From the NCBI RefSeq assembly GCF_007997155.1, contig NZ_VORT01000005.1, positions 124,001 to 188,000 on the forward strand: a DNA stretch of 64,000 bases, written 5' to 3'. Below are positions 1 to 64,000 of this stretch, piece by piece (the first letter of the stretch is position 1; each line of letters opens with the position of its first letter). The notes beneath the pieces were generated by a model, which saw only the letters and a list, made by a program, of their open reading frames with translations, made no database searches and was not told the DNA's origin. Source of the stretch: Aequorivita antarctica (GTDB lineage: Bacteria > Bacteroidota > Bacteroidia > Flavobacteriales > Flavobacteriaceae). The position numbers were made by a program, and so were the translations under genes.

Positions 1-541
1 CCGCAGTCATTAAGGTTTCAAAACGTATCATTTTGTTCAAAAATCCTGGACTTTTTTCATAAGCACCATAGCCCAAAACCAATTGTTTTTCGTCTGAAAA
101 TTTATCGGCCATTATAGCCAACCACTCCGTTGATGCGGGATAACAATCTGCATCGGTGAATATAAGTCGGGTGTTTTTTGCGCGTTTAATGCCAAGAGTT
201 AAAGCGTATTTTTTGTTGGCCCAAAAGGCTTCGTTGTTTTTCACATTAACAATTTGGATGCGTGAGTCATTTTCCGCAAAACTTTCCATTACTTCCAAAG
301 TTTCGTCAACCGAGGCGTCGTTTATAAGTATAATTTCAAAATTTGAATAATCTTGCTGTTGCCAAAACGGAATATTTTTTTTAAGATTTTCAGCTTCGTT
401 TTTGGCACAGACAATAAGAGAGACGGAATATTTCTCCGAAGTAATTCTTTCTGAAGTTTTTAAAAAAGCAAGTTTCGAAAAAAAGAGGTAATAAACACAG
501 TTAATCAACGCGACCGCGCCAAAAACGTAAAGTAACACCAT
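1..541 (-). CDS. Glycosyltransferase family 2 protein (3' end outside window)
   Basis: My own reading of the minus strand from the ATG at 541 gives one open frame running off the window start (about 180 residues). It begins with a hydrophobic segment (MVLLYVFGAVALINCVYYLF), then shows a GT-A nucleotide-diphospho-sugar transferase fold: VSLIVCAKNEAENL, ILINDASVDET and a DAD-type metal-binding site in IFTDADCYPAS. These are hallmarks of family 2 glycosyltransferases. A membrane-anchored enzyme adding sugars to a lipid or envelope polymer is the likely role; the acceptor cannot be told. The C-terminal part is missing because the window starts here, not because the gene is broken. Confidence 0.85.
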   Translation of the reverse strand, partial: MVLLYVFGAVALINCVYYLFFSKLAFLKTSERITSEKYSVSLIVCAKNEAENLKKNIPFWQQQDYSNFEIILINDASVDETLEVMESFAENDSRIQIVNVKNNEAFWANKKYALTLGIKRAKNTRLIFTDADCYPASTEWLAIMADKFSDEKQLVLGYGAYEKSPGFLNKMIRFETLMTA

Positions 542-587
542 AAAGATTTATGATTTTAGATAGTTGATTTGTGTTTGAATGTGGTAT

Positions 588-812
588 TTATTTGGAATTA
601 GAAGTTTCCAATTTGTGGCTTTCCTCTGCACAGTTTTCAAACTGATCTGGAGTTTTTCCGCAGTAACCGCAAGCTTGACCTTCTTTGTTCAAAAAAGGGC
701 TTTGACTGGCGCAGGTTCCGGCAAATTTACCGTCCTTTTTGGCCCATAATTTAATTGCGATACCGGCAACTGCAAGTAATAATAATACTAATGTTATAAG
801 TAAAAGTTTCAT
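588..812 (-). CDS. Small cysteine-rich membrane-anchored protein
   Basis: A 74-residue protein with one N-terminal membrane segment (about residues 2-22) followed by a short soluble tail with four cysteines, GTCAS, ACGYCGK and ENCAEE. The layout (one helix, then G-T/S-C and C-x-x-C motifs) recalls NqrM-type maturation proteins of the Na+-NQR complex, but the match is too weak to name it. It lies 46 bp upstream of the glycosyltransferase on the same strand and has its own -7 box at 830-837. A small redox or metal-handling membrane protein is a reasonable guess; the function is unknown. Confidence 0.7.
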   Translation of the reverse strand: MKLLLITLVLLLLAVAGIAIKLWAKKDGKFAGTCASQSPFLNKEGQACGYCGKTPDQFENCAEESHKLETSNSK

Positions 813-829
813 GACTTTATTTTAAAGTG

Positions 830-837
830 CAAAAATA
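830..837 (-). promoter_or_regulatory. -7 promoter element of the small cysteine-rich gene
   Basis: On the minus strand this reads TATTTTTG, a perfect match to the Bacteroidota -7 consensus TAnnTTTG, 18 nt before the ATG at 812. No convincing -33 TTG was found. It lies in the divergent region shared with the fasciclin gene. Confidence 0.45.
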
Positions 838-870
838 CAATCTTTCTTGTTGTTTTGCTCGGAATTTAAG

Positions 871-878
871 TATTTTTA
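871..878 (+). promoter_or_regulatory. Probable -7 element of the fasciclin gene
   Basis: TATTTTTA matches TAnnTTTG in seven of eight positions. TTG triplets at 847-852 lie at a plausible -33 distance. The start codon is at 903. Confidence 0.35.
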
Positions 879-902
879 GCCTCCATTTTAAATATTTTAA
901 CG

Positions 903-1529
903 ATGCCGAAATCATTCGCTTTTTTATTCATTTCTATGTTCGCCTTATTGATTTTTTCATGCAAAAATGAAACACAAGACTCCAAAAAAATGGAAACTGA
1001 AAGCGCAGTTTTGGATACGGTCCAGAAACCACCGATGAAGCGAGCTCCTAAAAAAGACTTGACGCCAGAAGATATTGCTTTGATAAAAAGTGTAATGTCC
1101 CGCATAATGACCGAACCACAGTTAAAACAATATGCAAGTTATTTGGTAACCGCTGGCATGGGAACGATGCTTTCAGAAGATAAAGGACCTTATACTGTTT
1201 TTGCTCCTTCAACAATTGCACTTGAATCTTTTACAGGGGAGAAAAAGAAATTTTATGCTACGCCAGACAATAAACCGAAGTTGGAAGAAATGTTGAAATC
1301 ATACATAGTTCAGGGGAAAATGGATAAAGAAATTTTGCTGCAAACCATCAATAAAAGTGGAAAGGTGAAGTTGAAAACGCTTGCTGGGGTTACTTTAACA
1401 GCTACAAAATCTGGTGAAGATATCGTTATTTCTGACGGAAAAGGAGCAAATGCGAAAGTATTGAAAGGTAGTATTGAAAGTTCAAACGGAGTGGTTTACG
1501 TTTTGGATGGTTTGCTGAATGCTAACTAA
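903..1529 (+). CDS. Fasciclin (FAS1) domain lipoprotein
   Basis: A 208-residue exported protein. The N-terminus is a lipoprotein signal with lipobox LIFSC, so Cys20 would be lipidated. After a Lys/Pro-rich linker comes one FAS1 (beta-Ig-H3/fasciclin) domain, about residues 70-207, with the typical PYTVFAPSTIAL (H1-like) and NGVVYVLDGLL (H2-like) motifs. FAS1 domains mediate cell-surface adhesion or matrix contacts; the ligand here is unknown. The gene diverges from the small membrane-protein gene, and its stop codon overlaps that of murB by 4 bp in convergent orientation. Confidence 0.88.
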   Translation: MPKSFAFLFISMFALLIFSCKNETQDSKKMETESAVLDTVQKPPMKRAPKKDLTPEDIALIKSVMSRIMTEPQLKQYASYLVTAGMGTMLSEDKGPYTVFAPSTIALESFTGEKKKFYATPDNKPKLEEMLKSYIVQGKMDKEILLQTINKSGKVKLKTLAGVTLTATKSGEDIVISDGKGANAKVLKGSIESSNGVVYVLDGLLNAN

Positions 1530-2539
1530 AAAACGTTCACTTCCGGTTCAATAAAAATTCCGGTCATTCCCTTTACCTTTTTTTGGATATCCATGGCGAG
1601 TTGCCAGATTTCCTTACCTGTGGCGTTTCCATAATTCACCAAAACCAGAGCTTGATTTTTGTGAACACCTGCGTCGCCGAAACGCTGCCCTTTATATCCT
1701 GATTTTTCAATTAGCCAACCTGCGGGAATTTTAAATTCCGTTGGTGATACTTCATAAAAAGGAGCTTCAGGAAACTTTCTTCTAAATTCCTGAAATGTTT
1801 CTGAATCAATCATAGGGTTTTTAAAGAAACTGCCACTATTACCCAAAACCTTTGGGTCTGGAAGTTTTGATTGGCGAATGGCGATTACCGCTTCGGAAAT
1901 ATCTTTGATGGTGGGTTTTTCAATATTTTTTTCGGCCAAGTTCTTCTGAATATCGCCGTAGGAAATACTGGTTTTGTGATGTTTTTTAGTAAGTCGAAAA
2001 GTTACGCTGGTAATGATGTATTTTCCTTTTGCTTCATTTTTGAAGATGGAGTTTCGGTAGTTAAAAGCACATTCGGCTTTGGTAAATTCCCGTTCCTTTA
2101 AAGTTTTAATTTCAATTGTATTACAACTTTCAAAAGTATCTTTCAATTCCACGCCATAGGCGCCAATATTCTGGATGGGGGCAGTGCCAATGTTTCCTGG
2201 AATTAATGAGAGATTTTCTAAACCACCAAAATCTTTTGAAATACAATATTGAACAAACGAATGCCAGTTTTCTCCGGCCATTGCTTTTACAAAAACTTCC
2301 GTTTCAGTTTCTTTTAGGATTTCAGTTCCCTTTAAGTTTATGTGAAGCACAAACGAATTCAAATCACCAGTCAATAGCATATTACTTCCTCCACCGAGGA
2401 TGAAAAGCTCTTCGGCAGGTTTTTCGGAAAGTACTTGTTTTAGTTCGTTAATACTTTCAACCGAAACAAAATAGCGAGCCTTGCAATCTATGCCAAAAGT
2501 ATTGTAATTTTTAAGCGATTTGTTTTCTTCAACACGCAT
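1526..2539 (-). CDS. murB: UDP-N-acetylmuramate dehydrogenase (MurB)
   Basis: Reduces UDP-GlcNAc-enolpyruvate to UDP-MurNAc with NADPH and FAD, the second committed step of peptidoglycan synthesis in the cytoplasm. The 337-residue protein shows the FAD-binding region (NTFGIDCKARYF, LGGGSNMLL, LSLIPGNIGTAPIQNIGAYG), the catalytic-serine loop GNSGSFFKNP and the C-terminal IEKSGYKGQRFGDAGVH. The length, close to 340, matches type I MurB (E. coli-like). The ATG overlaps the stop of the upstream aminotransferase gene (TAATG on the minus strand), so the two are probably translationally coupled. Confidence 0.97.
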   Translation of the reverse strand: MRVEENKSLKNYNTFGIDCKARYFVSVESINELKQVLSEKPAEELFILGGGSNMLLTGDLNSFVLHINLKGTEILKETETEVFVKAMAGENWHSFVQYCISKDFGGLENLSLIPGNIGTAPIQNIGAYGVELKDTFESCNTIEIKTLKEREFTKAECAFNYRNSIFKNEAKGKYIITSVTFRLTKKHHKTSISYGDIQKNLAEKNIEKPTIKDISEAVIAIRQSKLPDPKVLGNSGSFFKNPMIDSETFQEFRRKFPEAPFYEVSPTEFKIPAGWLIEKSGYKGQRFGDAGVHKNQALVLVNYGNATGKEIWQLAMDIQKKVKGMTGIFIEPEVNVF

Positions 2540-3729
2540 TAATCCTTATATTTCTGAAGGGCAATTTTCAAGATTTCCACTGCCCGAACCAGGCTTTCTT
2601 TTTTCAAAACGTAAGCAATCCGAATTTGGTTCAAGCCTACGCCAGGGCTGGAATAGAAACCTGCGGCGGGAGCCACCATAATGGTTTCGCCTTTGTCGTC
2701 AAATTCTTCCAAAAGCCACTGCGCAAAAGCGTCACTGTTTTTTATGGGAAGTTGCACTATGCAATAAAACGCACCTTTTGGTTCGCCCACTTGCACTCCG
2801 GGAATAGCTTTTAAAGCATTAACCAATGTGTTTCTTCTGTCTTGATATTCAACAATTACTTCGTCAAAATAGCTTTGTGGAGTTTGCAAAGCCGCTTCAC
2901 TCGCGATCTGTGCAAATGTTGGAGGGCTTAGTCTTGCCTGTGCAAATTTGAGTGCAGTAGCTATAACCTGTTTGTTTTTTGAAACCAAATAGCCAATACG
3001 CGCACCGCACATGCTATATCTTTTTGAAACTGAATCGATAATGATTCCGTTTTCTGCTAAGCTTTCCTCTTCAAGAATGGAGTAGTGGTTGTAACCATCA
3101 TAGGTAAACTCACGATACACTTCGTCTGCAACCAAAAACAAGTCGTGTTTTTTTACAATTTTAGCCAAGGTTTGTATTTCTTCCTTAGAATAGAGATATC
3201 CGGTTGGATTTCCTGGGTTGCAAATTAGGATTGCCTTTGTTCTTGGTGTAATTAGTTTTTCAAACTCCGAAATGGGAGGTAACGCAAAATTGTTTTCAAT
3301 CTTTGAAATAACTGGAACAATCTTTACGTCTGAAGCTGTTGCAAAACCGTTGTAATTCGCATAAAATGGTTCAGGGATTATAATTTCATCACCTGCATCT
3401 GCAATACTTCCCATAGCAAACAGAAGTGCTTCACTACCACCAGTTGTAACAATGATATTATTTGCTTCAACAGGAATGTTGTTGTTTTTATAATAATTTG
3501 CAATTTTTTCGCGGTATTCTTGCGAGCCTTCGGAACGGGTATAGGCAAGAATTTCCAAATTGTGGTTTGCCACGGCTTCCATCGCAATTTCGGGCGATTT
3601 AATATCAGGCTGACCAATGTTTAGGTGATATACGGTTTTATTTGCTTTGTAGGCTTTTTCTGCGTATGGTACCAGTTTGCGGATGGGTGATTCCGGCATG
3701 TTTTTCCCTTTATTTGAAACTGAAGGCAT
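2539..3729 (-). CDS. Pyridoxal-phosphate aminotransferase, class I/II (aspartate aminotransferase-like)
   Basis: A 396-residue fold-type I aminotransferase. Visible landmarks are LNIGQPDI near the N-terminus, the phosphate-cup region TTGGSEAL, the substrate-binding ICNPGNPTG, the DEVYREF motif and the PLP-lysine motif DSVSKRYSMCGARIG, followed by a conserved arginine in QIRIAYV. The family transfers amino groups between aspartate or related amino acids and 2-oxo acids; exact substrate preference cannot be read from sequence. It is the first gene of a two-gene unit with murB. An unusually short leader (about 114 bp) separates it from the divergent aspartyl protease. Confidence 0.93.
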   Translation of the reverse strand: MPSVSNKGKNMPESPIRKLVPYAEKAYKANKTVYHLNIGQPDIKSPEIAMEAVANHNLEILAYTRSEGSQEYREKIANYYKNNNIPVEANNIIVTTGGSEALLFAMGSIADAGDEIIIPEPFYANYNGFATASDVKIVPVISKIENNFALPPISEFEKLITPRTKAILICNPGNPTGYLYSKEEIQTLAKIVKKHDLFLVADEVYREFTYDGYNHYSILEEESLAENGIIIDSVSKRYSMCGARIGYLVSKNKQVIATALKFAQARLSPPTFAQIASEAALQTPQSYFDEVIVEYQDRRNTLVNALKAIPGVQVGEPKGAFYCIVQLPIKNSDAFAQWLLEEFDDKGETIMVAPAAGFYSSPGVGLNQIRIAYVLKKESLVRAVEILKIALQKYKD

Positions 3730-3843
3730 AGTGTATTTATTTGTCGCAAAGTTGCAAAATATATTTTATAATTCCATTGTGACCATAGCAACATTCGCCT
3801 TTTTTTTATACCTTCAACTGTTTTCAAAAAAATTCTTAAAAAT

Positions 3844-5172
3844 TTGCGCAAATCATGGTTTTTTCTTGTGATAGTTTGCTTTTGTGCCTCAATTTCGGCA
3901 CAAACGGGCTTTTTTTTGCAAAATAATAAAAAGAAGAGTCGAATCCCTTTTCGATTGGTGAACAATCTACCTATTGTTGAAGTGGAAATCAACGGCTCCA
4001 CACTATCCTTTATTCTTGATACGGGGGTGAGATCTAGCATCCTTTTTAGTTTGGAAGCATCTGATAGTGTTCAGTTTCGGAACACATCTCCCTTATTTTT
4101 GCAAGGTTTGGGAGCTGGGGGAACAATAGAAGCTCTCAAAAGTTTAAACAATAAAGTTAAAGTTGGCGATGCAATGGACTGGAACCACTCCATCTACATT
4201 ATTTTTGATAGTTCTCTTAATTTTTCTCCAAGAATGGGCATTCCGATCCACGGTATTTTGGGGAATGAATTTTTTCAGAATTTCATTGTTAAGATTAATT
4301 ATTCTTCCCAATTCATAACCATTTATGACCCTAAAAAGTATTCTTTAAAATCTTGCAAAAAATGTGAGGATCTACCTTTAAATTTTGTGGGAAGCAAACC
4401 GTATATTTCTTTAAAAGTTGCTTCACAGGAAAAGGAGGAAGAAGTTAAGTTACTCGTTGATTCTGGCTCAAGTGATGTGATTTGGCTTTTTGATGATTAC
4501 GATTTCATTAAAGAAACCCCTAAAAATTATTTTAAAGATTTTTTGGGGCTTGGACTTAGTGGAAATATATTTGGCAAGCGTGCCCGAATTCCAGACCTTA
4601 TTTTGGGCAATTACCATCTAAAAGAAGTGAATACTTCCTTCCCCGAAGAAATTGCAATAATGAAAGCTCGCTATTACGAAGACAGGGACGGTAGTTTGGG
4701 TGGTGGTTTTTTGAGTAGGTTTACTGTTACTTTTGATTATGGGAACAAACTGGTTCGATTTAAGAAAAACAGTAAATTTAACGACCCTTTCAATTATAAT
4801 ATGAGCGGGATAACGCTTGAGCATGATGGAATGGAACTGGTGAAAGAAAAACAGCAATCTCCTGTTTTTTCAGACAGAGCAAACCAATTTGATAATTTCA
4901 CAAGAAACAGCGTATCGATAACAACCGAAATCCATTTCTCATTGGTTCCAAAATATGTTGTGGCCGAAGTACGCGAAGGTTCTCCGGCTGCTTTGGCTGG
5001 AATTGAGAAAGGAGATGAAGTAATAAGCATAAATGGAAAGCCTAGTTATCAATATGAACTCTACCAATTGATCGAAATGTTCTCAACCGATGAAGGCAAA
5101 CGGATATATATAGAGTTTAAAAGAGGCTTATACACAAACAGGGTAAAATTCTACCTTAAAAGTGTATTCTAA
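3844..5172 (+). CDS. Exported retropepsin-like aspartyl protease with C-terminal PDZ domain (copy 1)
   Basis: The only good signal peptide begins at a TTG codon (MRKSWFFLVIVCFCASISAQ); no in-frame ATG precedes it, so a TTG start is proposed. Two aspartyl-protease half-sites are present, FILDTG (about residue 59) and LLVDSGSSD (about residue 206), as expected for a single chain carrying both lobes. Between them is a conserved CKKC pair (about 171-174). A PDZ domain occupies about residues 365-440 (VREGSPAALAGIEKGDEVISING). A periplasmic or surface protease is likely. A close paralogue lies at 45524-46897; most residues are identical over nearly the whole length. Confidence 0.88.
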   Translation: MRKSWFFLVIVCFCASISAQTGFFLQNNKKKSRIPFRLVNNLPIVEVEINGSTLSFILDTGVRSSILFSLEASDSVQFRNTSPLFLQGLGAGGTIEALKSLNNKVKVGDAMDWNHSIYIIFDSSLNFSPRMGIPIHGILGNEFFQNFIVKINYSSQFITIYDPKKYSLKSCKKCEDLPLNFVGSKPYISLKVASQEKEEEVKLLVDSGSSDVIWLFDDYDFIKETPKNYFKDFLGLGLSGNIFGKRARIPDLILGNYHLKEVNTSFPEEIAIMKARYYEDRDGSLGGGFLSRFTVTFDYGNKLVRFKKNSKFNDPFNYNMSGITLEHDGMELVKEKQQSPVFSDRANQFDNFTRNSVSITTEIHFSLVPKYVVAEVREGSPAALAGIEKGDEVISINGKPSYQYELYQLIEMFSTDEGKRIYIEFKRGLYTNRVKFYLKSVF

Positions 5173-5216
5173 AAAAAAATTCGGCTGGAGAAAATTGCTC
5201 CAGCCGAATTTTTTTT
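5171..5216. terminator. Bidirectional intrinsic terminator
   Basis: An inverted repeat with stem TTCGGCTGGAG / CTCCAGCCGAA and a 7-nt loop is flanked by an A-run on the left and a T-run on the right. It can therefore terminate both the protease gene (plus) and the convergent DUF1573 gene (minus). Confidence 0.88.
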
Positions 5217-5229
5217 AAGAGTAAAGTTT

Positions 5230-5625
5230 TTAGCTTTTTTCCAAAACACTACTGGAGTCGCTCATCACTTCACCTTTTATTTTTAAGGCCACCATAGGTT
5301 CGCTTGCATTTGAATAAACGGTAATAGTTTTTCTGATTGGACCAACACGGTTGGTGTCATACTTAACCTGAATGGTGCTGCTAGCGCCAGGAGCAATGGG
5401 GCCATCGGGTTTTTTTGGGACAGTACATCCACAGCTGGATTTTACATCACTAATAATAAGGGGAGCATCTCCTGTATTAGTGAATTCAAATACGCGAACG
5501 CCATCACTACCTTTTGCAATGGTGCCGTAGTCCACGGTGTCGTCCTTGAAACTAATTTTTGCTTGTTGCGCCTGTGCGGCAAAACCGATAAAGGCAACAA
5601 GAGCCATAAGAGCTAATTTTTTCAT
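5230..5625 (-). CDS. DUF1573 domain-containing exported protein
   Basis: A 131-residue protein with a clear signal peptide (MKKLALMALVAFIGFAAQAQ). A single DUF1573 (immunoglobulin-like, ASPM/HYDIN-related) beta-sandwich follows, with the diagnostic FEFTNTGDAPLII, SSCGCT and IQVKYDTNRVGPI motifs. The CGC pair is a hallmark of the family. The proteins are abundant in Bacteroidota and located in the periplasm or outer membrane; their precise function is not established. The gene is monocistronic, ending at the shared terminator. Confidence 0.9.
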   Translation of the reverse strand: MKKLALMALVAFIGFAAQAQQAKISFKDDTVDYGTIAKGSDGVRVFEFTNTGDAPLIISDVKSSCGCTVPKKPDGPIAPGASSTIQVKYDTNRVGPIRKTITVYSNASEPMVALKIKGEVMSDSSSVLEKS

Positions 5626-5715
5626 GATTTTGTTTTTTTAATGATTGCTAAAGTAAATAACTTTTGAACAACGAGCAAAATAACTTATTCACTTTTATTA
5701 TCCTTGAGATATAAT

Positions 5716-5723
5716 TACTTTTG
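5716..5723 (+). promoter_or_regulatory. -7 promoter element of valS
   Basis: TACTTTTG is a perfect TAnnTTTG box. It places the transcript start near 5730, downstream of the TTG at 5721 and upstream of the ATG at 5754, which decides in favour of the ATG start. Confidence 0.5.
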
Positions 5724-5753
5724 CATCTCATTGTACAAATACCAGACCAAAGT

Positions 5754-8384
5754 ATGGCTTTAGAAGCAAAATATAATGCAAAACAGATTGAAAACAAGTG
5801 GTATAGCTATTGGATGGAAAATAAATATTTTCATTCAGAAGTTGACGAGAGAACGCCATACACCATCGTCATTCCACCTCCAAACGTAACTGGTGTCCTG
5901 CACATGGGCCATATGCTCAACAATACCTTGCAAGATGTTTTGATTCGTCGTGCACGTTTACAGGGGTTTAACGCTTGCTGGGTACCGGGTACCGATCACG
6001 CCTCTATTGCTACGGAAGCTAAAGTGGTTGCAAAACTAAAAGCCGATGGAATTGATAAAGCAACCCTTTCCCGCGAAGAGTTTTTAGAACATGCTTGGGA
6101 CTGGACCCATAAACACGGTGGAATAATTCTGGAACAGCTTAAAAAACTTGGTGCCTCTTGCGATTGGAAACGAACCAAGTTCACTATGGACGAAGAAATG
6201 TCTGCTTCTGTGATAAAGGTATTTGTAGATTTATACCGAAAAGGAAACATCTATCGAGGTTATCGAATGGTTAATTGGGATCCCCAAGCAAAGACTACAC
6301 TTTCTGACGAAGAGGTTATTTACGAAGAAAAACAGGGAAATCTCTATTACCTGAACTATAAAATTGAAGGTAGCGATGATATATTGACCATCGCCACAAC
6401 TCGTCCTGAAACCATTTTAGGCGATACTGCAATATGTATAAACCCAAATGACGAGCGTTTTGCTCACCTTCGAGGAAAAAAAGCCATTGTTCCCGTTAGC
6501 AATCGCGTGATTCCTATCATTGAAGACGAATATGTAGATATCGAGTTTGGTACAGGTTGCTTAAAAGTAACCCCTGCACACGATGAAAACGACAAGATGC
6601 TGGGCGACAAACACAATCTTGAAATCATAGATATTCTGAATGACAATGGAACCTTGAACAGTTTCGGCCTTCATTACGAAGGTAAAGACCGTTTCGTGGT
6701 TCGTAAGGAAATAGTAAAGGAACTTGAAGAAATGGGCGTGGTTTCAAAAATTGAGACCCATATGCACAAAGTTGGTACGAGCGAGCGTACTGGTGCAGTA
6801 ATAGAGCCAAAACTCAGCGACCAATGGTTCCTTAAAATGAAAGAACTTGCACAGCCTGCTTTAGATGCCGTGCTTGAAAAAGAGGTGCATCTTTTCCCAG
6901 AAAAATTCATAAATACATACCGCCACTGGATGGAAAACGTGCGAGATTGGAACATCTCTCGCCAACTTTGGTGGGGACAACAAATCCCAGCGTATTTCTA
7001 CGGTGATGGTAAAGAAGATTTCGTAGTTGCCGAAACCATTGAAGAAGCGCTTAAACTAGCAAAAGAGAAAACCAATAACTCACAACTCACCGCAAGCGAA
7101 TTAAAACAAGATCCAGATGCGCTAGACACTTGGTTCTCCTCGTGGTTATGGCCAATAAGCGTTTTCAACGGAATCTTGGAGCCGGATAACAAAGAAGTTA
7201 ATTATTACTACCCGACTAACGACCTCGTTACCGCCCCCGAAATATTGTTTTTCTGGGTAGCAAGAATGATTATTGCTGGATACGAATACCGAAACGAAAA
7301 ACCGTTCACAAACGTTTACTTAACAGGAATCGTGCGTGATAAGCAACGTAGAAAAATGAGTAAATCCCTAGGTAACTCTCCTGATCCTATAGATTTAATG
7401 AACGTTTACGGTGCCGATGGTGTGCGTGTAGGGATGCTTTTAAGCTCTCCAGCGGGTAACGATTTAATGTTCGACGAAGACCTCTGCAAACAGGGGAGCG
7501 GCTTCGTAAACAAAATCTGGAACGCTTACCGTTTAATTGACGGTTGGGAAGTTTCCTTGGAAAAAGAACAATCCCAAAGCGACATTACCGCCCTGCACTG
7601 GTATAGAAACAAATTTCAAAAAACACTGGCAGAAATTGAAGATCATTACAGCAAATACCGAATCAGTGATGCTTTAATGTCAACTTATAAATTGGTTTGG
7701 GACGATTTCTGTTCTTGGCTTTTAGAAATGGTAAAACCACCTTTCGGCGAAAAGATTTCAGAAAAAACCTATTTGGAAGTAATATCTGTATTAGAAGATA
7801 ATTTAAAAGTATTACACCCTTTCGTTCCCTTTATTTCTGAGGAAATTTGGCAACACATCACACAACGTGATATTTCCGAAGCTTTAATAATTGCTGAATG
7901 GCCAAAAATGGAATCTTATAATGAACAAATCATAAAAGACTTCGAATTCGCTTCTGAGGTAATCTCCGGAATCCGTAACATCCGCAAAGAAAAAAACATT
8001 TCCTTTAAGGACACCATCAAGCTGTCAGTTCTTAATAACGACAATGCTTCAAAAGAATTTGATGCGGTAATATCAAAACTCGGCAATGTTTCAGAGTTGA
8101 ATTACATTTCAGAAAAACTGGATGGCGCCCTAACATTTCGCGTAAAGAGCAACGAATATTTCATCCCAATTACCGGTGCCTTAAACGTAGAAGAAGAAAT
8201 TGCAAAGCTTTCCGAAGAACTAAAATACACCGAAGGTTTCCTAAGAAGTGTTCAAGGGAAATTAAAAAACGAGCGTTTCGTAAGTGGCGCCCCCAAACAG
8301 GTTGTGGCTTTGGAAAAACAGAAAGAAGCGGATGCTTTGGCGAAGATTGAAACTTTGAAGGCTAGTCTTCAAGGATTAAAATAA
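5754..8384 (+). CDS. valS: Valine--tRNA ligase (ValRS)
   Basis: Charges tRNA-Val with valine in the cytoplasm and edits mischarged threonine. From the ATG at 5754 the product has 876 residues, normal for the family. The class I HIGH signature is in [15 protein letters not shown], the editing (CP1) domain includes [13 protein letters not shown], the KMSKS loop is [10 protein letters not shown], and a C-terminal coiled coil ([18 protein letters not shown]) contacts the tRNA. An in-frame TTG 33 nt upstream would add [11 protein letters not shown], which is not typical of ValRS and lies upstream of the inferred transcript start. The gene is monocistronic with a strong hairpin downstream. Confidence 0.98.
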
Positions 8385-8399
8385 TATTTTTTACTGAAT

Positions 8400-8437
8400 A
8401 AAAGACCTATCAGATTTTAAAATCTGATAGGTCTTTT
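8400..8437. terminator. Terminator after valS
   Basis: A perfect 38-bp inverted repeat (AAAAGACCTATCAGATTTT and its complement, no loop bases beyond the turn) with terminal A and T runs, 16 bp past the valS stop. It should terminate in both directions. Confidence 0.85.
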
Positions 8438-8537
8438 AAATTAAAAGCAGTTAAAAACTCTTAATTTATTCTAAAACAAGGTTAATTTCTAATTTTTGAA
8501 ATGTTTTGCCCGTAACTTGTTCACAAAGAAAACAATT

Positions 8538-8780
8538 ATGGACCAAGCAAAATATAATGAAATGGAAGCAATGCTTCACAAACTGGAAGATATAAAAAAC
8601 AGTCAAAAAAGTATTATTGACAAAATAAACCACGTAATAACAGATCTTTTCCAGCACCCAGATAAGGACTTAGAGAAAGCAATGGAAGCCGCCCACGAGC
8701 GCGCATCAGAAAATGTTGATAAAATTAGTGAAGCAATAGAGGATTACGAAATAGAATTCAACAAGGCACAGCAGGCCTAA
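8538..8780 (+). CDS. Small coiled-coil protein of unknown function
   Basis: From the ATG at 8538 (MDQAKYNEMEAM) the product is 80 residues, strongly charged and predicted almost wholly helical, with heptad-like spacing of Leu/Ile (MLHKLEDIKNSQKSIIDKIN). There is no signal peptide or membrane segment. A TTG 42 nt upstream extends the frame with MKCFARNLFTKK, which is less likely. It ends immediately next to the convergent acyl-CoA-binding gene: the two stop codons abut. Function unknown; the composition suggests a cytoplasmic oligomerising protein. Confidence 0.7.
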   Translation: MDQAKYNEMEAMLHKLEDIKNSQKSIIDKINHVITDLFQHPDKDLEKAMEAAHERASENVDKISEAIEDYEIEFNKAQQA

Positions 8781-9047
8781 TTACTTTCGGTATAAAAAGT
8801 ACTGATTCACGGCCTCAATATAGAGTTGTTTGGCCTCATCACAGGTAAGTCCGCGGGTTTGGAAAAGCGCATTGGTTTTAAAAGCAGAAATATGGGGCTT
8901 GCCGCCGGTCGGTGTATGGTCAGCATTAGTAGCTCGTTTATAATAAGCATATAATCGCAACAGAACATCTGCAGGAAAAGGCTCCGTATGCTCATTGATG
9001 CTCTTCACGGCATTCTTAAAGGCTATATCAAGCTCTTCCGAAGTCAT
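8781..9047 (-). CDS. Acyl-CoA-binding protein
   Basis: An 88-residue four-helix protein of the ACBP family, which binds medium and long-chain acyl-CoA esters in the cytosol. Diagnostic features are LRLYAYYKRATNADHTPTG, followed by a shortened version of the usual KWDAW region and the C-terminal LTCDEAKQLYIEAV. It is last in a minus-strand lipid unit: LUD protein, cdsA, psd, then this gene. Its ATG overlaps the psd stop by 1 bp (TAATG), so co-translation is likely. This fits a role in supplying or buffering acyl-CoA for phospholipid synthesis. Confidence 0.9.
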   Translation of the reverse strand: MTSEELDIAFKNAVKSINEHTEPFPADVLLRLYAYYKRATNADHTPTGGKPHISAFKTNALFQTRGLTCDEAKQLYIEAVNQYFLYRK

Positions 9048-9697
9048 TATTTTTCAGCGATTATTGAAATTCCTCCTTTAACTTTTTGGTTGAGTGCAAC
9101 TTTTATTTTTGCATCAAGCGGAAGAAAAATATCTACACGTGATCCAAATTTTATAAAACCGCTATCTGATGTTTGCTCCACTTCTTGGTTTACTTCGGCA
9201 TAATTTACAATCCGTCTTGCCATTGCTCCAGCAATTTGCCTGAACAAAACATCTCCGAAAGCATCATTTTTCACAACAACCGTTGTGCGTTCATTCTCTT
9301 CAGAAGACTTTGGATGCCATGCTACCAAATATTTTCCTGGATGATATTTGCTATAAACCACTTTTCCACTAACAGGATAGCGAGTTATATGCACATTTAT
9401 TGGGCTCATAAAAACAGAAACCTGCAATCTCTTATCGTTGAAATATTCGTTTTCAAAGACTTCTTCAATAACCACAACTTTTCCATCAACCGATGATAAA
9501 ACATAATCTGGATGTACCAAAAAATTTCGTTTCGGGTTTCTAAAAAACTGTAAGACCAACAGCAAAATTATTATCAAAGAAATAATTACTCCACCGCGAA
9601 TGGTTTGATCTCCCACAAACACATTTGCCAAAAGGCTAAGCCCGATAACAATTACCAGCGCTATAAAAATAATTTTGAAACCTTCTTTATGAAACAT
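9047..9697 (-). CDS. psd: Phosphatidylserine decarboxylase family protein
   Basis: Converts phosphatidylserine to phosphatidylethanolamine. The 216-residue proenzyme is of the short type common in Bacteroidota. Two N-terminal membrane segments (about residues 8-50) precede the catalytic part with VFMSPINVHITRYPVSG and RTTVVVKN. The autocleavage site is GS in FIKFGSRVDIFLPLD near residue 187, where serine becomes the pyruvoyl group of the alpha chain. The start overlaps the end of cdsA by 11 bp, placing it in the same transcript. Confidence 0.92.
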   Translation of the reverse strand: MFHKEGFKIIFIALVIVIGLSLLANVFVGDQTIRGGVIISLIIILLLVLQFFRNPKRNFLVHPDYVLSSVDGKVVVIEEVFENEYFNDKRLQVSVFMSPINVHITRYPVSGKVVYSKYHPGKYLVAWHPKSSEENERTTVVVKNDAFGDVLFRQIAGAMARRIVNYAEVNQEVEQTSDSGFIKFGSRVDIFLPLDAKIKVALNQKVKGGISIIAEK

Positions 9698-10520
9698 TGT
9701 CTACAATTAATAAAAATGCATATATAAATGGGCTGGCATAAATAATACTGTCCAACCGGTCATACAACCCGCCGTGGCCCGGCATAATGATTCCACTGTC
9801 TTTAACACCAGCCTGTCTTTTAAATTTAGATTGTATTAAATCTCCAATCGTTCCAAAAACAGCAACAATAATAGCCATCACTATCCAAACCCACAATGGA
9901 TACTTTTCAGCATCCATCGGCCGGTAGTTTTCCAACACTTTAAAGATAACGAATCCTGCCAAAAGAGCACCCAACATGCCACCAACAAAACCTTCAACAG
10001 TCTTTTTGGGTGAAATGCGTTCTAAAAGTTTTCGTTTTCCTAAATTTTTTCCGATGAGGTAGGCAAACGTATCATTGCTCCAAACTAGTATGAAAACCGC
10101 CACGATTATTTCCGGCATAAATCTACCGTCAATATTCATAATTGGTATTAGGGTAAGAAAAACGAAACCGCTTATAATATAGAAGACTACGGTAACGTAT
10201 TTTTTCTTTTCAAACATTGGGATTTTGCTTGTCCACAATACGTCTTTCAATAAAAAAAGATTGACAAAACCACTTAAAATCAAAAGAAGATAAACAGCAT
10301 TATCTTCAAAAACGTTATAGCTTAAAAAATAAAATGCAGCTGCAAGCAGAAAATAGGCAAGATAGCTGGTAAGGTGAACCAGTTTTAAATATTCGCTTAA
10401 AGTGATAACTGCAAGTACAAAGAAGAGCCCCATAAACCATTCGCGCGAAGTGAACATTGCAAAAATGATGATCGAAATGTATAATACGCCCGATAGGGTC
10501 CGTACGAGAATTTCCTTCAT
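9687..10520 (-). CDS. cdsA: Phosphatidate cytidylyltransferase (CdsA)
   Basis: Makes CDP-diacylglycerol from phosphatidic acid and CTP, the branch-point precursor of all phospholipids. The 277-residue product begins MKEILVRTLSG and contains about eight membrane segments. The C-terminal family signature is seen as KRQAGVKDSGIIMPGHGGLYDRLDSI, in pieces GVKDSGIIMPGHGG and DRLDS. The SPKKTVEGFVGG motif is also typical. An in-frame ATG 51 nt upstream is rejected because it sits inside the LUD gene. The order cdsA-psd reflects consecutive pathway steps apart from the Ser transfer step. Confidence 0.96.
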   Translation of the reverse strand: MKEILVRTLSGVLYISIIIFAMFTSREWFMGLFFVLAVITLSEYLKLVHLTSYLAYFLLAAAFYFLSYNVFEDNAVYLLLILSGFVNLFLLKDVLWTSKIPMFEKKKYVTVVFYIISGFVFLTLIPIMNIDGRFMPEIIVAVFILVWSNDTFAYLIGKNLGKRKLLERISPKKTVEGFVGGMLGALLAGFVIFKVLENYRPMDAEKYPLWVWIVMAIIVAVFGTIGDLIQSKFKRQAGVKDSGIIMPGHGGLYDRLDSIIYASPFIYAFLLIVDNVS

Positions 10521-10521
10521 A

Positions 10522-11133
10522 TTATAAGTCTTCCAGTAGCAACAAATATAGGTTTTTTGTGCTACTTCCATAACTCATAAAATCCTTTTCTTTTTCGGTT
10601 TCAAAGTCTTGAATAGTAGTAATGTTACTGGGAATGTAACCAGAACTTTGGTTTTTTATAGTCCGTAAGCCTTCGCTGATGGTATCAACAATCTGGCTAG
10701 TTGTCGCAAAAATGATAAAGTTATAGGGAAGTTCATTCAGTTTCTTTTCCTTTATTTGGTTTGAGGAGAGCAAAATGGAACCATTGTTTGAAACCAATGA
10801 TTCACAAGTTGAAAGAAAGAATTTTGAATCCGAGCTTTTTGTAAAGTTGAGGTTGAAACCATCAAATTTTTTGGAAAGCATTTCGTTTACGCAAAACACT
10901 TCCTGCTCATACCAATCGTTTTCGAGCATTATATTGTCAAATGCTTCGGTTGCCTCTTCCCAATTTTCACAATAAATAAATTTACCGCCGTTATTTTTAA
11001 AATTATAGGTAAATTTTTCGTCAATGGGAAGTTTTTGCTCAGGGTAATAGGTGCTATGATCGGCTTTCTCGGCGCGCTTGGCCTTTTCTTCCGATTTATA
11101 ATTAGGGTTTAAAAGCCTTTTAAATAGACTCAT
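10522..11133 (-). CDS. LUD-domain (LutC-like) protein
   Basis: A 203-residue protein resembling the LUD (lactate utilisation, DUF162) domain. Visible are the central ESLVSNNGSILLSSNQ and the following LPYNFIIFATTSQIV strand-turn pattern of LutC-type proteins. The N-terminus is lysine-rich and lacks the usual substrate-loop motifs, so a true lactate-oxidation role is doubtful. It starts the minus-strand lipid operon; its stop is 1 bp from the cdsA ATG. No other lut genes are nearby. Confidence 0.75.
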   Translation of the reverse strand: MSLFKRLLNPNYKSEEKAKRAEKADHSTYYPEQKLPIDEKFTYNFKNNGGKFIYCENWEEATEAFDNIMLENDWYEQEVFCVNEMLSKKFDGFNLNFTKSSDSKFFLSTCESLVSNNGSILLSSNQIKEKKLNELPYNFIIFATTSQIVDTISEGLRTIKNQSSGYIPSNITTIQDFETEKEKDFMSYGSSTKNLYLLLLEDL

Positions 11134-11232
11134 TAATAATGAATTGAGGAGTTCGTAAATACGTTATACTTCAAATATATAAAACTATATTGAAGTTGTG
11201 TTGCCAAAAAAAGTTTTATTACGAAATCAAAA

Positions 11233-11259
11233 AGTGGCAACAATTAAGTTGTTGCCACT
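11233..11259 (-). terminator. ftsH terminator overlapping its stop codon
   Basis: On the minus strand the stem AGTGGCAACAA / TTGTTGCCACT has an 11-bp perfect pairing and a 5-nt loop, followed by TTTTTGATT. The ftsH stop codon TAA spans the loop-stem boundary, so the hairpin is made from the last codons and the bases just after them. Confidence 0.8.
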
Positions 11260-13199
11260 CTTGTTGCATCTTCTGGTATTTCGAAAGGACGGTCGCCAAA
11301 TATTTTTTGAAGGTTGTCCTTGAAAATAACTTCTTTTTCTAGCAATACGTTCGCCAATTCGGTCAATTTATCTTTGTTTTCTTCTAAGATTCTTACCGCA
11401 CGATCGTATTGTTCTTCTATAAGTTTTGAAATTTCCTTGTCTATAAGCTCAGCAGTTTTTTCGCTATACGGCTTGCTAAAGTTGTATTCAGACTGTCCGC
11501 TACTGTCGTAATAAGTTAGGTTTCCAATTTTATCGTTCAGGCCGTAAATGGTCACCATTGCACGTGCCTGCTTGGTCACTTTTTCAAGATCGCTCAATGC
11601 TCCTGTGGAAATTCGGTTGAAAATCACTTTTTCTGCTGCACGGCCACCTAGGGCGGAGCACATTTCATCCAACATTTGTTCAGGGTGGATAATAAGCCTT
11701 TCTTCTGGTAAATACCAAGCAGCTCCCAAAGATTGGCCTCGGGGCACTATGGTAACTTTAACTAATGGGGCGGCGTGCTCAAGCATCCAGCTTACAGTGG
11801 CGTGACCAGCCTCATGGAATGCAATGGCGCGTTTTTCGTCCATTGTCATTATCTTATTTTTCTTTTCCAGACCGCCAACAATTCTATCAACTGCGTCAAG
11901 GAAATCTTGTTTGTCCACCGCTTTCTTGCCATTTCGGGCGGCAATAAGCGCAGCTTCGTTACAAACATTCGCAATGTCTGCTCCAGAGAATCCAGGAGTT
12001 TGTTTTGCTAGAAAATCTGTATCCAGCTCAGTATCTTTTTTAATGGGGCGCAAGTGTACTTCAAAGATCTCTTTGCGTTCGCGAACATCTGGAAGGTCCA
12101 CATAAATTTGTCTGTCAAAACGTCCGGCACGCATCAAAGCTTTATCTAAAACATCAGCTCGGTTTGTGGCGGCTAAAACAATTACGTTTGTATTGGTTCC
12201 AAAGCCGTCCATTTCGGTTAGGAGCTGGTTCAAAGTATTTTCGCGTTCGTCATTGCTTCCTGAGAAGTTGTTTTTACCTCGGGCACGACCAATGGCGTCA
12301 ATCTCGTCAATAAAAATAATGGCGGGCGATTTGTCTTTTGCTTGTTTAAAAAGATCGCGTACACGAGAAGCACCAACACCCACAAACATTTCAACAAAAT
12401 CTGAACCTGAAAGTGAGAAGAAAGGAACTTTGGCTTCGCCTGCAACAGCTCTTGCCAAAAGGGTTTTACCTGTTCCGGGAGGGCCTACCAATAATGCTCC
12501 TTTTGGGATTTTGCCTCCCAAGGAAGTATATTTTTCAGGTTGTTTCAAGAAATCCACAATTTCCTGTACTTCCTCTTTGGCACCTTCAAGGCCTGCAACG
12601 TCTTTGAAAGAAGTTTTCACATCGATCTTTTCGTCAAAAAGTTTTGCCTTGGATTTGCCAATATTGAATAATTGGCCACCAGCGCCACCGCCACCGCCCG
12701 AAGACATACGACGCATTATGAAAATCCAGATACCGATGATAATGACAAAAGGTAAAATACCCATTAAAATATCGCCCCAAACGTTATTGTCTGTTTCGAA
12801 ATTTAAAGGGGTAGTCAAACCGTTTTCTGTTTTTATATCCTGAAAATCTTTTTGAAAGAGTTGAAGATCACCAAATTCAAATTGATAATCAGGGTCATTT
12901 GGGCCTGGTGCTAAAAAGGAAGGTGTGTTTCCTTTTTTGGAATGGATTTCCTTTTCTTTTGCAACACTTGTAAGATAAACTTTAGCGATTTTTTTGTTAA
13001 TGATGTCAACTTTTTCAACATCGCCGTTTTTCAAAAATTCCTCAAACTTTGCTTGGTTTGTTTTTTCAGGCTGTGACCAACTACCGCCTCCAAAAATTTG
13101 GATGCCAAAAAACAAAAGTATTATTGCCGCATATATCCAATAATAATTGGGCTTCGGTCGTTTTGAATCGCTCTTCTTATTTTTATTTTCTTCGGCCAT
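11244..13199 (-). CDS. ftsH: ATP-dependent zinc metalloprotease FtsH
   Basis: Membrane-bound AAA+ protease that degrades misfolded and regulatory membrane and cytosolic proteins. The 651-residue protein has two membrane segments (about 21-38 and 141-162) around a periplasmic domain. The AAA module has Walker A GPPGTGKT (239-246), Walker [12 protein letters not shown] and the second region of homology [21 protein letters not shown], in pieces [14 protein letters not shown]. The zinc-binding HEAGH motif is at about 462. It lies 14 bp downstream of rsfS and probably shares its promoter. A glycine-rich stretch follows the second helix. Confidence 0.98.
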
Positions 13200-13213
13200 A
13201 TGGCTATTTTCTT

Positions 13214-13585
13214 TTAGTTTGTTGTTTCTATTTTAACTGATTTTGCATCACCCCAAAGTCCTTCAATATCATAAAAATCGCGGATATGCTTCTGAAAAAC
13301 GTGTACAACAACGTGCACATAGTCCATAAGGATCCATTCTGCGTTGTCGCTTCCTTCAACGTGCCAAGGTTTTTCTTTTAAAGCTTTGCTAACTGATTTT
13401 TGAACGGAATTCACAATGGCGTTCACCTGTGTGTTTGAGGTACCATTACATATTATAAAATAATCACAAACGGTATTTTCTATATCTCTTAGGTCAAGAA
13501 TTTCAATATCATTTCCCTTTACATCTTCAATCCCTCGTATTATTTGAGTAATAAGTTGATCTGTTTCTGCTTGTTTTTTCTGCAT
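13214..13585 (-). CDS. rsfS: Ribosome silencing factor RsfS
   Basis: Binds ribosomal protein uL14 and blocks subunit joining in slow growth. The 123-residue protein has the family core: VCDYFIICNGTSNTQV, PWHVEGSDNAEWILMDY, VVVHVFQKHIRDFYDIEGLWGDA, in pieces VVHVFQ and YDIEGLWGDA. It is the first gene of the rsfS-ftsH pair, a gene order common in Bacteroidota, and diverges from birA. Confidence 0.96.
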   Translation of the reverse strand: MQKKQAETDQLITQIIRGIEDVKGNDIEILDLRDIENTVCDYFIICNGTSNTQVNAIVNSVQKSVSKALKEKPWHVEGSDNAEWILMDYVHVVVHVFQKHIRDFYDIEGLWGDAKSVKIETTN

Positions 13586-13675
13586 TAATTATTTTTCTTT
13601 TCTTTTTCGCAAAGTTATTACTTTTTTGTTTCTTGAAGCGCCTTAAAAGCGTAATACTAAAACATAAATATCGTT

Positions 13676-14407
13676 TTGAAGATAATCAAACTTAGTGCCA
13701 TTGATTCTACTAATACTTACTTAAAGCAATTGGCAAAAGAAACCCAATTGCTGGATGAAACTGTATTGGTTACAGAAAACCAGCTTTCAGGTCGTGGGCA
13801 AATGGGCAATGGCTGGCTTTCAAAGAAAGGCCAAAGCCTTACATTCAGCATCTTTAAAGAGTTTAAAGAACTATCGGCAGAGCGTCAATTTTTAATTTCA
13901 ATGGCTGTTTCATTAGCTATATTGGAAGCCATAAACCGCTTGAATGTTCCAAATATTTCAATAAAATGGCCAAACGACATATTGTCAGCCAATACGAAAA
14001 TAGGCGGGATTTTGATTGAAAATGTACTTGAAGGCAGTTTTATTAAATATTCAATAATAGGATTTGGAGTAAACGTGAATGAAACAGACTTTCCAAATCT
14101 GCCACAAGCAAGCTCAATGAAGCTTGAAACTGGCAAAACATTTCAGTTGGAAGAAGTTCTTCATAGAATTTTGAAAGCCGTTTTCAAAAATTTAAAAAAC
14201 CTTTCAACAGCCGATTTATCAAAAATAAAGCAAATATATGAGAGCGAATTATTTCGAAAAGGCAAGGTTTCGGTTTTTGAAACACCGGATGGTTTGCGAT
14301 TTAACGGAATAATAAAAGGTGTTTCTGAAATAGGAGAACTTATTTTGGAAACCGAAAACGGTCCATTTCATAAATTCCAATTAAAAGAAGTAAAATTGAT
14401 TTACTAA
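13676..14407 (+). CDS. birA: Biotin--[acetyl-CoA-carboxylase] ligase
   Basis: Attaches biotin to the carboxyl carrier protein of acetyl-CoA carboxylase via biotinyl-AMP. The 243-residue enzyme lacks the N-terminal DNA-binding domain of E. coli BirA, so it should not be a repressor. The catalytic core has the AIDSTNTYLK motif, SGRGQMGNGW (the GRGRxG biotinyl-AMP loop), IKWPNDI and KIGGILIE. Alignment with the family places the start at a TTG codon; the nearest upstream in-frame codons include no ATG. The 3' end converges on the SRPBCC gene 9 bp away. Confidence 0.93.
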   Translation: MKIIKLSAIDSTNTYLKQLAKETQLLDETVLVTENQLSGRGQMGNGWLSKKGQSLTFSIFKEFKELSAERQFLISMAVSLAILEAINRLNVPNISIKWPNDILSANTKIGGILIENVLEGSFIKYSIIGFGVNVNETDFPNLPQASSMKLETGKTFQLEEVLHRILKAVFKNLKNLSTADLSKIKQIYESELFRKGKVSVFETPDGLRFNGIIKGVSEIGELILETENGPFHKFQLKEVKLIY

Positions 14408-14415
14408 TAACAGAA

Positions 14416-14808
14416 CTAAGCCTGCTCTAAGTTTGAAGCAATCGTATCTATAAATTTTGAAATCGGTCCTTTTACCATCATAGCCATCATCGCGTTGAAT
14501 TCGCCTTCAAAAAGCAACTCTACGGTTGATGTGTTTTCAGTAACTTCCTCAATATTTCCAATCAATGTAAAAGGAATTTTATCACTAATTGCTCCTAAAA
14601 CCACTTTGTTGGGTTTTTCAACTTCCTTTACTTCCAATGCAATTTCAGGCATTCCCTTTAAAGCAAAAACAAATGCATTTTCTCTAATAACCTCAAATTT
14701 GCTGATGTTCTCAGGCATTAATGTTTCAAAATTCTTTACCTCGGTTAAAAAATCACAAAGGTCTGCTGCGGATTTTTGTGTAGTTACTTTTTTACTATTT
14801 AGTTTCAT
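14416..14808 (-). CDS. SRPBCC-family (START-like) protein
   Basis: A 130-residue protein with the alternating beta pattern of the SRPBCC/polyketide-cyclase fold: an N-terminal KSAADLCDFLTEVKNFETLMP, then strands such as FALKGMPEIALEVKEV and a long C-terminal helix. Members bind hydrophobic ligands in a deep cavity; the ligand here is unknown. It lies 24 bp downstream of pyrE on the same strand, an arrangement that suggests cotranscription but not necessarily a role in pyrimidine synthesis. Confidence 0.8.
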   Translation of the reverse strand: MKLNSKKVTTQKSAADLCDFLTEVKNFETLMPENISKFEVIRENAFVFALKGMPEIALEVKEVEKPNKVVLGAISDKIPFTLIGNIEEVTENTSTVELLFEGEFNAMMAMMVKGPISKFIDTIASNLEQA

Positions 14809-14832
14809 TTTGTGATTTTTGAATTAATAATA

Positions 14833-15474
14833 CTATTTCCCCCAAACAGCAGGATTTTTCCGCCATTCAGAAAGCAAGACCGCTTCTTCAGAATTGATAT
14901 ACCTTGATTTTTCGGCCTCTTTCAGCAACATTTCATAATTACTCAAAGTGTTCAAGGTAACATTTGCTTTTTTGAAATTTTCTTCTGCAGTACTAAAACC
15001 GTAGCTAAAAATTGCAAGCATTCCTTTTACATTCGCATCTGCTTCTTTTAATGCTTCTACCGCCAACAAACTGCTTTTTCCAGTGCTAATTAGGTCTTCA
15101 ACAACAATTACATTTGTGTTTTTTTCTAAATGGCCTTCAATTTTATTTTGGCGTCCGTGACCCTTTGCTTCGGGACGTACGTAGCAAAAAGGAACGTTCA
15201 AATAATCAGCAACCAAAGCACCAATTCCTATCGCGCCAGTGGCTACACCTGCTATCATTTCAGGCTTTCCGTAGAGTTCTTCAATCTGTTTTGCAAGGTT
15301 TTCACGTATATAGTTTCGTATCATGGGATAGGAAAGTGTAATGCGATTGTCGCAATAAATTGGAGATTTCCATCCAGATGCCCATGTAAAAGGGTTTTGT
15401 GGTTGCAATTTAATTGCATTAATTTGCAATAGTAACGCAGCGGTTTTTTGTGCCGTTTCTTTGTTTAATATCAT
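14833..15474 (-). CDS. pyrE: Orotate phosphoribosyltransferase
   Basis: Forms orotidine 5'-phosphate from orotate and PRPP in pyrimidine synthesis. From the ATG at 15474 the protein has 213 residues (MILNKETAQKTAALL). Recognisable are FTWASGWKSPIYCDNR, GVATGAIGIGALVADYL, the catalytic-loop region RPEAKGHGRQN and the PRPP-binding VIVVEDLISTGKSS. A longer frame beginning at 15513 would overlap the divergent NUDIX gene and is rejected. Only 7 bp separate its ATG from that of the NUDIX gene. Confidence 0.97.
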   Translation of the reverse strand: MILNKETAQKTAALLLQINAIKLQPQNPFTWASGWKSPIYCDNRITLSYPMIRNYIRENLAKQIEELYGKPEMIAGVATGAIGIGALVADYLNVPFCYVRPEAKGHGRQNKIEGHLEKNTNVIVVEDLISTGKSSLLAVEALKEADANVKGMLAIFSYGFSTAEENFKKANVTLNTLSNYEMLLKEAEKSRYINSEEAVLLSEWRKNPAVWGK

Positions 15475-15481
15475 TGTGCAA

Positions 15482-16111
15482 ATGTATAAAGTTTTTGTAA
15501 AAGATATTCCCATTATTCTTTCAACAGAAGAAAATATTGGGAAACATTACACAACCATTCCTTTAAAACAGGCACGTTTTAAAAAGTTGGTGAAGAAAAT
15601 AAACAATGGCGAACTGCTTTACGTGAACCTGTACCACAAAAATGCGGAGAAACTGGAACGCTATCTTCGCAAAAAAATAAAGGTAGTTGAAGCCGCTGGC
15701 GGATTGGTCTATAACAGTAAAAAGGAGATTCTTTTTATTCGCCGAAACAAAAAATGGGATCTTCCCAAGGGCAAAATTGAAAAAGGGGAAACCCACCGAG
15801 AGGCTGCCATTCGTGAGGTTGTTGAAGAGACGGGCGTGAAGGATCTGGAGATTCGTAATTTTTTAATGACCACCTATCACGTTTTTACCCGAAACAATAA
15901 GTTCCGGCTGAAAATAACCTATTGGTACGAGATGTTCAGCGATTACGACGGCCCACTCATTCCCGAGCCCACGGAAGGAATCAAAAAAGTAAAGTGGAAA
16001 AATTTTGAAAAGTCGCAAGTAGCACTGCTGGATTCTTATGAAAATATAAAGCTACTTTTTCCGAAAGAATACTTAACCACCCACCCGAACGATAGGATAT
16101 CGGAGGTGTGA
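15482..16111 (+). CDS. NUDIX hydrolase
   Basis: A 209-residue protein starting at the ATG 15482 (MYKVFVKDIPIIL). The N-terminal ~65 residues form a separate small domain seen in Bacteroidota NUDIX proteins. The NUDIX box is GKIEKGETHREAAIREVVEE plus TGV, matching Gx5Ex7REUxEExGU. Family members hydrolyse nucleoside diphosphates linked to another moiety. Its substrate is not predictable. The gene abuts pyrE head to head and its last 39 bp overlap the convergent carboxypeptidase gene, so antisense contact between the transcripts is expected. Confidence 0.92.
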   Translation: MYKVFVKDIPIILSTEENIGKHYTTIPLKQARFKKLVKKINNGELLYVNLYHKNAEKLERYLRKKIKVVEAAGGLVYNSKKEILFIRRNKKWDLPKGKIEKGETHREAAIREVVEETGVKDLEIRNFLMTTYHVFTRNNKFRLKITYWYEMFSDYDGPLIPEPTEGIKKVKWKNFEKSQVALLDSYENIKLLFPKEYLTTHPNDRISEV

Positions 16112-17827
16112 TTTTTCGTAATACGGCGATTGTTTGTGAATCCAATCCAATTGTAAATACCAGTTTTTCGCAAATACAGGTTCGTTGTGCTTTTTGTTTT
16201 CAAACTCTCTTTTGATTTCAGGGTTTTCATTTAAGAATTTTTCAGCCATATCTTCCCAAACGTAGGGCGAAAAACCTTCTTTTTGCTGAAGGATTGCATC
16301 GAAAAAATTCCAGTTAAAAAAAGAATCTGGAGCTGATGGTTCTAATGTTTCCAATAAATAGCGAACGCCAGGTTGTTTTGTTTTTACTAAAATATCTCCT
16401 GATTTAACGGAAACATTTTCTGTTTTTTTCGCGACTTCGGTTTTGTAGTGAAGGTAATGCCCTTCAAAAGGATTTTTAACTGTTTCGAAACTTTTTATGC
16501 TGTAAACTTCAGCGGAAATTGTGGTGTCATTTTTAAATTCATTGAATTCAATATTGTTCAATTTTAAAAGTTCAATCACGTTCCAATATCCTTTCGGAAC
16601 AATATATGCCGAAGGAATTGATACGGAATCCGTTGCTTTATAATAATTGTAATACGTAATATCTTTTATAAAAGGTTTATCGCGAAAATATTTTAAACGT
16701 TCCGCTCCCGTAATGGCGCTCGGCACCATTTTTCCTTCAAACCCTTTAAATTTCAATATCGAAGTTTTAGAGGAATCCACTTCCCAAGAAATAGGGTAGT
16801 AGCTTCCAATTTTATTTTTTTCGAATAAATTCCTCCGTAGTGTTTTAATTTTATCTGCATCTGCATCGGCAATATTTATAAAAGTTTTCATCAACTCATA
16901 CGTGCCATCAACCCTTTGTTTATAAGGTTTCAACATATGGGTTTCCACCATCATTCCCAAAGTGTTGAACAATGAAGTGTAACCTGTTGAATAACGTGGT
17001 GAATCCATGAATTGGTCAAATCCTTTTTCGGGAACTTCGTTGAAAACATTTACATAAGGCGTTATATCCCAATTTTTTTGATGGAGCGAATCCTCCAATT
17101 GCGGCATTAGTGAAGTGTGTAAATAATTTCCCAATTCCCCGCCCAATTTGTTGTGTTGCGTAAAAAGATGTGTGAGCACATATTGGTAATCTGCGCCATT
17201 GCTAACGTGATTGTCAATAAACAAATCTGGGTTTAGCCAATGAAAAATTTCTGCGAAAGCGTGGGCGTTTTTACTGTCTGATTTTATAAAATCCCGGTTC
17301 AAATCATAATTTCTAGCGTTACCGCGAAAGCCGTATTCTTCAGGACCGTTTTGATTGGTTCGGCTGGTGCTATTTCTGTTTAAAGCACCGCCAATGTTGT
17401 ATATAGGGATCGTTGCGATTATAGTATTTTTCGGTGTTGGAATTTTATTTTCAGCATAATCGCGAAAAAGTAGCATCGTGGCGTCAATGCCGTCGGGCTC
17501 CCCAGGATGGATTCCGTTGTTTATTAGTAATACGTTTTTGCCATTTTTTGAAAATGCTTTATCAGTTTTCTTTTGATTTTTTTTTTGTGGATTAAATACA
17601 ACCAAATGGAGCGGAAAGCCACTATCTGTCTGTCCTATTTCATAAACAGAGAGGGAAGGAAATTCCTTTTCCAAAACCAAATAAAACGCAATAACTTCAT
17701 TATAAGTACCTGTCATTAAGCCCTTTGAAATTTCAAAAGTTGTGGTATAATAAATTTTCTCTTGGGAGCTTGCAATAGTTGTAAATAAAAAAAATGACCA
17801 AAAAAGAATTACCGAAAATTGCTTCAT
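16073..17827 (-). CDS. Exported M14-family zinc carboxypeptidase
   Basis: From the ATG at 17827 the protein has 584 residues with a signal peptide (MKQFSVILFWSFFLFTTIASS, cut to the key run FWSFFLFTTIASS). The first zinc site HxxE is in NNGIHPGEPDGID, and the third ligand is His in FIDNHVSNG. This is the M14 metallocarboxypeptidase arrangement. A long C-terminal region of about 250 residues has no recognised motif. A role in trimming peptides in the periplasm or outside is inferred. The frame can be extended by 33 codons to 17926, but that would precede the signal peptide. The 3' end overlaps the NUDIX gene by 39 bp. Confidence 0.9.
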   Translation of the reverse strand: MKQFSVILFWSFFLFTTIASSQEKIYYTTTFEISKGLMTGTYNEVIAFYLVLEKEFPSLSVYEIGQTDSGFPLHLVVFNPQKKNQKKTDKAFSKNGKNVLLINNGIHPGEPDGIDATMLLFRDYAENKIPTPKNTIIATIPIYNIGGALNRNSTSRTNQNGPEEYGFRGNARNYDLNRDFIKSDSKNAHAFAEIFHWLNPDLFIDNHVSNGADYQYVLTHLFTQHNKLGGELGNYLHTSLMPQLEDSLHQKNWDITPYVNVFNEVPEKGFDQFMDSPRYSTGYTSLFNTLGMMVETHMLKPYKQRVDGTYELMKTFINIADADADKIKTLRRNLFEKNKIGSYYPISWEVDSSKTSILKFKGFEGKMVPSAITGAERLKYFRDKPFIKDITYYNYYKATDSVSIPSAYIVPKGYWNVIELLKLNNIEFNEFKNDTTISAEVYSIKSFETVKNPFEGHYLHYKTEVAKKTENVSVKSGDILVKTKQPGVRYLLETLEPSAPDSFFNWNFFDAILQQKEGFSPYVWEDMAEKFLNENPEIKREFENKKHNEPVFAKNWYLQLDWIHKQSPYYEKSHLRYPIVRVGG

Positions 17828-17896
17828 AAAATAGTTTTTATCAAATATATACAAAAGTCCATTTTCAAACAGAAACAAAGTGTGTATAAAAAAATA

Positions 17897-17918
17897 GGGC
17901 GCTAAATTCATAGCGCCC
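17897..17918 (-). terminator. Terminator of the kelch/T9SS gene
   Basis: A perfect 8-bp stem GGGCGCTA / TAGCGCCC with a 6-nt loop; on the minus strand it is followed by TATTTTTTTAT. It lies 24 bp beyond the kelch gene stop. Confidence 0.82.
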
Positions 17919-17941
17919 ATAACCAAACAAAGGAATAATTA

Positions 17942-19195
17942 CTAATTATAAACCAGCATCTTTTTCGTTTTTGAATTACCATTCTGTGAAACTGTGCAGA
18001 AATATGTTCCGTTTGCAATATTTAGCCCTTCCAAGGGAATGGTATAATTTCCTGCAACTTTTACAATGCTCTCATATTTGGAAACAATTCTGCCACTATT
18101 ATCTATAATTATAACAGCTACATTTCCATCTTCAATAATGCAAAAATGGATTTTTTCGATACTATCATTCAAAATTTTGAAATTTTCTATTCCGCATTCA
18201 TTTGCCGAATAATCATTTGTGGAGAGACTCCCTTCTTGTGAAAATATCTCTGTTTCAAAAAGGTAGTCGGTCTGAAATCCGGAAGCGCAAATTAATTTTG
18301 AAGTATTTCCAATAAAAACTGAACCACTGTTTCCCGTTAACCAGGCTGTGGGTTTTGGAGGTAATTGCCTCCAGATATCGGTGTTTGGATTGTAGAAATA
18401 GGTTTCGTCAGAAAAAGTGTCAAAAGTATTATCTGTGCTTCCTCCTGTCATAATCACACCATCACGCCAAGTTTGTGCTTCAAAAAAAGTTCTGGTCTGT
18501 CCCGGAAATGGCGCTTTTTCTTCCCAAGTAATTATAGAACGGTCAGTTGGGTCTATCGTTCCAACTCTTACGGTATCCCAATAATTGTTAGACAAAAAAT
18601 TGTCGCTTCCACACATATAAACTAGTTTGTTGCCGTGAATTGCAAAACCTCCCCAACTTATACTGCTTCCAGGTGCCAACATTGGAGTGGCTTCCCTCCA
18701 ACGATTGTAAGTGCTGTTATACAAATATGTTTTGTGCTGATAACCCCCAACCACATAAATCAAACTGTCTTGGTATGAAACCGCTCTGGCATCCACAATA
18801 GTTCTTGGAAAATCTGTGGCATCCGTCCAAGTGTCTGTTGCAATATTGTATTTCCGGACCTTTTTTATTGCATTTCCGGGCGTGGTCAACAATCCGCCAA
18901 TTACATAGATAGTGTCTTTTAAAATTGCTGTTGCCCCGCCTAAAAGCTGCGTGGGAGGAGGCGCTACATTGGTCCAAGTATCTGTACTTAGCTGATAGCG
19001 TTGCGTAATAGGTGTAATTATACCAGCCTGATTTCTACCGGAAACCATAAAAAGATATCCGTCATCACCGTTGCTGTAACCTATTGTTTGCCCTGCACGG
19101 ATTCGTTCGGGAATATCAGTACCCGAGCTCCATTGGGCTATTGCATTTGGAATTGCAAGTGAAAAGAATGCAATGTAAAATAGAAGTTTTTTCAT
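17942..19195 (-). CDS. Secreted kelch-repeat protein with T9SS sorting domain
   Basis: From the ATG at 19195 the product has 417 residues with a signal peptide (MKKLLFYIAFFSLAIPNAIA). At least five kelch-type beta-propeller repeats are visible (for example YQLSTDTWTNVAPPPTQLLG, YNIATDTWTDATDFP, YNPNTDIWRQLPPKP). The C-terminal ~75 residues form a type A T9SS sorting domain ending NGNSKTKKMLVYN. Kelch propellers usually bind proteins or glycans; the target here is unknown. An alternative ATG lies 21 nt upstream. Part of its C-terminal propeller region is found again as a decayed fragment at 34681-34914. Confidence 0.9.
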   Translation of the reverse strand: MKKLLFYIAFFSLAIPNAIAQWSSGTDIPERIRAGQTIGYSNGDDGYLFMVSGRNQAGIITPITQRYQLSTDTWTNVAPPPTQLLGGATAILKDTIYVIGGLLTTPGNAIKKVRKYNIATDTWTDATDFPRTIVDARAVSYQDSLIYVVGGYQHKTYLYNSTYNRWREATPMLAPGSSISWGGFAIHGNKLVYMCGSDNFLSNNYWDTVRVGTIDPTDRSIITWEEKAPFPGQTRTFFEAQTWRDGVIMTGGSTDNTFDTFSDETYFYNPNTDIWRQLPPKPTAWLTGNSGSVFIGNTSKLICASGFQTDYLFETEIFSQEGSLSTNDYSANECGIENFKILNDSIEKIHFCIIEDGNVAVIIIDNSGRIVSKYESIVKVAGNYTIPLEGLNIANGTYFCTVSQNGNSKTKKMLVYN

Positions 19196-19410
19196 AATGA
19201 TTGATTTAGAATTCATTGAAATTTAAATCTTTATAAAGATTCAAATTTCAATTAGTTACGGACACAATCCATTTATCTACAAAAAGCATTTTAATGTTTA
19301 CGAACAGTCATAGTTTGCGAAAATTTTAAGAAAACCGTCGTTGGTAGATACAATAAGGTTGTTTGTAGCAATTTTTTAAAAACTAAAGCACAAAACCGTA
19401 TTTTTATACA

Positions 19411-20463
19411 ATGCAAAAAAGATGGGCAAAACACGTTTTCTTTTGGTTGGCGTATCATTCCTTTGAGGTCTATACAGACTTTTTATGGATGCTGAACCAA
19501 TACAATCTTTCTGTCTGGGAAGCTTTCAAAATGTCTTTTATTGCTGAAACGGTAATCCTTTTGGCGATAAAGCTGCCGATGGTTTATTTAATGTTTTACT
19601 TTCTGTCAAAATATACCGTAGAAAGACCCAATCGGTGGAAATTGGTTTTATCGCTCAGCACAATACTTATTTTGTTCAGTATTTTGGCACAACTTATTAT
19701 AGTTTATGTGTTTTTACCAACGATTTATAAAGACGTAGATATTACGGAAACTCTCGCTTTTCAAGGAATAATCAACTCGTTTATGGATAAAATTTTTATT
19801 GCTGCTTTGGCTATTTCATTGAAACAAATGTCCAATAGCCAAAGACTTCGCGAAAGAGAAGCCTTGTTGGTAAAGGAAAAATTGAAAACCGAATTAACCT
19901 TGCTGAAATCACAAATCAACCCACATTTCTTGTTCAATACTTTGAATAACATCTATTCTTTAGCCCGAAAAAAATCTGACAAAACCCCCGAAGTTGTCCT
20001 CAAACTCTCGAAATTGCTACGTTTTGTGATGTATGAAACAAAACATCAGTCTATTCCTATAGAGAAAGAACTGGATTTTTTAAAGGATTATATTGAATTA
20101 CACAAAATCCGTTATGATGATAGACTCAAGATCAATCTCATTTATGAGTTAGATGATTTGAAAGCGCAAATAATGCCGAATATTTTAACTCCTTTTGTTG
20201 AAAACGCTTTTAAGCACGGTGCAAGTCAATCAACAATGCTTTCTTTTATAGTTATTGAATTGAAACTTATTAAGAATGAATTGTATTTTAAAGTGGAGAA
20301 TTCATTTGAGCCCAACATCATTAATAATGAAGAAGAAGGAATTGGTTTAAAAAATTTGCGTCGCCAATTGGAATTGATGTATCAAAATTTTAGCCTTCAA
20401 ACCAAAAATGAAAATCAAAAATTTATTGCGGAACTTTCACTTAATTTAACCCATAAAGTATGA
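19411..20463 (+). CDS. LytS-type sensor histidine kinase
   Basis: A 350-residue membrane kinase: four hydrophobic segments in the first ~150 residues, then a short coiled coil, and the His_kinase domain with the phosphoacceptor motif INPHFLFNTLNNIYSLA. An HATPase_c domain follows, with MPNILTPFVENAFKHG as N box and GIGLKNLRRQLELMY as the G-box region. It transfers phosphate to the response regulator gene that overlaps it by 4 bp (ATGA). The signal is unknown. No dedicated target is evident nearby. Confidence 0.93.
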   Translation: MQKRWAKHVFFWLAYHSFEVYTDFLWMLNQYNLSVWEAFKMSFIAETVILLAIKLPMVYLMFYFLSKYTVERPNRWKLVLSLSTILILFSILAQLIIVYVFLPTIYKDVDITETLAFQGIINSFMDKIFIAALAISLKQMSNSQRLREREALLVKEKLKTELTLLKSQINPHFLFNTLNNIYSLARKKSDKTPEVVLKLSKLLRFVMYETKHQSIPIEKELDFLKDYIELHKIRYDDRLKINLIYELDDLKAQIMPNILTPFVENAFKHGASQSTMLSFIVIELKLIKNELYFKVENSFEPNIINNEEEGIGLKNLRRQLELMYQNFSLQTKNENQKFIAELSLNLTHKV

Positions 20464-21155
20464 CAATTAGATGCATTGTTGTTGAGGACGAGCCTTTGGC
20501 GATGGATGTAATGGTTGATTTCATCAATCAAGTTCCGTTTTTAATTTTGGAAAAGACTTGCACCGATGCCATTGCTGCAATGAAAATTTTGAATGAAAAT
20601 AAAATTGATTTAATCTTTCTAGATATCCATCTGCCAAAATTGAAAGGTTTGGATTTTTTAAGCACATTAAAAAATCCACCAATGGTTATAATTACCACTG
20701 CGTATCACGAATTTGCTTTAAAAAGCTATGATTACAATGTGCTGGATTATCTTTTAAAACCCATTGAATTTAGCCGCTTTATGGTTGCGGTACAAAAAGC
20801 TGCAAATCATGTAAATAAAGAAGTTTTTGTTTCAGAAGAACCAACAAAAGAAGGGTTGTTTTTTACCGTAAACAAAAAGAAAGCCCGTGTTGCATTTCAC
20901 TCCATTATTTATATTGAAAGTCAACGTGAGCAAGTGAAAATTGTTACTGAAACCAATACCATTCATACCCGCATTGCCCTCAGCGAATTGGAAAAACAGT
21001 TGCCAGATAGTTTTCTCCGCATCCATCGTTCCTATATAGTTTCAAAACTAAAAATTGACTTTGTAGATGCGCGAGAAATTGAATTACGCGGAAAGTATTT
21101 ACCAATCGGTAGAAGTTATAAAAACGAAGTTCATTTGGCGTTAGGCATAAAATAA
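20460..21155 (+). CDS. LytTR-family response regulator
   Basis: A 231-residue regulator with an N-terminal receiver domain (acidic pocket VVEDEP, phosphorylated Asp in LIFLDIHLPKLKG, Thr/Lys switch around ITTAY and LLKPI) and a C-terminal LytTR DNA-binding domain (IIYIESQREQVKIVT, LPDSFLRIHRSYIVSK). It pairs with the preceding kinase gene, with which it shares an ATGA overlap, so both are translated from one message. The regulated genes cannot be told from the window. Confidence 0.95.
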   Translation: MTIRCIVVEDEPLAMDVMVDFINQVPFLILEKTCTDAIAAMKILNENKIDLIFLDIHLPKLKGLDFLSTLKNPPMVIITTAYHEFALKSYDYNVLDYLLKPIEFSRFMVAVQKAANHVNKEVFVSEEPTKEGLFFTVNKKKARVAFHSIIYIESQREQVKIVTETNTIHTRIALSELEKQLPDSFLRIHRSYIVSKLKIDFVDAREIELRGKYLPIGRSYKNEVHLALGIK

Positions 21156-21156
21156 G

Positions 21157-21186
21157 AATCCCCGAAAACCGAAGTTCTCAGGGATT
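21157..21186. terminator. Hairpin between the LytTR gene and rho
   Basis: An imperfect 13-bp stem (AATCCCcGAaAAC pairing with GTTcTCaGGGATT, two mismatches) with a CGAA loop, followed by TTTTATT on the plus strand. It separates two convergent genes and can serve both. Confidence 0.6.
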
Positions 21187-21206
21187 TTATTAAAATTAAA
21201 GGTATT

Positions 21207-22895
21207 TTATCCGTTCATCGAAATCAAGAACTCTTCATTGTTTCGAGTCTGTTTGATTCGGTCATTGATGAATTCCATTGCTTCCACAGGGTTCATATCT
21301 GCAAGATATTTGCGCAAAACCCACATACGTTGAAGTGTAGTTTCGTCAAGTAACAAATCGTCTCTACGTGTGCTGGAAGAAGTTAGGTCAATGGCTGGGA
21401 AAATTCTTCGATTGGAAATTTTTCTATCCAATTGAAGTTCCATGTTACCAGTTCCTTTGAATTCCTCAAAAATAACTTCGTCCATTTTGGAACCTGTTTC
21501 GGTCAAAGCCGTAGCAATAATAGTCAATGAACCACCATTTTCAATATTTCGGGCAGCACCAAAGAATCGTTTTGGTTTGTGAAGCGCATTTGCATCTACA
21601 CCACCACTCAATATTTTACCACTGGCTGGTTGTACTGTGTTATAAGCTCGCGCCAAACGTGTAATGGAATCCAAAAGAATCACCACATCGTGGCCACATT
21701 CAACCAATCGCTTTGCTTTATCGATAACAAGGTTTGCTACACGAACGTGCTCACTGGCTTCTTTGTCAAAGGTTGAGGCAACCACTTCGCCACGAACGTT
21801 TCGTTGCATATCGGTAACTTCTTCGGGGCGTTCGTCAATCAATAGAACTATTTGGTAAACCTCTGGGTGGTTTGCTGCAATTGCGTTTGCAATATCTTTA
21901 AGCAACATGGTCTTACCAGTTTTAGGTTGTGAAACAATCATTCCACGTTGCCCTTTTCCAATAGGTGCAAAAAGGTCAATGATTCTTGTTGAAATAGTAC
22001 TCTGCTTATCTGCAAGGTTGAATTTTTCTTGCGGGAAAAGAGGTGTTAAATGCTCAAAGGAAACACGGTCACGAACCACATTCGGGTTCAAACCGTTTAT
22101 TTTGCTCACTTTTATTAATGGGAAATATTTTTCACCTTCTTTCGGAGGGCGCACTTCACCTAAAACAGTATCTCCTGTTTTTAGGCCGAAAAGACGAATC
22201 TGCGATTGTGAAACGTAAATATCATCAGGAGATGAAAGATAGTTGTAATCACTAGAACGTAAGAAGCCGTAACCATCCTGCATAATATCAAGCACACCTT
22301 CGCTTTCAATTATTCCGTCAAACTCATAATCTGGCTCGCGGTATCGGTTTCGTGAATCTTTGTTTCCATTGTTCCGGTTGTCCTGTACGTTGCCGTCTTT
22401 TTGTTTGTGGGATTGGTGTTTTTGACGGTTATCAGAATTTGGATTGTCGCTGCGTTGGGTTTTTTGCCTGTTGTCGTTATCGTTGGAGGCTACCCGTGGG
22501 TTTGGCTTTTGGTGTTGCGGTTTTTTATCGCTTCTATCGTTGCTCGAACGCTTATCGTCTGCAGGTTTTTTGTCCTCCTCACTCTTTTTATCGTGCTGTG
22601 GTTTTTGCGGCTGAGGTTTTTTATTTCTGTTTTCGTTTTTCTGCGGACGTGGTTTTTGGTCTTTGTCGCGATTGTCACTAGCAGGAGGAGCTGTTTCCTC
22701 TTTTTTTGTTTCTGGGGAAGTCTCTTCCGTTTTAATGACTGCTTTTACCGCCTTAGGGTTGGCGGCTTGGTAATCGAGAATTTGATATACCAAGTCTAAT
22801 TTTTTTTGAGTGCGATATTTCGGCACATTAAGTTCTTTTGCTATATCCTGAAGTTCAGGCAGCTTTTTGTTTTTTAAATCTGAAATTTCAAACAT
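21207..22895 (-). CDS. rho: Transcription termination factor Rho
   Basis: Hexameric RNA helicase that ends transcripts. The 562-residue protein is longer than E. coli Rho (419) because of a Lys/Gln/Asn/Asp-rich low-complexity insertion of about 130 residues (about 60-190) between the N-terminal [16 protein letters not shown] helix bundle and the RNA-binding OSB domain ([19 protein letters not shown]). The ATPase core has Walker [20 protein letters not shown] and the Q/R-loop region. Such insertions are known in Bacteroidota Rho and other phyla and may bind RNA or drive condensation. Confidence 0.97.
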
Positions 22896-22977
22896 GTAGA
22901 AAATACTGTAGTTTAAGTTTATACTATAATGTTCCTTTTGAGAAGGTAAGTACGTTGAAAAAATTTTCGAAGACTAA

Positions 22978-23000
22978 GTAACCTTGATTGAGTTGGTTAC
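22978..23000. promoter_or_regulatory. Inverted repeat in the rho leader
   Basis: GTAACC-N11-GGTTAC lies 83 bp upstream of the rho ATG and between rho and the divergent DUF4293 gene. It could be an operator or a leader hairpin; Rho genes in other bacteria are commonly autoregulated through their leaders. No T-run follows. Confidence 0.3.
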
Positions 23001-23066
23001 GAATAGATACTGCAATAATACAACAATAAATTAAAAAGCACTGTTATTTTTTTTAAAAAGATAGTG

Positions 23067-23074
23067 TATTTTTG
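23067..23074 (+). promoter_or_regulatory. -7 promoter element of the DUF4293 gene
   Basis: TATTTTTG is a perfect TAnnTTTG box, 24 nt before the ATG at 23098. It supports that ATG over the TTG at 23083. Confidence 0.5.
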
Positions 23075-23097
23075 CTGTTCAATTGAGTTTTTACATT

Positions 23098-23508
23098 ATG
23101 ATTCAACGCATTCAGACCATTTATTTAGTTGTTTCTGCCATTATTATGGGGGCACTGTTTATGTGGTTTCCCGTTGTTCTGGGCAAGGATGGTTCCGTAA
23201 TAATGGAACGCAATGAGCCTCTGTTATTGGGGTTAATATTTGTTTCTATTGCGCTGGCCTTCATTTCAATTTTAAGTTTTAAAAAACGGCAGTTACAGTT
23301 TGTGCTCAACCGTTTGAACATCATATCAAACTTTGTATTACTGGGAGTTTTCGTTTACAGGTTGCTAACTTTATCCGGAGAAACAATTGTTTCAGAGAAG
23401 GGTATTGGGGTGCTTTTTCCCATCATTTCTATCGTATTTTTAGTGCTGGCCAACAAGGCCATAAAAAGGGATGAGGACCTCGTAAAATCTGTTGATCGTT
23501 TACGATAA
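23098..23508 (+). CDS. DUF4293 family membrane protein
   Basis: A 136-residue integral membrane protein with four predicted helices (for example YLVVSAIIMGALFMWF and ILSFKKRQLQFVLNRLN as the connecting loop). The N-terminus MIQRIQTIYL is the typical start of DUF4293 proteins in Bacteroidota. Function unknown. It is commonly found divergent from rho, as here, and is followed by a strong terminator, so it is monocistronic. Confidence 0.88.
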   Translation: MIQRIQTIYLVVSAIIMGALFMWFPVVLGKDGSVIMERNEPLLLGLIFVSIALAFISILSFKKRQLQFVLNRLNIISNFVLLGVFVYRLLTLSGETIVSEKGIGVLFPIISIVFLVLANKAIKRDEDLVKSVDRLR

Positions 23509-23533
23509 ACCGATCTTAGTATATTAGTGCAAG

Positions 23534-23566
23534 ACCCCTAAAGTATGCCAACTTTAGGGGTTTTTT
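23534..23566 (+). terminator. Strong intrinsic terminator
   Basis: An 11-bp perfect stem ACCCCTAAAGT / ACTTTAGGGGT, a 6-nt loop and a T-run of seven. It lies 25 bp past the DUF4293 stop; the A-rich left flank is weaker, so it mainly serves the plus strand. Confidence 0.9.
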
Positions 23567-23578
23567 GTTTATTGAATT

Positions 23579-24082
23579 TTACTTTTCAAACTCAATAACC
23601 TCCAAATTCTGAATTTTTTCTCCATCAATTTCAAACCGCAACATGGTACGCACTTTTTGAAAACCGTGTTTTCCAACTGCTCCGGGATTCATATGGAGTA
23701 GTCCTGTGGTTTTATCAGGCATAACCTTTAAAATGTGGGAATGCCCACAGATAAATATTTTAGGCGGGTTGGAATAAATTTCTTGTCTGATTGACGGATT
23801 ATATTTTCCTGGATAACCGCCAATATGAGTAATCCAAACATCAACACCTTCACACATAAAACGGTTGTGAAGCGGGAATTCCATTCTGGCTTCAGTACCG
23901 TCAATATTGCCGTAAACAGCTCGCAGTGGTTTCAGCTTTTTGATGGTATCCGTAACCGAAAGGTCTCCAATATCACCAGCGTGCCAAACTTCATCAGCGA
24001 GCTTTACGTATTTCAGAATTTTTTCATCTATATAACTGTGGGTGTCGCTTAAGAGCAAAATTTTTTTCAAAATGGGTAGCAT
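23579..24082 (-). CDS. YfcE/MJ0936-family phosphodiesterase
   Basis: A 167-residue calcineurin-like metallophosphoesterase. Metal-binding motifs are clear: LLLSDTHSY (DxH), HAGDIGD (GDxxD region), YGNIDG (GNxD), ICGHSHI (GHSH) and a histidine in LLHMNPGAVGKHG. Proteins of this family hydrolyse phosphodiesters such as bis-pNPP in vitro; the natural substrate is generally unknown. The gene is divergent from truA and converges on the terminator after DUF4293. Confidence 0.92.
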   Translation of the reverse strand: MLPILKKILLLSDTHSYIDEKILKYVKLADEVWHAGDIGDLSVTDTIKKLKPLRAVYGNIDGTEARMEFPLHNRFMCEGVDVWITHIGGYPGKYNPSIRQEIYSNPPKIFICGHSHILKVMPDKTTGLLHMNPGAVGKHGFQKVRTMLRFEIDGEKIQNLEVIEFEK

Positions 24083-24145
24083 TTGTTGTTTGGCGAAGGT
24101 ATTAAGTTTTTGAAAGTTATAACAGTAATGCTGACTTGTAAATTG

Positions 24146-24153
24146 TAATTTTG
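24146..24153 (+). promoter_or_regulatory. -7 promoter element of truA
   Basis: TAATTTTG is a perfect TAnnTTTG box, 20 nt before the GTG start at 24174. It serves the truA-ABC transporter pair. Confidence 0.5.
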
Positions 24154-24173
24154 TCGATTCTGAAAAAAACCAA

Positions 24174-24917
24174 GTGCGATATTTTATTGAAATAGCCTAT
24201 AACGGGAAAAACTATTTTGGATGGCAGCGCCAGCCGGATCAAATTAGCGTACAACAGGTTTTGGAAGAAACGCTTTCCACCCTGCTTCGGAAGGAAATAA
24301 AGCTTACCGGAGCTGGAAGAACCGATGCAGGAGTGCATGCCAAACAGCTTTTCGCACATTTTGATTTTGAAGAAATTGAAAGTTTTGACGAATTTATTTT
24401 TAGAATAAATTCTTTTCTTCCTAAGGATATTTCAATAAAAAATATTTTCGAAGTAAACGAAGACGCACATGCGCGTTTTGATGCCGTTGAAAGAGAATAC
24501 GAATATATTATTTCCCTTGGCAAAGATCCTTTTAATCAAGATTTTGCATTTCAAATAAACAACAAACCGAATGTAGACTTGATGAACAAAGCTTCCGAAA
24601 TACTATTGAGCCATAGAGATTTTCAATGCTTTTCACGCTCCAAAACAGATGTAAAAACGTACAATTGTACAATAGTTAGAGCAAATTGGGAAGCTAAAAA
24701 TAATAGACTTATTTTTACCATCGCGGCAGACCGTTTTCTGCGAAATATGGTCCGCGCAATCGTAGGAACGCTATTGAATGTGGGTTACGGAAAGACTTCT
24801 TTGGAAGATTTTAAAAAAATATTGAACAGTAAAAATAGGGAAGAAGCAGGTGCTTCGGCTCCCGCACATGGATTGTATTTAATAAAGGTTGTTTATCCCG
24901 ATAACATGAAAATATAA
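24174..24917 (+). CDS. truA: tRNA pseudouridine(38-40) synthase TruA
   Basis: Converts uridines 38-40 of tRNA anticodon stems to pseudouridine. The 247-residue enzyme starts at a GTG (MRYFIEIAYNGKNYFGWQRQ), as the conserved N-terminus demands. The catalytic aspartate is in GAGRTDAGVHA. Other landmarks are FDAVEREYEYII, FQCFSRS and FLRNMVRAIVG. The stop codon overlaps the ATG of the ABC transporter (TAATG), implying coupled translation. Confidence 0.96.
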   Translation: MRYFIEIAYNGKNYFGWQRQPDQISVQQVLEETLSTLLRKEIKLTGAGRTDAGVHAKQLFAHFDFEEIESFDEFIFRINSFLPKDISIKNIFEVNEDAHARFDAVEREYEYIISLGKDPFNQDFAFQINNKPNVDLMNKASEILLSHRDFQCFSRSKTDVKTYNCTIVRANWEAKNNRLIFTIAADRFLRNMVRAIVGTLLNVGYGKTSLEDFKKILNSKNREEAGASAPAHGLYLIKVVYPDNMKI

Positions 24918-26683
24918 TGGCAGAAACCACAGGCAACGCATTTGATTTTAAGCTTTTTAAGCGATTGTTAGCTTTTACAAAGCCTTATCGTGCTGTGTTT
25001 TATTTTGTTGCTTTTGCGGCAATTATAATGTCAGGACTTGCTGTCTTGCGCCCCTATCTCTTGCAATTGGCCATAGATAATTCGATGGTCCCCAAAGATG
25101 GTGATGGTTTTATGAAGTACATCATTTTGATGGTGGTTGTACTAATGCTGGAGGTGATTTTTCAGTTCGCCTTTATTTTTTATACCAACTATCTTGGCCA
25201 AAGCGTAATCCGCGATATGCGCCAAAAACTTTTCCGATTGATGATGAGTTTCAAGATGAAATATTTTGATAAAAGTGCCGTCGGAAGGTTGACAACCAGA
25301 GCTGTGAACGATGTGGAAACCATTTCCAGTATTTTCAGTGAAGGTTTGTTTATGATTATTAGTGACCTTTTAAAAATGGCCGTTATAGCGGGGTTTATGC
25401 TTTATCAAAGCTGGCGATTGTCGCTGATAGTTTTTATTGTTTTGCCTTTTATTTTATATGCAACCCGAGTTTTTCAAAAAGCGATGAAAGTTGCATTTGA
25501 AGATGTGCGCAACCAAGTTGCAAATTTAAATACCTTCGTTCAGGAACGGATAACAGGGATGAAAATAGTTCAGATTTTTACCCGTGAAAAAACTGAATAC
25601 GATCGTTTCCAAGAAATAAACAAAGACCATCGAAAAGCCTGGATAAAAACAGTTTGGTACAACTCAATTTTCTTTCCCATTGCAGAAACCGCAGGAGCTG
25701 TGGCTACAGGTTTGGTGGTTTGGTACGGTGGTTTGAACGTGATTGGTGGGGGCTTTGTTACACTTGGTATTATTACAGCATTTATCCAATATGCTGAAAT
25801 GCTTTTCAGACCACTTCGACAGATAGCTGATAAGTTCAACACGCTTCAAATGGGAATGGTTGCTGCAAACCGCGTCTTCGGAATTCTCGATACTAAATCG
25901 CACATTGCAGATACTGGAACCATTGATTATATAAGTACTAAGGGTGAAATTGAATTCAAAAACGTCTACTTTGGTTATAATGAAGGCGAAGAAGTAATTA
26001 AAGGGATTTCTTTTAAAGCGAATCCTGGTGAAACAGTAGCTATTGTAGGCGCTACTGGTGCTGGTAAAAGTACCATTATCAATCTGTTGAATCGTTTTTA
26101 TGAAATTAATAGCGGCGAGATTTTGATTGATGGTATTTCTCTGAAAGATTACAAATTGGCCTCAATTAGAAACCAAATAGCAGTGGTTTTGCAAGATGTT
26201 TTCCTCTTTGCAGATTCAGTTTTGAATAATATCACGCTCGGCAATCCAAATATTTCCAAAGAGGAAGTAATTGCTGCAGCTAAAGAAATTGGCGTCCATA
26301 AATTCATTGAATCACTTCCTGACGGCTATCACTATAATGTAAAGGAACGCGGTAGTATGCTTTCTTCCGGACAACGACAACTCATTTCATTTTTGCGCGC
26401 CTATGTTAGTAAACCAAGTATTCTGGTATTGGATGAAGCCACTTCTTCCGTTGATACTTATTCCGAAGAATTGATTCAAACTGCTACAGATAAAATTACC
26501 AATGGCCGAACTTCAATTGTAATTGCACACCGATTGGCAACCATCAAAAAAGCTAATAAAATCATCGTGATGGATGCTGGGAAAATAGTGGAAGAAGGCA
26601 CCCACAAAGAATTGCTGAAACTTGAAAATGGTTTTTACAGAAATCTATACGAAGTACAGTTTATGGCTGAAGAAGCTATTTAG
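24917..26683 (+). CDS. ABC exporter, MsbA-like (fused permease and ATPase)
   Basis: A 588-residue half-transporter that works as a homodimer or heterodimer. Six membrane helices occupy about residues 18-310. The nucleotide-binding domain has Walker A VGATGAGKSTII, the Q loop in VVLQDVFLF, the signature LSSGQRQLISF (SSGQ in place of SGGQ) and Walker B ILVLDEATSSVD, then the H loop IVIAHRLAT. It is related to MsbA and other lipid or drug exporters; the substrate is unknown. The single altered glycine in the signature motif is seen in other Bacteroidota members. Confidence 0.93.
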   Translation: MAETTGNAFDFKLFKRLLAFTKPYRAVFYFVAFAAIIMSGLAVLRPYLLQLAIDNSMVPKDGDGFMKYIILMVVVLMLEVIFQFAFIFYTNYLGQSVIRDMRQKLFRLMMSFKMKYFDKSAVGRLTTRAVNDVETISSIFSEGLFMIISDLLKMAVIAGFMLYQSWRLSLIVFIVLPFILYATRVFQKAMKVAFEDVRNQVANLNTFVQERITGMKIVQIFTREKTEYDRFQEINKDHRKAWIKTVWYNSIFFPIAETAGAVATGLVVWYGGLNVIGGGFVTLGIITAFIQYAEMLFRPLRQIADKFNTLQMGMVAANRVFGILDTKSHIADTGTIDYISTKGEIEFKNVYFGYNEGEEVIKGISFKANPGETVAIVGATGAGKSTIINLLNRFYEINSGEILIDGISLKDYKLASIRNQIAVVLQDVFLFADSVLNNITLGNPNISKEEVIAAAKEIGVHKFIESLPDGYHYNVKERGSMLSSGQRQLISFLRAYVSKPSILVLDEATSSVDTYSEELIQTATDKITNGRTSIVIAHRLATIKKANKIIVMDAGKIVEEGTHKELLKLENGFYRNLYEVQFMAEEAI

Positions 26684-26685
26684 TG

Positions 26686-27459
26686 TTAACTTAAATCTTT
26701 CTTCAAAATTTTAAGCAATTCATCTGTATTTTCAAAAAGCACAAAATCACCATCCCTTAAATAGGAGATTTGTCCATTTTCTTCAGAAACTACTAAACAA
26801 ACTGCGTCGGTTTTTTCAGTAATACCAACTGCTGCACGGTGTCTAAGCCCAAAACGCAATGGTATTTTTTTGTCATTGGAAACTGGCAGAATAACGCGGG
26901 TTGCCGTAATTCTATTTTCTTCAATAATCATTGCACCATCGTGTAACGGACTGTTTTTAAAGAAAACACTTTCAATAATAGGCTGGTTTACCTCAAGATT
27001 CATTTCGTCTCCGGTATTTTTTACAAAATCGAGGCTATTGTTGCGTTGAAGTACAATTAATGCTCCTGTGTGTGAGGCAGACATCTTTTTACAAGCAGCG
27101 ATTATTCCTTCTACATTGATATTTAGTTTTCCATCATTTCCAGAAAATTTAAACTGTTTCAAAAATCTACGCCTAGCATTGAAATTTGTAGATCCCAACA
27201 TTAAAAGGAACTTTCTGATTTCTGGTTGGAAAACCACTACTAAAGCGAACATTCCTACGCCTAAAAAGCCGCCGAGAATCTTACTCAGAAGTTCCATTTC
27301 TAAAAGTTGGGTAATAATGTAAATGGCGTAAACAATAATAATGCCCACCAAAATATTGATGGCTACAGTACCTTTAACCAAATTATAGAGATAGTACAGC
27401 AGGAATGCCACCAGCAAAATATCTACAATATCTATAATTCGAATGTCGAGAAAATCCAA
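26686..27459 (-). CDS. cdaA: Diadenylate cyclase CdaA
   Basis: Makes the second messenger c-di-AMP from two ATP. The 257-residue protein has three N-terminal membrane helices (about 8-85) and a DAC (DisA_N) domain with the catalytic motifs PLHDGAMII (DGA) and LRFGLRHRAAVG (RHR). It ends 2 bp from the convergent ABC exporter and is 49 bp downstream of folP, so the two are likely cotranscribed. The regulator CdaR and glmM, its neighbours in Firmicutes, are absent here. Confidence 0.95.
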   Translation of the reverse strand: MDFLDIRIIDIVDILLVAFLLYYLYNLVKGTVAINILVGIIIVYAIYIITQLLEMELLSKILGGFLGVGMFALVVVFQPEIRKFLLMLGSTNFNARRRFLKQFKFSGNDGKLNINVEGIIAACKKMSASHTGALIVLQRNNSLDFVKNTGDEMNLEVNQPIIESVFFKNSPLHDGAMIIEENRITATRVILPVSNDKKIPLRFGLRHRAAVGITEKTDAVCLVVSEENGQISYLRDGDFVLFENTDELLKILKKDLS

Positions 27460-27508
27460 TGGTGTTCGTTTTTTGTAAAAGTACTTTAAAAATTTTAATG
27501 GATTGTGG

Positions 27509-28336
27509 TCAAGATTTTAGGTTTTCAAACAATTTTACACATTCCATGGCTTGTTTTACGTCGTGAACTCTTAAGATTGATGCGCCTTTTAATAGTGCGA
27601 TTGTGTTTAGCGAAGTTGTTCCGTTTAAAGCGTTTTCTGCGGAAGTCTCCAACGTTTTATAAATCATCGATTTTCGTGAAATACCCACCAAAATTGGAAC
27701 TTCCAAATTTTGAAAAAGTTCCAGATTGTTCAAAAGTTGAAAGCTTTGTTCGCGAGTTTTTGAAAAACCAAAACCAGGATCGGCTATTATATCATTAATT
27801 CCTTCGGCTCGGGCGGATGCAATTTTTTCAGATAAATCTTTTAAAACTTCAACAGTCACATTTTTGTAATCGGTCAGTTTCGTCATTGTTTTTGGCGTCC
27901 CACGCATGTGCATCAAAATGTATGGAACTTTCAGCTTTGCAACTGTTTTGTACATTTCGGTATCCAAAGTTCCACCAGAAACATCATTCACAATTACAGC
28001 TCCGGTTTCAACAGCATTTTTTGCAACTTCACTTTGGAAGGTATCCACAGAAATCAAAGCTTCGGGGAAATTTTTCAGAATGCTTTCAATAGCCTCAACA
28101 ACTCTTCGAATTTCTTCACTTTCAGAAATTTCATCCGCTCCGGGTCGCGTGCTGTAACCGCCAATGTCTAGGAAAGTAGTGCCCTCCGAAAGCATTTTTT
28201 CGGCCTGCTTTAAAATTTCTTTTTCGGAATAGGTTTTTCCGCCGTCATAAAATGAATCAGTCGTAACGTTGATAATGCCCATCACTTTGGGCTGGGAGAG
28301 GTCTATGATTTTGCCGCGGCAATTAAGGGTCTGCAA
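27509..28336 (-). CDS. folP: Dihydropteroate synthase
   Basis: Condenses para-aminobenzoate with dihydropterin pyrophosphate in folate synthesis; the target of sulfonamides. The 275-residue TIM barrel shows VMGIINVTTDSFYDGGK, FLDIGGYSTRPGA, VIVNDVSGG and the C-terminal LRVHDVKQ (RxH phosphate site). It is the first gene of the folP-cdaA unit and diverges from the DUF1599 gene. Confidence 0.97.
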   Translation of the reverse strand: MQTLNCRGKIIDLSQPKVMGIINVTTDSFYDGGKTYSEKEILKQAEKMLSEGTTFLDIGGYSTRPGADEISESEEIRRVVEAIESILKNFPEALISVDTFQSEVAKNAVETGAVIVNDVSGGTLDTEMYKTVAKLKVPYILMHMRGTPKTMTKLTDYKNVTVEVLKDLSEKIASARAEGINDIIADPGFGFSKTREQSFQLLNNLELFQNLEVPILVGISRKSMIYKTLETSAENALNGTTSLNTIALLKGASILRVHDVKQAMECVKLFENLKS

Positions 28337-28470
28337 TTTTTTAAACTTTTTTTAGCTTTCAAAATTCATAAATTTTTAGTCAATGTGCTTATTGGCGAAT
28401 AACTTTAAGCGTTCAACTTTGAACTTTGAACTATTTAAGCGAAATTTACGCAAAATCTTACACATCACTA

Positions 28471-29013
28471 ATGGCGGATACTTCAAATCAATACAACAAT
28501 CAAATTACAAAATGTAGAGAGCTGTTTGTCAGTAAAATGCGCGATTACGGAAGTGCGTGGCGCATTCTTAGGCTTCCATCATTAACTGACCAAATTTTTA
28601 TAAAGGCGCAACGCATTCGTGGTTTGCAGCAAAATGCCGAACAAAAAATTGATGAAGACGAAACCAGTGAGTTTATCGGCATTGTAAATTATTCTATTAT
28701 GGCACTCATTCAATTGGAAAAAGGCGTGGTAGAGCAACCAGATCTTTCCTTGGAAGAGGCTACGCAGCTTTACGATGAACAAGTTGCCAAAACCAAACAA
28801 TTAATGATGGATAAAAATCACGATTATGGCGAGGCTTGGCGTGATATGCGCATAAGTTCACTGACAGATTTGATTCTTCAGAAATTGTTGCGGGTAAAAC
28901 AAATTGAAAATAACAGCGGAAAAACCTTGGTTTCTGAAGGAATTGACGCCAATTATCAGGATATGATTAATTATGCTGTGTTTGCGTTAATTCATTTGGA
29001 AGAAAGAAAATAG
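28471..29013 (+). CDS. DUF1599 domain protein (two tandem repeats)
   Basis: From the ATG at 28471 (MADTSNQYNNQ) the protein has 180 residues and consists of two related halves of DUF1599: CRELFVSKMRDYGSAWRILR with LPSLTDQIFIKAQRIR, and TKQLMMDKNHDYGEAWRDMR with ISSLTDLILQKLLRVK. The repeated D-Y-G-x-A-W core and charged helices suggest a helical, possibly nucleotide-pyrophosphohydrolase-like fold. The function is unproven. A TTG start 45 nt upstream would add 15 residues. First gene of a plus-strand unit reaching to clpS. Confidence 0.88.
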   Translation: MADTSNQYNNQITKCRELFVSKMRDYGSAWRILRLPSLTDQIFIKAQRIRGLQQNAEQKIDEDETSEFIGIVNYSIMALIQLEKGVVEQPDLSLEEATQLYDEQVAKTKQLMMDKNHDYGEAWRDMRISSLTDLILQKLLRVKQIENNSGKTLVSEGIDANYQDMINYAVFALIHLEERK

Positions 29014-29037
29014 AACAAAGAAAAAATAAAAAGAGGT

Positions 29038-30753
29038 ATGAAAATATTAGTTGGAATATCAAGAATAATTGTTGGCGTATTATTTATAATCAGCGGATTG
29101 ATCAAGTTGAACGACCCCGTTGGGTTTTCATTTAAACTAAAAGACTACTTCGCGCCCGAAGTTTTAAATCTTGGATTTTTGGTGCCCTATGCCTTATTGA
29201 TTGCAATATTTTTGGTGATTATTGAAGTATTGCTTGGCGTTGCACTGCTTTTGGGTTACTTAAAAAAGCTTACGCTTTGGAGCCTTCTGTTGATGATTGT
29301 GTTTTTCACATTTCTCACATTTTATTCGGCATATTTCAACAAAGTGACCGATTGCGGTTGCTTCGGTGATGCTATAAAGCTTACGCCTTGGGAATCTTTC
29401 AGCAAAGACATTGTTTTACTGGTCTTGATATTGATTCTTTTTATAGGAAGAAAATACATACAGCCATTTTTTACAAAAGGAACGCGAAGCATTCTTATTT
29501 TCGCAACATTTGTGGCGTGCCTTGGAATTATTTATTACGTTTTACTGCACCTTCCTATTATAGATTTCCGTCCGTATAAAATTGGCGCGAATATAAAAGA
29601 AGGAATGACAATTCCAGAAAATGCGCCGGGACCTATTTATGAATACAAGTGGAAATTCAACGTCAATGGCGAAGAAAAAATCATCACTACTACTGGCGAC
29701 TATCCGAAAGTTGATGGCGAATTGATAAGTACCGACACTGAAATGATCCAAGAAGGCTACACGCCGCCAATCCACGATTTCACAATGGAACGCGATGGAG
29801 AGGATTATACTGCGCAATTTTTGGATGAAGAAAATTTGGTGGTCATTATTGCGTATAGCTTAGGAAATACCGAAAAGGACGGATACATTCCTATTAAAGA
29901 AGTTACAGATAAAGCCTTGAAAAATGGTTATAATGTGATAGGTCTTTCGGCTTCTTCACAAGAAATGACCGAGGCACTAGTTGAAGAATATAAATTGAAT
30001 TTCAAGTTTTATTTCTGTGATGAAACTACTTTGAAAACTATTGTTCGAAGTAATCCGGGAATTTTGGAATTGGACAATGGAACTATCAAACAAAAACTAC
30101 ATTGGAATGATGCCTTAAAACTGCAACTTCCAGTAGTTGAAAATGCAAAACCAAAGTTGGATTTTTCTTTGAAACAGCGTTTAGATAGTATAGTTGTGCT
30201 AGATCAGAAATACCGCTTACTAATGCAGGCTAGATCCTTAGAAGAAAGAAAGAAACTAGGTGAAAAAATGGGTCTTACGGAAGCTGAATATAGTGGTGAC
30301 CTTTCCCAAATGCAGCTTGTTTTGGACAGTGTAAATATGGTTTTTGTTGAAAAGTATTTTATTCAAAAAGGCTATCCCGGAAAATCTGTGGTTGGCGAAG
30401 AATCAAGTCTAGTAGCGTGGAATGTTTTACAACATAATCCTGATAAAATTCCACTTTATTTACCATTAGTAAAAAGGGCTGCCGATGCTGGAGAGATTCC
30501 AAAAACTTCTGCTGCAATGATGGAAGACCGTTATTTGATGATGGAAGGAAAACCACAAATATACGGCACGCAAGGAATGAGTTATGATGATGCAAGAGGC
30601 TCTTTTATCTGGCCCATAGAAAATCCTGAAACGGTAAACGAACGAAGAAAAGAGGCTGGTTTTGATGAAACTATCGAGGTATACTCCAAAATACTTTTTG
30701 GTGATGACTTTGTGTATAAGCCACGTACTATGGAACAAATAAATCAACAATAG
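29038..30753 (+). CDS. BT_3928 family protein (DoxX-like membrane domain plus thioredoxin-like region)
   Basis: A 571-residue protein. The first ~180 residues form a DoxX/MauE-like membrane domain with at least four helices and the DCGCFGD motif in a loop (about residue 102), typical of redox-active members. The middle part (about 210-370) looks like a degenerate thioredoxin fold (LVVIIAYSLGNTEKDG, VIGLSASSQEM) lacking the CxxC active site. The C-terminal ~200 residues are helical and not recognised. A role in electron transfer to periplasmic proteins is plausible. It precedes the lone permease by a 1-bp gap. Confidence 0.82.
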   Translation: MKILVGISRIIVGVLFIISGLIKLNDPVGFSFKLKDYFAPEVLNLGFLVPYALLIAIFLVIIEVLLGVALLLGYLKKLTLWSLLLMIVFFTFLTFYSAYFNKVTDCGCFGDAIKLTPWESFSKDIVLLVLILILFIGRKYIQPFFTKGTRSILIFATFVACLGIIYYVLLHLPIIDFRPYKIGANIKEGMTIPENAPGPIYEYKWKFNVNGEEKIITTTGDYPKVDGELISTDTEMIQEGYTPPIHDFTMERDGEDYTAQFLDEENLVVIIAYSLGNTEKDGYIPIKEVTDKALKNGYNVIGLSASSQEMTEALVEEYKLNFKFYFCDETTLKTIVRSNPGILELDNGTIKQKLHWNDALKLQLPVVENAKPKLDFSLKQRLDSIVVLDQKYRLLMQARSLEERKKLGEKMGLTEAEYSGDLSQMQLVLDSVNMVFVEKYFIQKGYPGKSVVGEESSLVAWNVLQHNPDKIPLYLPLVKRAADAGEIPKTSAAMMEDRYLMMEGKPQIYGTQGMSYDDARGSFIWPIENPETVNERRKEAGFDETIEVYSKILFGDDFVYKPRTMEQINQQ

Positions 30754-30754
30754 G

Positions 30755-31831
30755 GTGGCGGGCTACATACTTCAGAAATTAGGTTATGCTTTGCTCACCT
30801 TGTTTGGAGTTGTAACCGTAATTTTTTTGCTATTCACAATTCTTCCCGGCGATCCGGCACGGATGATGCTCGGCCAAAACGAAACTGCTGAACAGCTTGC
30901 CGTAGTAAAAAAGAAGTATGGCTTTGATCAACCTGTATCCGTACAATATTTAAGGTATTTAAATGATTTGTCGCCTATTTCCTTTCACAGTAAAACCCCA
31001 GATGCTTATACCTATTTGGCGAAGGGAAAATACAATGCAGCGAAATTATTTCCAATAGGAAACACGAACATAGTCCTGAAAACGCCTTACTTGCGCGAAT
31101 CATTCCAAAAGAACGGAAAAGAAGTTAGTGAAGTAATAGCAGAAACCCTCCCGAATACTTTTATTCTGGCAGTTTCGGCAATTTTTATTGCAATTTTGAT
31201 TGGCGTTTTCCTAGGAATAATTTCCGTGCTTTTTAAAGATGGTTTTATTGATAAAATAATTCAATTGGTCAGCACGCTGGGAATGAGCGTTCCCTCTTTT
31301 TTCAGCGCAATTATTTTTGCGTGGATTTTTGGTTTTTTGCTTCACGAATACACAAATTTGAACATGACGGGAAGCCTTTATGAAGTTGACGATTTCGGGA
31401 ATGGGAAATATATTCAATGGAAAAATTTGATATTGCCTGCAATTGTTTTGGGAATTCGCCCGCTAGCCGTTGTGAGCCAATTGATGCGCAACTCGTTGCT
31501 TGAAGTTTTGAACCAAGACTACATTCGCACTGCAAAAGCAAAAGGGCTTTCTTTTTATCAAATTATAAAAAGACACGCGCTTAAAAATTCGTTAAACCCT
31601 GTAGTTACAGCAATTTCAGGCTGGTTTGCGTCGATGCTTGCGGGAGCTGTTTTTGTAGAGTACATTTTCGGATGGAATGGTTTGGGCAAAGAAATTGTGA
31701 ACGCTTTAAATACATTGGATTTGCCCATAATTATGGGCGCAGTATTGGTAATTGCAACATTGTTCATATTAATCAATATTTTTGTAGATATAATTTATGG
31801 GTGGCTGGACCCGAAAATCAGTCGTCAGTGA
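30755..31831 (+). CDS. ABC transporter permease, DppB/OppB type
   Basis: A 358-residue inner-membrane permease of the binding-protein-dependent peptide/nickel family. The N-terminus MAGYILQKLGYALLTLFGVV and GDPARMMLGQNETAEQL are typical. The EAA loop in the last third is DYIRTAKAKGLSFYQIIKRH. The start is a GTG one base after the BT_3928 stop. No partner permease, ATPase or binding protein is in the window, so it must work with subunits encoded elsewhere or has a divergent role. An extra periplasmic segment of about 60 residues lies after helix 1. Confidence 0.9.
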   Translation: MAGYILQKLGYALLTLFGVVTVIFLLFTILPGDPARMMLGQNETAEQLAVVKKKYGFDQPVSVQYLRYLNDLSPISFHSKTPDAYTYLAKGKYNAAKLFPIGNTNIVLKTPYLRESFQKNGKEVSEVIAETLPNTFILAVSAIFIAILIGVFLGIISVLFKDGFIDKIIQLVSTLGMSVPSFFSAIIFAWIFGFLLHEYTNLNMTGSLYEVDDFGNGKYIQWKNLILPAIVLGIRPLAVVSQLMRNSLLEVLNQDYIRTAKAKGLSFYQIIKRHALKNSLNPVVTAISGWFASMLAGAVFVEYIFGWNGLGKEIVNALNTLDLPIIMGAVLVIATLFILINIFVDIIYGWLDPKISRQ

Positions 31832-31878
31832 TAAGTCGTCAATATTTAAAAATAAACAGTATCAATAAACTTCGTAAT

Positions 31879-32355
31879 ATGAAATTACTAATCACACTTT
31901 TTCTATTCGTTTCTTTTGCACAAGCACAGCAAAAAACCTTTACTGAAGCTGCATTGAATGAGAAATTTCTTTCGGAAGATAACTCAGAAATTACCTTTTC
32001 GGAAGTACTTCAACAATACAAAGGCAAAACCGTATTTATTGACATTTGGGCTAGTTGGTGCAAGGACTGTATTGTAGGAATGCCGAAGGTACATAAGCTT
32101 CAAAAGGATAATCCTGAAATTGTTTTTCTTTTCCTTTCCTTGGATAAGGAAACGGAAAGTTGGAAAAACGGAATTGAAAAATACGGTGTGATTGGTGAAA
32201 ACTATTTTATACCTGCAGGTTGGAAGGGCGATTTTTGTACTTCCATAGATTTAGACTGGATCCCCAGATATATGATTGTGAATCCTGAAGGCGAGATAAG
32301 TCTATACAAAGCCATTGATACGAATGATGAGAATCTTTTAAAAGCATTGAAATGA
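31879..32355 (+). CDS. TlpA-like exported thioredoxin
   Basis: From the ATG at 31879 the protein has 158 residues with a signal peptide (MKLLITLFLFVSFAQAQ). The thioredoxin fold carries the active site WASWCKDC with a cis-proline region near YFIPAGWKG. It resembles TlpA/ResA proteins that reduce disulfides in the periplasm or support cytochrome c maturation. The longer open frame starting at 31672 overlaps the permease gene and is not used. Its stop overlaps the tpiA start (ATGA). Confidence 0.9.
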   Translation: MKLLITLFLFVSFAQAQQKTFTEAALNEKFLSEDNSEITFSEVLQQYKGKTVFIDIWASWCKDCIVGMPKVHKLQKDNPEIVFLFLSLDKETESWKNGIEKYGVIGENYFIPAGWKGDFCTSIDLDWIPRYMIVNPEGEISLYKAIDTNDENLLKALK

Positions 32356-33101
32356 GAAAAAAAATAGTAGCAGGAAACTGGAAAATGTACAATGATTTGG
32401 CCGAAACCGAAATGTTTTTGGTTGACTTAAAAAAACAAGTATTTCCAGAAAATGTAGTAGTAATGATAGCTCCGTCCTTTACCAATTTGAACCACACGTT
32501 CAGATCTTTGCGCGAGCATCCCGTGAAGATTGCCGCACAGAATATGCATCAAAACAACGAAGGCGCTTTTACCGGAGAAATCTCTGCAAAAATGTTGAAA
32601 AGTGTAGGGGCAAACACAGTTATTTTGGGTCACAGTGAGCGACGGGCTTATTTTAATGAAGACAGCGCCATTCTTGCTAGAAAGGTAATTACAGCTTTGG
32701 AAAATGAAATGACCATTATTTTCTGTATCGGTGAAGAATTGGAAGACCGCAAAAGTGGCAATCACTTCCAACTAATTAAAACACAACTTTCTGAAGGACT
32801 TTTTCATATTTCAAGCGATGCTTGGGAAAATATAATTATTGCTTACGAGCCTGTTTGGGCAATAGGTACTGGCGAAACTGCGAGCCCAGAACAAGCTCAG
32901 GAAATGCATAAATTCATTAGAAAAACTGTTGCAGAAAATTATTCAAAAGAAATAGCAGATAAAGTTTCAATCCTCTACGGCGGAAGCGTAAAACCCGATA
33001 ATGCCAGTGAAATTTTCGGACAAGACGATGTTGATGGAGGCCTGATTGGCGGTGCCTCGCTGAAGGTTGAAAGTTTTATGAAAATTGTAAATTCATTTTA
33101 A
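32352..33101 (+). CDS. tpiA: Triosephosphate isomerase
   Basis: Interconverts dihydroxyacetone phosphate and glyceraldehyde 3-phosphate. The 249-residue TIM barrel has the N-terminal VAGNWKMYND (catalytic Lys), GHSERRAYF (catalytic His) and the catalytic glutamate in IAYEPVWAIGTG, then ILYGGSVKPDN. Both ends overlap neighbours (ATGA with the thioredoxin gene, TAATG with prmA), so the unit is translated as one. Confidence 0.98.
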   Translation: MRKKIVAGNWKMYNDLAETEMFLVDLKKQVFPENVVVMIAPSFTNLNHTFRSLREHPVKIAAQNMHQNNEGAFTGEISAKMLKSVGANTVILGHSERRAYFNEDSAILARKVITALENEMTIIFCIGEELEDRKSGNHFQLIKTQLSEGLFHISSDAWENIIIAYEPVWAIGTGETASPEQAQEMHKFIRKTVAENYSKEIADKVSILYGGSVKPDNASEIFGQDDVDGGLIGGASLKVESFMKIVNSF

Positions 33102-33934
33102 TGTCGCAGATTTATATAGAATACGATTTTAAAGTAACTCCACTTCAGCCAGGAACAGAAATCCTAATTGCCGAACTTGGTTACGCAGGTTTTGAAAGCT
33201 TTGTGGAAACGGAGGAAGGCGTCACAGCTTATATTCAAAAAGAAGAGTGGAACGCAGCTATTTTAGAAGATATAAATATTTTGGATTCGGATGAATTTAA
33301 AATTGAGTTTACTACTTCTGAAATTGCACAAGTAAACTGGAATTCAGAATGGGAAAAAAACTTCGACTCAATTGAAGTTGACGAAAAATGTACCGTTCGT
33401 GCGCCATTTCACCCAAATAAAAATTTCGAATATGAAATAGTAATCGAGCCTAAAATGTCTTTCGGAACGGGTCACCACGAGACTACTTTTATGATGCTTC
33501 AACATATTTTGGAGAATGATTTTGAAGGAAAATCTGTGCTCGATATGGGCTGCGGAACAGCTGTTTTGGCAATTTTGGCCGAAATGAGAGGTGCTTCAAA
33601 ACTTGATGCCATTGACATAGACGAGTGGTGTTTTGAGAATTCTTTGGAAAATATTGAAAGAAACCACTGTAAAAATATTTCCGTTTTTCTGGGTGATTCA
33701 ACCTTGCTTTCAGAAAAAAAATATGATGTGATTATTGCCAACATCAACAGAAACATTCTTCTGAATGATATGGAGGTCTATAGAAAATGTTTAGATTTGG
33801 GCGGAGTGCTTTACCTGAGTGGGTTTTATGTGGAAGATTTACCAATTATAACAGAAACTTGCAATAATCTGGGATTCACTTTCGTTGAAAATAAAGAGAA
33901 AAACAAATGGGTTGCAGCAAAGTTTAAAATTTAG
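33101..33934 (+). CDS. prmA: Ribosomal protein L11 methyltransferase
   Basis: Trimethylates lysines of ribosomal protein L11 using S-adenosylmethionine. The 277-residue protein has the N-terminal substrate-recognition domain and a Rossmann methyltransferase domain with motif I VLDMGCGTAVLAI (about 145) preceded by MSFGTGHHETT, the hallmark of PrmA. A DANINRN-type NIxxN motif appears as VIIANINRNILL. Starts in a 1-bp overlap with tpiA. Confidence 0.96.
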   Translation: MSQIYIEYDFKVTPLQPGTEILIAELGYAGFESFVETEEGVTAYIQKEEWNAAILEDINILDSDEFKIEFTTSEIAQVNWNSEWEKNFDSIEVDEKCTVRAPFHPNKNFEYEIVIEPKMSFGTGHHETTFMMLQHILENDFEGKSVLDMGCGTAVLAILAEMRGASKLDAIDIDEWCFENSLENIERNHCKNISVFLGDSTLLSEKKYDVIIANINRNILLNDMEVYRKCLDLGGVLYLSGFYVEDLPIITETCNNLGFTFVENKEKNKWVAAKFKI

Positions 33935-33969
33935 TAAATTTCATTTGTTTTAGGAATTGTATAAAAGTT

Positions 33970-34245
33970 ATGAGTACCAAAGAAAAAATCCAGGAAGATG
34001 TATCGGTTGCCGAAAAGGAAAGCAGCCAGAATGAAATCGTGCTTTACAATGATGATGTAAACACGTTTGACCACGTAATAAACAGTTTAATCTTTGCCTG
34101 CGAGCACACGCCAGAACAGGCTGAGCAGTGCTCCATCATCGTTCACTACAAAGGAAAATGTACTGTGAAAACGGGTGAGTTTAACGAATTAAAACCGCGC
34201 TGCTCGATGCTTTTGGAAGCTGGGTTAAGCGCTGAGATTATTTAA
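33970..34245 (+). CDS. clpS: ATP-dependent Clp protease adaptor ClpS
   Basis: Delivers N-degron proteins to ClpAP-type proteases (in Bacteroidota the ClpC-type partner). The 91-residue protein has an N-terminal extension and the ClpS core: IVLYNDDVNTFDHVI (substrate pocket Asn-Asp) and a helix with ACEHTPEQAEQCSIIVHYKG, in pieces EHTPEQAEQ and VHYKGKC. Last gene of the plus-strand unit, followed at 34312 by a strong terminator. Confidence 0.95.
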   Translation: MSTKEKIQEDVSVAEKESSQNEIVLYNDDVNTFDHVINSLIFACEHTPEQAEQCSIIVHYKGKCTVKTGEFNELKPRCSMLLEAGLSAEII

Positions 34246-34463
34246 AACCACTCAAAGTACAATCCGGAAATAATTACGGCTATTATTAGAATAATCAGTA
34301 CAATAATAATGAAACCTGCTCCAAAGCAGGTTTTTTTATTGTCTTGAAAAATGTAGTCTCTTTCTTTTTCGTTATCAGAATCTTTTACGATTTTAGTTAT
34401 TTTGATGGTTTTAATGAGTCCAAAATACTTAAAAATATGTAATTGTTTCGAAAACTTTGTCAT
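34242..34463 (-). CDS. Doubtful small membrane protein
   Basis: From the ATG at 34463 the frame encodes 73 residues: a basic N-terminus and a strongly hydrophobic C-terminal segment (GAGFIIIVLIILIIAVIISG). The hydrophobic stretch looks like a real membrane helix. Against it: the clpS terminator hairpin lies inside the frame, and the start codon follows directly on another terminator's T-run, leaving no room for a promoter. It overlaps the clpS stop by 4 bp. Treated as possible only. Confidence 0.3.
   Translation of the reverse strand: MTKFSKQLHIFKYFGLIKTIKITKIVKDSDNEKERDYIFQDNKKTCFGAGFIIIVLIILIIAVIISGLYFEWF
34312..34337 (+). terminator. clpS operon terminator
   Basis: A 9-bp perfect stem AAACCTGCT / AGCAGGTTT, CCAA loop and a seven-base T-run, 66 bp past the clpS stop. 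It closes the DUF1599-to-clpS unit. Confidence 0.88.
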
Positions 34464-34467
34464 AAAA

Positions 34468-34493
34468 AAACCACGTTTTTTAGAACGTGGTTT
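34468..34493 (-). terminator. Intrinsic terminator, minus orientation
   Basis: A 10-bp perfect stem AAACCACGTT / AACGTGGTTT with a 6-nt loop; on the minus strand it is followed by an uninterrupted T-run. No intact gene precedes it on that strand within 450 bp (the next is the response regulator stop at 34944), so it may belong to the LuxR/kinase transcript or be a relic. Confidence 0.65.
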
Positions 34494-34680
34494 CCTGCTT
34501 TTAGTGACCTTGCCAAGATTCAAACCGAATGTTTTTAGCCCAATTATAGGTGGACATCTACTAACTTTTTAAAATCGTGTTGACGAGCTGTGAACTTATC
34601 TTGTATTCAAAACGTCAAATTTGACTTCCTTAAAATAAATTTATTAATTATTTTATGATTAGGATTAAAAAAACATAGAT

Positions 34681-34914
34681 TATTCCTATTATAATTTTCA
34701 AAAGGAGTATCTCTATGATTTCGATTTGGCCATTTTGAGAAAATGGACTTGGAAACCCGCTGTGTGGAATAAAGGAAATGCTGCTTCTAATTTAATTAAT
34801 TGGAAATGGAAACTAATTTGTGCTGGAGGTTTTGAAATTGAATATCTATTAAATACAGAAATCAACAAAGATGATAATCTTAAAATTGTTGTTTTAAAGA
34901 TGATTCATTTTTAG
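34681..34914 (+). pseudogene. Decayed C-terminal fragment of a kelch/T9SS protein
   Basis: The plus-strand frame reads through to the stop at 34914 and matches the last propeller blade of the intact kelch protein at 17942-19195. Side by side: KPAVWNKGNAAS with KPTAWLTGNSGS, and KLICAGGFEIEYLLNTEI with KLICASGFQTDYLFETEI. About half of the residues are identical over 37 positions. No start codon, signal peptide or sorting domain remains. It marks the left edge of the AT-rich accessory region and looks like the remnant of a duplicate or of an old recombination. Confidence 0.7.
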
Positions 34915-34943
34915 AGAGAATATTTCTGCTAAAGAAAACAAAA

Positions 34944-35576
34944 TCAAATAAGTCCATTATTTATTGCGTAGTTGATAAGTTCGACGCCATTTTTGACTTT
35001 AAACTTGTTCAATAGATTTCTACGATGTGTTTGAACTGTTAAATAGCTTAAAAATAAGATGTCCGCTATTTGTTGAGTGGACTTACCCTGTTTCATTAAA
35101 ATGGTGATTTCTTTTTCTCTTTTTGTCAATCGGGGGATATTTTGCAAATCATTTGAAGTAATTTGATTAACCAAATTACTAACTTCATCACTAAAGACTA
35201 TCTTTCCATTAAGTGCATTTTCAATGCAATATTTAAATTCTGCCAGCCCAGCACTTTTTAAAAGATAACCACTTGCACCATTTCGAATCATTTGCAGAAT
35301 GATACTTCTTTCAGCTTGGCTGCTCATTGCGAGCACTTTAATGTGAGGTTGTGCTTTTTTAATTTCTATACAAACATCAATACCGTTCATATCTGGTAGA
35401 AAAACATCCAATAGAACAAGATCAATTGCATCAAAACTATCTCTTGCAAAAAATTCTGAGGCCGAACTATAGCTGTCTGTTATAGTTATTATCTCTGAAT
35501 TTGAAAACAATATTTGTAGCCCTTCTATTATTAAGGGATGATCGTCTACTATTACAACTTTGATTGTTGAATTCAT
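34944..35576 (-). CDS. NarL/FixJ-family response regulator
   Basis: A 210-residue regulator. The receiver domain has the acidic pocket VVIVDDHPLI, phosphorylation Asp in LVLLDVFLPDMNG and a conserved Lys in GYLLKSAG. The C-terminal LuxR-type helix-turn-helix (about 145-205) is LTKREKEITILMKQGKS, then QQIADILFLSYLTVQTHRR. It is 10 bp downstream of its kinase gene, in one transcript. NarL-type domains bind inverted repeats with TAC...GTA ends; the five palindromes described for this window have that form, so it is the leading candidate regulator (inference). Confidence 0.95.
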   Translation of the reverse strand: MNSTIKVVIVDDHPLIIEGLQILFSNSEIITITDSYSSASEFFARDSFDAIDLVLLDVFLPDMNGIDVCIEIKKAQPHIKVLAMSSQAERSIILQMIRNGASGYLLKSAGLAEFKYCIENALNGKIVFSDEVSNLVNQITSNDLQNIPRLTKREKEITILMKQGKSTQQIADILFLSYLTVQTHRRNLLNKFKVKNGVELINYAINNGLI

Positions 35577-35586
35577 GCTGAAAAAT

Positions 35587-37590
35587 TTAAATTGATAATT
35601 CTATATAAAAAGTAGCACCAGAATTTGTTTCGGATTCTATGGCCATTTTTCCATTTAATAATGAAACTCTGTTTTTAATATTTTTTAATCCCATACCTTG
35701 GAAATCTTTTAGTGGATCGTAAACAAAACCTTTGCCATTATCTTCCACTGAAATAAAGAAAGTATCTTCAAATTGACTACAATCAACTATAATCTCACCA
35801 CATTTACTGTGCTTAATGGCGTTTGTAATTAGTTCTTGTATAATTCTATAAATAGTTAGTTCATTTTTTTCAGAAATAGTGGGTTTAATATTATTGGAAT
35901 GGTAAAATATTTCTATACTATCACTACTCAGTAAAAAACACAGATCTCTGAGGGCTGCATCTAAACCGAGTCTTAATAATGATTCTGGGACAAGGTTATG
36001 CGCTACACGCCTTAGCTCGGTAATGGAACTACTTAACAATTTAGAGATAGTTTCAATTTCATTATTAGGAATATTTGCATTTTGATCTTTCAGATTTGAT
36101 AATCGCATTTTTAAAACAGAGAGTGAACTACCAATACCATCATGAAGATCTTTGGCAATTCTTTTTCTTTCAATTTCTTCACCTGAAATTGTAGCCTGCA
36201 TAACCTCTAATTCCTTTTGTTTTTGAATAGTGATCAAATTTTGAACGTAATTTTTTTCTTTCTCGTTAATTAATTTGGCCTTATTTTTTCCATTAAGCCA
36301 AAATTGAAAAATGATAAATATCAGGATTATTGAAAAGAAGCCGAACAACAAATAGTATGTACTATTCTTGGCCGCTAAAAGCTGTGCCTTTTTATTTGCA
36401 ACCTCAAGCTCACTTATTCTTTGCTGACTTTCAACTCTATTATATTTCGTCTCTAAATCTAGAATTTCTTTTTTGGCTGCAACTTCATTTAAACTATCAT
36501 TAAGAAAAGAATACTTATCATAATAGTATATAGCCTCCTTGTACTCTCCTAGGCCTTTGAGAGTTTTAACCATTTCCTTGTAATAGCTTTTTTTTTCTAC
36601 TTCAAAGGGATCTCCTTTTTCGAGGATTTCATACATTAATGTACGAGCCTCCTTGTACCTTTTGAGTTCGTTTAAAATGAGAAATTTTCTAAACCATAAT
36701 TGATTTAATGATTGTTGATCATCGTTTTTTTTACAAACGGTAATTCCATTTTCACAACTTGTAAGAGCCTTATTAAATTCATTTAAATTGAAAAAATAGA
36801 GTGCTTCAGCAGCATAATAAAGGTTATTTATATTTGAGTCTGGATACTTATACAAGATTTTAAAAGCCTTGTCAAGCCATTTTTTACTTTCCATATTCTC
36901 ATTTAGATATAATAGGTTCTGCGCATTTAAAATATATGTTTCAAGTTTGGCCTCCAATAAAAAAGAAGATGGTTTTTCTACATTTTCTATAAAATATATT
37001 GATTTTTTAAAGTATTGTTTTGCCTTATCGAATTCCCCTAAATTCATTAAGGTAGTGGCGACCATACGATATATATTGCTTAATAGTTCCTTGTCGTCGG
37101 CTTTTATCGCAAGAGGAATAGCACTATCAATTAAAAGAGATAATCCTTCTGCATCTTTTTCTTCCAATTGTTTAATTACCGATAAATTATTAATGAGTAC
37201 AGTTTGAAAAATATAGCTTTCTTTAAATTTATATTTCTCAAGTTTTTCAAGAGTTGAAACAATTCCATTCGCGTAATTCTGTGTATCTCCTGAAAGTACA
37301 TACTCCAGTGATTTATAATAGGTTGAAATATCCTGGAGGTACGGATAATCTTTTGCAGCATCCGTTCCTATTTTTAGATATTCCCTAAACTTCTCATTAT
37401 TGCCCTGACGTCGATAAGCATCACATACTTTAAAGCTATAATAACTTTTTACACTATCCGATTTCGTGTTCTTGATTATCTGAATAATACTATCGGTTAA
37501 TTTCTTATTATCATTTAAGGAATTGAATCGTTGGGAATAAACTATTCCAGAAAAAAACAAAAAGATTAAAAAGAATAAGTGTTTTTTCAT
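35587..37590 (-). CDS. TPR-containing sensor histidine kinase (HisKA_3 type)
   Basis: From the ATG at 37590 the protein has 667 residues. A signal-like N-terminus (MKKHLFFLIFLFFSGIVYSQ) is followed by about 350 residues of helical tetratricopeptide-like repeats, a membrane helix (about 400-420, YYLLFGFFSIILIFIIFQFW), a coiled coil, the HisKA_3 dimerisation motif RKRIAKDLHDGIGSSLS (phosphohistidine) and an HATPase_c domain ending GMGLKNIKNRVSLLNG. The extracytoplasmic TPR region is probably the sensor. It diverges from the T9SS cluster across the operator at 37666-37736. Confidence 0.93.
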   Translation of the reverse strand: MKKHLFFLIFLFFSGIVYSQRFNSLNDNKKLTDSIIQIIKNTKSDSVKSYYSFKVCDAYRRQGNNEKFREYLKIGTDAAKDYPYLQDISTYYKSLEYVLSGDTQNYANGIVSTLEKLEKYKFKESYIFQTVLINNLSVIKQLEEKDAEGLSLLIDSAIPLAIKADDKELLSNIYRMVATTLMNLGEFDKAKQYFKKSIYFIENVEKPSSFLLEAKLETYILNAQNLLYLNENMESKKWLDKAFKILYKYPDSNINNLYYAAEALYFFNLNEFNKALTSCENGITVCKKNDDQQSLNQLWFRKFLILNELKRYKEARTLMYEILEKGDPFEVEKKSYYKEMVKTLKGLGEYKEAIYYYDKYSFLNDSLNEVAAKKEILDLETKYNRVESQQRISELEVANKKAQLLAAKNSTYYLLFGFFSIILIFIIFQFWLNGKNKAKLINEKEKNYVQNLITIQKQKELEVMQATISGEEIERKRIAKDLHDGIGSSLSVLKMRLSNLKDQNANIPNNEIETISKLLSSSITELRRVAHNLVPESLLRLGLDAALRDLCFLLSSDSIEIFYHSNNIKPTISEKNELTIYRIIQELITNAIKHSKCGEIIVDCSQFEDTFFISVEDNGKGFVYDPLKDFQGMGLKNIKNRVSLLNGKMAIESETNSGATFYIELSI

Positions 37591-37665
37591 TAAGATAATA
37601 GTAATCCCCAAAGCTACAATTTTCTAATCCGCAAATAGATATGCACCTTGAAGTTCTGTAAAAAA

Positions 37666-37736
37666 TACCTGATTACAGGTAGCTTATATTGCCTATTAAA
37701 AGGTATATGAATATTCTCTTAATTCAGATAAGTTTG
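37666..37736 (+). promoter_or_regulatory. Promoter/operator A of the secreted-protein regulon
   Basis: First palindrome TACCTGATTACAGGTA (37666-37681); second TGCCTATTAAAAGGTA (37690-37705), 24 bp centre to centre; -7 box TAAGTTTG (37729-37736), whose first base lies 28 nt after the start of the second AGGTA. Transcription would begin about 7 nt before the ATG at 37749. The AGGTA half sits where a -33 element is expected, as for an activator-dependent promoter. Confidence 0.8.
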
Positions 37737-37748
37737 AAAAAAAAACTA

Positions 37749-39317
37749 ATGAAAAAAGTTTACTTATTATATATTACCGTTTTTATCTTCAATTTAGGGT
37801 TTTCCCAAGAAGAAGTTTGGTCTAAGCTTTTCTCGGAACGCTTGGATTTTTCTCAAGCCGTTCCTAAAAATGTAGTTTTCACAAATGATTTAAAAATAAT
37901 CTACCCCGTTGTGGAAGACGGAAATTTATTAAGAATATATAAGCTTAATGAGAACGGGGACATTGTTAGAATTCTGGATACTGAGGAAAGTGTAAGTTCC
38001 ATTTCGGAAATAGTTAAAATATCTGAAACAGAATTTTCTTTGATTTTTAATGTGGAACCACTTGCTCTTACTCCTATTTATAAAGTTATACATTTTAATG
38101 AATTATTACAGATAACTTCTGAGACAATACTTAATCTGCCTATTATCTCAAATTTTGTCAATCTCATTCGATTTTTTAATCTAGAAAATCAGCAATTTGT
38201 AACTTTTAATGATAATGGCACTTATTATTTGATGCACTTAAATGGTAATAGTGAATTAGATATTATCTATACTAGTACAAACAATGTTTTTGTTGACCAT
38301 ATTTCGATACTTCCTACAGGTAATTTATTGATTGATTTTTCAACAGGTCAAGCTCATATTTTAAAGTGTATAAATACTGTGAATGGGAATTTAATTTGGG
38401 AGAAAAACTATGGGGACCCTAGTGAGATTAACTTGGATTATATTAAGACTTTTGATAGTGAGGGAAATATTTACATGTTCAGATTAATAAGGAATTTTAT
38501 AAATGGTGAAATATTTGACACAATAGAATTGCTAAAAATAAATGGAAATGATGGTAGCGTCACATTAAATAGTATTGAAAATCCACCAAACGATTGTGTT
38601 TTGAAATTTGAAGATTTAGAGTTTAATAAAGTTACACAGGAGGTGTACTTTAGTTACAGTAATTGTAGTGACCCAGGAGGTATCATTCTAAAAAGTTTTT
38701 CCAAAAACTTGGAACCTCTTCATACTATTAATGTGGATGCCGCACCAGATGGCTTTTTTGCTTCGGTTGCAAAGTCCTCCCAAATAATATTTAGGGATAA
38801 CGGTAAAGTTGTTTTTATTTATAGGAGCTATAAGAATGTTGAAGAATTTGATAATATCTATTTTTTATCCTTAACCAGCAATCTTCTTCCTTTATATACG
38901 GGAGAGTTGAACATACCTCCAAAAAATGGGACAGAGTTATTTGCGGATGCTGAATTATTTGGAGAAGCAAAAGCAGTTATAATAGGAGATGTGCCTCATA
39001 AAGACCCGAATGTTTCTTGGGAAGTAGTACAGTTTTTTATTTCAATGATTGATCTCGATGTTGTTTTGAATATAGAAGATGTTATCTCCAATAATGTAGC
39101 TCTATTTCCTAATCCATCTAAGGATAAATTGAACATTATATCTTCAGAAACTTTTGAAAGCTTTCAGGTATTCGACGTATCTGGTAAAATGATTAATTGT
39201 CCTCAAAACCTATTTCAAAAAAATATTGATATTTCTAATTTAAGTAATGGAATATATTTTCTGAGGTTAAAAACCAGTTCATTAAATACAATCCATAAAC
39301 AATTTATTAAATTTTGA
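37749..39317 (+). CDS. Secreted protein with T9SS sorting domain
   Basis: From the ATG at 37749 the protein has 522 residues with a signal peptide (MKKVYLLYITVFIFNLGFSQ). The main body is rich in beta strands (for example YFLSLTSNLLPLY) and resembles a beta-propeller or WD-like secreted protein, without catalytic motifs. The last ~75 residues are a type A T9SS sorting domain (LFPNPSKDKLNII, VFDVSGKMI, LSNGIYFLRLKT). It resembles the T9SS protein at 54571-56166 in general plan. First gene of a three-gene unit. Confidence 0.85.
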   Translation: MKKVYLLYITVFIFNLGFSQEEVWSKLFSERLDFSQAVPKNVVFTNDLKIIYPVVEDGNLLRIYKLNENGDIVRILDTEESVSSISEIVKISETEFSLIFNVEPLALTPIYKVIHFNELLQITSETILNLPIISNFVNLIRFFNLENQQFVTFNDNGTYYLMHLNGNSELDIIYTSTNNVFVDHISILPTGNLLIDFSTGQAHILKCINTVNGNLIWEKNYGDPSEINLDYIKTFDSEGNIYMFRLIRNFINGEIFDTIELLKINGNDGSVTLNSIENPPNDCVLKFEDLEFNKVTQEVYFSYSNCSDPGGIILKSFSKNLEPLHTINVDAAPDGFFASVAKSSQIIFRDNGKVVFIYRSYKNVEEFDNIYFLSLTSNLLPLYTGELNIPPKNGTELFADAELFGEAKAVIIGDVPHKDPNVSWEVVQFFISMIDLDVVLNIEDVISNNVALFPNPSKDKLNIISSETFESFQVFDVSGKMINCPQNLFQKNIDISNLSNGIYFLRLKTSSLNTIHKQFIKF

Positions 39318-39326
39318 ATTTATAAA

Positions 39327-41630
39327 ATGAATAAGTATTACTTTTTTATATTTCTTTTTTTTTGTGTAAAAAGTTTTGCTCAAATAGATCCGATTGGATC
39401 TACTGATTTTGGAAGGATCGTGGATATTACATATGATCTTTCTATTGAGAATACCGTTTATGCAGCTACTATTGGAAATCATATAGTTCGCTCTACTGAT
39501 AATGGAGCCACTTGGAATTTGTTTTATTCGCATCCTGATAGGGACGTCTTTATACAAAATCTAAAATTCTTTGGGAATGATAAAATTAGCTTTACAGTTG
39601 ATACCGGTTATGGGAATTGGAATAAAATATTTGTACTCGAAATATCAAGTGCTGAAATTTTTACTGAATACAATATTCCAATACCAAGTGGTGCTGATGA
39701 AAGCGAAATAACTTCATATGATTTTTATATGAATGATCCTCAGTTTATTGTTGTGCAACAAATTTATGGGATTGGAGGTGGAATATTTGGAAAAGTTTAT
39801 TACACAAACACTGGTGGGAATAGTTGGGAGGATATTTATCAAACGGAAAATTTTGATGCAATTTTCCCCAATGGAGTTGCGATTTCACCCGGGAATCCGA
39901 GTAAGATTTTTATCGCACGTCAGGGTGGTCTAGATCCTAATGATTATGGTGGTTTATTAATATCAAATAACGGAGGGACATCTTGGGAAGAGAAACTTTC
40001 TGGAATAGATTTTAATCAAATAGTTTTTAGACCTGACAACCCAGAAGAGATATTTTTAGGTTCTGCTTATGGTTCACAGATTCAAAATTTGTATCGCTCA
40101 ATGGACAATGGAGACAGTTGGTTGAATATAGATAATGATTGGGCTTCGGAAGTACCCAATGGCATTCTTAAAATACAATTTGACCCTACTAATTTTGATT
40201 CTATTTTGGTATTAGGTGTAAATGAAATAGTTAGAACATTCACGAATTTTCAAAATTACGAGGTCCTTCATTTTCAGAATGAAATTGGAAATTTTGACAA
40301 TTATTATTTCGGGACTAATGCATCAATTAACCCTTTTAATAACAATGAGATATTTATAACAAATAATGATTATCCACTTTTTACTCATGATGGAGGGGAA
40401 ACTTTATTACAAGTAAAAAACCCATTTTTTTTCTCAATAGGAAACGTAGGCTATTTCGAAAGTGAATTGGCGAAAAATTTATATTATAATGTCCAAAATG
40501 GATACATACATAAAAATATAAATACCAATATTGATACACCTTTTTTTATAGTACCCTTACAAGCTTTTCCGAATTTTACAAGCACTTATTTTTTTGATAA
40601 GAATGTATCAGGAAGAGTGTATGCGTTTTCAAGTTCCTTTAATGGATCTGGTATGGGAATAATGGAAAATCATGGAAATATATTGTCTTCATTTCCTCTT
40701 TCCTTTCAATTTTTACATGATATAAAATCCAACCCAGGTAACAATTCTATAATTTTAGCTTCCTTTTCCAATGATTTTGCAATAAGTAATTTGGTTCGGA
40801 TTGATATAACGGACCCAAATAACGTGACACAGGAACTTGTTAACCTTCCAACACAAGGCTTACTCTCAACTATTTTAATAGACTCCTTGAGTACAAATAA
40901 AATTTCTATTGCGTTAGAAGCTCGAATATATAGAACTGTGGACAATGGTTTTAGTTGGCAGCTGAGATCACAAGGATTGGAGAGTTTAGTTGAGGGACAA
41001 GACATGATTTATGAAATAAAGCAAAATCCACTAAATTCAGATCAATTGACAATTGCAACATCGAAAGGTGTCTTCACATCATTGGATGATGCCAATAGCT
41101 GGATTCCATTGTCAAATTTTCACGTACAAAAAGTATGGAGCTCCCCAATAAATAGCAATCATATCGTAGCTATGGATTTTGACAATCAACTAACGTTAAC
41201 AGTTAATTATTCTAGTGACGGTGGCCAATTTTGGAATGAAGTGTCTTATGAAAATTTGAAATATATAACTTCTACTGGTGCTGAAATAGCATTTACAGAA
41301 AATCAAGCTGAAATTTATCTTGGAACCTATGATATGGGATTGATTAAATACAAAGTTGATTTAGAAACTTTGTCTATTCCTGAAATTGGAGGTTTACAAG
41401 AAGAGGTAATTGTTTTTCCAAATCCCACCCCCGACATTATTCATATATTTTCCAAAAACGTACAAGTTCAGGTGATTACCTTGTATTCAATGGATGGAAA
41501 GAAAATTATGGATAGCAAAGGGGGTTATCGGTTTGAGATGAATTTATCAAATATAGCGTCGGGCCTCTACACACTAAAAATAGTATTAAAATCAGGAAAT
41601 ATCATAAACAAAAAAATTTTTAAAAAATAA
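39327..41630 (+). CDS. Secreted sortilin-like (BNR/VPS10) beta-propeller protein with T9SS sorting domain
   Basis: A 767-residue protein with a signal peptide (MNKYYFFIFLFFCVKSFAQ). Several Asp-box/BNR repeats of the S-x-D-x-G-x-T-W type are visible: STDNGATWNL, SNNGGTSWEEKL, SMDNGDSWLN, TVDNGFSWQL, SSDGGQFWNE. This is the sortilin/VPS10-like propeller found in many T9SS cargo proteins. The C-terminal domain has VFPNPTPDIIHIF, YSMDGKKIMD and IASGLYTLKIV. It starts 9 bp after the preceding gene and ends 2 bp before the next. No glycosidase catalytic residues can be named. Confidence 0.88.
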   Translation: MNKYYFFIFLFFCVKSFAQIDPIGSTDFGRIVDITYDLSIENTVYAATIGNHIVRSTDNGATWNLFYSHPDRDVFIQNLKFFGNDKISFTVDTGYGNWNKIFVLEISSAEIFTEYNIPIPSGADESEITSYDFYMNDPQFIVVQQIYGIGGGIFGKVYYTNTGGNSWEDIYQTENFDAIFPNGVAISPGNPSKIFIARQGGLDPNDYGGLLISNNGGTSWEEKLSGIDFNQIVFRPDNPEEIFLGSAYGSQIQNLYRSMDNGDSWLNIDNDWASEVPNGILKIQFDPTNFDSILVLGVNEIVRTFTNFQNYEVLHFQNEIGNFDNYYFGTNASINPFNNNEIFITNNDYPLFTHDGGETLLQVKNPFFFSIGNVGYFESELAKNLYYNVQNGYIHKNINTNIDTPFFIVPLQAFPNFTSTYFFDKNVSGRVYAFSSSFNGSGMGIMENHGNILSSFPLSFQFLHDIKSNPGNNSIILASFSNDFAISNLVRIDITDPNNVTQELVNLPTQGLLSTILIDSLSTNKISIALEARIYRTVDNGFSWQLRSQGLESLVEGQDMIYEIKQNPLNSDQLTIATSKGVFTSLDDANSWIPLSNFHVQKVWSSPINSNHIVAMDFDNQLTLTVNYSSDGGQFWNEVSYENLKYITSTGAEIAFTENQAEIYLGTYDMGLIKYKVDLETLSIPEIGGLQEEVIVFPNPTPDIIHIFSKNVQVQVITLYSMDGKKIMDSKGGYRFEMNLSNIASGLYTLKIVLKSGNIINKKIFKK

Positions 41631-41632
41631 AT

Positions 41633-42682
41633 ATGAAAACAATAATATTTTTAAATATCATTTTACTGTCTATTGTAATGAATGGACAAACTTCTATTTC
41701 GAGGGATAATTATTATGTGGAAGGGGATGTAGTGTTATTACACAATAAGTTTGACATATCACTTGAAAATTTTACTTCAGGTGATAGTGGAGAGAACATT
41801 ATATGGGATTACTCGGATATGGATTTTAATCATTCTTCAGTTATCGTTGATACCTTGCAATTTGTTAACCCAGTTGGAACACCTTTTTATCCAACATTTT
41901 TGAGGGCAGACTATAGTGCTGCTAATTTATGCTATATTAGAAAGACCGATGAATTTGATAGTGGCAATAACAATTACAATTATATATATATTGATTCCGA
42001 TAAATTAGAATTTATTGGAAGCTGGGCAGATAACCCAAGTAATGAGCGTTGGGAGGATCATTATGTTGACCCTGTTAAAGAACTTGATTTTCCATTTACC
42101 TATCAGGATACTTATGTAGATACTTTCGATCGCTTTTACTCCGATCAGTCTTCAGGTATTGAACACACCGTAACAGGAACCGTTGAGGTTACTGCTGATG
42201 GTTTTGGCACATTAGTAACACCGGATGGAGAAACATTGAATGATGTAGTTAGAATACATCGAGTGGAAAATGGGGTAGACACGAATTCAATTGGCCAATC
42301 AAACCCTTATTCAAAAAATAGTTTCTATTGGTATAGCTCAACGGTGAAAGGTGCAATCTTATCATTTGAAATGGCATCCAATGATCCGAACAGAATTGAA
42401 ACTGCTAATTATGAAAAGCTATTTTTACTGGGCACGCCAGAATTTATCGATAATTCTGTAGTACTATTCCCCAATCCAACATCTTCAAAGATCAATTTTT
42501 ATACTAGGGATTTAGATATTAGTGAAGTAAAAATATATAATGCAACAGGGGTACAAGAGATGAAAGTTGATATTGATGAAAGCGGTTCCATAAATATAGA
42601 ATCTTTAAAACCGGGAGTATATCTATTAAAAATAAGAAATATGGGAGGCAAATTTTTTATAAAAAAAATTATAAAAAATTAA
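41633..42682 (+). CDS. Secreted protein with T9SS sorting domain
   Basis: A 349-residue protein with a signal peptide (MKTIIFLNIILLSIVMNGQ). The central ~250 residues are beta-rich and unlike any family I recognise. The type A T9SS sorting domain is clear: LFPNPTSSKINFYTRDL, IYNATGVQEMKV, LKPGVYLLKI. It begins 2 bp after its neighbour's stop, so translational coupling is likely. Last gene of the regulon A unit. Confidence 0.82.
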   Translation: MKTIIFLNIILLSIVMNGQTSISRDNYYVEGDVVLLHNKFDISLENFTSGDSGENIIWDYSDMDFNHSSVIVDTLQFVNPVGTPFYPTFLRADYSAANLCYIRKTDEFDSGNNNYNYIYIDSDKLEFIGSWADNPSNERWEDHYVDPVKELDFPFTYQDTYVDTFDRFYSDQSSGIEHTVTGTVEVTADGFGTLVTPDGETLNDVVRIHRVENGVDTNSIGQSNPYSKNSFYWYSSTVKGAILSFEMASNDPNRIETANYEKLFLLGTPEFIDNSVVLFPNPTSSKINFYTRDLDISEVKIYNATGVQEMKVDIDESGSINIESLKPGVYLLKIRNMGGKFFIKKIIKN

Positions 42683-43309
42683 ATTTTAAATAGTCCTAAT
42701 TAATTATTTGGGACCATTGCAATTTTTAAAAAACACAAAAAAGACAAACGCTTTAAATACATTTCCATTTATTATTAGCAATTATCTAATTTCTACAGAG
42801 AGAAATGATACTAACATCATTTCTTAAATTTAAATATTGTGATTATTAAAACTTTAAGAGTCATCCTTAAAAAAAATATTTTTTTCTGTTTGATTATAGC
42901 GATAAAACCACCTGTTTTTTTATAATCATTCATCAGGTTAGTCTTTTATAACTATTTTTTAGATGTCTTTATTTTATTTCGAAAATGATATTTCATTTGG
43001 TATTAAGCGATGTTGAATTGATGAGGAGTTAAACTATGGTGGTGGTCGCTCTGAGGGGGGCTGATTGCCACCACCTCTTCATTTTATAAGACCTAAATAG
43101 GGTTTTTTGAAAAAAAAGGTTCTCCAGTAGTTAAGGTTTAAATTTAATTTTTTTCATTGTTTAATTTAGATATCCTTGGCTGGATTCATAGGTTTTTAAG
43201 AATTTTCTGGTAGTAAATAGGACTTTTAAAAATCAGATGTAATTTTTTTTGACGCACAAAATGAAAAATATAATAAAGTGATTCTTGTTCAATTTTTTAA
43301 AAGTGATTA
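42683..43309. other. AT-rich intergenic stretch, no gene seen
   Basis: Both strands are interrupted by many stops and no lipobox, signal peptide or known family was found. The only distinct element is the GC-rich hairpin at 43038-43075. Confidence 0.7.
43038..43075. other. GC-rich hairpin in AT-rich spacer
   Basis: The 8-bp stem GGTGGTGG / CCACCACC encloses a 22-nt loop containing GAGGGGGG. The base composition is strikingly different from the surroundings. It has no T-run, so it is not a typical terminator; a small RNA, a structured mRNA end or a protein-binding site are possible. Confidence 0.4.
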
Positions 43310-43380
43310 TACCTATTTGCAGGTATTAAATTAAGGCTATCATCAGGTATTTCGTATAACATTATGAATTTTTAATTTTG
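43310..43380 (+). promoter_or_regulatory. Promoter/operator B of the secreted-protein regulon
   Basis: First palindrome TACCTATTTGCAGGTA (43310-43325), second AGGCTATCATCAGGTA (43334-43349), 24 bp apart; -7 box TAATTTTG (43373-43380), again 28 nt from the second AGGTA. It faces the broken lipoprotein gene and, beyond the hairpin at 43686, the DUF4476 gene. Confidence 0.78.
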
Positions 43381-43400
43381 TGCTTTAGGAAAAATAAATA

Positions 43401-43543
43401 TTGAAAAAGAGATTCTTAATGATAACAATAATTTTGGTTATATCTTCCTGTAAAAACCCAAGTGAAACAATTGAAGCGCAAAAAAAAGTGATAGGAAAAT
43501 TGAAGATCTAAAGGATAGATTACGACCTTTCATTTATTATTAA
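43401..43543 (+). pseudogene. Broken small lipoprotein gene
   Basis: A TTG (43401) or ATG (43419) start opens a frame with a perfect short lipoprotein signal, MITIILVISSC, then KNPSETIEAQKKVIGKLKI and a stop at 43511. Shifting one base at about 43497 continues a natural-looking charged helix, KIEDLKDRLRPFIYY, to a stop at 43543. Both halves make sense as one frame-shifted lipoprotein. It lies directly downstream of promoter B. Alternatively the 30-residue form is the finished product. Confidence 0.5.
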
Positions 43544-43650
43544 TGGAGGCTTTTATTTTGACTAAATAGAAAAAGAGCCTATCGTAATAATAAAATCTTA
43601 AAATCTACATAAATTCATAATTAATAGTTTAAATGTATATTAAATAATTG

Positions 43651-43715
43651 GGAGTTTGGTTAGTTGGTAGTTTTTAAGTAGGAAGAACCCCTTGTTAATT
43701 AACGAGGGGTTTAAC
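43651..43715 (+). repeat. Leader repeat copy 1 (with hairpin)
   Basis: This block is repeated, diverged, at 45363-45422: GGAGTTTgGTTAGT..., TTTTTAAG-AGGAAG-ACCCCTTG and AGGGGTTTAAC are shared. Inside is the 26-bp near-perfect palindrome at 43686-43711 (AACCCCTT... / ...AGGGGTT), with only one wobble pair. Confidence 0.7.
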
Positions 43716-43813
43716 TGTTAGGGTAGCTTAAAAAATTATTAGGGCTAATTGATTACTTAAATAAATATCGAAACAAAATGAATTCTTTAAAGCAAAAGCT
43801 GAAATTTATAAGC

Positions 43814-44722
43814 ATGAAAAATTATCTTAAAACCATATTAGTTTTTTTTATAACATCCATATCATATTCACAGTATAACTCAGAAGGCTGTTTAACTATT
43901 TTCTCTGAGGAAGGTGATAAATTCTTTTTAACCCTTAATGGAGAGCTGATGAATGATATTCCGCAGACTAATATTCGTGTTGAAGATTTGGATCAACCAT
44001 TTTATCAAGTTAGAATTGAATTTGAAAATGAAAATTTGATTGAAATAAATAAAGATAATATTAATGTGATTGATGTCGATGATAATTATATTGATGTGAC
44101 ATACAGGATAAGAAGAGATAAGAATAATAGCAATAAGATGAAATTTAATTATTTTTCTGAATCGCCTAAATCAGAAGTTTATATTCCAAAAGAAAATGTT
44201 CATGTAATACATTTTGATGATATAATTATCAAAAAATCAACAATTGAGACTACAACAATAACTACAGTTACTGATAATATTGGAGTAGGAGCAAACATAA
44301 GTGTAGACGGCTTTAATATGAATGTATCAATATATGATCGTCAACCAGTGGTTATTTCCCAAACTACAATCACAAACAATACACATGGTTTTGATGACTT
44401 TGGATCTTATCGAGATTCTTGTGATCAAAAATATGAGATGAAATCATCAGATTTCAATGCGGCCGTTTCTTCAGTAAAAAATCAAAATTTTGAAGAAACC
44501 AAATTGACCACTGCAAAACAGATTAGTTCAGCCAATTGTTTGAGTGTTAACCAAATTATTGAAATTGCGAAAGTATTTAATTTTGAGGATTCAAAATTAT
44601 CTTTTGCAAAATTTGCATATGCCAATTGTATTGACAAAAAAAAATATTTTTTGGTAAATGATATTTTTTCCTTCAGTGTTAATATAGAAGAATTATCCAA
44701 TTATATTCAAGGAAAAAAATAG
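43814..44722 (+). CDS. DUF4476 domain-containing exported protein
   Basis: From the ATG at 43814 the protein has 302 residues with a signal peptide (MKNYLKTILVFFITSISYSQ). The first ~130 residues are beta-rich and include TLNGELMND, a pattern common to DUF4476 proteins, in which short reports on a ligand-independent display function exist only as predictions. The C-terminal ~90 residues are the DUF4476 helical repeat: FEETKLTTAKQISSANCLS, VNQIIEIAKVFNFEDSKLSF and AKFAYANCIDKKKYFLVND. Function unknown. There is no TAnnTTTG box directly upstream, so it may depend on promoter B. An ATG at 43778 would add 12 residues before the signal peptide. Confidence 0.85.
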   Translation: MKNYLKTILVFFITSISYSQYNSEGCLTIFSEEGDKFFLTLNGELMNDIPQTNIRVEDLDQPFYQVRIEFENENLIEINKDNINVIDVDDNYIDVTYRIRRDKNNSNKMKFNYFSESPKSEVYIPKENVHVIHFDDIIIKKSTIETTTITTVTDNIGVGANISVDGFNMNVSIYDRQPVVISQTTITNNTHGFDDFGSYRDSCDQKYEMKSSDFNAAVSSVKNQNFEETKLTTAKQISSANCLSVNQIIEIAKVFNFEDSKLSFAKFAYANCIDKKKYFLVNDIFSFSVNIEELSNYIQGKK

Positions 44723-45058
44723 TTGGAAACCCAGAAATATAAAGGTGGGTATTAATATTTAATTTGAATATTTTAATAACATACCTTGATTAATTAAAAA
44801 GGTTCATAAACCAAAAGAGATGACTATTAAAAGTCAAACCGAGAAGGGAATGGGTCTGTTATTTTATTTCTTTCGATAATATCTTGATATAGGCAGAATT
44901 TTTATTGTGGATTACTTATTCTGAAAAATTTGGTTAAGGAGCTGGAAAATTTGTGATGGGACTAATATGATATCATTAGATTTTTACATTAATTACGATG
45001 ATTTTTTAAAAAAAAATCATTTCCAAGATAATTTAAAATTTGTTTCTCAAACAATTTA
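44723..45058. other. AT-rich intergenic stretch, no gene seen
   Basis: About 336 bp between the DUF4476 gene and promoter C with frequent stops in all frames. No hairpin with a T-run and no recognisable motif was found. The last ~35 bp before the operator (ATAATTTAAAATTTGT) resemble the sequence flanking promoter E. Confidence 0.6.
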
Positions 45059-45129
45059 TACCTCATTACAGGTAAATGAAAAACGCTAATTATAGGTATT
45101 TTTTTATTCTGAATACAGTTTTAAATTTG
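45059..45129 (+). promoter_or_regulatory. Promoter/operator C of the secreted-protein regulon
   Basis: First palindrome TACCTCATTACAGGTA (45059-45074), second ACGCTAATTATAGGTA (45083-45098), 24 bp apart; -7 box TAAATTTG (45122-45129), 28 nt from the second AGGTA. The ATG of the 58-residue frame is 11 nt beyond the box, as in promoter A. Confidence 0.8.
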
Positions 45130-45139
45130 CTTTAAATAA

Positions 45140-45316
45140 ATGAAACTTTCTTTACGACCAAGTCGATTTTGGAAAAATTCCATAATAATTAGGTCGAATG
45201 CGAATAAAAATTTATACGATAATATGAAAGTAATTTTAGAAAAAGAAAAATTTAATAATAAATATTACTATAGGATTCTTTTAAGCCAAAAAAGGGAGAA
45301 TATAGTGATATCTTAA
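45140..45316 (+). CDS. Possible 58-residue protein downstream of promoter C
   Basis: An ATG placed 11 nt after a -7 box opens a 58-residue frame (MKLSLRPSRFWKNSIIIRSN ... KRENIVIS). It is very basic and has neither signal peptide nor known motif. The exact spacing to the promoter argues for a real leader gene or small protein; the lack of family resemblance argues against it. It may also be a relic like the lipoprotein frame behind promoter B. Confidence 0.35.
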   Translation: MKLSLRPSRFWKNSIIIRSNANKNLYDNMKVILEKEKFNNKYYYRILLSQKRENIVIS

Positions 45317-45362
45317 AAACCTACGTAATTTCATGTTTTTGAGTTAAGATAGTGAATAAATT

Positions 45363-45422
45363 GGAGTTTAGTTAGTAGTTTTTAAGAAGGAAGGACCCCT
45401 TGCATTAAGCGAGGGGTTTAAC
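45363..45422 (+). repeat. Leader repeat copy 2 (with hairpin)
   Basis: Second copy of the 43651-43715 block. Its hairpin (45395-45417) has stem ACCCCTTGC / GCGAGGGGT with one wobble pair and a 5-nt loop. Stem bases that differ from copy 1 still pair, which suggests that the structure is kept. It is about 107 bp upstream of the protease gene start. Confidence 0.7.
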
Positions 45423-45523
45423 TTTTAATTTAGGTTGTTTAAAATATGAGCAAAGTTGGGATGACCATTTTTTTTTAGATTATGTAACTAACTACAAGAA
45501 CATACAGAATACCAAATTTAATA

Positions 45524-46897
45524 ATGATGAAATATTTTACAACGATAATATTTTTTTTTATTAGTGTCATTTCATATTCTCAATATACCAAAGAGAATAA
45601 CCATATTAGTTCTTTTTCGAAGCAATCTGGTTTTATTTTCCAGAAGAATAAAAAGAGAGACCGTATACCGTTTCGGTTAGTTAACAATCTACCCATTGTC
45701 GATGTAGAAATTAATGGCACACCCCTTTCATTTATTCTAGATACGGGAGTAGAATCTACAATCCTTTTTAGTTTGGAAGCAGTAGATAGCGTTCAACTTC
45801 GCAATACTTCTCCCGTGCTTTTACAGGGCTTAGGTCCGGATGGAACTGTACAAGCGCTGAAAAGCTTAAATAATAATGTAAAAGTTGGTAATATTTTCGA
45901 CCGAGACCATTCACTATATATAATTTTTGATAGTTCCCTCAATTTTTCCCCACGAATGGGCATCCCAATACACGGAATTCTGGGAAATGAATTCTTTCAG
46001 AATTTTATTGTAAAAATTAATTATGCTTCGGAAGTTATAACTGTTTCTGATCCTAAAAAATATAAACTCGAAAAATGTAATAAATGTGAGGATTTGCCAC
46101 TAAATTTTGTGGGAAGCAAACCATATGTTTCTCTAAATATAGTTTCCGTTGAAAAACAAAAAGAAATAAAATTATTGATAGATTCGGGATCTAGTGATGT
46201 TTTATGGCTCTTTGATGATGATGGCTTTATTGAGGAATCACCGAAAAATTATTTCCATGATTTTTTAGGTCTGGGACTCAGCGGAAATATATTTGGTAAA
46301 CGCGCCCGAATTCCTGAATTGATTGTAGGTAAATATATTCTAAAGAAAGTAATAACGTCATTTCCTGAAGAAAATTCAATCCTGAAAGCGCGTTATTATG
46401 AAGATCGTCACGGTAGTGTTGGTGGAGGATTTTTAAGTAAGTTCAATGTTACTTTTGATTATGGAAATAATTTAATAAGGTTTAAAAAGAACAGCAGGTT
46501 TAAAGATCCGTTTAATTTCAATATGAGTGGATTGACTCTAGAGCATGAAGGTATGGAATTGATAAAGCAAGAAGGACATACAGCTGTCATTTCGAATCTA
46601 GAAAACCAAAAAAAGAGTTTTATCAGGAACGGTGTTTCGATCACACCCGAAGTTCAATTGTCATTAGTGCCAAAATACATTGTGGCCGATGTTCGAGAAG
46701 GTTCTCCCGCTGCATTAGCTGGAATTGAAAAAAGTGATGAGGTTATTTCAATTAATGGAAAACCGTGTTATGAATATAAACTTCAACAACTGATAGAAAT
46801 ATTTTCTAGTGAAGAAGGAAAAAAAATTGCAATGGAAATAAGAAGAGACGGGTTATTACATAAAACAAAATTCTACCTTAAAAATGCTATTATGTGA
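45524..46897 (+). CDS. Exported retropepsin-like aspartyl protease with C-terminal PDZ domain (copy 2)
   Basis: A 457-residue paralogue of the protein at 3844-5172, with an ordinary ATG (MMKYFTTIIFFFISVISYSQ as signal peptide) and about 15 extra residues after it. Both catalytic half-sites are intact: ILDTG (about residue 73) and LLIDSGSSD (about 220). The CNKC pair (about 185-188) and the PDZ domain (VREGSPAALAGIEKSDEVIS) are conserved. The two proteins are alike over almost the whole length, most different at the signal peptide and just before the PDZ domain. Unlike copy 1 it lies in AT-rich accessory DNA behind a duplicated leader and, further up, promoter C. Confidence 0.9.
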   Translation: MMKYFTTIIFFFISVISYSQYTKENNHISSFSKQSGFIFQKNKKRDRIPFRLVNNLPIVDVEINGTPLSFILDTGVESTILFSLEAVDSVQLRNTSPVLLQGLGPDGTVQALKSLNNNVKVGNIFDRDHSLYIIFDSSLNFSPRMGIPIHGILGNEFFQNFIVKINYASEVITVSDPKKYKLEKCNKCEDLPLNFVGSKPYVSLNIVSVEKQKEIKLLIDSGSSDVLWLFDDDGFIEESPKNYFHDFLGLGLSGNIFGKRARIPELIVGKYILKKVITSFPEENSILKARYYEDRHGSVGGGFLSKFNVTFDYGNNLIRFKKNSRFKDPFNFNMSGLTLEHEGMELIKQEGHTAVISNLENQKKSFIRNGVSITPEVQLSLVPKYIVADVREGSPAALAGIEKSDEVISINGKPCYEYKLQQLIEIFSSEEGKKIAMEIRRDGLLHKTKFYLKNAIM

Positions 46898-46998
46898 GAA
46901 CGATTATTAGTTTCAATGGAGGCGGCTGATAAATATGAGTCTTTATGACTGAGGCTATTAAAATTTATGTATTTTTTCAAATTTCTTATTTTGATAAA

Positions 46999-47709
46999 TC
47001 ATTTCCGAACAGCTTTAAGGCACATAAATGCGGGAAATTCATTCAATTCTTTAAAGTGTTTAGGATCTAACTTTTTAAATTCTTTGGTTGGGATAGGTTC
47101 CACTAATTTTTCAATATAAAAACCATTATTGGTAATTGGTGAGAGACACTCATAAAGCGGTCTTCTATAACTTAACATTTCTATTGGTTTACCAAATCCT
47201 TTCCAGACTGTTTTTATTTGTTCAATGAGAAAATACTTAGAGGAATTGTAGTAAGTATATTCAAAAAAGGGATGTTCAATAGAAATGACGAGCGTTCCTT
47301 TGTTTTTTAAAACCCGATGAAATTCAGTGATTGTTTGGTTCCAGTTCTTAACGTACTGCATAGCCAGAGCACAGACTACAATATCAAAAGAATTTTCTGA
47401 TAAGGTTTTAAATGGTTTGGCGAGATCTTGTTCAAAGAAGAATCCTGAACTTCCATTTCTTTCTTTAGCAAGTTGGACCATTCTAGGGCTAAGATCAAAC
47501 CCTGTAACATTTGCTCCATTGGCAATAAAAATTTCTGCGTATTTTCCTGGGCCACAGGCTGCGTCTAGAATGTTTTTATTTTTTACCTCTCCAATAAGTT
47601 TTAAAGTATTAGGTCTATCATAATATGCATTATGTGGTTTATTCTCAATCAATGCATTGTAGTTATCTGCAATTTTTTCATACGCTTTCTTTATTTTTTC
47701 CATATCCAT
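46999..47709 (-). CDS. Class I SAM-dependent methyltransferase
   Basis: A 236-residue Rossmann-fold methyltransferase with motif I ILDAACGPGKYAEIF (about 47-61), motif II VTGFDLSP and motif post-II FDIVVCALAMQYVKNW. The substrate cannot be told; the family includes UbiE-like and small-molecule methylases. The C-terminal part has the usual HPFFEY motif of ubiquinone/menaquinone-like members. It starts 6 bp after the preceding membrane protein's stop and is probably cotranscribed with it. Confidence 0.9.
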   Translation of the reverse strand: MDMEKIKKAYEKIADNYNALIENKPHNAYYDRPNTLKLIGEVKNKNILDAACGPGKYAEIFIANGANVTGFDLSPRMVQLAKERNGSSGFFFEQDLAKPFKTLSENSFDIVVCALAMQYVKNWNQTITEFHRVLKNKGTLVISIEHPFFEYTYYNSSKYFLIEQIKTVWKGFGKPIEMLSYRRPLYECLSPITNNGFYIEKLVEPIPTKEFKKLDPKHFKELNEFPAFMCLKAVRK

Positions 47710-47715
47710 AAATAT

Positions 47716-48348
47716 TTATTTTGATCTTAATAATATTATTCCTGCTGATACCAGCCAACTAACAAGACCAAAAGCGAAAATTCGAAACCCATATAAGGTT
47801 GTTAAAACAAATCCATTAACCGCAATAATAATTGCAAATAGAACAATGAAGACTCCTATATATCCTATCCATTTAGGGAATTTGGAAAAAAGAAGTATAG
47901 TGATGGAATAAATGAGAATTGAAACACAGAAAAAGGCTATACATATATAGGTTAAGGATTTATTGAGTGCAAAGCTGTAGTTGACTATTGCTTTAAGTAT
48001 AATTTCCTTCTTACTTCCATCAATTGCGTATTTTCCAAGAAAAAAAGGAAGGGTCAGACCGTTTATAAGAGCAGCTAGCAATGCTGCAATTAAGGCGAGG
48101 GACGCGAATATAAATCCAAATATAGCAAACCTGTATTTGTCTATAATGGACATAGTTAGACCCCATAGGCCAAACATTAATATTGGAATTGAAAAGATTG
48201 CCAACGAGTGGATTATCGACAAGGATTTGGATTCTTTTAATATTTTTTCAATACTTCCGCCAGATGGATGGAATACCATAGTCGCTAACATTAAAATAGC
48301 TCCTAATATTATTGAAGTACCGGTACTTTTGGTAAAATAACTTTTCAT
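47716..48348 (-). CDS. Integral membrane protein of unknown family
   Basis: A 210-residue protein with six predicted membrane helices (for example GTSIILGAILMLATMVF and GFIFASLALIAALLAALING). No catalytic motif. The overall pattern is similar to DUF4386-type or other small multi-helix proteins of Bacteroidota, but the family is not recognised. It lies between a Crp-like regulator and a methyltransferase, all on the minus strand. Confidence 0.75.
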   Translation of the reverse strand: MKSYFTKSTGTSIILGAILMLATMVFHPSGGSIEKILKESKSLSIIHSLAIFSIPILMFGLWGLTMSIIDKYRFAIFGFIFASLALIAALLAALINGLTLPFFLGKYAIDGSKKEIILKAIVNYSFALNKSLTYICIAFFCVSILIYSITILLFSKFPKWIGYIGVFIVLFAIIIAVNGFVLTTLYGFRIFAFGLVSWLVSAGIILLRSK

Positions 48349-48424
48349 ATGATTTTCTATTTATTCGAAAATCAAAAATGCGGAATTAATACTAAAGTAA
48401 ACTTGATTAGAATCAATAACGATG

Positions 48425-49012
48425 CTATAAACTAAAATAACGACTTCTAACTCTACTTAAGGTTTCGGGAGTAATGTTTAAATAGGAAGCAATAAGTTTT
48501 TGAGAAAATTTTTGAATTATTTGAGGTTTATTATTTAAAATATGTTCATACTTTTCATCAGGAGAAAAATTATTGTCGTAAAATTCAATACGGAAAAGAG
48601 TTTCATCCATTAGCCTTCCCATTTGAAGAAATGAGGGAGATATTGCAATAAGTTTATGTATTGAATCTATTGATAACTCGTAAATAGAAGTGTCTTCATA
48701 TGCTTGAATATAATAAGCTGAGGGTTCTTGTAAAATAAAGCTTTTATAATTTAACACACAGTCTTTTGCAAGGTTTAAATCTATAATCGATTTATCTTGT
48801 TCGGAATTAATTTTGTATTGATATAGTGCTCCTTCAATTATAAAATAAACTGAGGAACATATTTCGCCTTTAGTGAGTAAATAATCTTCTCTTTTTAATT
48901 TTCTATAAAGAAGTTCTTTTTCAAAAAGAACCAGCTCTAATTGAGAATAACGACCTGTCTTATTTAAAACTTCAGCTATGGGACTATACATGGGATGAGT
49001 ATTATTTTCCAA
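48425..49012 (-). CDS. Crp/Fnr-family transcriptional regulator
   Basis: A 195-residue protein: an N-terminal cyclic-nucleotide-binding-type beta barrel (about 28-115, YLLTKGEICSSVYFIIEGAL) and a short C-terminal helix-turn-helix (about 165-195, KLIASYLNITPETLSRVRSR). The Arg-Ser pair used by CRP to bind cAMP is absent, so the ligand, if any, differs. Proteins of this shape are common single-component regulators in Bacteroidota. It is likely to control the adjacent membrane-protein and methyltransferase genes (inference). Confidence 0.88.
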   Translation of the reverse strand: MENNTHPMYSPIAEVLNKTGRYSQLELVLFEKELLYRKLKREDYLLTKGEICSSVYFIIEGALYQYKINSEQDKSIIDLNLAKDCVLNYKSFILQEPSAYYIQAYEDTSIYELSIDSIHKLIAISPSFLQMGRLMDETLFRIEFYDNNFSPDEKYEHILNNKPQIIQKFSQKLIASYLNITPETLSRVRSRYFSL

Positions 49013-49093
49013 TTAATTTATAATATAAAAAGAATGATATATAGCAATAAATATCGCTATAGCATTTTTTTCTTTTAGTTTTTAATTTAAAAA

Positions 49094-50122
49094 TTAGTAG
49101 GCAATATCTTCGATACACTTATTTATAGTTATTATATCAGTGCCAAACATTAATTTCCCAATATCGTTTGTATTTTGTTTATAAAATAATAAAAACATCG
49201 CCAAACCTTCATCCTGTGACCACCACTTTTTATTGCGCCTAAGACCTTCAATAGCAGTTTCATTATCTAGATTTGCTCCTTTTGGATTTGTTAGCCAGAT
49301 AAAAGCCACATATTTGCCAATGCCCTCCATAGTGATAAAAAAATCATCATATGTCTTAAATAGTTCTTTTGTGCCAACAAAATATTGAGTTTGTCTCGCG
49401 TTGTACATGCTTAAGGCCTTCTTTGTCAGTTTTTTTGAGTCAACAGGATCAATAGCCCAAAAGGCATCGTAAAATAGATTTATTTCAGCTTTCATAGATT
49501 GGTTGTATTCTAGATTTCCATCCATCTGTTTCTGAACTAAATTATCATCTAATTCAATTTCGGGGTTAATTTCATTTTCAAATTCTTGAAGTTTTTTACC
49601 GAAATTTTTATTTTGTTGAGAATGTGCAAATTCATGAAGAAAAATACTGGTGTATAAATTTTCATCACCCAATTCATCACTTTGAATTTGATTTTGTATC
49701 CAAAATGAAGGGGTTCCCATTACAAAAAAGGTTTGATTGGATCCTTTTTTTCCTGACGCTGCAAATGACATAATTTCAATGGGTGTAATCTGTCCATTTG
49801 GCAATGTCAGCTTATCATAATGTTTGTATTTTACCCATTTTTCTTTTTTTCCAAAAAACTGTGGACCTTTTATCTCTAAGCTATTCTCAATCTCTTCCTT
49901 CGTATTTGTATAGACAAATATTTCGTCATAGAATATCATTAAAGGGGGTTCAAATGAAGAAATTTTTAAAATATCATTTGCAACCAGTTCCCAAGCATCA
50001 AACCATTTTTGAACCCCGATTAATTCAACCTCAATATTAGCATTGCCCTGTTGCTTTTTTTCACTTTTTTTTTGCTCGCATGATATCAAAAGAGCAGTTA
50101 TAAATACTAATATTATTTTCAT
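49094..50122 (-). CDS. Lipoprotein with zincin-like HEFAH motif
   Basis: A 342-residue protein with a lipoprotein signal (MKIILVFITALLISC). A HExxH zinc motif is present in SIFLHEFAHSQQN (about residue 186), with acidic residues downstream that could supply a third ligand. No known peptidase family is recognised. The remaining sequence is charged, globular and cytoplasm-free by the lipobox. A membrane-anchored metallopeptidase or a peptidase-like protein is possible. Confidence 0.75.
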   Translation of the reverse strand: MKIILVFITALLISCEQKKSEKKQQGNANIEVELIGVQKWFDAWELVANDILKISSFEPPLMIFYDEIFVYTNTKEEIENSLEIKGPQFFGKKEKWVKYKHYDKLTLPNGQITPIEIMSFAASGKKGSNQTFFVMGTPSFWIQNQIQSDELGDENLYTSIFLHEFAHSQQNKNFGKKLQEFENEINPEIELDDNLVQKQMDGNLEYNQSMKAEINLFYDAFWAIDPVDSKKLTKKALSMYNARQTQYFVGTKELFKTYDDFFITMEGIGKYVAFIWLTNPKGANLDNETAIEGLRRNKKWWSQDEGLAMFLLFYKQNTNDIGKLMFGTDIITINKCIEDIAY

Positions 50123-50156
50123 TTTTTTATATATAATACCCCAACGTATATTTATC

Positions 50157-50354
50157 TTAAATCTGCATATTACTCTTTAATAAACTCAAGGTCAATTCCA
50201 AACCACCTATACTTCCTTCTAGGATTTGCTGAAAGTCCCTGGAGTACATTAATTTAAACGCACCGCAAAAAATATAATTTACGGTAAGAAAGATCCACAG
50301 ATACGCGAGAATTTTATTATTATATTGATTATTTTGTAATAATGGTTCTTCCAT
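50157..50354 (-). CDS. Small membrane protein
   Basis: A 65-residue frame with a hydrophobic N-terminal half (ILAYLWIFLTVNYIFCGAFK) and a polar C-terminal half. The context (34 bp from the HEFAH lipoprotein gene and 33 bp from the next lipoprotein gene, same strand) supports a real gene, but no homologue is recognised. Confidence 0.45.
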   Translation of the reverse strand: MEEPLLQNNQYNNKILAYLWIFLTVNYIFCGAFKLMYSRDFQQILEGSIGGLELTLSLLKSNMQI

Positions 50355-50387
50355 TGCTTAAAAGGTGTTTTATCTTTAAGGTCTATA

Positions 50388-50801
50388 CTATAGTAAGGTC
50401 GATATACCCAAATCAATAAATCCAATACTTGTAGAGTTTACACTGCCATTTTTCTTAACAACTCCTCCAACTTTAATAGTTCCGGTCATACTTTCATTTG
50501 CTTGGCCAAAACCACCAACTGTTGACCCTGCTTGTAGAACTAATGCTACTGGATCTGCTGCTGTAATAACAACCTCTTTAGACCACGGGAGGGAAACGTT
50601 ATCAACAACTTGATTTACACCATCCCCATTAATATATACAATGGTTAAAGTTCCTGAATAAGTTCCGGACAATTCATATTTCACTGTTTTGGAATTACCA
50701 CCAGAAGAGCCAGAATCATCATCTTTGTTACAGGATATCATAATGGTCATTAGTAATAAAATTAAAACGGTTGGCAAAAATTTCATTTTTTTTCTTTTCA
50801 T
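50388..50801 (-). CDS. Small lipoprotein, MmpS-like
   Basis: A 137-residue lipoprotein (lipobox IMISC after MKFLPTVLILLLMT) followed by an acidic/serine linker and a single beta-sandwich with SGTYSGTLTIVYING and VSLPWSKEVVITAAD. The layout resembles MmpS-type accessory proteins and other small outer-membrane lipoproteins of Bacteroidota. The gene is monocistronic or leads the preceding small gene. No operator of the regulon type lies upstream. Confidence 0.75.
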   Translation of the reverse strand: MKRKKMKFLPTVLILLLMTIMISCNKDDDSGSSGGNSKTVKYELSGTYSGTLTIVYINGDGVNQVVDNVSLPWSKEVVITAADPVALVLQAGSTVGGFGQANESMTGTIKVGGVVKKNGSVNSTSIGFIDLGISTLL

Positions 50802-50940
50802 ATTTATATAAGATTGATAAGCCTACTTTTTTTTACGGTTGTTCGGCGTGTCCGTCTTTTTCGACGCTTTTTTCAAGACATCTTAAGTCAAGATTTCTTT
50901 GGTCATTTTTTCTTATAACTCCGGAACTGCCATTTTATGG

Positions 50941-51268
50941 TTAATTTTTTAAAGTTAGTATTGGCATTAATTCACTTCTTATATTCCAAAAATAGAGAGC
51001 AATTCCAATAGCGACGCATGGTAATTCTATACCGAATTCATCAATAAAATAAGCCGTGTTTCCCGTGTCTGTAGTAAGAGGTATAAAAATTCATTGTAAT
51101 TAATACAACAATTCCAGGACACCACATTAAACCTGCCGCGTATAAGCCACTTCCTCCACCGAGTTTTCCAGAATAAATAATCAAAAAATAGAATAGTGAA
51201 CTTAAAGCCAAATTAATAGATAGAAATAGGAGGGTTGGTTTTAGCTTGTGTATGGAGAAATGTGTCAT
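50941..51268 (-). pseudogene. CPBP intramembrane protease gene with internal deletion
   Basis: The 75-residue frame at 51268-51041 (MTHFSIHKLKPTLLFLSINL, then YAAGLMWCPGIVVLITM) is the N-terminus of a CPBP/CAAX-like intramembrane protease. After a frame shift near 51075 a second frame gives TTDTGNTAYFIDEFGIELPC and LYFWNIRSEL to a stop at 50941, which is a typical CPBP C-terminus with the last helix. The whole middle, including the catalytic EExxxR and FxxxH motifs, is missing. This is a deletion remnant of a once complete gene. Confidence 0.65.
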
Positions 51269-51342
51269 ATCTTAGTTTCCCTGTTAGACTTATTCATATT
51301 CTACCTTTAAAACTTCAGGAATATTTTATGCAAATCGACTTA

Positions 51343-51843
51343 TCAATTAACACTAAAGGCATACATAAAATCATTTGAACCAAAGAAAAACTCTCCAGTA
51401 TCAATGTTTTTAACAATTAAATAATAATAGCCTTCTTTTATTTTTTCAACATCATAGCTTATTTTTTCAAAAGATGTTGAAGTACTAGTACCTTTTGATT
51501 TGGTAGTGATAAAAACTCTTTTATCATTTTTTATTTCAAATTGTACCAAATCCAGAATAGATGTTGGATCTACACCCGGATTAACTTTCACTATAAATTT
51601 TAGTGAGCTAGTTTTTGGTATTCTAACTTTAGATGTTACTCCATTTAAAAAGAAACCTCCTTCTGCTCCAAAAAGCCCTTTTGACTTCGTTATCGTATTA
51701 TATTGAGACTTTTCCAGATCGACCAATTTATTGCTTTGTGTATCGAAGAAAGTTGGTTTTTCAATAAACTCAGGCAATTCTTGTTGGGCTTGGGAGTTAA
51801 AAGAGGATAAAATGAATATTAAAAAAATAAAAATTGTTTTCAT
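51343..51843 (-). CDS. Secreted protein of unknown function
   Basis: A 166-residue protein with a signal peptide (MKTIFIFLIFILSSFNSQAQ) and a beta-rich body (VRIPKTSSLKFIVKVNPG, FEIKNDKRVFITTKSKG). No T9SS sorting domain, lipobox or known family. It is the gene downstream of promoter D, with a ~65-nt leader, so it belongs to the same regulon as the T9SS proteins. Confidence 0.7.
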   Translation of the reverse strand: MKTIFIFLIFILSSFNSQAQQELPEFIEKPTFFDTQSNKLVDLEKSQYNTITKSKGLFGAEGGFFLNGVTSKVRIPKTSSLKFIVKVNPGVDPTSILDLVQFEIKNDKRVFITTKSKGTSTSTSFEKISYDVEKIKEGYYYLIVKNIDTGEFFFGSNDFMYAFSVN

Positions 51844-51909
51844 GATTATATAATAATTTAAGGTCGGGGGTAGGAATTTATTACTTTGATAAAGTGTAAA
51901 TGCTAGTAG

Positions 51910-51980
51910 TAAAACTATTGAGAAGGGAGGTATTTTTCAATACTCAATTAGAAGTAAAATAAAATACCTGCATTCAGGTA
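51910..51980 (-). promoter_or_regulatory. Promoter/operator D of the secreted-protein regulon
   Basis: Plus-strand palindrome TACCTGCATTCAGGTA (51965-51980); second site TACTCAATTAGAAGTA (51941-51956), weaker but keeping TAC and GTA ends, 24 bp apart. On the minus strand the -7 box TAGTTTTA (51917-51910) is 28 nt from the second site's GAGTA and matches TAnnTTTG in seven of eight positions. Confidence 0.7.
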
Positions 51981-52141
51981 AATTTTTTTAAAACTCTGTT
52001 TTTATAGAATTAATTAGGTATTTGTCCAGTGATTAGTAGAGTATTGCCATAATGTTGAGAACTTTTCAGCTAAAGGCGCTTTTAGTAATCTAGAGGTTTA
52101 TTGTTTAGATGAGCTTCTGTATTTGCTTAGGCATTGTTAAT

Positions 52142-52672
52142 TTATTGATCCCATTCACTTTTTAATAGACCATATACTATATCATCTACCCACTTTCCAT
52201 CAATTAATAAACTCTCTTTAAAATGGGCTTCTTTTCTAAAGTTCAGCCTTTCTAAAAGTCGAATTGAATCAATATTCCTAGGATCAACTGAGCCTTTTAT
52301 TCTATGTTTGTCTAAAGAGTTAAATAAATAATCAATGGTAATTTTCATAGCCATCGTGGCATAACCTTTTCCTTGGTGTTTTTTACTTAAAGTACACCCA
52401 AGCTCACATTGAAAGCCGTCATCAGCAATAAAATGGATTCCTATATCTCCAATAATTTCATTAGAGGATTTTTCTATAATAACTAATTGAAACCAAGATT
52501 CAGGTTGATTAATCTCTAACGGATTTTTCGCAATGAAGTTATCTACTTCTTTTAATTCTTTTGGCACAAACCCTTGGTATTTGTTTGTTTCAATGTCTGA
52601 CCTGTAACTGAAAACTTGATGATTGTCTTCAATTGTGATAGGCCTTAATAAAAGTGTTTCTGTTTCTATCAT
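52142..52672 (-). CDS. GNAT N-acetyltransferase (RimJ/RimL type)
   Basis: A 176-residue acetyltransferase. The N-terminal TETLLLRPITIEDNHQVFSY is the RimJ/RimL-like start; the acetyl-CoA-binding P-loop region is LSKKHQGKGYATMAMK (QGKGYA). Transfers acetyl groups from acetyl-CoA to an amino group; the acceptor is unknown. It lies alone between regulon promoter D and an empty stretch. Confidence 0.9.
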   Translation of the reverse strand: MIETETLLLRPITIEDNHQVFSYRSDIETNKYQGFVPKELKEVDNFIAKNPLEINQPESWFQLVIIEKSSNEIIGDIGIHFIADDGFQCELGCTLSKKHQGKGYATMAMKITIDYLFNSLDKHRIKGSVDPRNIDSIRLLERLNFRKEAHFKESLLIDGKWVDDIVYGLLKSEWDQ

Positions 52673-53131
52673 TTTTTATATATAAGTGATGTACTTACAG
52701 TCTCGGAATATTCGTAATTTAAATTCGATTTTAAACAAATTAGCAACATTTTTTTAAAATTCAAATTGATTATAGCTGACATAATACTTAACTCGTGCCA
52801 AAGCTTGCTAAAATTATCAAATATTTTTCCTTGGATTATCAGCGAAACATATTTTAAGACCAAAGTTGAATAGGTTTTAGCTTTTGCTTTAAATTTTTAT
52901 TTATCTCAATTTTTGATTTGCTAAATAACAATTATAAGATGTTTATTGATTACTTGAGATTTTGATGAACATATTAATATACAAAGAATCATAATCAGTT
53001 CTATCTTTGCCATTCTATACCTTTTTTTAAACATCATTTGTTTTTTAAACGTTTAGGTTTTTTTTAAATTTAATAAAGTATTTTTTTTCATAGTTTGAAC
53101 TTGATTATACAAAGACATTCCTTGAAATAGA
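52673..53131. other. Intergenic stretch without a supported gene
   Basis: An open frame of 64 residues (52669-52863, minus) starts at TTG and has no domain or signal peptide; it is treated as chance. Long T/A homopolymers and no clear hairpin were seen. Confidence 0.6.
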
Positions 53132-53965
53132 TTATTGAATTACTGTAACATACATACTTATTGTCGCACCTCTTGTAATATTCCATTCGCCTTGGCTAGC
53201 AGTCCTTTTAATGGATTTTCCAAAAAGTTTTCCTCTATAGTTAAAAGGTTCTTCTTGACCTCCACTTTGAGGAATATATTCGATGGAAACAAAAAAATCA
53301 GTATCGAATTTTAAGTCGTATTGGGTTAGATCTAACTGATTCCAGCCTTCAGAGATGGGCTGATCAAATAGAATGCCTGAACGGTTGATTTTTTGAAAGG
53401 GAAGTCCATCTTTAACATTGTAAAAATTAACCCTAAAAATTGCCGTTTCCTGTTTAATATTAAATAGATTAATATTTACATTTAAAACTTGTGAGGCTTT
53501 TTTTATTTTTATTTTTTTTACAAATTCTTGGATGTCATTATTGCTATCGTTTTTTGACTTTACATATCCAACCACCCAATTGCTGTAACTCTGAGTGCCT
53601 AATTTTAATTCTTTTTTTTCTGAATTGTTTATGATGACTTCATCAAGTTGGAATGGATTTAACTTTAGTAAAATTGTTTCAGGACTTTTTTTTATCATCT
53701 CCTCTATGGATAATGTCTTATTAAAGTATCCCACATATGAAACAGTGATACTGTCTTTTTGGTTAGAAGGGGGGATATTTAAAAAAAAAAGACCGTTTTT
53801 ATCTGAAACTGTTCCAATATCTTTATTTTGAATCCCGATGTTTACGAACTCTAGAACTACACCATCGGCAGCTTTCACCTGCCCAGATAATTCAATATTT
53901 TGACCAATAGAGCTTAATGTGCCTATATATATTAATGCAATTGAGAGCAATATTTTAAAGGGCAT
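53132..53965 (-). CDS. Exported carboxypeptidase-regulatory-like domain protein
   Basis: A 277-residue protein with a signal peptide (MPFKILLSIALIYIGTLSSI). The first ~75 residues are a CarboxypepD_reg-like (peptidase-associated beta-sandwich) domain: ELSGQVKAADGVVLEFVNIG, GTVSDKNGLFFLNIP, DSITVSYVGY. This domain is common at the N-terminus of TonB-dependent receptors, but there is no plug or barrel. The rest (LDEVIINN..., FRVNFYNVKDG) is beta-rich and unknown. Third gene of the operon behind promoter E; 34 bp from its neighbour. Confidence 0.85.
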   Translation of the reverse strand: MPFKILLSIALIYIGTLSSIGQNIELSGQVKAADGVVLEFVNIGIQNKDIGTVSDKNGLFFLNIPPSNQKDSITVSYVGYFNKTLSIEEMIKKSPETILLKLNPFQLDEVIINNSEKKELKLGTQSYSNWVVGYVKSKNDSNNDIQEFVKKIKIKKASQVLNVNINLFNIKQETAIFRVNFYNVKDGLPFQKINRSGILFDQPISEGWNQLDLTQYDLKFDTDFFVSIEYIPQSGGQEEPFNYRGKLFGKSIKRTASQGEWNITRGATISMYVTVIQ

Positions 53966-53999
53966 GTATTTCTAAATTAAAGTTTATGGTTCAGTGTAT

Positions 54000-54521
54000 T
54001 TAGTCTTGAATAGGCACAAAAAAACGACCTTCACTAACTATTATTACATCTTGAGTATCGAGATTTTTTATTTTTCCCGAATAGGTTCCTTTAACAGCCG
54101 AATTACTAATTTCGCTTATCGTAATAGTAAATTCTTCAGGTTCATAGTAGAAACTGTTATAATAGGTGTTAGTAGAAGTGTTGTAAAATTTTGCTGACAA
54201 TTCATAATTAGGATCTCCGTTGGGCTCCGGTTGGAAATAGGTACCTATTGTTATATTATTTTCCAGAAACTCAATATCTAGTTCAAATCCCTCATTTAAT
54301 AACCCATCCTTCGTCCCACCTATAATTAGTTTAACTAGATTTTCATTATCTAATGCTGTCTGTGCCACTGCTGCATTGTTAAAGTTTTTTGCTGTACCAT
54401 TCATTTTCATTTCCAAATAATAGGTATCTGTTGATGATGGTCTGTCATCACTTTTGGAGCAACCTATAATCAACATTGAGGCTGCAAAAAGGAATATTCT
54501 GGTTATTTTTTGAAATTTCAT
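54000..54521 (-). CDS. Lipoprotein of unknown function
   Basis: A 173-residue protein with a lipobox (SMLIIGC) after a signal sequence (MKFQKITRIFLFAA). The body YYLEMKMNGTAKNFNNAAVA and FEEFTITISEISNSAVKGTYSG-like repeats match the pattern of DUF6252-like lipoproteins. A beta-sandwich is likely. Middle gene of the promoter E operon. Confidence 0.75.
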   Translation of the reverse strand: MKFQKITRIFLFAASMLIIGCSKSDDRPSSTDTYYLEMKMNGTAKNFNNAAVAQTALDNENLVKLIIGGTKDGLLNEGFELDIEFLENNITIGTYFQPEPNGDPNYELSAKFYNTSTNTYYNSFYYEPEEFTITISEISNSAVKGTYSGKIKNLDTQDVIIVSEGRFFVPIQD

Positions 54522-54570
54522 ATTATACTGATTTTCAATTTATAATTTTGAGGTTAAACAATTGATTGAC

Positions 54571-56166
54571 TTATTGTTTTATAAATTTTGAGATGTTCAA
54601 TTTGTTGTTATCAAATTTAATATTCAAAAAATATAAACCTTGATTTAATTGAGAAACGTCTATTTGGTTGTTTGAAATATTGAGGTTTCCAACATCCTTC
54701 CCTAGGACATCAAAAATTTTCACCTCCACAATTGATTGTTGAGAGACAATATTTAAAATATTTTGGGTTGGATTAGGATAAATCTCAACTGAAGTTTCTA
54801 AATCTTCAACTGATAGAATTGGATCAATGCAATACTTATTATCATAATCTGTAAGAATATCTAATACATTGAATTGTTTTGAGCTTACTGCCTGGGTAGT
54901 TGGGATAATTAAATTTGCAGGAAAAATATCTTTTAATAAGGAGGATTTTGTATCAGCAATTTCAAAATTGATTGTCTCTTCGCCACACCCCAATTCATCA
55001 ATAGTTCCTTTATGATAATAATTTAAATGATGACTAGTTCCGTTTTGAACAGCAACAAGGCGGCCTGATAAATAATAGGATCCAGTATTATTTAAGGCAA
55101 GGGTGGAGACAGAAAGATATGTGTCAATGGAATTGAAAGGAACTTTTTTAATTGCTTTAATATCTGAAACATTTCCTTGGCTATCTATTTCAGTAAGTGC
55201 AATATAGAGCTGGTTTGTATTTTGGTCGAAATAGGAACCGTTTATTGCTACAAAAAAGTTGTTGTTAAGATTGCTTGTCGCAACAATTTGCTCTACAAAA
55301 TTTAGAGAATCCGAGGAGGACGGTGTTTCTTTTGTAATGAAGCTTTTTACCCATAGTATTTCCCCCGTATTCTGGTCAATAGATAAAACAGAACTATCAC
55401 TTAATCCAATAATTAGATAACTATCCGCAGCTTCAGCAAGGGATGTCCCATAGATTGCATTTTGTGTGTCCCTGTAATAAGTATAGCTGCTTACAGGACT
55501 TAAATTTTGATCAAACGTTATAACAGGAGCGTTGTGATTATTATTTAAAAGAGATTCACCGGTAACAACAATATTTCCATTACTTAGAGCCAACCCTTTT
55601 CTTAAGAGAATATCGAAACCCAAATTTATTTTAACAGCTTCCAAAACCTCGCCATCTAGGCTAAATTTCACTATTCTATCTTGTAAGACGGCGTAAATTG
55701 CATTATTGGCATACAGAAGGTCGGATAAAAGTTGAATTTCTTCATTGAGAAATTTTGCCCAGATTACTTCCCCTTGGTCATTGATTTTGAGTAAATAATA
55801 TCCATCCCTATTTGGACCACCTAAATACACACCTATGGCATAAATGTAATTTTGACTATCCTGGATAATAGAATATAGGAAAAAGCCGTCAAGACTGACG
55901 GCATCTGTTGGAAGATATGCTTTATTCCATAACAGATTTCCATCAGTATCGATTTTGTTTACTGTGCCGAAAAAGTTTCGCTCTGGGAATAAGAACACAT
56001 TTCTATATACACCACAAGTAAAGCTATTGTTATTTTGATCTAGTATTAAATCATACAATTCCTGCTGGTCCTCACTATACCCGTATGCTTTTTGAAAGTT
56101 TTGAGCTTTCAATGTGTTGTTCAATACGACCAAACTTAAAAAAATAAAAAGAGCTACATTTTTCAT
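54571..56166 (-). CDS. Secreted protein with T9SS sorting domain
   Basis: A 531-residue protein with a signal peptide (MKNVALFIFLSLVVLNNTLK plus AQ). The body contains blades with a W/Y-rich spacing typical of a beta-propeller (VNKIDTDGNLLWNKAYLPTD, LKINDQGEVIWAKFL), consistent with a PQQ- or delta-60-like repeat protein. The last ~75 residues form a type A T9SS sorting domain (EIYPNPTQNILNI, VFDVLGKDVGN-type, LNQGLYFLNIKFD). It is the first gene of the promoter E operon. In plan it resembles the first gene behind promoter A (37749). Confidence 0.85.
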   Translation of the reverse strand: MKNVALFIFLSLVVLNNTLKAQNFQKAYGYSEDQQELYDLILDQNNNSFTCGVYRNVFLFPERNFFGTVNKIDTDGNLLWNKAYLPTDAVSLDGFFLYSIIQDSQNYIYAIGVYLGGPNRDGYYLLKINDQGEVIWAKFLNEEIQLLSDLLYANNAIYAVLQDRIVKFSLDGEVLEAVKINLGFDILLRKGLALSNGNIVVTGESLLNNNHNAPVITFDQNLSPVSSYTYYRDTQNAIYGTSLAEAADSYLIIGLSDSSVLSIDQNTGEILWVKSFITKETPSSSDSLNFVEQIVATSNLNNNFFVAINGSYFDQNTNQLYIALTEIDSQGNVSDIKAIKKVPFNSIDTYLSVSTLALNNTGSYYLSGRLVAVQNGTSHHLNYYHKGTIDELGCGEETINFEIADTKSSLLKDIFPANLIIPTTQAVSSKQFNVLDILTDYDNKYCIDPILSVEDLETSVEIYPNPTQNILNIVSQQSIVEVKIFDVLGKDVGNLNISNNQIDVSQLNQGLYFLNIKFDNNKLNISKFIKQ

Positions 56167-56242
56167 AAAATTTGTCTTTAAGGGTAATCTTTTCCGTAAA
56201 TTTTTTTAAAGATTAACAAAAAAAGTTTTTCCATATTCCTAT

Positions 56243-56313
56243 CGAAAATAATTTAAAATTTGTGGAATAATTATACCTTTAAGAAGGTGTAATTTTTTAC
56301 CTCTAAACAGGTA
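56243..56313 (-). promoter_or_regulatory. Promoter/operator E of the secreted-protein regulon
   Basis: Plus-strand palindrome TACCTCTAAACAGGTA (56298-56313); second palindrome TACCTTTAAGAAGGTG (56274-56289), both near-perfect, 24 bp apart. On the minus strand the -7 box TATTTTCG (56250-56243) is 28 nt from the second AGGTA and matches TAnnTTTG in seven of eight positions. The ATG of the T9SS gene is 77 nt beyond. Confidence 0.75.
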
Positions 56314-56383
56314 TGTTGCAGTCAATAGCTTTAAATGGAGGGTTATGTAAACCGGAAGTTCTCTTTATAGGCCCAATTCTATT

Positions 56384-57067
56384 TTACCAAATGTTATTTA
56401 TTAAAGAATTTCTTGAAGCAACTTTCCAGGCTTCAGCAAATGTAAGGTTTTTGGCTTTTCTCTTTTCTAACCTCATGTAATCGGCAATTATAGTCTCATT
56501 GGTGTCATCACTTTCGGAAAGAGTGTCGATGATTTTATCTTTTTCTTTCTCGCTTTTATTTTGACTTAATTTTTTCTTTGCCTGCAAATCGGTTATTTTA
56601 ACTTCAAAAGCCATAATACCTTTTATCTTTCTTAATTTATATTCCATCGGAAAATTATCCCATTGCTTTCTATAATCTTCTTCATAATTGTCTATTGTAG
56701 CTTCTAACAGTTCAAAAGCTTCTTTTTCTTCAGGTATAAGCCTCCCTTCACCATAAGCATGGACAGAAATGTAGTTCCAAGTTGGTACCTCCAATTCTTT
56801 AGAATAATTTTTTGTAGAAATATACGCATGGGGTTCACTGAAAATCACTAGTGCTTTACTATTTTCAATTTGCTTCCAGTGGTCATTTGCTTTTGCAAAA
56901 TGGGAAGTCAAGACAACATTATTATCTATAATTTTTATGAGAAAGGGTAGGTGAGTAGCCAATGGATAGTTGTCAACAGTTGTAATAATTGTGGCAAAGC
57001 TAAACCGCTTCATAAAAGCTACAATCTCATCTCTATTTGTCTCAATATTCGTTTTAGGTATATACAT
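56384..57067 (-). CDS. FMN-binding PaiB-like protein
   Basis: From the ATG at 57067 (MYIPKTNIETNRDEIVAFMK) the protein has 227 residues, normal for the family. It has the FMN-binding split-barrel pattern: FATIITTVDNYPLATHLPFL, WNYISVHAYGEGRLIPEEKE, in pieces NYISVHAYGEG. PaiB-type proteins were first described as negative regulators but act as flavin-binding proteins of uncertain role. An ATG at 57136 that overlaps the SDR stop would add 23 atypical residues. Read in one run with the SDR gene. Confidence 0.85.
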   Translation of the reverse strand: MYIPKTNIETNRDEIVAFMKRFSFATIITTVDNYPLATHLPFLIKIIDNNVVLTSHFAKANDHWKQIENSKALVIFSEPHAYISTKNYSKELEVPTWNYISVHAYGEGRLIPEEKEAFELLEATIDNYEEDYRKQWDNFPMEYKLRKIKGIMAFEVKITDLQAKKKLSQNKSEKEKDKIIDTLSESDDTNETIIADYMRLEKRKAKNLTFAEAWKVASRNSLINNIW

Positions 57068-57135
57068 AGTCAGTTTGTTAAATTTTTTTATTTTTTTAGT
57101 TGAGAAAGTCTTTATATTATTTGAGACTAGAAACA

Positions 57136-57918
57136 TTAATTATTACTCGTCGCAATGCCCCCATCAATGTTTAGCTCTATGCCCGTTACGTATTTACTCT
57201 CATCACTCGAGAGATATAACACACCATAGGCAACGTCTAATGGATTGCCAAAACTTCCAAGGGGCATAGTCGCTTCAATTTGTTTAATCCTTATTTCCCT
57301 CTCATCTCCCTCACCAAGCGTTTTGTCCCACATTGGAGTCAAAATTGCTGCGGGATGAACACTATTACATCTTATGTTATATTTTTTTTCCGCACAGTAT
57401 AATGAAACACTTTTTGTGTAATTTCCAACAGAAGCTTTACTGGATGCATACGCTACTGCAGATGGAACTCCAATATTGCCACTTCTTGAGGAAATATTTA
57501 CTATGCTGCCTCCCAATGCTTTCATCAATTGTATTCCATATCTGCAACCCAACATTATACTGGTGGAATTGACCGTATGAATGTATTCCCACAATTGAAT
57601 ATTGATATCTTCAGGATTTTGAGGTTCTGCTGTATCTGTAAAACCAGTTATTCCGGCATTATTTATTAAGATGTCCAATCTGCCATACTTCTTTTTTATA
57701 TAGTTTGAAACATTAATCCAATCGTTTTCATCACTTACATCAAGGGATAGATAATCACAATTTTCACCTAAACCTTCAGAAATAATTGCTCCTTCGTAAT
57801 TTTTGATGTCACTTAAAAGAACTGTGGCCCCTTGTTTATGGAATAATTGGGCTATAGATTTGCCAATCCCACTTGAAGCACCTGTAATAAGTGCTATTTT
57901 ATTTTCTAATCTTTTCAT
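57136..57918 (-). CDS. Short-chain dehydrogenase/reductase
   Basis: A 260-residue classical SDR oxidoreductase. The NAD(P)-binding motif is ALITGASSGIGKSIAQLF; NAG motif in DILINNAGITGF; catalytic Ser in GGSIVNISSRSG, and YxxxK in AVAYASSKASVGNYTKS. The C-terminal DGGIATSN completes the fold. The substrate is unknown. Its stop codon overlaps the possible upstream start of the PaiB-like gene. Confidence 0.93.
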   Translation of the reverse strand: MKRLENKIALITGASSGIGKSIAQLFHKQGATVLLSDIKNYEGAIISEGLGENCDYLSLDVSDENDWINVSNYIKKKYGRLDILINNAGITGFTDTAEPQNPEDINIQLWEYIHTVNSTSIMLGCRYGIQLMKALGGSIVNISSRSGNIGVPSAVAYASSKASVGNYTKSVSLYCAEKKYNIRCNSVHPAAILTPMWDKTLGEGDEREIRIKQIEATMPLGSFGNPLDVAYGVLYLSSDESKYVTGIELNIDGGIATSNN

Positions 57919-58018
57919 ATTTCAAAGACTTGTAATTAAAATTTTTGAAAGCACGATGTTTGGATTAATCATTTTGATTCTACTTAATTATTAATCTTTT
58001 AGCTCAATCTGAAATAAA

Positions 58019-58831
58019 TTAATACATCATTTTTGGAATCCATATACCAGATGAAGCAGCAAAAATTCCAATTCCTATTAAAATGGTAAACAAGAATAGT
58101 ATTGTGGCTATAGAAATTACAAAAACCTTATTATGACTTTTTTGTGCATTAAGATAAAGTTCAAATAATGCTAAGGGGATTAAATATTGTGAAAAGGTTA
58201 AAAAATATAAAAATGGTCCTTCAAAAGTCTTAGGGTCAAAACCTAAAGGGCCATTATTAATAAATAACCAAAAATATAAGCCTACTCTAAAAAACCATAC
58301 ACCATTTACTACCAAAAACAAGCGGATTGCCCATATTCGATGTTTTTTGAAATTTCGCATCCAAGCATACTTAAAGGCTAAAAATGCCGAAACCATTATT
58401 AATATGGCATTTATACTAATACTTATGTGTTGAACCATACCTCCAATTGACCCTCTTACCCAAACCATATATAGACCGCTTAAGCTTATTATAAATGCAA
58501 TAAAAATATATAAACGACCATTCCATTTATGAAATAATGGGGCATAGGAGCGCATTTTAGGAATAATTTGTAATGGTCCTCCAATAATTATGATTGCGGC
58601 TAGAAGAAGATGTATCCCTACAATTGCATTTCCTATATGTTCTCCAGAAATATAGCCTTTCGGAAGAACTATGTTCCAGTTTGAAAGATGTCCCGTAACA
58701 GTAGATTTTCCATAGAACAAAATTACATAGGTTGCAAATATCCATTGACCTATCACAGCTACAATAAACCATAGTTTTACACTAAGGTTTAATAAATTCT
58801 TTTCTGATAATGCTTTAGTTGATTTTATCAT
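58019..58831 (-). CDS. DUF2306 membrane protein
   Basis: A 270-residue protein with about seven membrane helices and the DUF2306 layout: LWFIVAVIGQWIFATYVILF, HLLLAAIIIIGGPLQIIP and FHKWNGRLYIFIAFIISLSG with HKWNGR as a conserved loop. The function of DUF2306 proteins is not known. Its ATG overlaps the stop of the preceding lipoprotein gene by 4 bp (ATGA), so the two are coupled. Confidence 0.85.
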   Translation of the reverse strand: MIKSTKALSEKNLLNLSVKLWFIVAVIGQWIFATYVILFYGKSTVTGHLSNWNIVLPKGYISGEHIGNAIVGIHLLLAAIIIIGGPLQIIPKMRSYAPLFHKWNGRLYIFIAFIISLSGLYMVWVRGSIGGMVQHISISINAILIMVSAFLAFKYAWMRNFKKHRIWAIRLFLVVNGVWFFRVGLYFWLFINNGPLGFDPKTFEGPFLYFLTFSQYLIPLALFELYLNAQKSHNKVFVISIATILFLFTILIGIGIFAASSGIWIPKMMY

Positions 58832-59409
58832 TTTTTAGGTTTTTGTATGTTATACATCCTCAATAAATCTTTTAAAGCTGGTACGTTATATTTTGCCCTT
58901 TCTTCATCGGTAGTACTCGTATCTATGGGCGCCCATAACTCCTTTTCCGTTTTATCGTCAATCACACGCTGTGTTCCATATTTTTGAAATCCTTTAGTAT
59001 ACAAGGAATATCTATCAAAAGTTATTGCCACATAATATGCCGCCTCATTCGAGCCGTTTTCAAATGCGCTTTTAGAAAGCATATAGGCAAGAAGATAGTT
59101 TTCATTGCTTAAGCTAGTTAGATTATCATTACAGTAGGTCAAGTTGGTATGCTGAAGAATTAGAGCTGCATTAAGTTTGTCCTTGTTTGTAATTATTTTA
59201 CCATCAGCCAAGAGTTCCATTACTTTTGTCCTATGCTCTTGGTCTATTTCTTCTAAGTTTTCAAAATTTTCTAATCGCATTTTTTGATCTTTCAAGACCA
59301 TTTCAATTAGCTCCTCATTATCATTAACAGGACTAATTTCGTCAACTTTTGAGGTGCAACTTAAAAGTAAAATTGATAAAACTATTAATGCAAGTAAATT
59401 AGACTTCAT
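58828..59409 (-). CDS. Lipoprotein of unknown function
   Basis: A 193-residue protein with a lipobox (SILLLSC) and a wholly helical, charged body (EELIEMVLKDQKMRLENFEN, EDLLRMYNIQ-like end). A stretch with NAALILQHTN and SNEAAYYVAITFDRY resembles helical repeat proteins, but no family is recognised. It is encoded just upstream of the DUF2306 protein and overlaps it by 4 bp. Confidence 0.7.
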   Translation of the reverse strand: MKSNLLALIVLSILLLSCTSKVDEISPVNDNEELIEMVLKDQKMRLENFENLEEIDQEHRTKVMELLADGKIITNKDKLNAALILQHTNLTYCNDNLTSLSNENYLLAYMLSKSAFENGSNEAAYYVAITFDRYSLYTKGFQKYGTQRVIDDKTEKELWAPIDTSTTDEERAKYNVPALKDLLRMYNIQKPKK

Positions 59410-59429
59410 TTTTCTTTCTTGAAGATTAA

Positions 59430-59891
59430 TTATTTATTCTCATATATATATGGAACATATTTTTCCATATAAATCTGGGGATTTTGCAGATTTGTAAAAC
59501 CATATTTTTCATAAAGCCAGTTTGCTGAAGAAGTCAATAAAATCCAACGTCTTAAACCTTGTAAATTTGGATGTTCAAGAATAGTGTCCATCATTTTTTT
59601 TGACAGCCCATTCTTTCTATAGTCTTCTAGGATATACACATCGCCCAAATAGGCGATTGTTGAAAAATCAGAAATAACCCTTGCATATCCTATTTGAATA
59701 TCCTTATGAAACAGACCAAAATTAAGTGAGTTTTCTATTGATTTTCGAACTATTTCCAACGGAATATTATCACTCCATCCGGAATGTTTTGATAAGAAAT
59801 CGTGAATTGATGAAAGGTCCATTTTTTTCTCATCGTTTGTAATAAGAAATTCACCAAAAGTTATTTCACGAATTTCAAAGCTTGAGCTCAT
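59430..59891 (-). CDS. GNAT N-acetyltransferase
   Basis: A 153-residue acetyltransferase with IGYARVISDFSTIAYLGDVY as central strand pair and the acetyl-CoA-binding loop YRKNGLSKKMMDTIL (variant of Q/RxxGxG/A). The end WLYEKYGFTNL is typical. The acceptor is unknown. It lies 20 bp from the lipoprotein gene. Confidence 0.88.
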   Translation of the reverse strand: MSSSFEIREITFGEFLITNDEKKMDLSSIHDFLSKHSGWSDNIPLEIVRKSIENSLNFGLFHKDIQIGYARVISDFSTIAYLGDVYILEDYRKNGLSKKMMDTILEHPNLQGLRRWILLTSSANWLYEKYGFTNLQNPQIYMEKYVPYIYENK

Positions 59892-59920
59892 GCTTTCTTT
59901 TTTTAAAAATTTAAATATTC

Positions 59921-60367
59921 TTAAATATCGAAGAGGCGCCGGTGATAATTAACCTGTCCTAGATGATAATTAAGGTGGCATAAAAGATGGACGAGTAAAA
60001 ATTCTATAGTTGCGTTTTCTTCAAATTTTTGGATTGGATATTGCTCATTAAGATTTTCATCTGATAGCTTGGCCAGGGTATTGGAAATTGTTTTTGAAAC
60101 TTCTTCTATTTCTTCAATTAATTTGGAAGTAGGTATGTTTTTTGTTGAAAACTCAGATTCTCTATTTCGCTCATAACCTGTCTTGCCTAATGCAAATCCA
60201 ATGAAGTGATTTAAATTGCCTACAATATGTAAACAAAGATTTCCAGCGGAATTTGAAATCTCCGGATCGATTACCCAGATATTGGCTTTCTTGGTGTACA
60301 AACTAATTTCAACTTTCAGTTTGTCGAGGTCCCTTTGGAACAACTTTATAAATAGATCGTTAGTCAT
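59921..60367 (-). CDS. DinB-like (DUF1572) protein
   Basis: A 148-residue four-helix bundle protein of the DinB/YfiT-like superfamily, DUF1572 group. The histidines typical of the metal site are found in LCLHIVGNLNHFIG and LLVHLLCHLNYHLGQVNYHR. Many members act as thiol- or metal-dependent transferases; the substrate is unknown. Confidence 0.87.
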   Translation of the reverse strand: MTNDLFIKLFQRDLDKLKVEISLYTKKANIWVIDPEISNSAGNLCLHIVGNLNHFIGFALGKTGYERNRESEFSTKNIPTSKLIEEIEEVSKTISNTLAKLSDENLNEQYPIQKFEENATIEFLLVHLLCHLNYHLGQVNYHRRLFDI

Positions 60368-60384
60368 ATTGAAAAATTTAAAAT

Positions 60385-61098
60385 TTATGAGATATTATTT
60401 TGTTCATTATTGGAATTTGAATTTTTTGCCCCCATAATCAATAGCCATAAACAAATCCCTATTTCCCCAATGCTTGCAGGCAAACTTATATATGATGATA
60501 TTCCCATATTTGCATATTGAGGACTGATTGTATGGCCAATAAAATTTATGAGATAGCCGAAACACCCTAACATTAAGAGCACGCCTAAAATTTTTGGTAG
60601 AAAACCTGATTTGAAAACTAAATATCCAAATGGAAAGAGCCACAGTCCTGAAAAAATATGAATCATCCGCATTCCGTTATCGTATTGGTCTAAGTATAAC
60701 ATAACTTGTGATTGGATCTGAGCGCTACTAAAACCATAAGTGTTGGTTGATACATCAAGAAGTGATAGAACTGTGAATTCATTTTGCACATTCAAAAAGT
60801 ACATTGGGACACTTATTATTGCTAAAATGACCATCGATTTTGCGTAATTTTCATCGACAGGTTTAAATAACTTGTAAAGTACAAGTGGTAAGAAAAGAAA
60901 AAAAGTATAGCACAACAAACCGCTTATTATACCTAATCGGTATAGTAGTTCAAAAGAAAACAAATTTAGATACGTTTGTAACGGACTGTTGTAATCAATT
61001 ATTTGTGAGGGTACGTACATTAAACTAAATATGCCGGAGAGTACAACGCCCAAGTATAATAATCCTGCAATTCTGGCTGTTTTTTTGTTTGAAATCAT
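60385..61098 (-). CDS. DUF4386 membrane protein
   Basis: A 237-residue protein with six or seven membrane helices. The DUF4386 start MISNKKTARIAGLLYLGVVL and the middle LFPFGYLVFKSGFLPKILGV are typical. Function unknown. It is followed, 17 bp later on the same strand, by the DinB-like gene. Confidence 0.87.
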   Translation of the reverse strand: MISNKKTARIAGLLYLGVVLSGIFSLMYVPSQIIDYNSPLQTYLNLFSFELLYRLGIISGLLCYTFFLFLPLVLYKLFKPVDENYAKSMVILAIISVPMYFLNVQNEFTVLSLLDVSTNTYGFSSAQIQSQVMLYLDQYDNGMRMIHIFSGLWLFPFGYLVFKSGFLPKILGVLLMLGCFGYLINFIGHTISPQYANMGISSYISLPASIGEIGICLWLLIMGAKNSNSNNEQNNIS

Positions 61099-61176
61099 TT
61101 CTGAATTATTTTTGTTAAATATTATTTAATATGGTTGTTAATGCCACTCTTTTCAAATAATGGTTGGACACGTTTT

Positions 61177-61842
61177 TTATTTATTTAATTCGGTGATTTT
61201 TTGATTTTTAAAAAGGTCATGTGGCCTTTCTTGAAATTTTTTATTAAAGAAAAAAGCAGTTAGAAATATGTATATAATAAAAATAAACAGGAGAAAGAAT
61301 TGAGGCCATACTATTTTTTGAATTTCTTGTTTGGCTTTTGTATCACAGATTTCACCAGGACAATATTGGGCCTTATCTTTATTGAAAAGGTTGTAAATTT
61401 TACAGCCTATGCATATTCCAAAAGCAGATTCAAAAAACATAAAAATCAGACAAATTAAGCAGACTATTCCGGTTATGAAACTATAAGTGTTAAGGACAAC
61501 TAGAAGTAAAAACATAGTTCCGGATAAAATAAACCCGATATACCAAGCGAATTTTTTTTGAGCTGCACCAACATACTCTGGATTTTGATTTCTCACAAAA
61601 AAGCGTCCTATAATCAAAAGCGGGGAAAACCTTGGATTACCAAAAAGGCGAATTGAAAAATCAGTAAGAAAAATTATCAGTGCATATTTTATTGGAATAA
61701 AATTTCCATTAAATATTATTAAAATCCAAGTGATGAATATTCCCAAAAACATAATTCCAGCCGCTGCCCTAATTTCTCGCTCATTTAGAACTGGAATTGT
61801 ATATCCATCGACTATTTCGCCAAAGTTTTTATTATTTATCAT
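61177..61842 (-). CDS. DUF4395 membrane protein
   Basis: A 221-residue protein with four or five helices. The DUF4395 features are VLNEREIRAAAGIMFLG, RLFGNPRFSPLLIIGRF and the C-terminal FESAFGICIGCKIYNL with two cysteines (GxCxGC), which suggest a thiol/redox function. In other bacteria the family is often found beside thioredoxin-like genes; none is adjacent here. Confidence 0.88.
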   Translation of the reverse strand: MINNKNFGEIVDGYTIPVLNEREIRAAAGIMFLGIFITWILIIFNGNFIPIKYALIIFLTDFSIRLFGNPRFSPLLIIGRFFVRNQNPEYVGAAQKKFAWYIGFILSGTMFLLLVVLNTYSFITGIVCLICLIFMFFESAFGICIGCKIYNLFNKDKAQYCPGEICDTKAKQEIQKIVWPQFFLLFIFIIYIFLTAFFFNKKFQERPHDLFKNQKITELNK

Positions 61843-61953
61843 AAAATTAAATTTTTAATTTTTTTGTTTAACTAGAATATGTATGCTTTACTTATATTAA
61901 AGACTTTGTTTAAGCATTTTTGTAACTTTGCGTGAATTTTTCTAATTGTTGAA

Positions 61954-62796
61954 TCAACGTTGAACTTCTTGCCTTAATTTATCCCAAAAGGTGTATTTAG
62001 ACTTTTGCTGAAATAGACCAAAATGACCTATTTTATCAAAGTTTAGATTCTCTGGATATATCTGGACTCTTTTGATATTGGCATTCGAATAACGCTCAAT
62101 TAGCTTATCAATGGATTTTTGGGGAGCATATTTATCAAAAGCTACGCTATAAGAAATTATCTCACATTTGATTTTACGAAAGAATAATCTTTCATTATCA
62201 ATAAATGCAAAAAGATAATTCCTGTTATTACACCAATCTTTCCATTCATCGGCAACATATTTTGGTAAATCTTCCATCCTACTGAATTTTTTGGACGGTA
62301 GATACCCAAAAATTTTTATTAAAATAGGAACCAGTATATTCCAATTGGTCCACATCTTAACTCTTGAAATTCCACTCCAATTTCCCCAAAAGCCATTTTG
62401 AGCGCAAACCAAGATAATTTTGTGAGCAAGAAGGGAAGCTTTTGTTAATCCAATAAGTTGACCGCCTATACTATGGCCCAAGATGGCAATCGGCAAGTTT
62501 GGATATATTTTAACGCTGTAATTAATTACAGCGGTCAGATCATTAGTTCCCCAATCACTCAACGAACTTTTCACTTTTTTTATATTTGTCTTTAATGAGT
62601 ATCCGATTCCTGAATAATCAAATGTTATTGCTGTAGTACCCTCTTGATGAATAAATTTAGAAATCTCGTGATAAAATTCTTGCTTCACACCAGTTGCTGA
62701 GCAAATAATAAGTAGTTGCTTAGGTTTTTTTGCTTCAAAGAAATTAGCATGAATGAAACTCCCGTTTTCTGAAGGTATTTCAAAATGTTTTATCAT
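61954..62796 (-). CDS. Alpha/beta hydrolase
   Basis: From the ATG at 62796 (MIKHFEIPSENGSFIHANFF) the protein has 280 residues. The fold is shown by LLIICSATGVKQEFYHEI, TTAITFDYSGIG and the nucleophile elbow ILGHSIGGQL (Ser in GHSIGG). A late histidine in KIGHFGLF can complete the triad. An ester substrate is likely but unknown. An ATG at 62856 in an ATGA overlap with the preceding gene would add 20 atypical residues; both starts are possible. Confidence 0.87.
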   Translation of the reverse strand: MIKHFEIPSENGSFIHANFFEAKKPKQLLIICSATGVKQEFYHEISKFIHQEGTTAITFDYSGIGYSLKTNIKKVKSSLSDWGTNDLTAVINYSVKIYPNLPIAILGHSIGGQLIGLTKASLLAHKIILVCAQNGFWGNWSGISRVKMWTNWNILVPILIKIFGYLPSKKFSRMEDLPKYVADEWKDWCNNRNYLFAFIDNERLFFRKIKCEIISYSVAFDKYAPQKSIDKLIERYSNANIKRVQIYPENLNFDKIGHFGLFQQKSKYTFWDKLRQEVQR

Positions 62797-62852
62797 ATTT
62801 AAATTATTATTAAAGTTATTTTTTAAGAGATATTTTTTTTGGCCGGGTAAAA

Positions 62853-63188
62853 TCATGCATCGTAAAGAATTATTAGCTTTCCATCATTAAACTCTTGTTT
62901 CCAGATTCTTCGATCTACTTTATCAATAAAATGAACTGTTTTGGAATCTTTATAGATTTCCGTTACTTTAAACACTGGCCGTATCCCTGAATTTTCGGTT
63001 TGAAAGTTTTCATATTTTACTTCTAAAATTTTGACCTTTGAAAAACTTGTATTACTATTTGGATCAAAATCATAAACCAAAAGTTCCTTTTTATATCCTT
63101 TTTTTAATGGTAACCATCGAATGATATGCTGATAAGCACCAACCTCATTATAACTTGATAGATCTTTATAACTTGATAGATCTTTCAT
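62853..63188 (-). CDS. Hypothetical protein with duplicated N-terminus
   Basis: A 111-residue protein of unknown family, charged and without signal peptide. Residues 2-13 are a perfect repeat KDLSSY-KDLSSY, caused by an 18-bp tandem duplication (63150-63167 and 63168-63185) directly after the start codon. The remaining part, with a run of short strands (LVYDFDPNSN, VKILEVKYENFQ), could be a beta protein. It begins 4 bp after the stop of the next gene upstream. Confidence 0.6.
   Translation of the reverse strand: MKDLSSYKDLSSYNEVGAYQHIIRWLPLKKGYKKELLVYDFDPNSNTSFSKVKILEVKYENFQTENSGIRPVFKVTEIYKDSKTVHFIDKVDRRIWKQEFNDGKLIILYDA
63150..63185. repeat. 18-bp tandem duplication
   Basis: Two identical adjacent copies of an 18-bp unit (ATAACTTGATAGATCTTT). 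It keeps the reading frame of the hypothetical protein. Confidence 0.95.
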
Positions 63189-63192
63189 ATTT

Positions 63193-63600
63193 TCAATATG
63201 TCACCATTCCATTAATAGAATGACCAATTATAACTTTGTTTATTGGGGTTTTCGCTTTTTCTTTTAAAGGTTGGTTGCCATTGGTATGTATTTTTGACCT
63301 TTTGGAGTTTTCGCCAGAAGTATTGCAGAATGCATTAATATTAATGAAATGAATTTTATTTACAATATTTTGAATTTCTGGACATTGATATTGTTCAATT
63401 AGTTTATAAGTTATTTCAAAAGGTATATAAATAAGGTTTGGATTTTTTTGAAAATACACGCAATGATTATTTGGGGATAAGGTTTCATTAGTTAAAATAT
63501 ATTCTGTTTCGTATTTTGAATATCCAGCAAATAAAAATTCAAGTAATAAAATACTTATAAGAAAACCAGAGGTTATATTTAAGATTAGAAACGTTTTCAT
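63193..63600 (-). CDS. Hypothetical membrane-anchored protein
   Basis: A 135-residue protein with a signal-anchor (MKTFLILNITSGFLISILLL) and a soluble tail. No family recognised. The end KVIIGHSINGMVTY is unusual and has no sorting-domain character. Confidence 0.5.
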   Translation of the reverse strand: MKTFLILNITSGFLISILLLEFLFAGYSKYETEYILTNETLSPNNHCVYFQKNPNLIYIPFEITYKLIEQYQCPEIQNIVNKIHFININAFCNTSGENSKRSKIHTNGNQPLKEKAKTPINKVIIGHSINGMVTY

Positions 63601-63684
63601 TGGATAGGATTCTTTTATTACATTGTTTAATTTATAGATTTGAAACGGGATTTATCTATGAAAGATTTTGAGAAGACTTGACTC

Positions 63685-64000
63685 TTATCGAACTTTATTG
63701 CACATAAATAAAAAGCTTTCAGGGGGATCGGGTAAACCATTGTTAGACGCTAGTGTCAAAGTAATTAGCTCTGGAATGTTCACTACAAATTTCCCGTCCA
63801 TCTCTCTTACTTGAGCCAATGTTGTCGTATCTTGAGATTTATATAATGCAGTTTTTCCTGTAGCGTCCATTATTGTGCATTGAATGTCTAGATATTTTAA
63901 TTCATCCGCGACAACTGTTGTGGTTTCCGATTTGATGGTATAATTTCCAATTGTACTAGTATTAAAGGAAACTTGAAGATTTGAGGCTATGAAGGAATCG
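63685..64000 (-). CDS. C-terminal part of a protein entering from outside the window
   Basis: My reading of the minus strand shows that the frame ending at 63685 is open all the way to the window edge, about 105 residues (DSFIASNLQVSFNTSTIGNY, then TTTVVADELKYLDIQ and MDATGKTALYKSQDTTTLAQ). The ATG at 63870 is internal. The beta-rich pattern does not match a family I recognise. Confidence 0.7.
   Translation of the reverse strand, partial: DSFIASNLQVSFNTSTIGNYTIKSETTTVVADELKYLDIQCTIMDATGKTALYKSQDTTTLAQVREMDGKFVVNIPELITLTLASNNGLPDPPESFLFMCNKVR

Follow-up and report, generated by a model that had tools for sequence, protein, structure and literature searches.

The locus raises the question of whether five promoters with the same 71-bp layout, found in the window (the whole 64,000-nt stretch of DNA analysed here), belong to one regulon and, if so, which protein acts on them. 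A direct check of the window sequence showed that all five blocks lie where the first-pass annotation had placed them (Table 1) and that their spacing is identical. Each block begins with a perfect TACCT-N6-AGGTA palindrome (at 37666, 43310 and 45059 on the plus strand, at 51980 and 56313 on the minus strand), and the window contains no further copy of it. Counted from the start of each block, the second AGGTA (GAGTA in block D) always begins at position 36 and the -7 box always at position 64, which gives a plan of 16-8-16-23 bp up to the -7 box. The second palindrome is indeed the weaker one: at eight genome sites, 2 to 6 of its 8 pairs are complementary, compared to 5 to 7 in the first palindrome, and its conservation lies mainly in the AGGTA half. 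We consider it very probable that the blocks are the promoters of one regulon under the two-component system encoded at 34944-37590. Three features of the blocks count against this model, namely the weakness of the proximal palindrome, the 24-bp offset between the palindromes, which does not correspond to an integral number of helical turns, and the deviation of block D in both the -7 box and the proximal half.

Table 1 Promoter blocks, downstream genes and the adjacent two-component system in the window
Feature	Position	Strand	Description	Basis
Block A	37666..37736	+	Distal palindrome 37666-37681; proximal half-site pair 37690-37705; -7 box TAAGTTTG 37729-37736	
Block B	43310..43380	+	Distal palindrome 43310-43325; proximal half-site pair 43334-43349; -7 box TAATTTTG 43373-43380	
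Block C	45059..45129	+	Distal palindrome 45059-45074; proximal half-site pair 45083-45098; -7 box TAAATTTG 45122-45129	
Block D	51910..51980	-	Distal palindrome 51980-51965; proximal half-site pair 51956-51941 (GAGTA half); TTG; -7 box TAGTTTTA 51917-51910	
Block E	56243..56313	-	Distal palindrome 56313-56298; proximal half-site pair 56289-56274; -7 box TATTTTCG 56250-56243	
Response regulator	34944..35576	-	NarL-type, REC-GerE, 210 aa; D57; recognition-helix Q182/T183/R186; proposed activator	Pfam, co-occurrence with blocks, NarL alignment
Partner histidine kinase	35587..37590	-	Signal peptide, TPR sensor, one TM, HisKA_3, HATPase_c	Pfam, ORFs
A1	37749..39317	+	T9SS cargo protein, first gene after block A	Por_Secre_tail
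A2	39327..41630	+	T9SS cargo protein, sortilin-like repeats; 9 nt after A1	Pfam
A3	41633..42682	+	T9SS cargo protein; 2 nt after A2	Pfam
B1	43778..44722	+	DUF4476 protein; has a signal peptide; ~0.4 kb downstream of block B	Pfam, signal-peptide rule
C1	45524..46897	+	Aspartyl protease-PDZ protein; has a signal peptide; ~0.4 kb downstream of block C	Pfam, signal-peptide rule
D1	51343..51843	-	166-aa protein with signal peptide	Signal-peptide rule; no Pfam match
Small lipoprotein	50388..50801	-	PF05423; 541 nt beyond D1	
E1	54571..56166	-	T9SS cargo protein	Pfam
E2	54000..54521	-	173-aa lipoprotein-like protein; 49 nt after E1	Signal-peptide rule
E3	53132..53965	-	CarboxypepD_reg-like protein; 34 nt after E2	Pfam

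In the whole genome, the full 21-position pattern with up to three mismatches occurs at eight places, with none in the reversed control and 0.21 expected; four places match without any mismatch, with 5.7e-6 expected. The motif scan that had been proposed as a refuting test was thereby passed. All five blocks are real, but the genome total is eight, with three more blocks outside the window (S6, S7 and S8), and the regulon reaches approximately 107 kb past the interval to which it had been confined. Since these three blocks were located by the 16-mer only, their identical spacing represents an independent replication. By itself, the 16-mer shows no clear excess genome-wide (nine places, eight in the reversed control, 4.2 expected from composition), as would fit a chance pattern in A+T-rich DNA; the reversed control nevertheless excludes a chance origin of the full plan, and the probability of this explanation is vanishingly small. 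Eight of the nine 16-mer copies lie on one 290-kb contig, where 0.31 would be expected, and the ninth (C11) is located inside an ORF and lacks the plan. The PWM scores of the eight blocks, all of which belong to its training set, range from 48 to 58, with 17 as the next best score in approximately 109 kb of this genome. When the pattern was relaxed, a scan at two mismatches returned the eight known blocks and six other places in this genome; since the reversed control also yields six, these extra matches are taken as chance. A pattern lengthened by one base (N21 for N20), used as a shifted-spacing control, gave no match.

Identical spacing could also reflect recent ancestry instead of function, if the blocks were copies of one promoter cassette that had moved or been duplicated. 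A 136-nt element, 75% identical, is common to the leaders of B and C, the signal peptides of B1 and C1 are similar, and the non-motif positions within the blocks (columns picked by hand) are slightly more alike than expected (38.8% vs 33.3% identity). However, the 60+60 nt flanking the blocks have a mean identity of 31.6%, with 31.8% expected from composition, and therefore the blocks are not recent copies. The same spacing is moreover found in other genera with regulators that are approximately 39-50% identical. Duplication of one promoter cassette is disfavoured by the chance-level identity of the flanks, and we regard it as highly improbable.

The first-pass annotation named no regulator for these promoters. 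The kinase-regulator pair beside block A, whose ORFs are separated by 10 nt and are divergent from the block, fits this role. The regulator matches the Pfam families Response_reg (2.4e-21) and GerE (1.9e-17), and D57 was found by inspection in the usual phospho-acceptor position. The receiver domain with its aspartate, the GerE domain and the adjacent HisKA_3-type kinase place the protein in the NarL/FixJ family. The kinase matches HisKA_3 (3.3e-13) and HATPase_c (8.9e-15); its H483 and the TM start were assigned by inspection and its start was taken as the ATG, the listed ORF extending to 37611 from a TTG. REC-GerE regulators are numerous in these genomes, and the regulator as query hits 23 places in this genome at E ≤ 0.001. 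Acyl-homoserine-lactone receptors of the LuxR type possess an autoinducer-binding domain and recognize a 20-bp lux box. Such a receptor was rejected, since a REC domain is present, Pfam reports no autoinducer-binding domain and the site comprises 16 bp.

The regulator resembles NarL from Escherichia coli (match to 1a04 at 3.7e-21), and the likeness extends to the operators. According to excerpts of PMC4549865, the NarL operators of napF and yeaR are 16-bp inverted repeats with TACC....GGTA ends and activating sites in the -40s (-40 to -49 and -38 to -47, respectively), and the size and ends of the palindrome described here also agree with the engineered 7-2-7 site TACCCCTAAAGGGGTA quoted there. 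The present system differs from NarL in its twin sites with a fixed 24-bp offset, its Bacteroidota-type promoter, its TPR kinase and its targets, which are envelope and exported proteins and not nitrate respiration. In the part of the literature that was covered, we found no operator for a Flavobacteriaceae REC-GerE regulator that has a TPR kinase as its partner.

The pattern with at most one mismatch is present in three of 397 family genomes, and these are the genomes with the three best regulator matches in an independently run search (E 1e-132, 6e-65 and 8e-64; next 2e-51). A regulator match was obtained in 57 genomes, and loci from 25 of them were examined; from 80 listed loci, four were scanned (L061, L062, L063 and L131), two of which (L061 and L062) entered the locus scans and the tree. 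In a scan of 31 regulator-homologue loci (442 kb) that allowed up to 2 mismatches in 19 positions, 13 loci had the plan upstream of the kinase gene, always pointing away from it, with no match in the reverse direction upstream of the kinase and one in the rest of the loci, which served as control for a 19-position pattern that was picked after variant sites had been seen and is hence partly post hoc. A 14th locus, L056, carries one base more between its palindromes, and 17 loci are without the plan, among them L062 and L171, which nest among positive loci on the tree. On this regulator tree the plan label changes three times, with a shuffled mean of 10.6 and none of 500 shuffles as low. Inspection by eye revealed two palindromes 4 bp apart, a TTG, 20 nt and GAACTTTG in L062, which was left uncounted, and nothing clear in L171; a pattern scan of the second G095 locus (L060) gave no full-pattern match at up to six mismatches. 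The related genomes contain few such operators, mostly ahead of a gene for a small lipoprotein or for an outer-membrane barrel; other neighbours of the plan-bearing loci were viewed by eye only. The 17 loci without the plan count against the model, as do two further cases: in G460 a 0-mismatch operator precedes an epimerase-like ORF whose product does not look exported, and in G249 an operator with three mismatches points into the 3' end of the regulator gene.

The residue aligned with what we take to be K188 of NarL, Q182 in the regulator studied here, is Q in the four regulators with TACCT..AGGTA operators, E in the seven with TACYGGAAAACCAGTA and D in three others; E is also found in regulators without the plan. 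This recognition-helix residue (Q/D/E) tracks the palindrome core, a relation that is confounded with phylogeny. It is quite unlikely that a different regulator binds the palindromes and the two-component genes are merely another target. The gene of a Crp/FNR-like cNMP-binding protein (48425-49012) does sit among the blocks, and an AraC-type candidate, a DUF6597/HTH_18 protein, adjoins S8. However, Pfam finds no helix-turn-helix in the former, the operator core tracks the recognition helix of the regulator (the kinase-regulator pair itself recurs because the search was built on it), and the three genomes mentioned above have both the pattern and the closest regulators.

The -7 boxes carry the letters given in the first-pass annotation; A, B and C fit TAnnTTTG, and D (TAGTTTTA) and E (TATTTTCG) are one base off. 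Among all eight sites, the TAnnTTTG box of Bacteroidota sigma-A promoters is exact in five (A, B, C, S7 and S8) and has one mismatch in three (D, E and S6). The other element of these promoters, a TTG at -33, occurs at only two of the eight sites (D and S7) and is kept in 6 of 13 homologue-scan sites (L061, L169, L170, L054, L055 and L057). With the -7 box placed at -12 to -5, as in an excerpt of PMC9723704, the proximal palindrome spans -51 to -36 with its centre at approximately -43.5, and the distal one is centred at approximately -67.5. The AGGTA half had been thought to replace the -33 TTG; instead, the proximal palindrome stops just upstream of this position, where the TTG survives in D and S7.

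This geometry also bears on the direction of control. Since NarL represses frdA, as described in part of PMC4549865, the family is capable of both activation and repression, and the regulator might act at these sites as a repressor that is released by the signal. Both sites are located upstream of -33 and not over the core promoter, however, and the absence of the TTG in six of eight blocks fits activator dependence, which makes a repressor unlikely.

The whole is best read as a NarL-type activator regulon that has been enlarged here to take in some T9SS cargo. The fixed spacing, the eight-member set, the gene neighbourhood, and the co-occurrence and covariation of operators and regulators were observed directly; from them we infer a route of signal, phosphorylation, binding and activation. 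The TPR domain of the kinase, periplasmic by topology, would sense an envelope signal, and the HisKA_3 core would, judging by the domains, phosphorylate the REC-GerE regulator. The stronger distal palindrome, which resembles a 7-2-7 site of NarL, would then be bound by one regulator dimer and the weaker proximal site by another; binding of one factor at both half-site pairs, as predicted in the first-pass annotation, is supported by the sequence. The proximal AGGTA half would abut the -33 position of a Bacteroidota housekeeping-type promoter, from where the regulator may activate by analogy to NarL at its sites in the -40s. In this genome, the putative operators precede eight transcription units, four of which start with T9SS cargo. 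We lean slightly towards a broader proposal, in which the rigid twin-operator code of one Bacteroidota TPR-kinase/NarL-type branch predicts the targets of each regulator from sequence alone. Under this proposal, T9SS cargo genes in this genome acquired complete operators repeatedly and independently of each other, which would put part of the secretome under two-component control at the level of the cargo.

If true, this would mean that the control of T9SS cargo genes is separate from that of the machinery and that a regulon can grow via the gain of operators with invariant spacing. Regulator, operators, promoter geometry and predicted regulon are brought together here, along with a candidate specificity residue. 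The closest solved relative of the regulator by sequence is VraR (7ve6, 2.3e-27), a response regulator of envelope stress; this is a resemblance and not membership, as VraR is distant and differs in partner kinase, phylum and operators. PorXY-SigP links a two-component system to the T9SS in Bacteroidota and acts on genes of secretion components through an ECF sigma factor, whereas the regulator described here, of GerE type, would target cargo genes via a housekeeping-type -7 box; the -7 box and the GerE output led us to reject PorXY-SigP regulation. The hybrid two-component systems of Bacteroides likewise use a membrane sensor to control surface-protein genes. They combine kinase and regulator in one chain (excerpt of PMC11253607), and such a hybrid was rejected, since kinase and DNA-binding domain are encoded by two separate ORFs here and the output is of GerE type.

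The first downstream product looks exported at all eight sites, in agreement with an exported-protein regulon; the rule for signal peptides is crude and home-made, misses A3 and E3, and is passed by 16 of 59 ORFs in the window, those of the regulon included. The supposed T9SS products are real, with four of eight first genes, but represent a partial share only, and genes of the regulon account for 6 of 122 T9SS-tail matches in the genome. The ATG of A1 was chosen by eye, giving a predicted leader of approximately 8 nt. An Rfam search returned a single match below the gathering score and nothing usable, and the single site resembling a terminator that a scan picked up lies in leader C (0.9 expected). 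The small lipoprotein encoded beyond D1 is homologous to the lipoprotein whose gene is divergent from the kinase gene in related genomes.

The first-pass annotation had described five 71-bp promoter blocks (A to E) with identical spacing, and re-reading the window sequence confirmed them. The genome-wide motif scan that it had proposed was carried out with the full block pattern (TACCT-N6-AGGTA, N19, AGGTA, N23, TANNTTTG) and gave, with up to three mismatches, eight places in the genome and none in the reversed control. Five of these lie in the window and three (S6, S7 and S8) elsewhere on the same contig. The 16-mer palindrome alone is little proof, since it occurs at 9 places in the 3.84-Mb genome versus 8 for its reversed control. 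S6, S7 and S8 were located by this 16-mer only, and the second half-site and the -7 box were then found at the same distances; the ninth 16-mer (contig C11) lies inside an ORF without the remaining pattern elements. Exact matches to the full pattern number four, versus 5.7e-6 expected from composition. The flanks of the blocks are 31.6% identical versus 31.8% by chance and the non-motif positions within them show a slight excess (38.8% versus 33.3% expected), which argues that the blocks are not fresh copies.

Predicted promoter blocks of A. antarctica and the genes behind them
Block	Coordinates	Strand	Source	Gene	Product
A				A1, A2, A3 (operon)	all T9SS cargo
B				B1 (first gene)	DUF4476
C				C1 (first gene)	aspartyl protease-PDZ
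D				D1 (first gene)	166 aa, secreted (predicted)
E				E1 (first gene)	T9SS cargo
S6	C54:196427-196497	-	full-pattern genome scan	first gene	TonB-receptor-like, then DUF4249 protein
S7	C54:200207-200277	+	full-pattern genome scan	first gene	FG-GAP T9SS cargo
S8	C54:287607-287677	-	full-pattern genome scan	first gene	T9SS cargo

A weight matrix trained on the eight own sites and three homologous sites scores the blocks at 48-58 (all in the training set); the highest other score in about 109 kb of the own genome was 17. A relaxed pattern gave 6 additional places versus 6 in its control. The predicted regulon thus comprises eight promoters. All eight blocks are intergenic by the ORF lists, provided that ATG 37749 is taken as the start of A1 in place of the mechanical TTG 37689. 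The view that the downstream products are mostly exported is supported by a crude signal-peptide rule, which passes 8/8 first genes; of the 59 window ORFs it passes 16, among them five of the block first genes. Only 6 of the genome's 122 T9SS-tail matches fall within block operons, so the T9SS cargo in the regulon is a small subset of the whole.

We numbered the blocks from the sigma-A box TAnnTTTG, which is placed at -12 to -5 in Flavobacterium psychrophilum (excerpt of PMC9723704). The distal palindrome then occupies -75 to -60 and its proximal counterpart -51 to -36, with centres at -67.5 and -43.5; the predicted leader of block A is about 8 nt long. AGGTA does not replace the -33 TTG, as had been proposed, but abuts the -33 element, because the proximal palindrome ends at -36. 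TTG is missing from this element in 6/8 own blocks. It stands at -35 to -33 in D, S7 and the homologous loci L061, L169, L170, L054, L055 and L057; B, C and the remaining positive loci have TTT there. The two sites are equally palindromic in A, but in the other seven blocks the distal one is the better, which suggests an anchoring distal dimer that would recruit a proximal one.

Divergent from block A are two genes. One encodes a histidine kinase with a signal peptide, a TPR region, HisKA_3 and HATPase_c and, judged by eye, a single TM; the other encodes a REC-GerE response regulator, to which VraR entries, followed by NarL, are the nearest solved structures in sequence. The block palindrome resembles the 7-2-7 site of NarL in size and ends, and NarL acts from such sites in the -40s at napF and yeaR (both from an excerpt of PMC4549865).

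At up to one mismatch, the pattern occurs in only 3/397 family genomes, namely the own genome, G192 and G381, and these also hold the closest regulators (E below 1e-60; next best 2e-51). In G192 and G381 the block is found upstream of the kinase, with about 2 kb between it and the regulator gene. Ranked by E-value, the top regulator match among 27 congeners has 37% identity (3.7e-36), and the single pattern place at up to two mismatches (G015, 2 mismatches) is taken as chance; the reversed control at this threshold gave one place in 99 genomes.

We also scanned 31 regulator-homologue loci (442 kb), a part of the homologues listed, in fixed register with up to 2 of 19 mismatches, using a variant pattern chosen partly after inspection. 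The plan lies between kinase and next gene in 13/31 loci and always points away from the kinase; no reverse match was found in these intervals at this threshold. F. frigidimaris (0 mismatches) and members of two families are among the positive loci. L056 carries it with one additional base between the palindromes, and 17 loci lack it. The one match outside the intervals (L058:15424) itself precedes a barrel gene. At 3 mismatches, four further matches appear outside, two being blocks B and C, and four reverse matches inside, three of them the same palindromes in opposite orientation. On the regulator tree, which has long branches, the plan label needs 3 changes versus a shuffled mean of 10.6 (0/500 shuffles as low), with the plan-less L062 and L171 nested among the positives.

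Four regulators, those of the own genome, F. frigidimaris, G192 and G381, have Q at the residue aligned to K188 of NarL, a DNA-contacting position, and each of these genomes has TACCT..AGGTA operators. Seven regulators have E there and operators reading TACYGGAAAACCAGTA; the three with D have other cores, namely TACCTGAATTTAGGTA, TACCGGAATTTAGGTA and TACTTAAAAATCAGTA. E also occurs in several homologues without the plan and is therefore alone no sign of it. As read from these sequences, the match is confounded with phylogeny, few independent lineages standing behind the covariation. Based on genome co-occurrence, locus scan, regulator tree and residue-operator match, we regard the kinase-regulator pair as the probable owner of the blocks.

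The TACCT pattern gave, at up to three mismatches, a block by the kinase in each of G192, G381, G095 and F. frigidimaris and none in G076; the G087 block has 4. Elsewhere in G087 and F. frigidimaris there are two more 3-mismatch places versus three control places. The TACYGG pattern occurs at 1-3 places in each of 7/7 genomes (control 0). The first gene adjoining the kinase is small and lipoprotein-like in most genomes (by eye), or an outer-membrane barrel (G421, G452, G028). The lipoprotein-like gene of F. frigidimaris is homologous to window 50388-50801 (39%, E 1.7e-19), which has homologues also in the tested G192 and G048 and, over a short stretch, in G095. Exceptions are a 0-mismatch operator before an ORF resembling an epimerase (predicted; G460), a 3-mismatch operator directed into the regulator's 3' end (G249) and a 3-mismatch operator-like block (G452, L208:1501-1571) between gldL (GldL_N match) and a gldK-like ORF, in the T9SS/gliding motor region. 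The own genome's eight operators are the largest set among the genomes scanned, and we infer that here T9SS cargo now stands under the operator.

Block A read towards the kinase (window 37600-37705, -) has the top non-block matrix score (17.2), and at three homologous loci the reverse direction, towards the kinase, matches with 3 of 19 mismatches; the kinase-regulator operon may hence be under its own control through the same pair of sites. Inside the block cluster, window 48425-49012 (-) encodes a cyclic-nucleotide-binding-domain protein with no helix-turn-helix detected by Pfam.

A 136-nt element (window 43587-43720 and 45302-45427; fold z -1.9 and -3.6) recurs at 75% identity in the long leaders of B1 and C1. 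Two hairpins are predicted in it, and the final one, ACCCCTTG..CGAGGGGT, is terminator-like in C. No further copy was found in the genome and no Rfam match; the element is possibly an attenuator or a short transcript's end. An ORF at window 3844-5172 (+), before which the matrix scan found no block, is near-identical over a stretch to the C1 protease around IIFDSSLNFSPRMGIPIHGILGNEFF (by eye). At the L054 locus of G095, where the full-pattern scan gave no second block, a C1 homologue (L054:10777-12102; 38% identity, E 5e-90) is separated from the regulator gene by about 1.6 kb.
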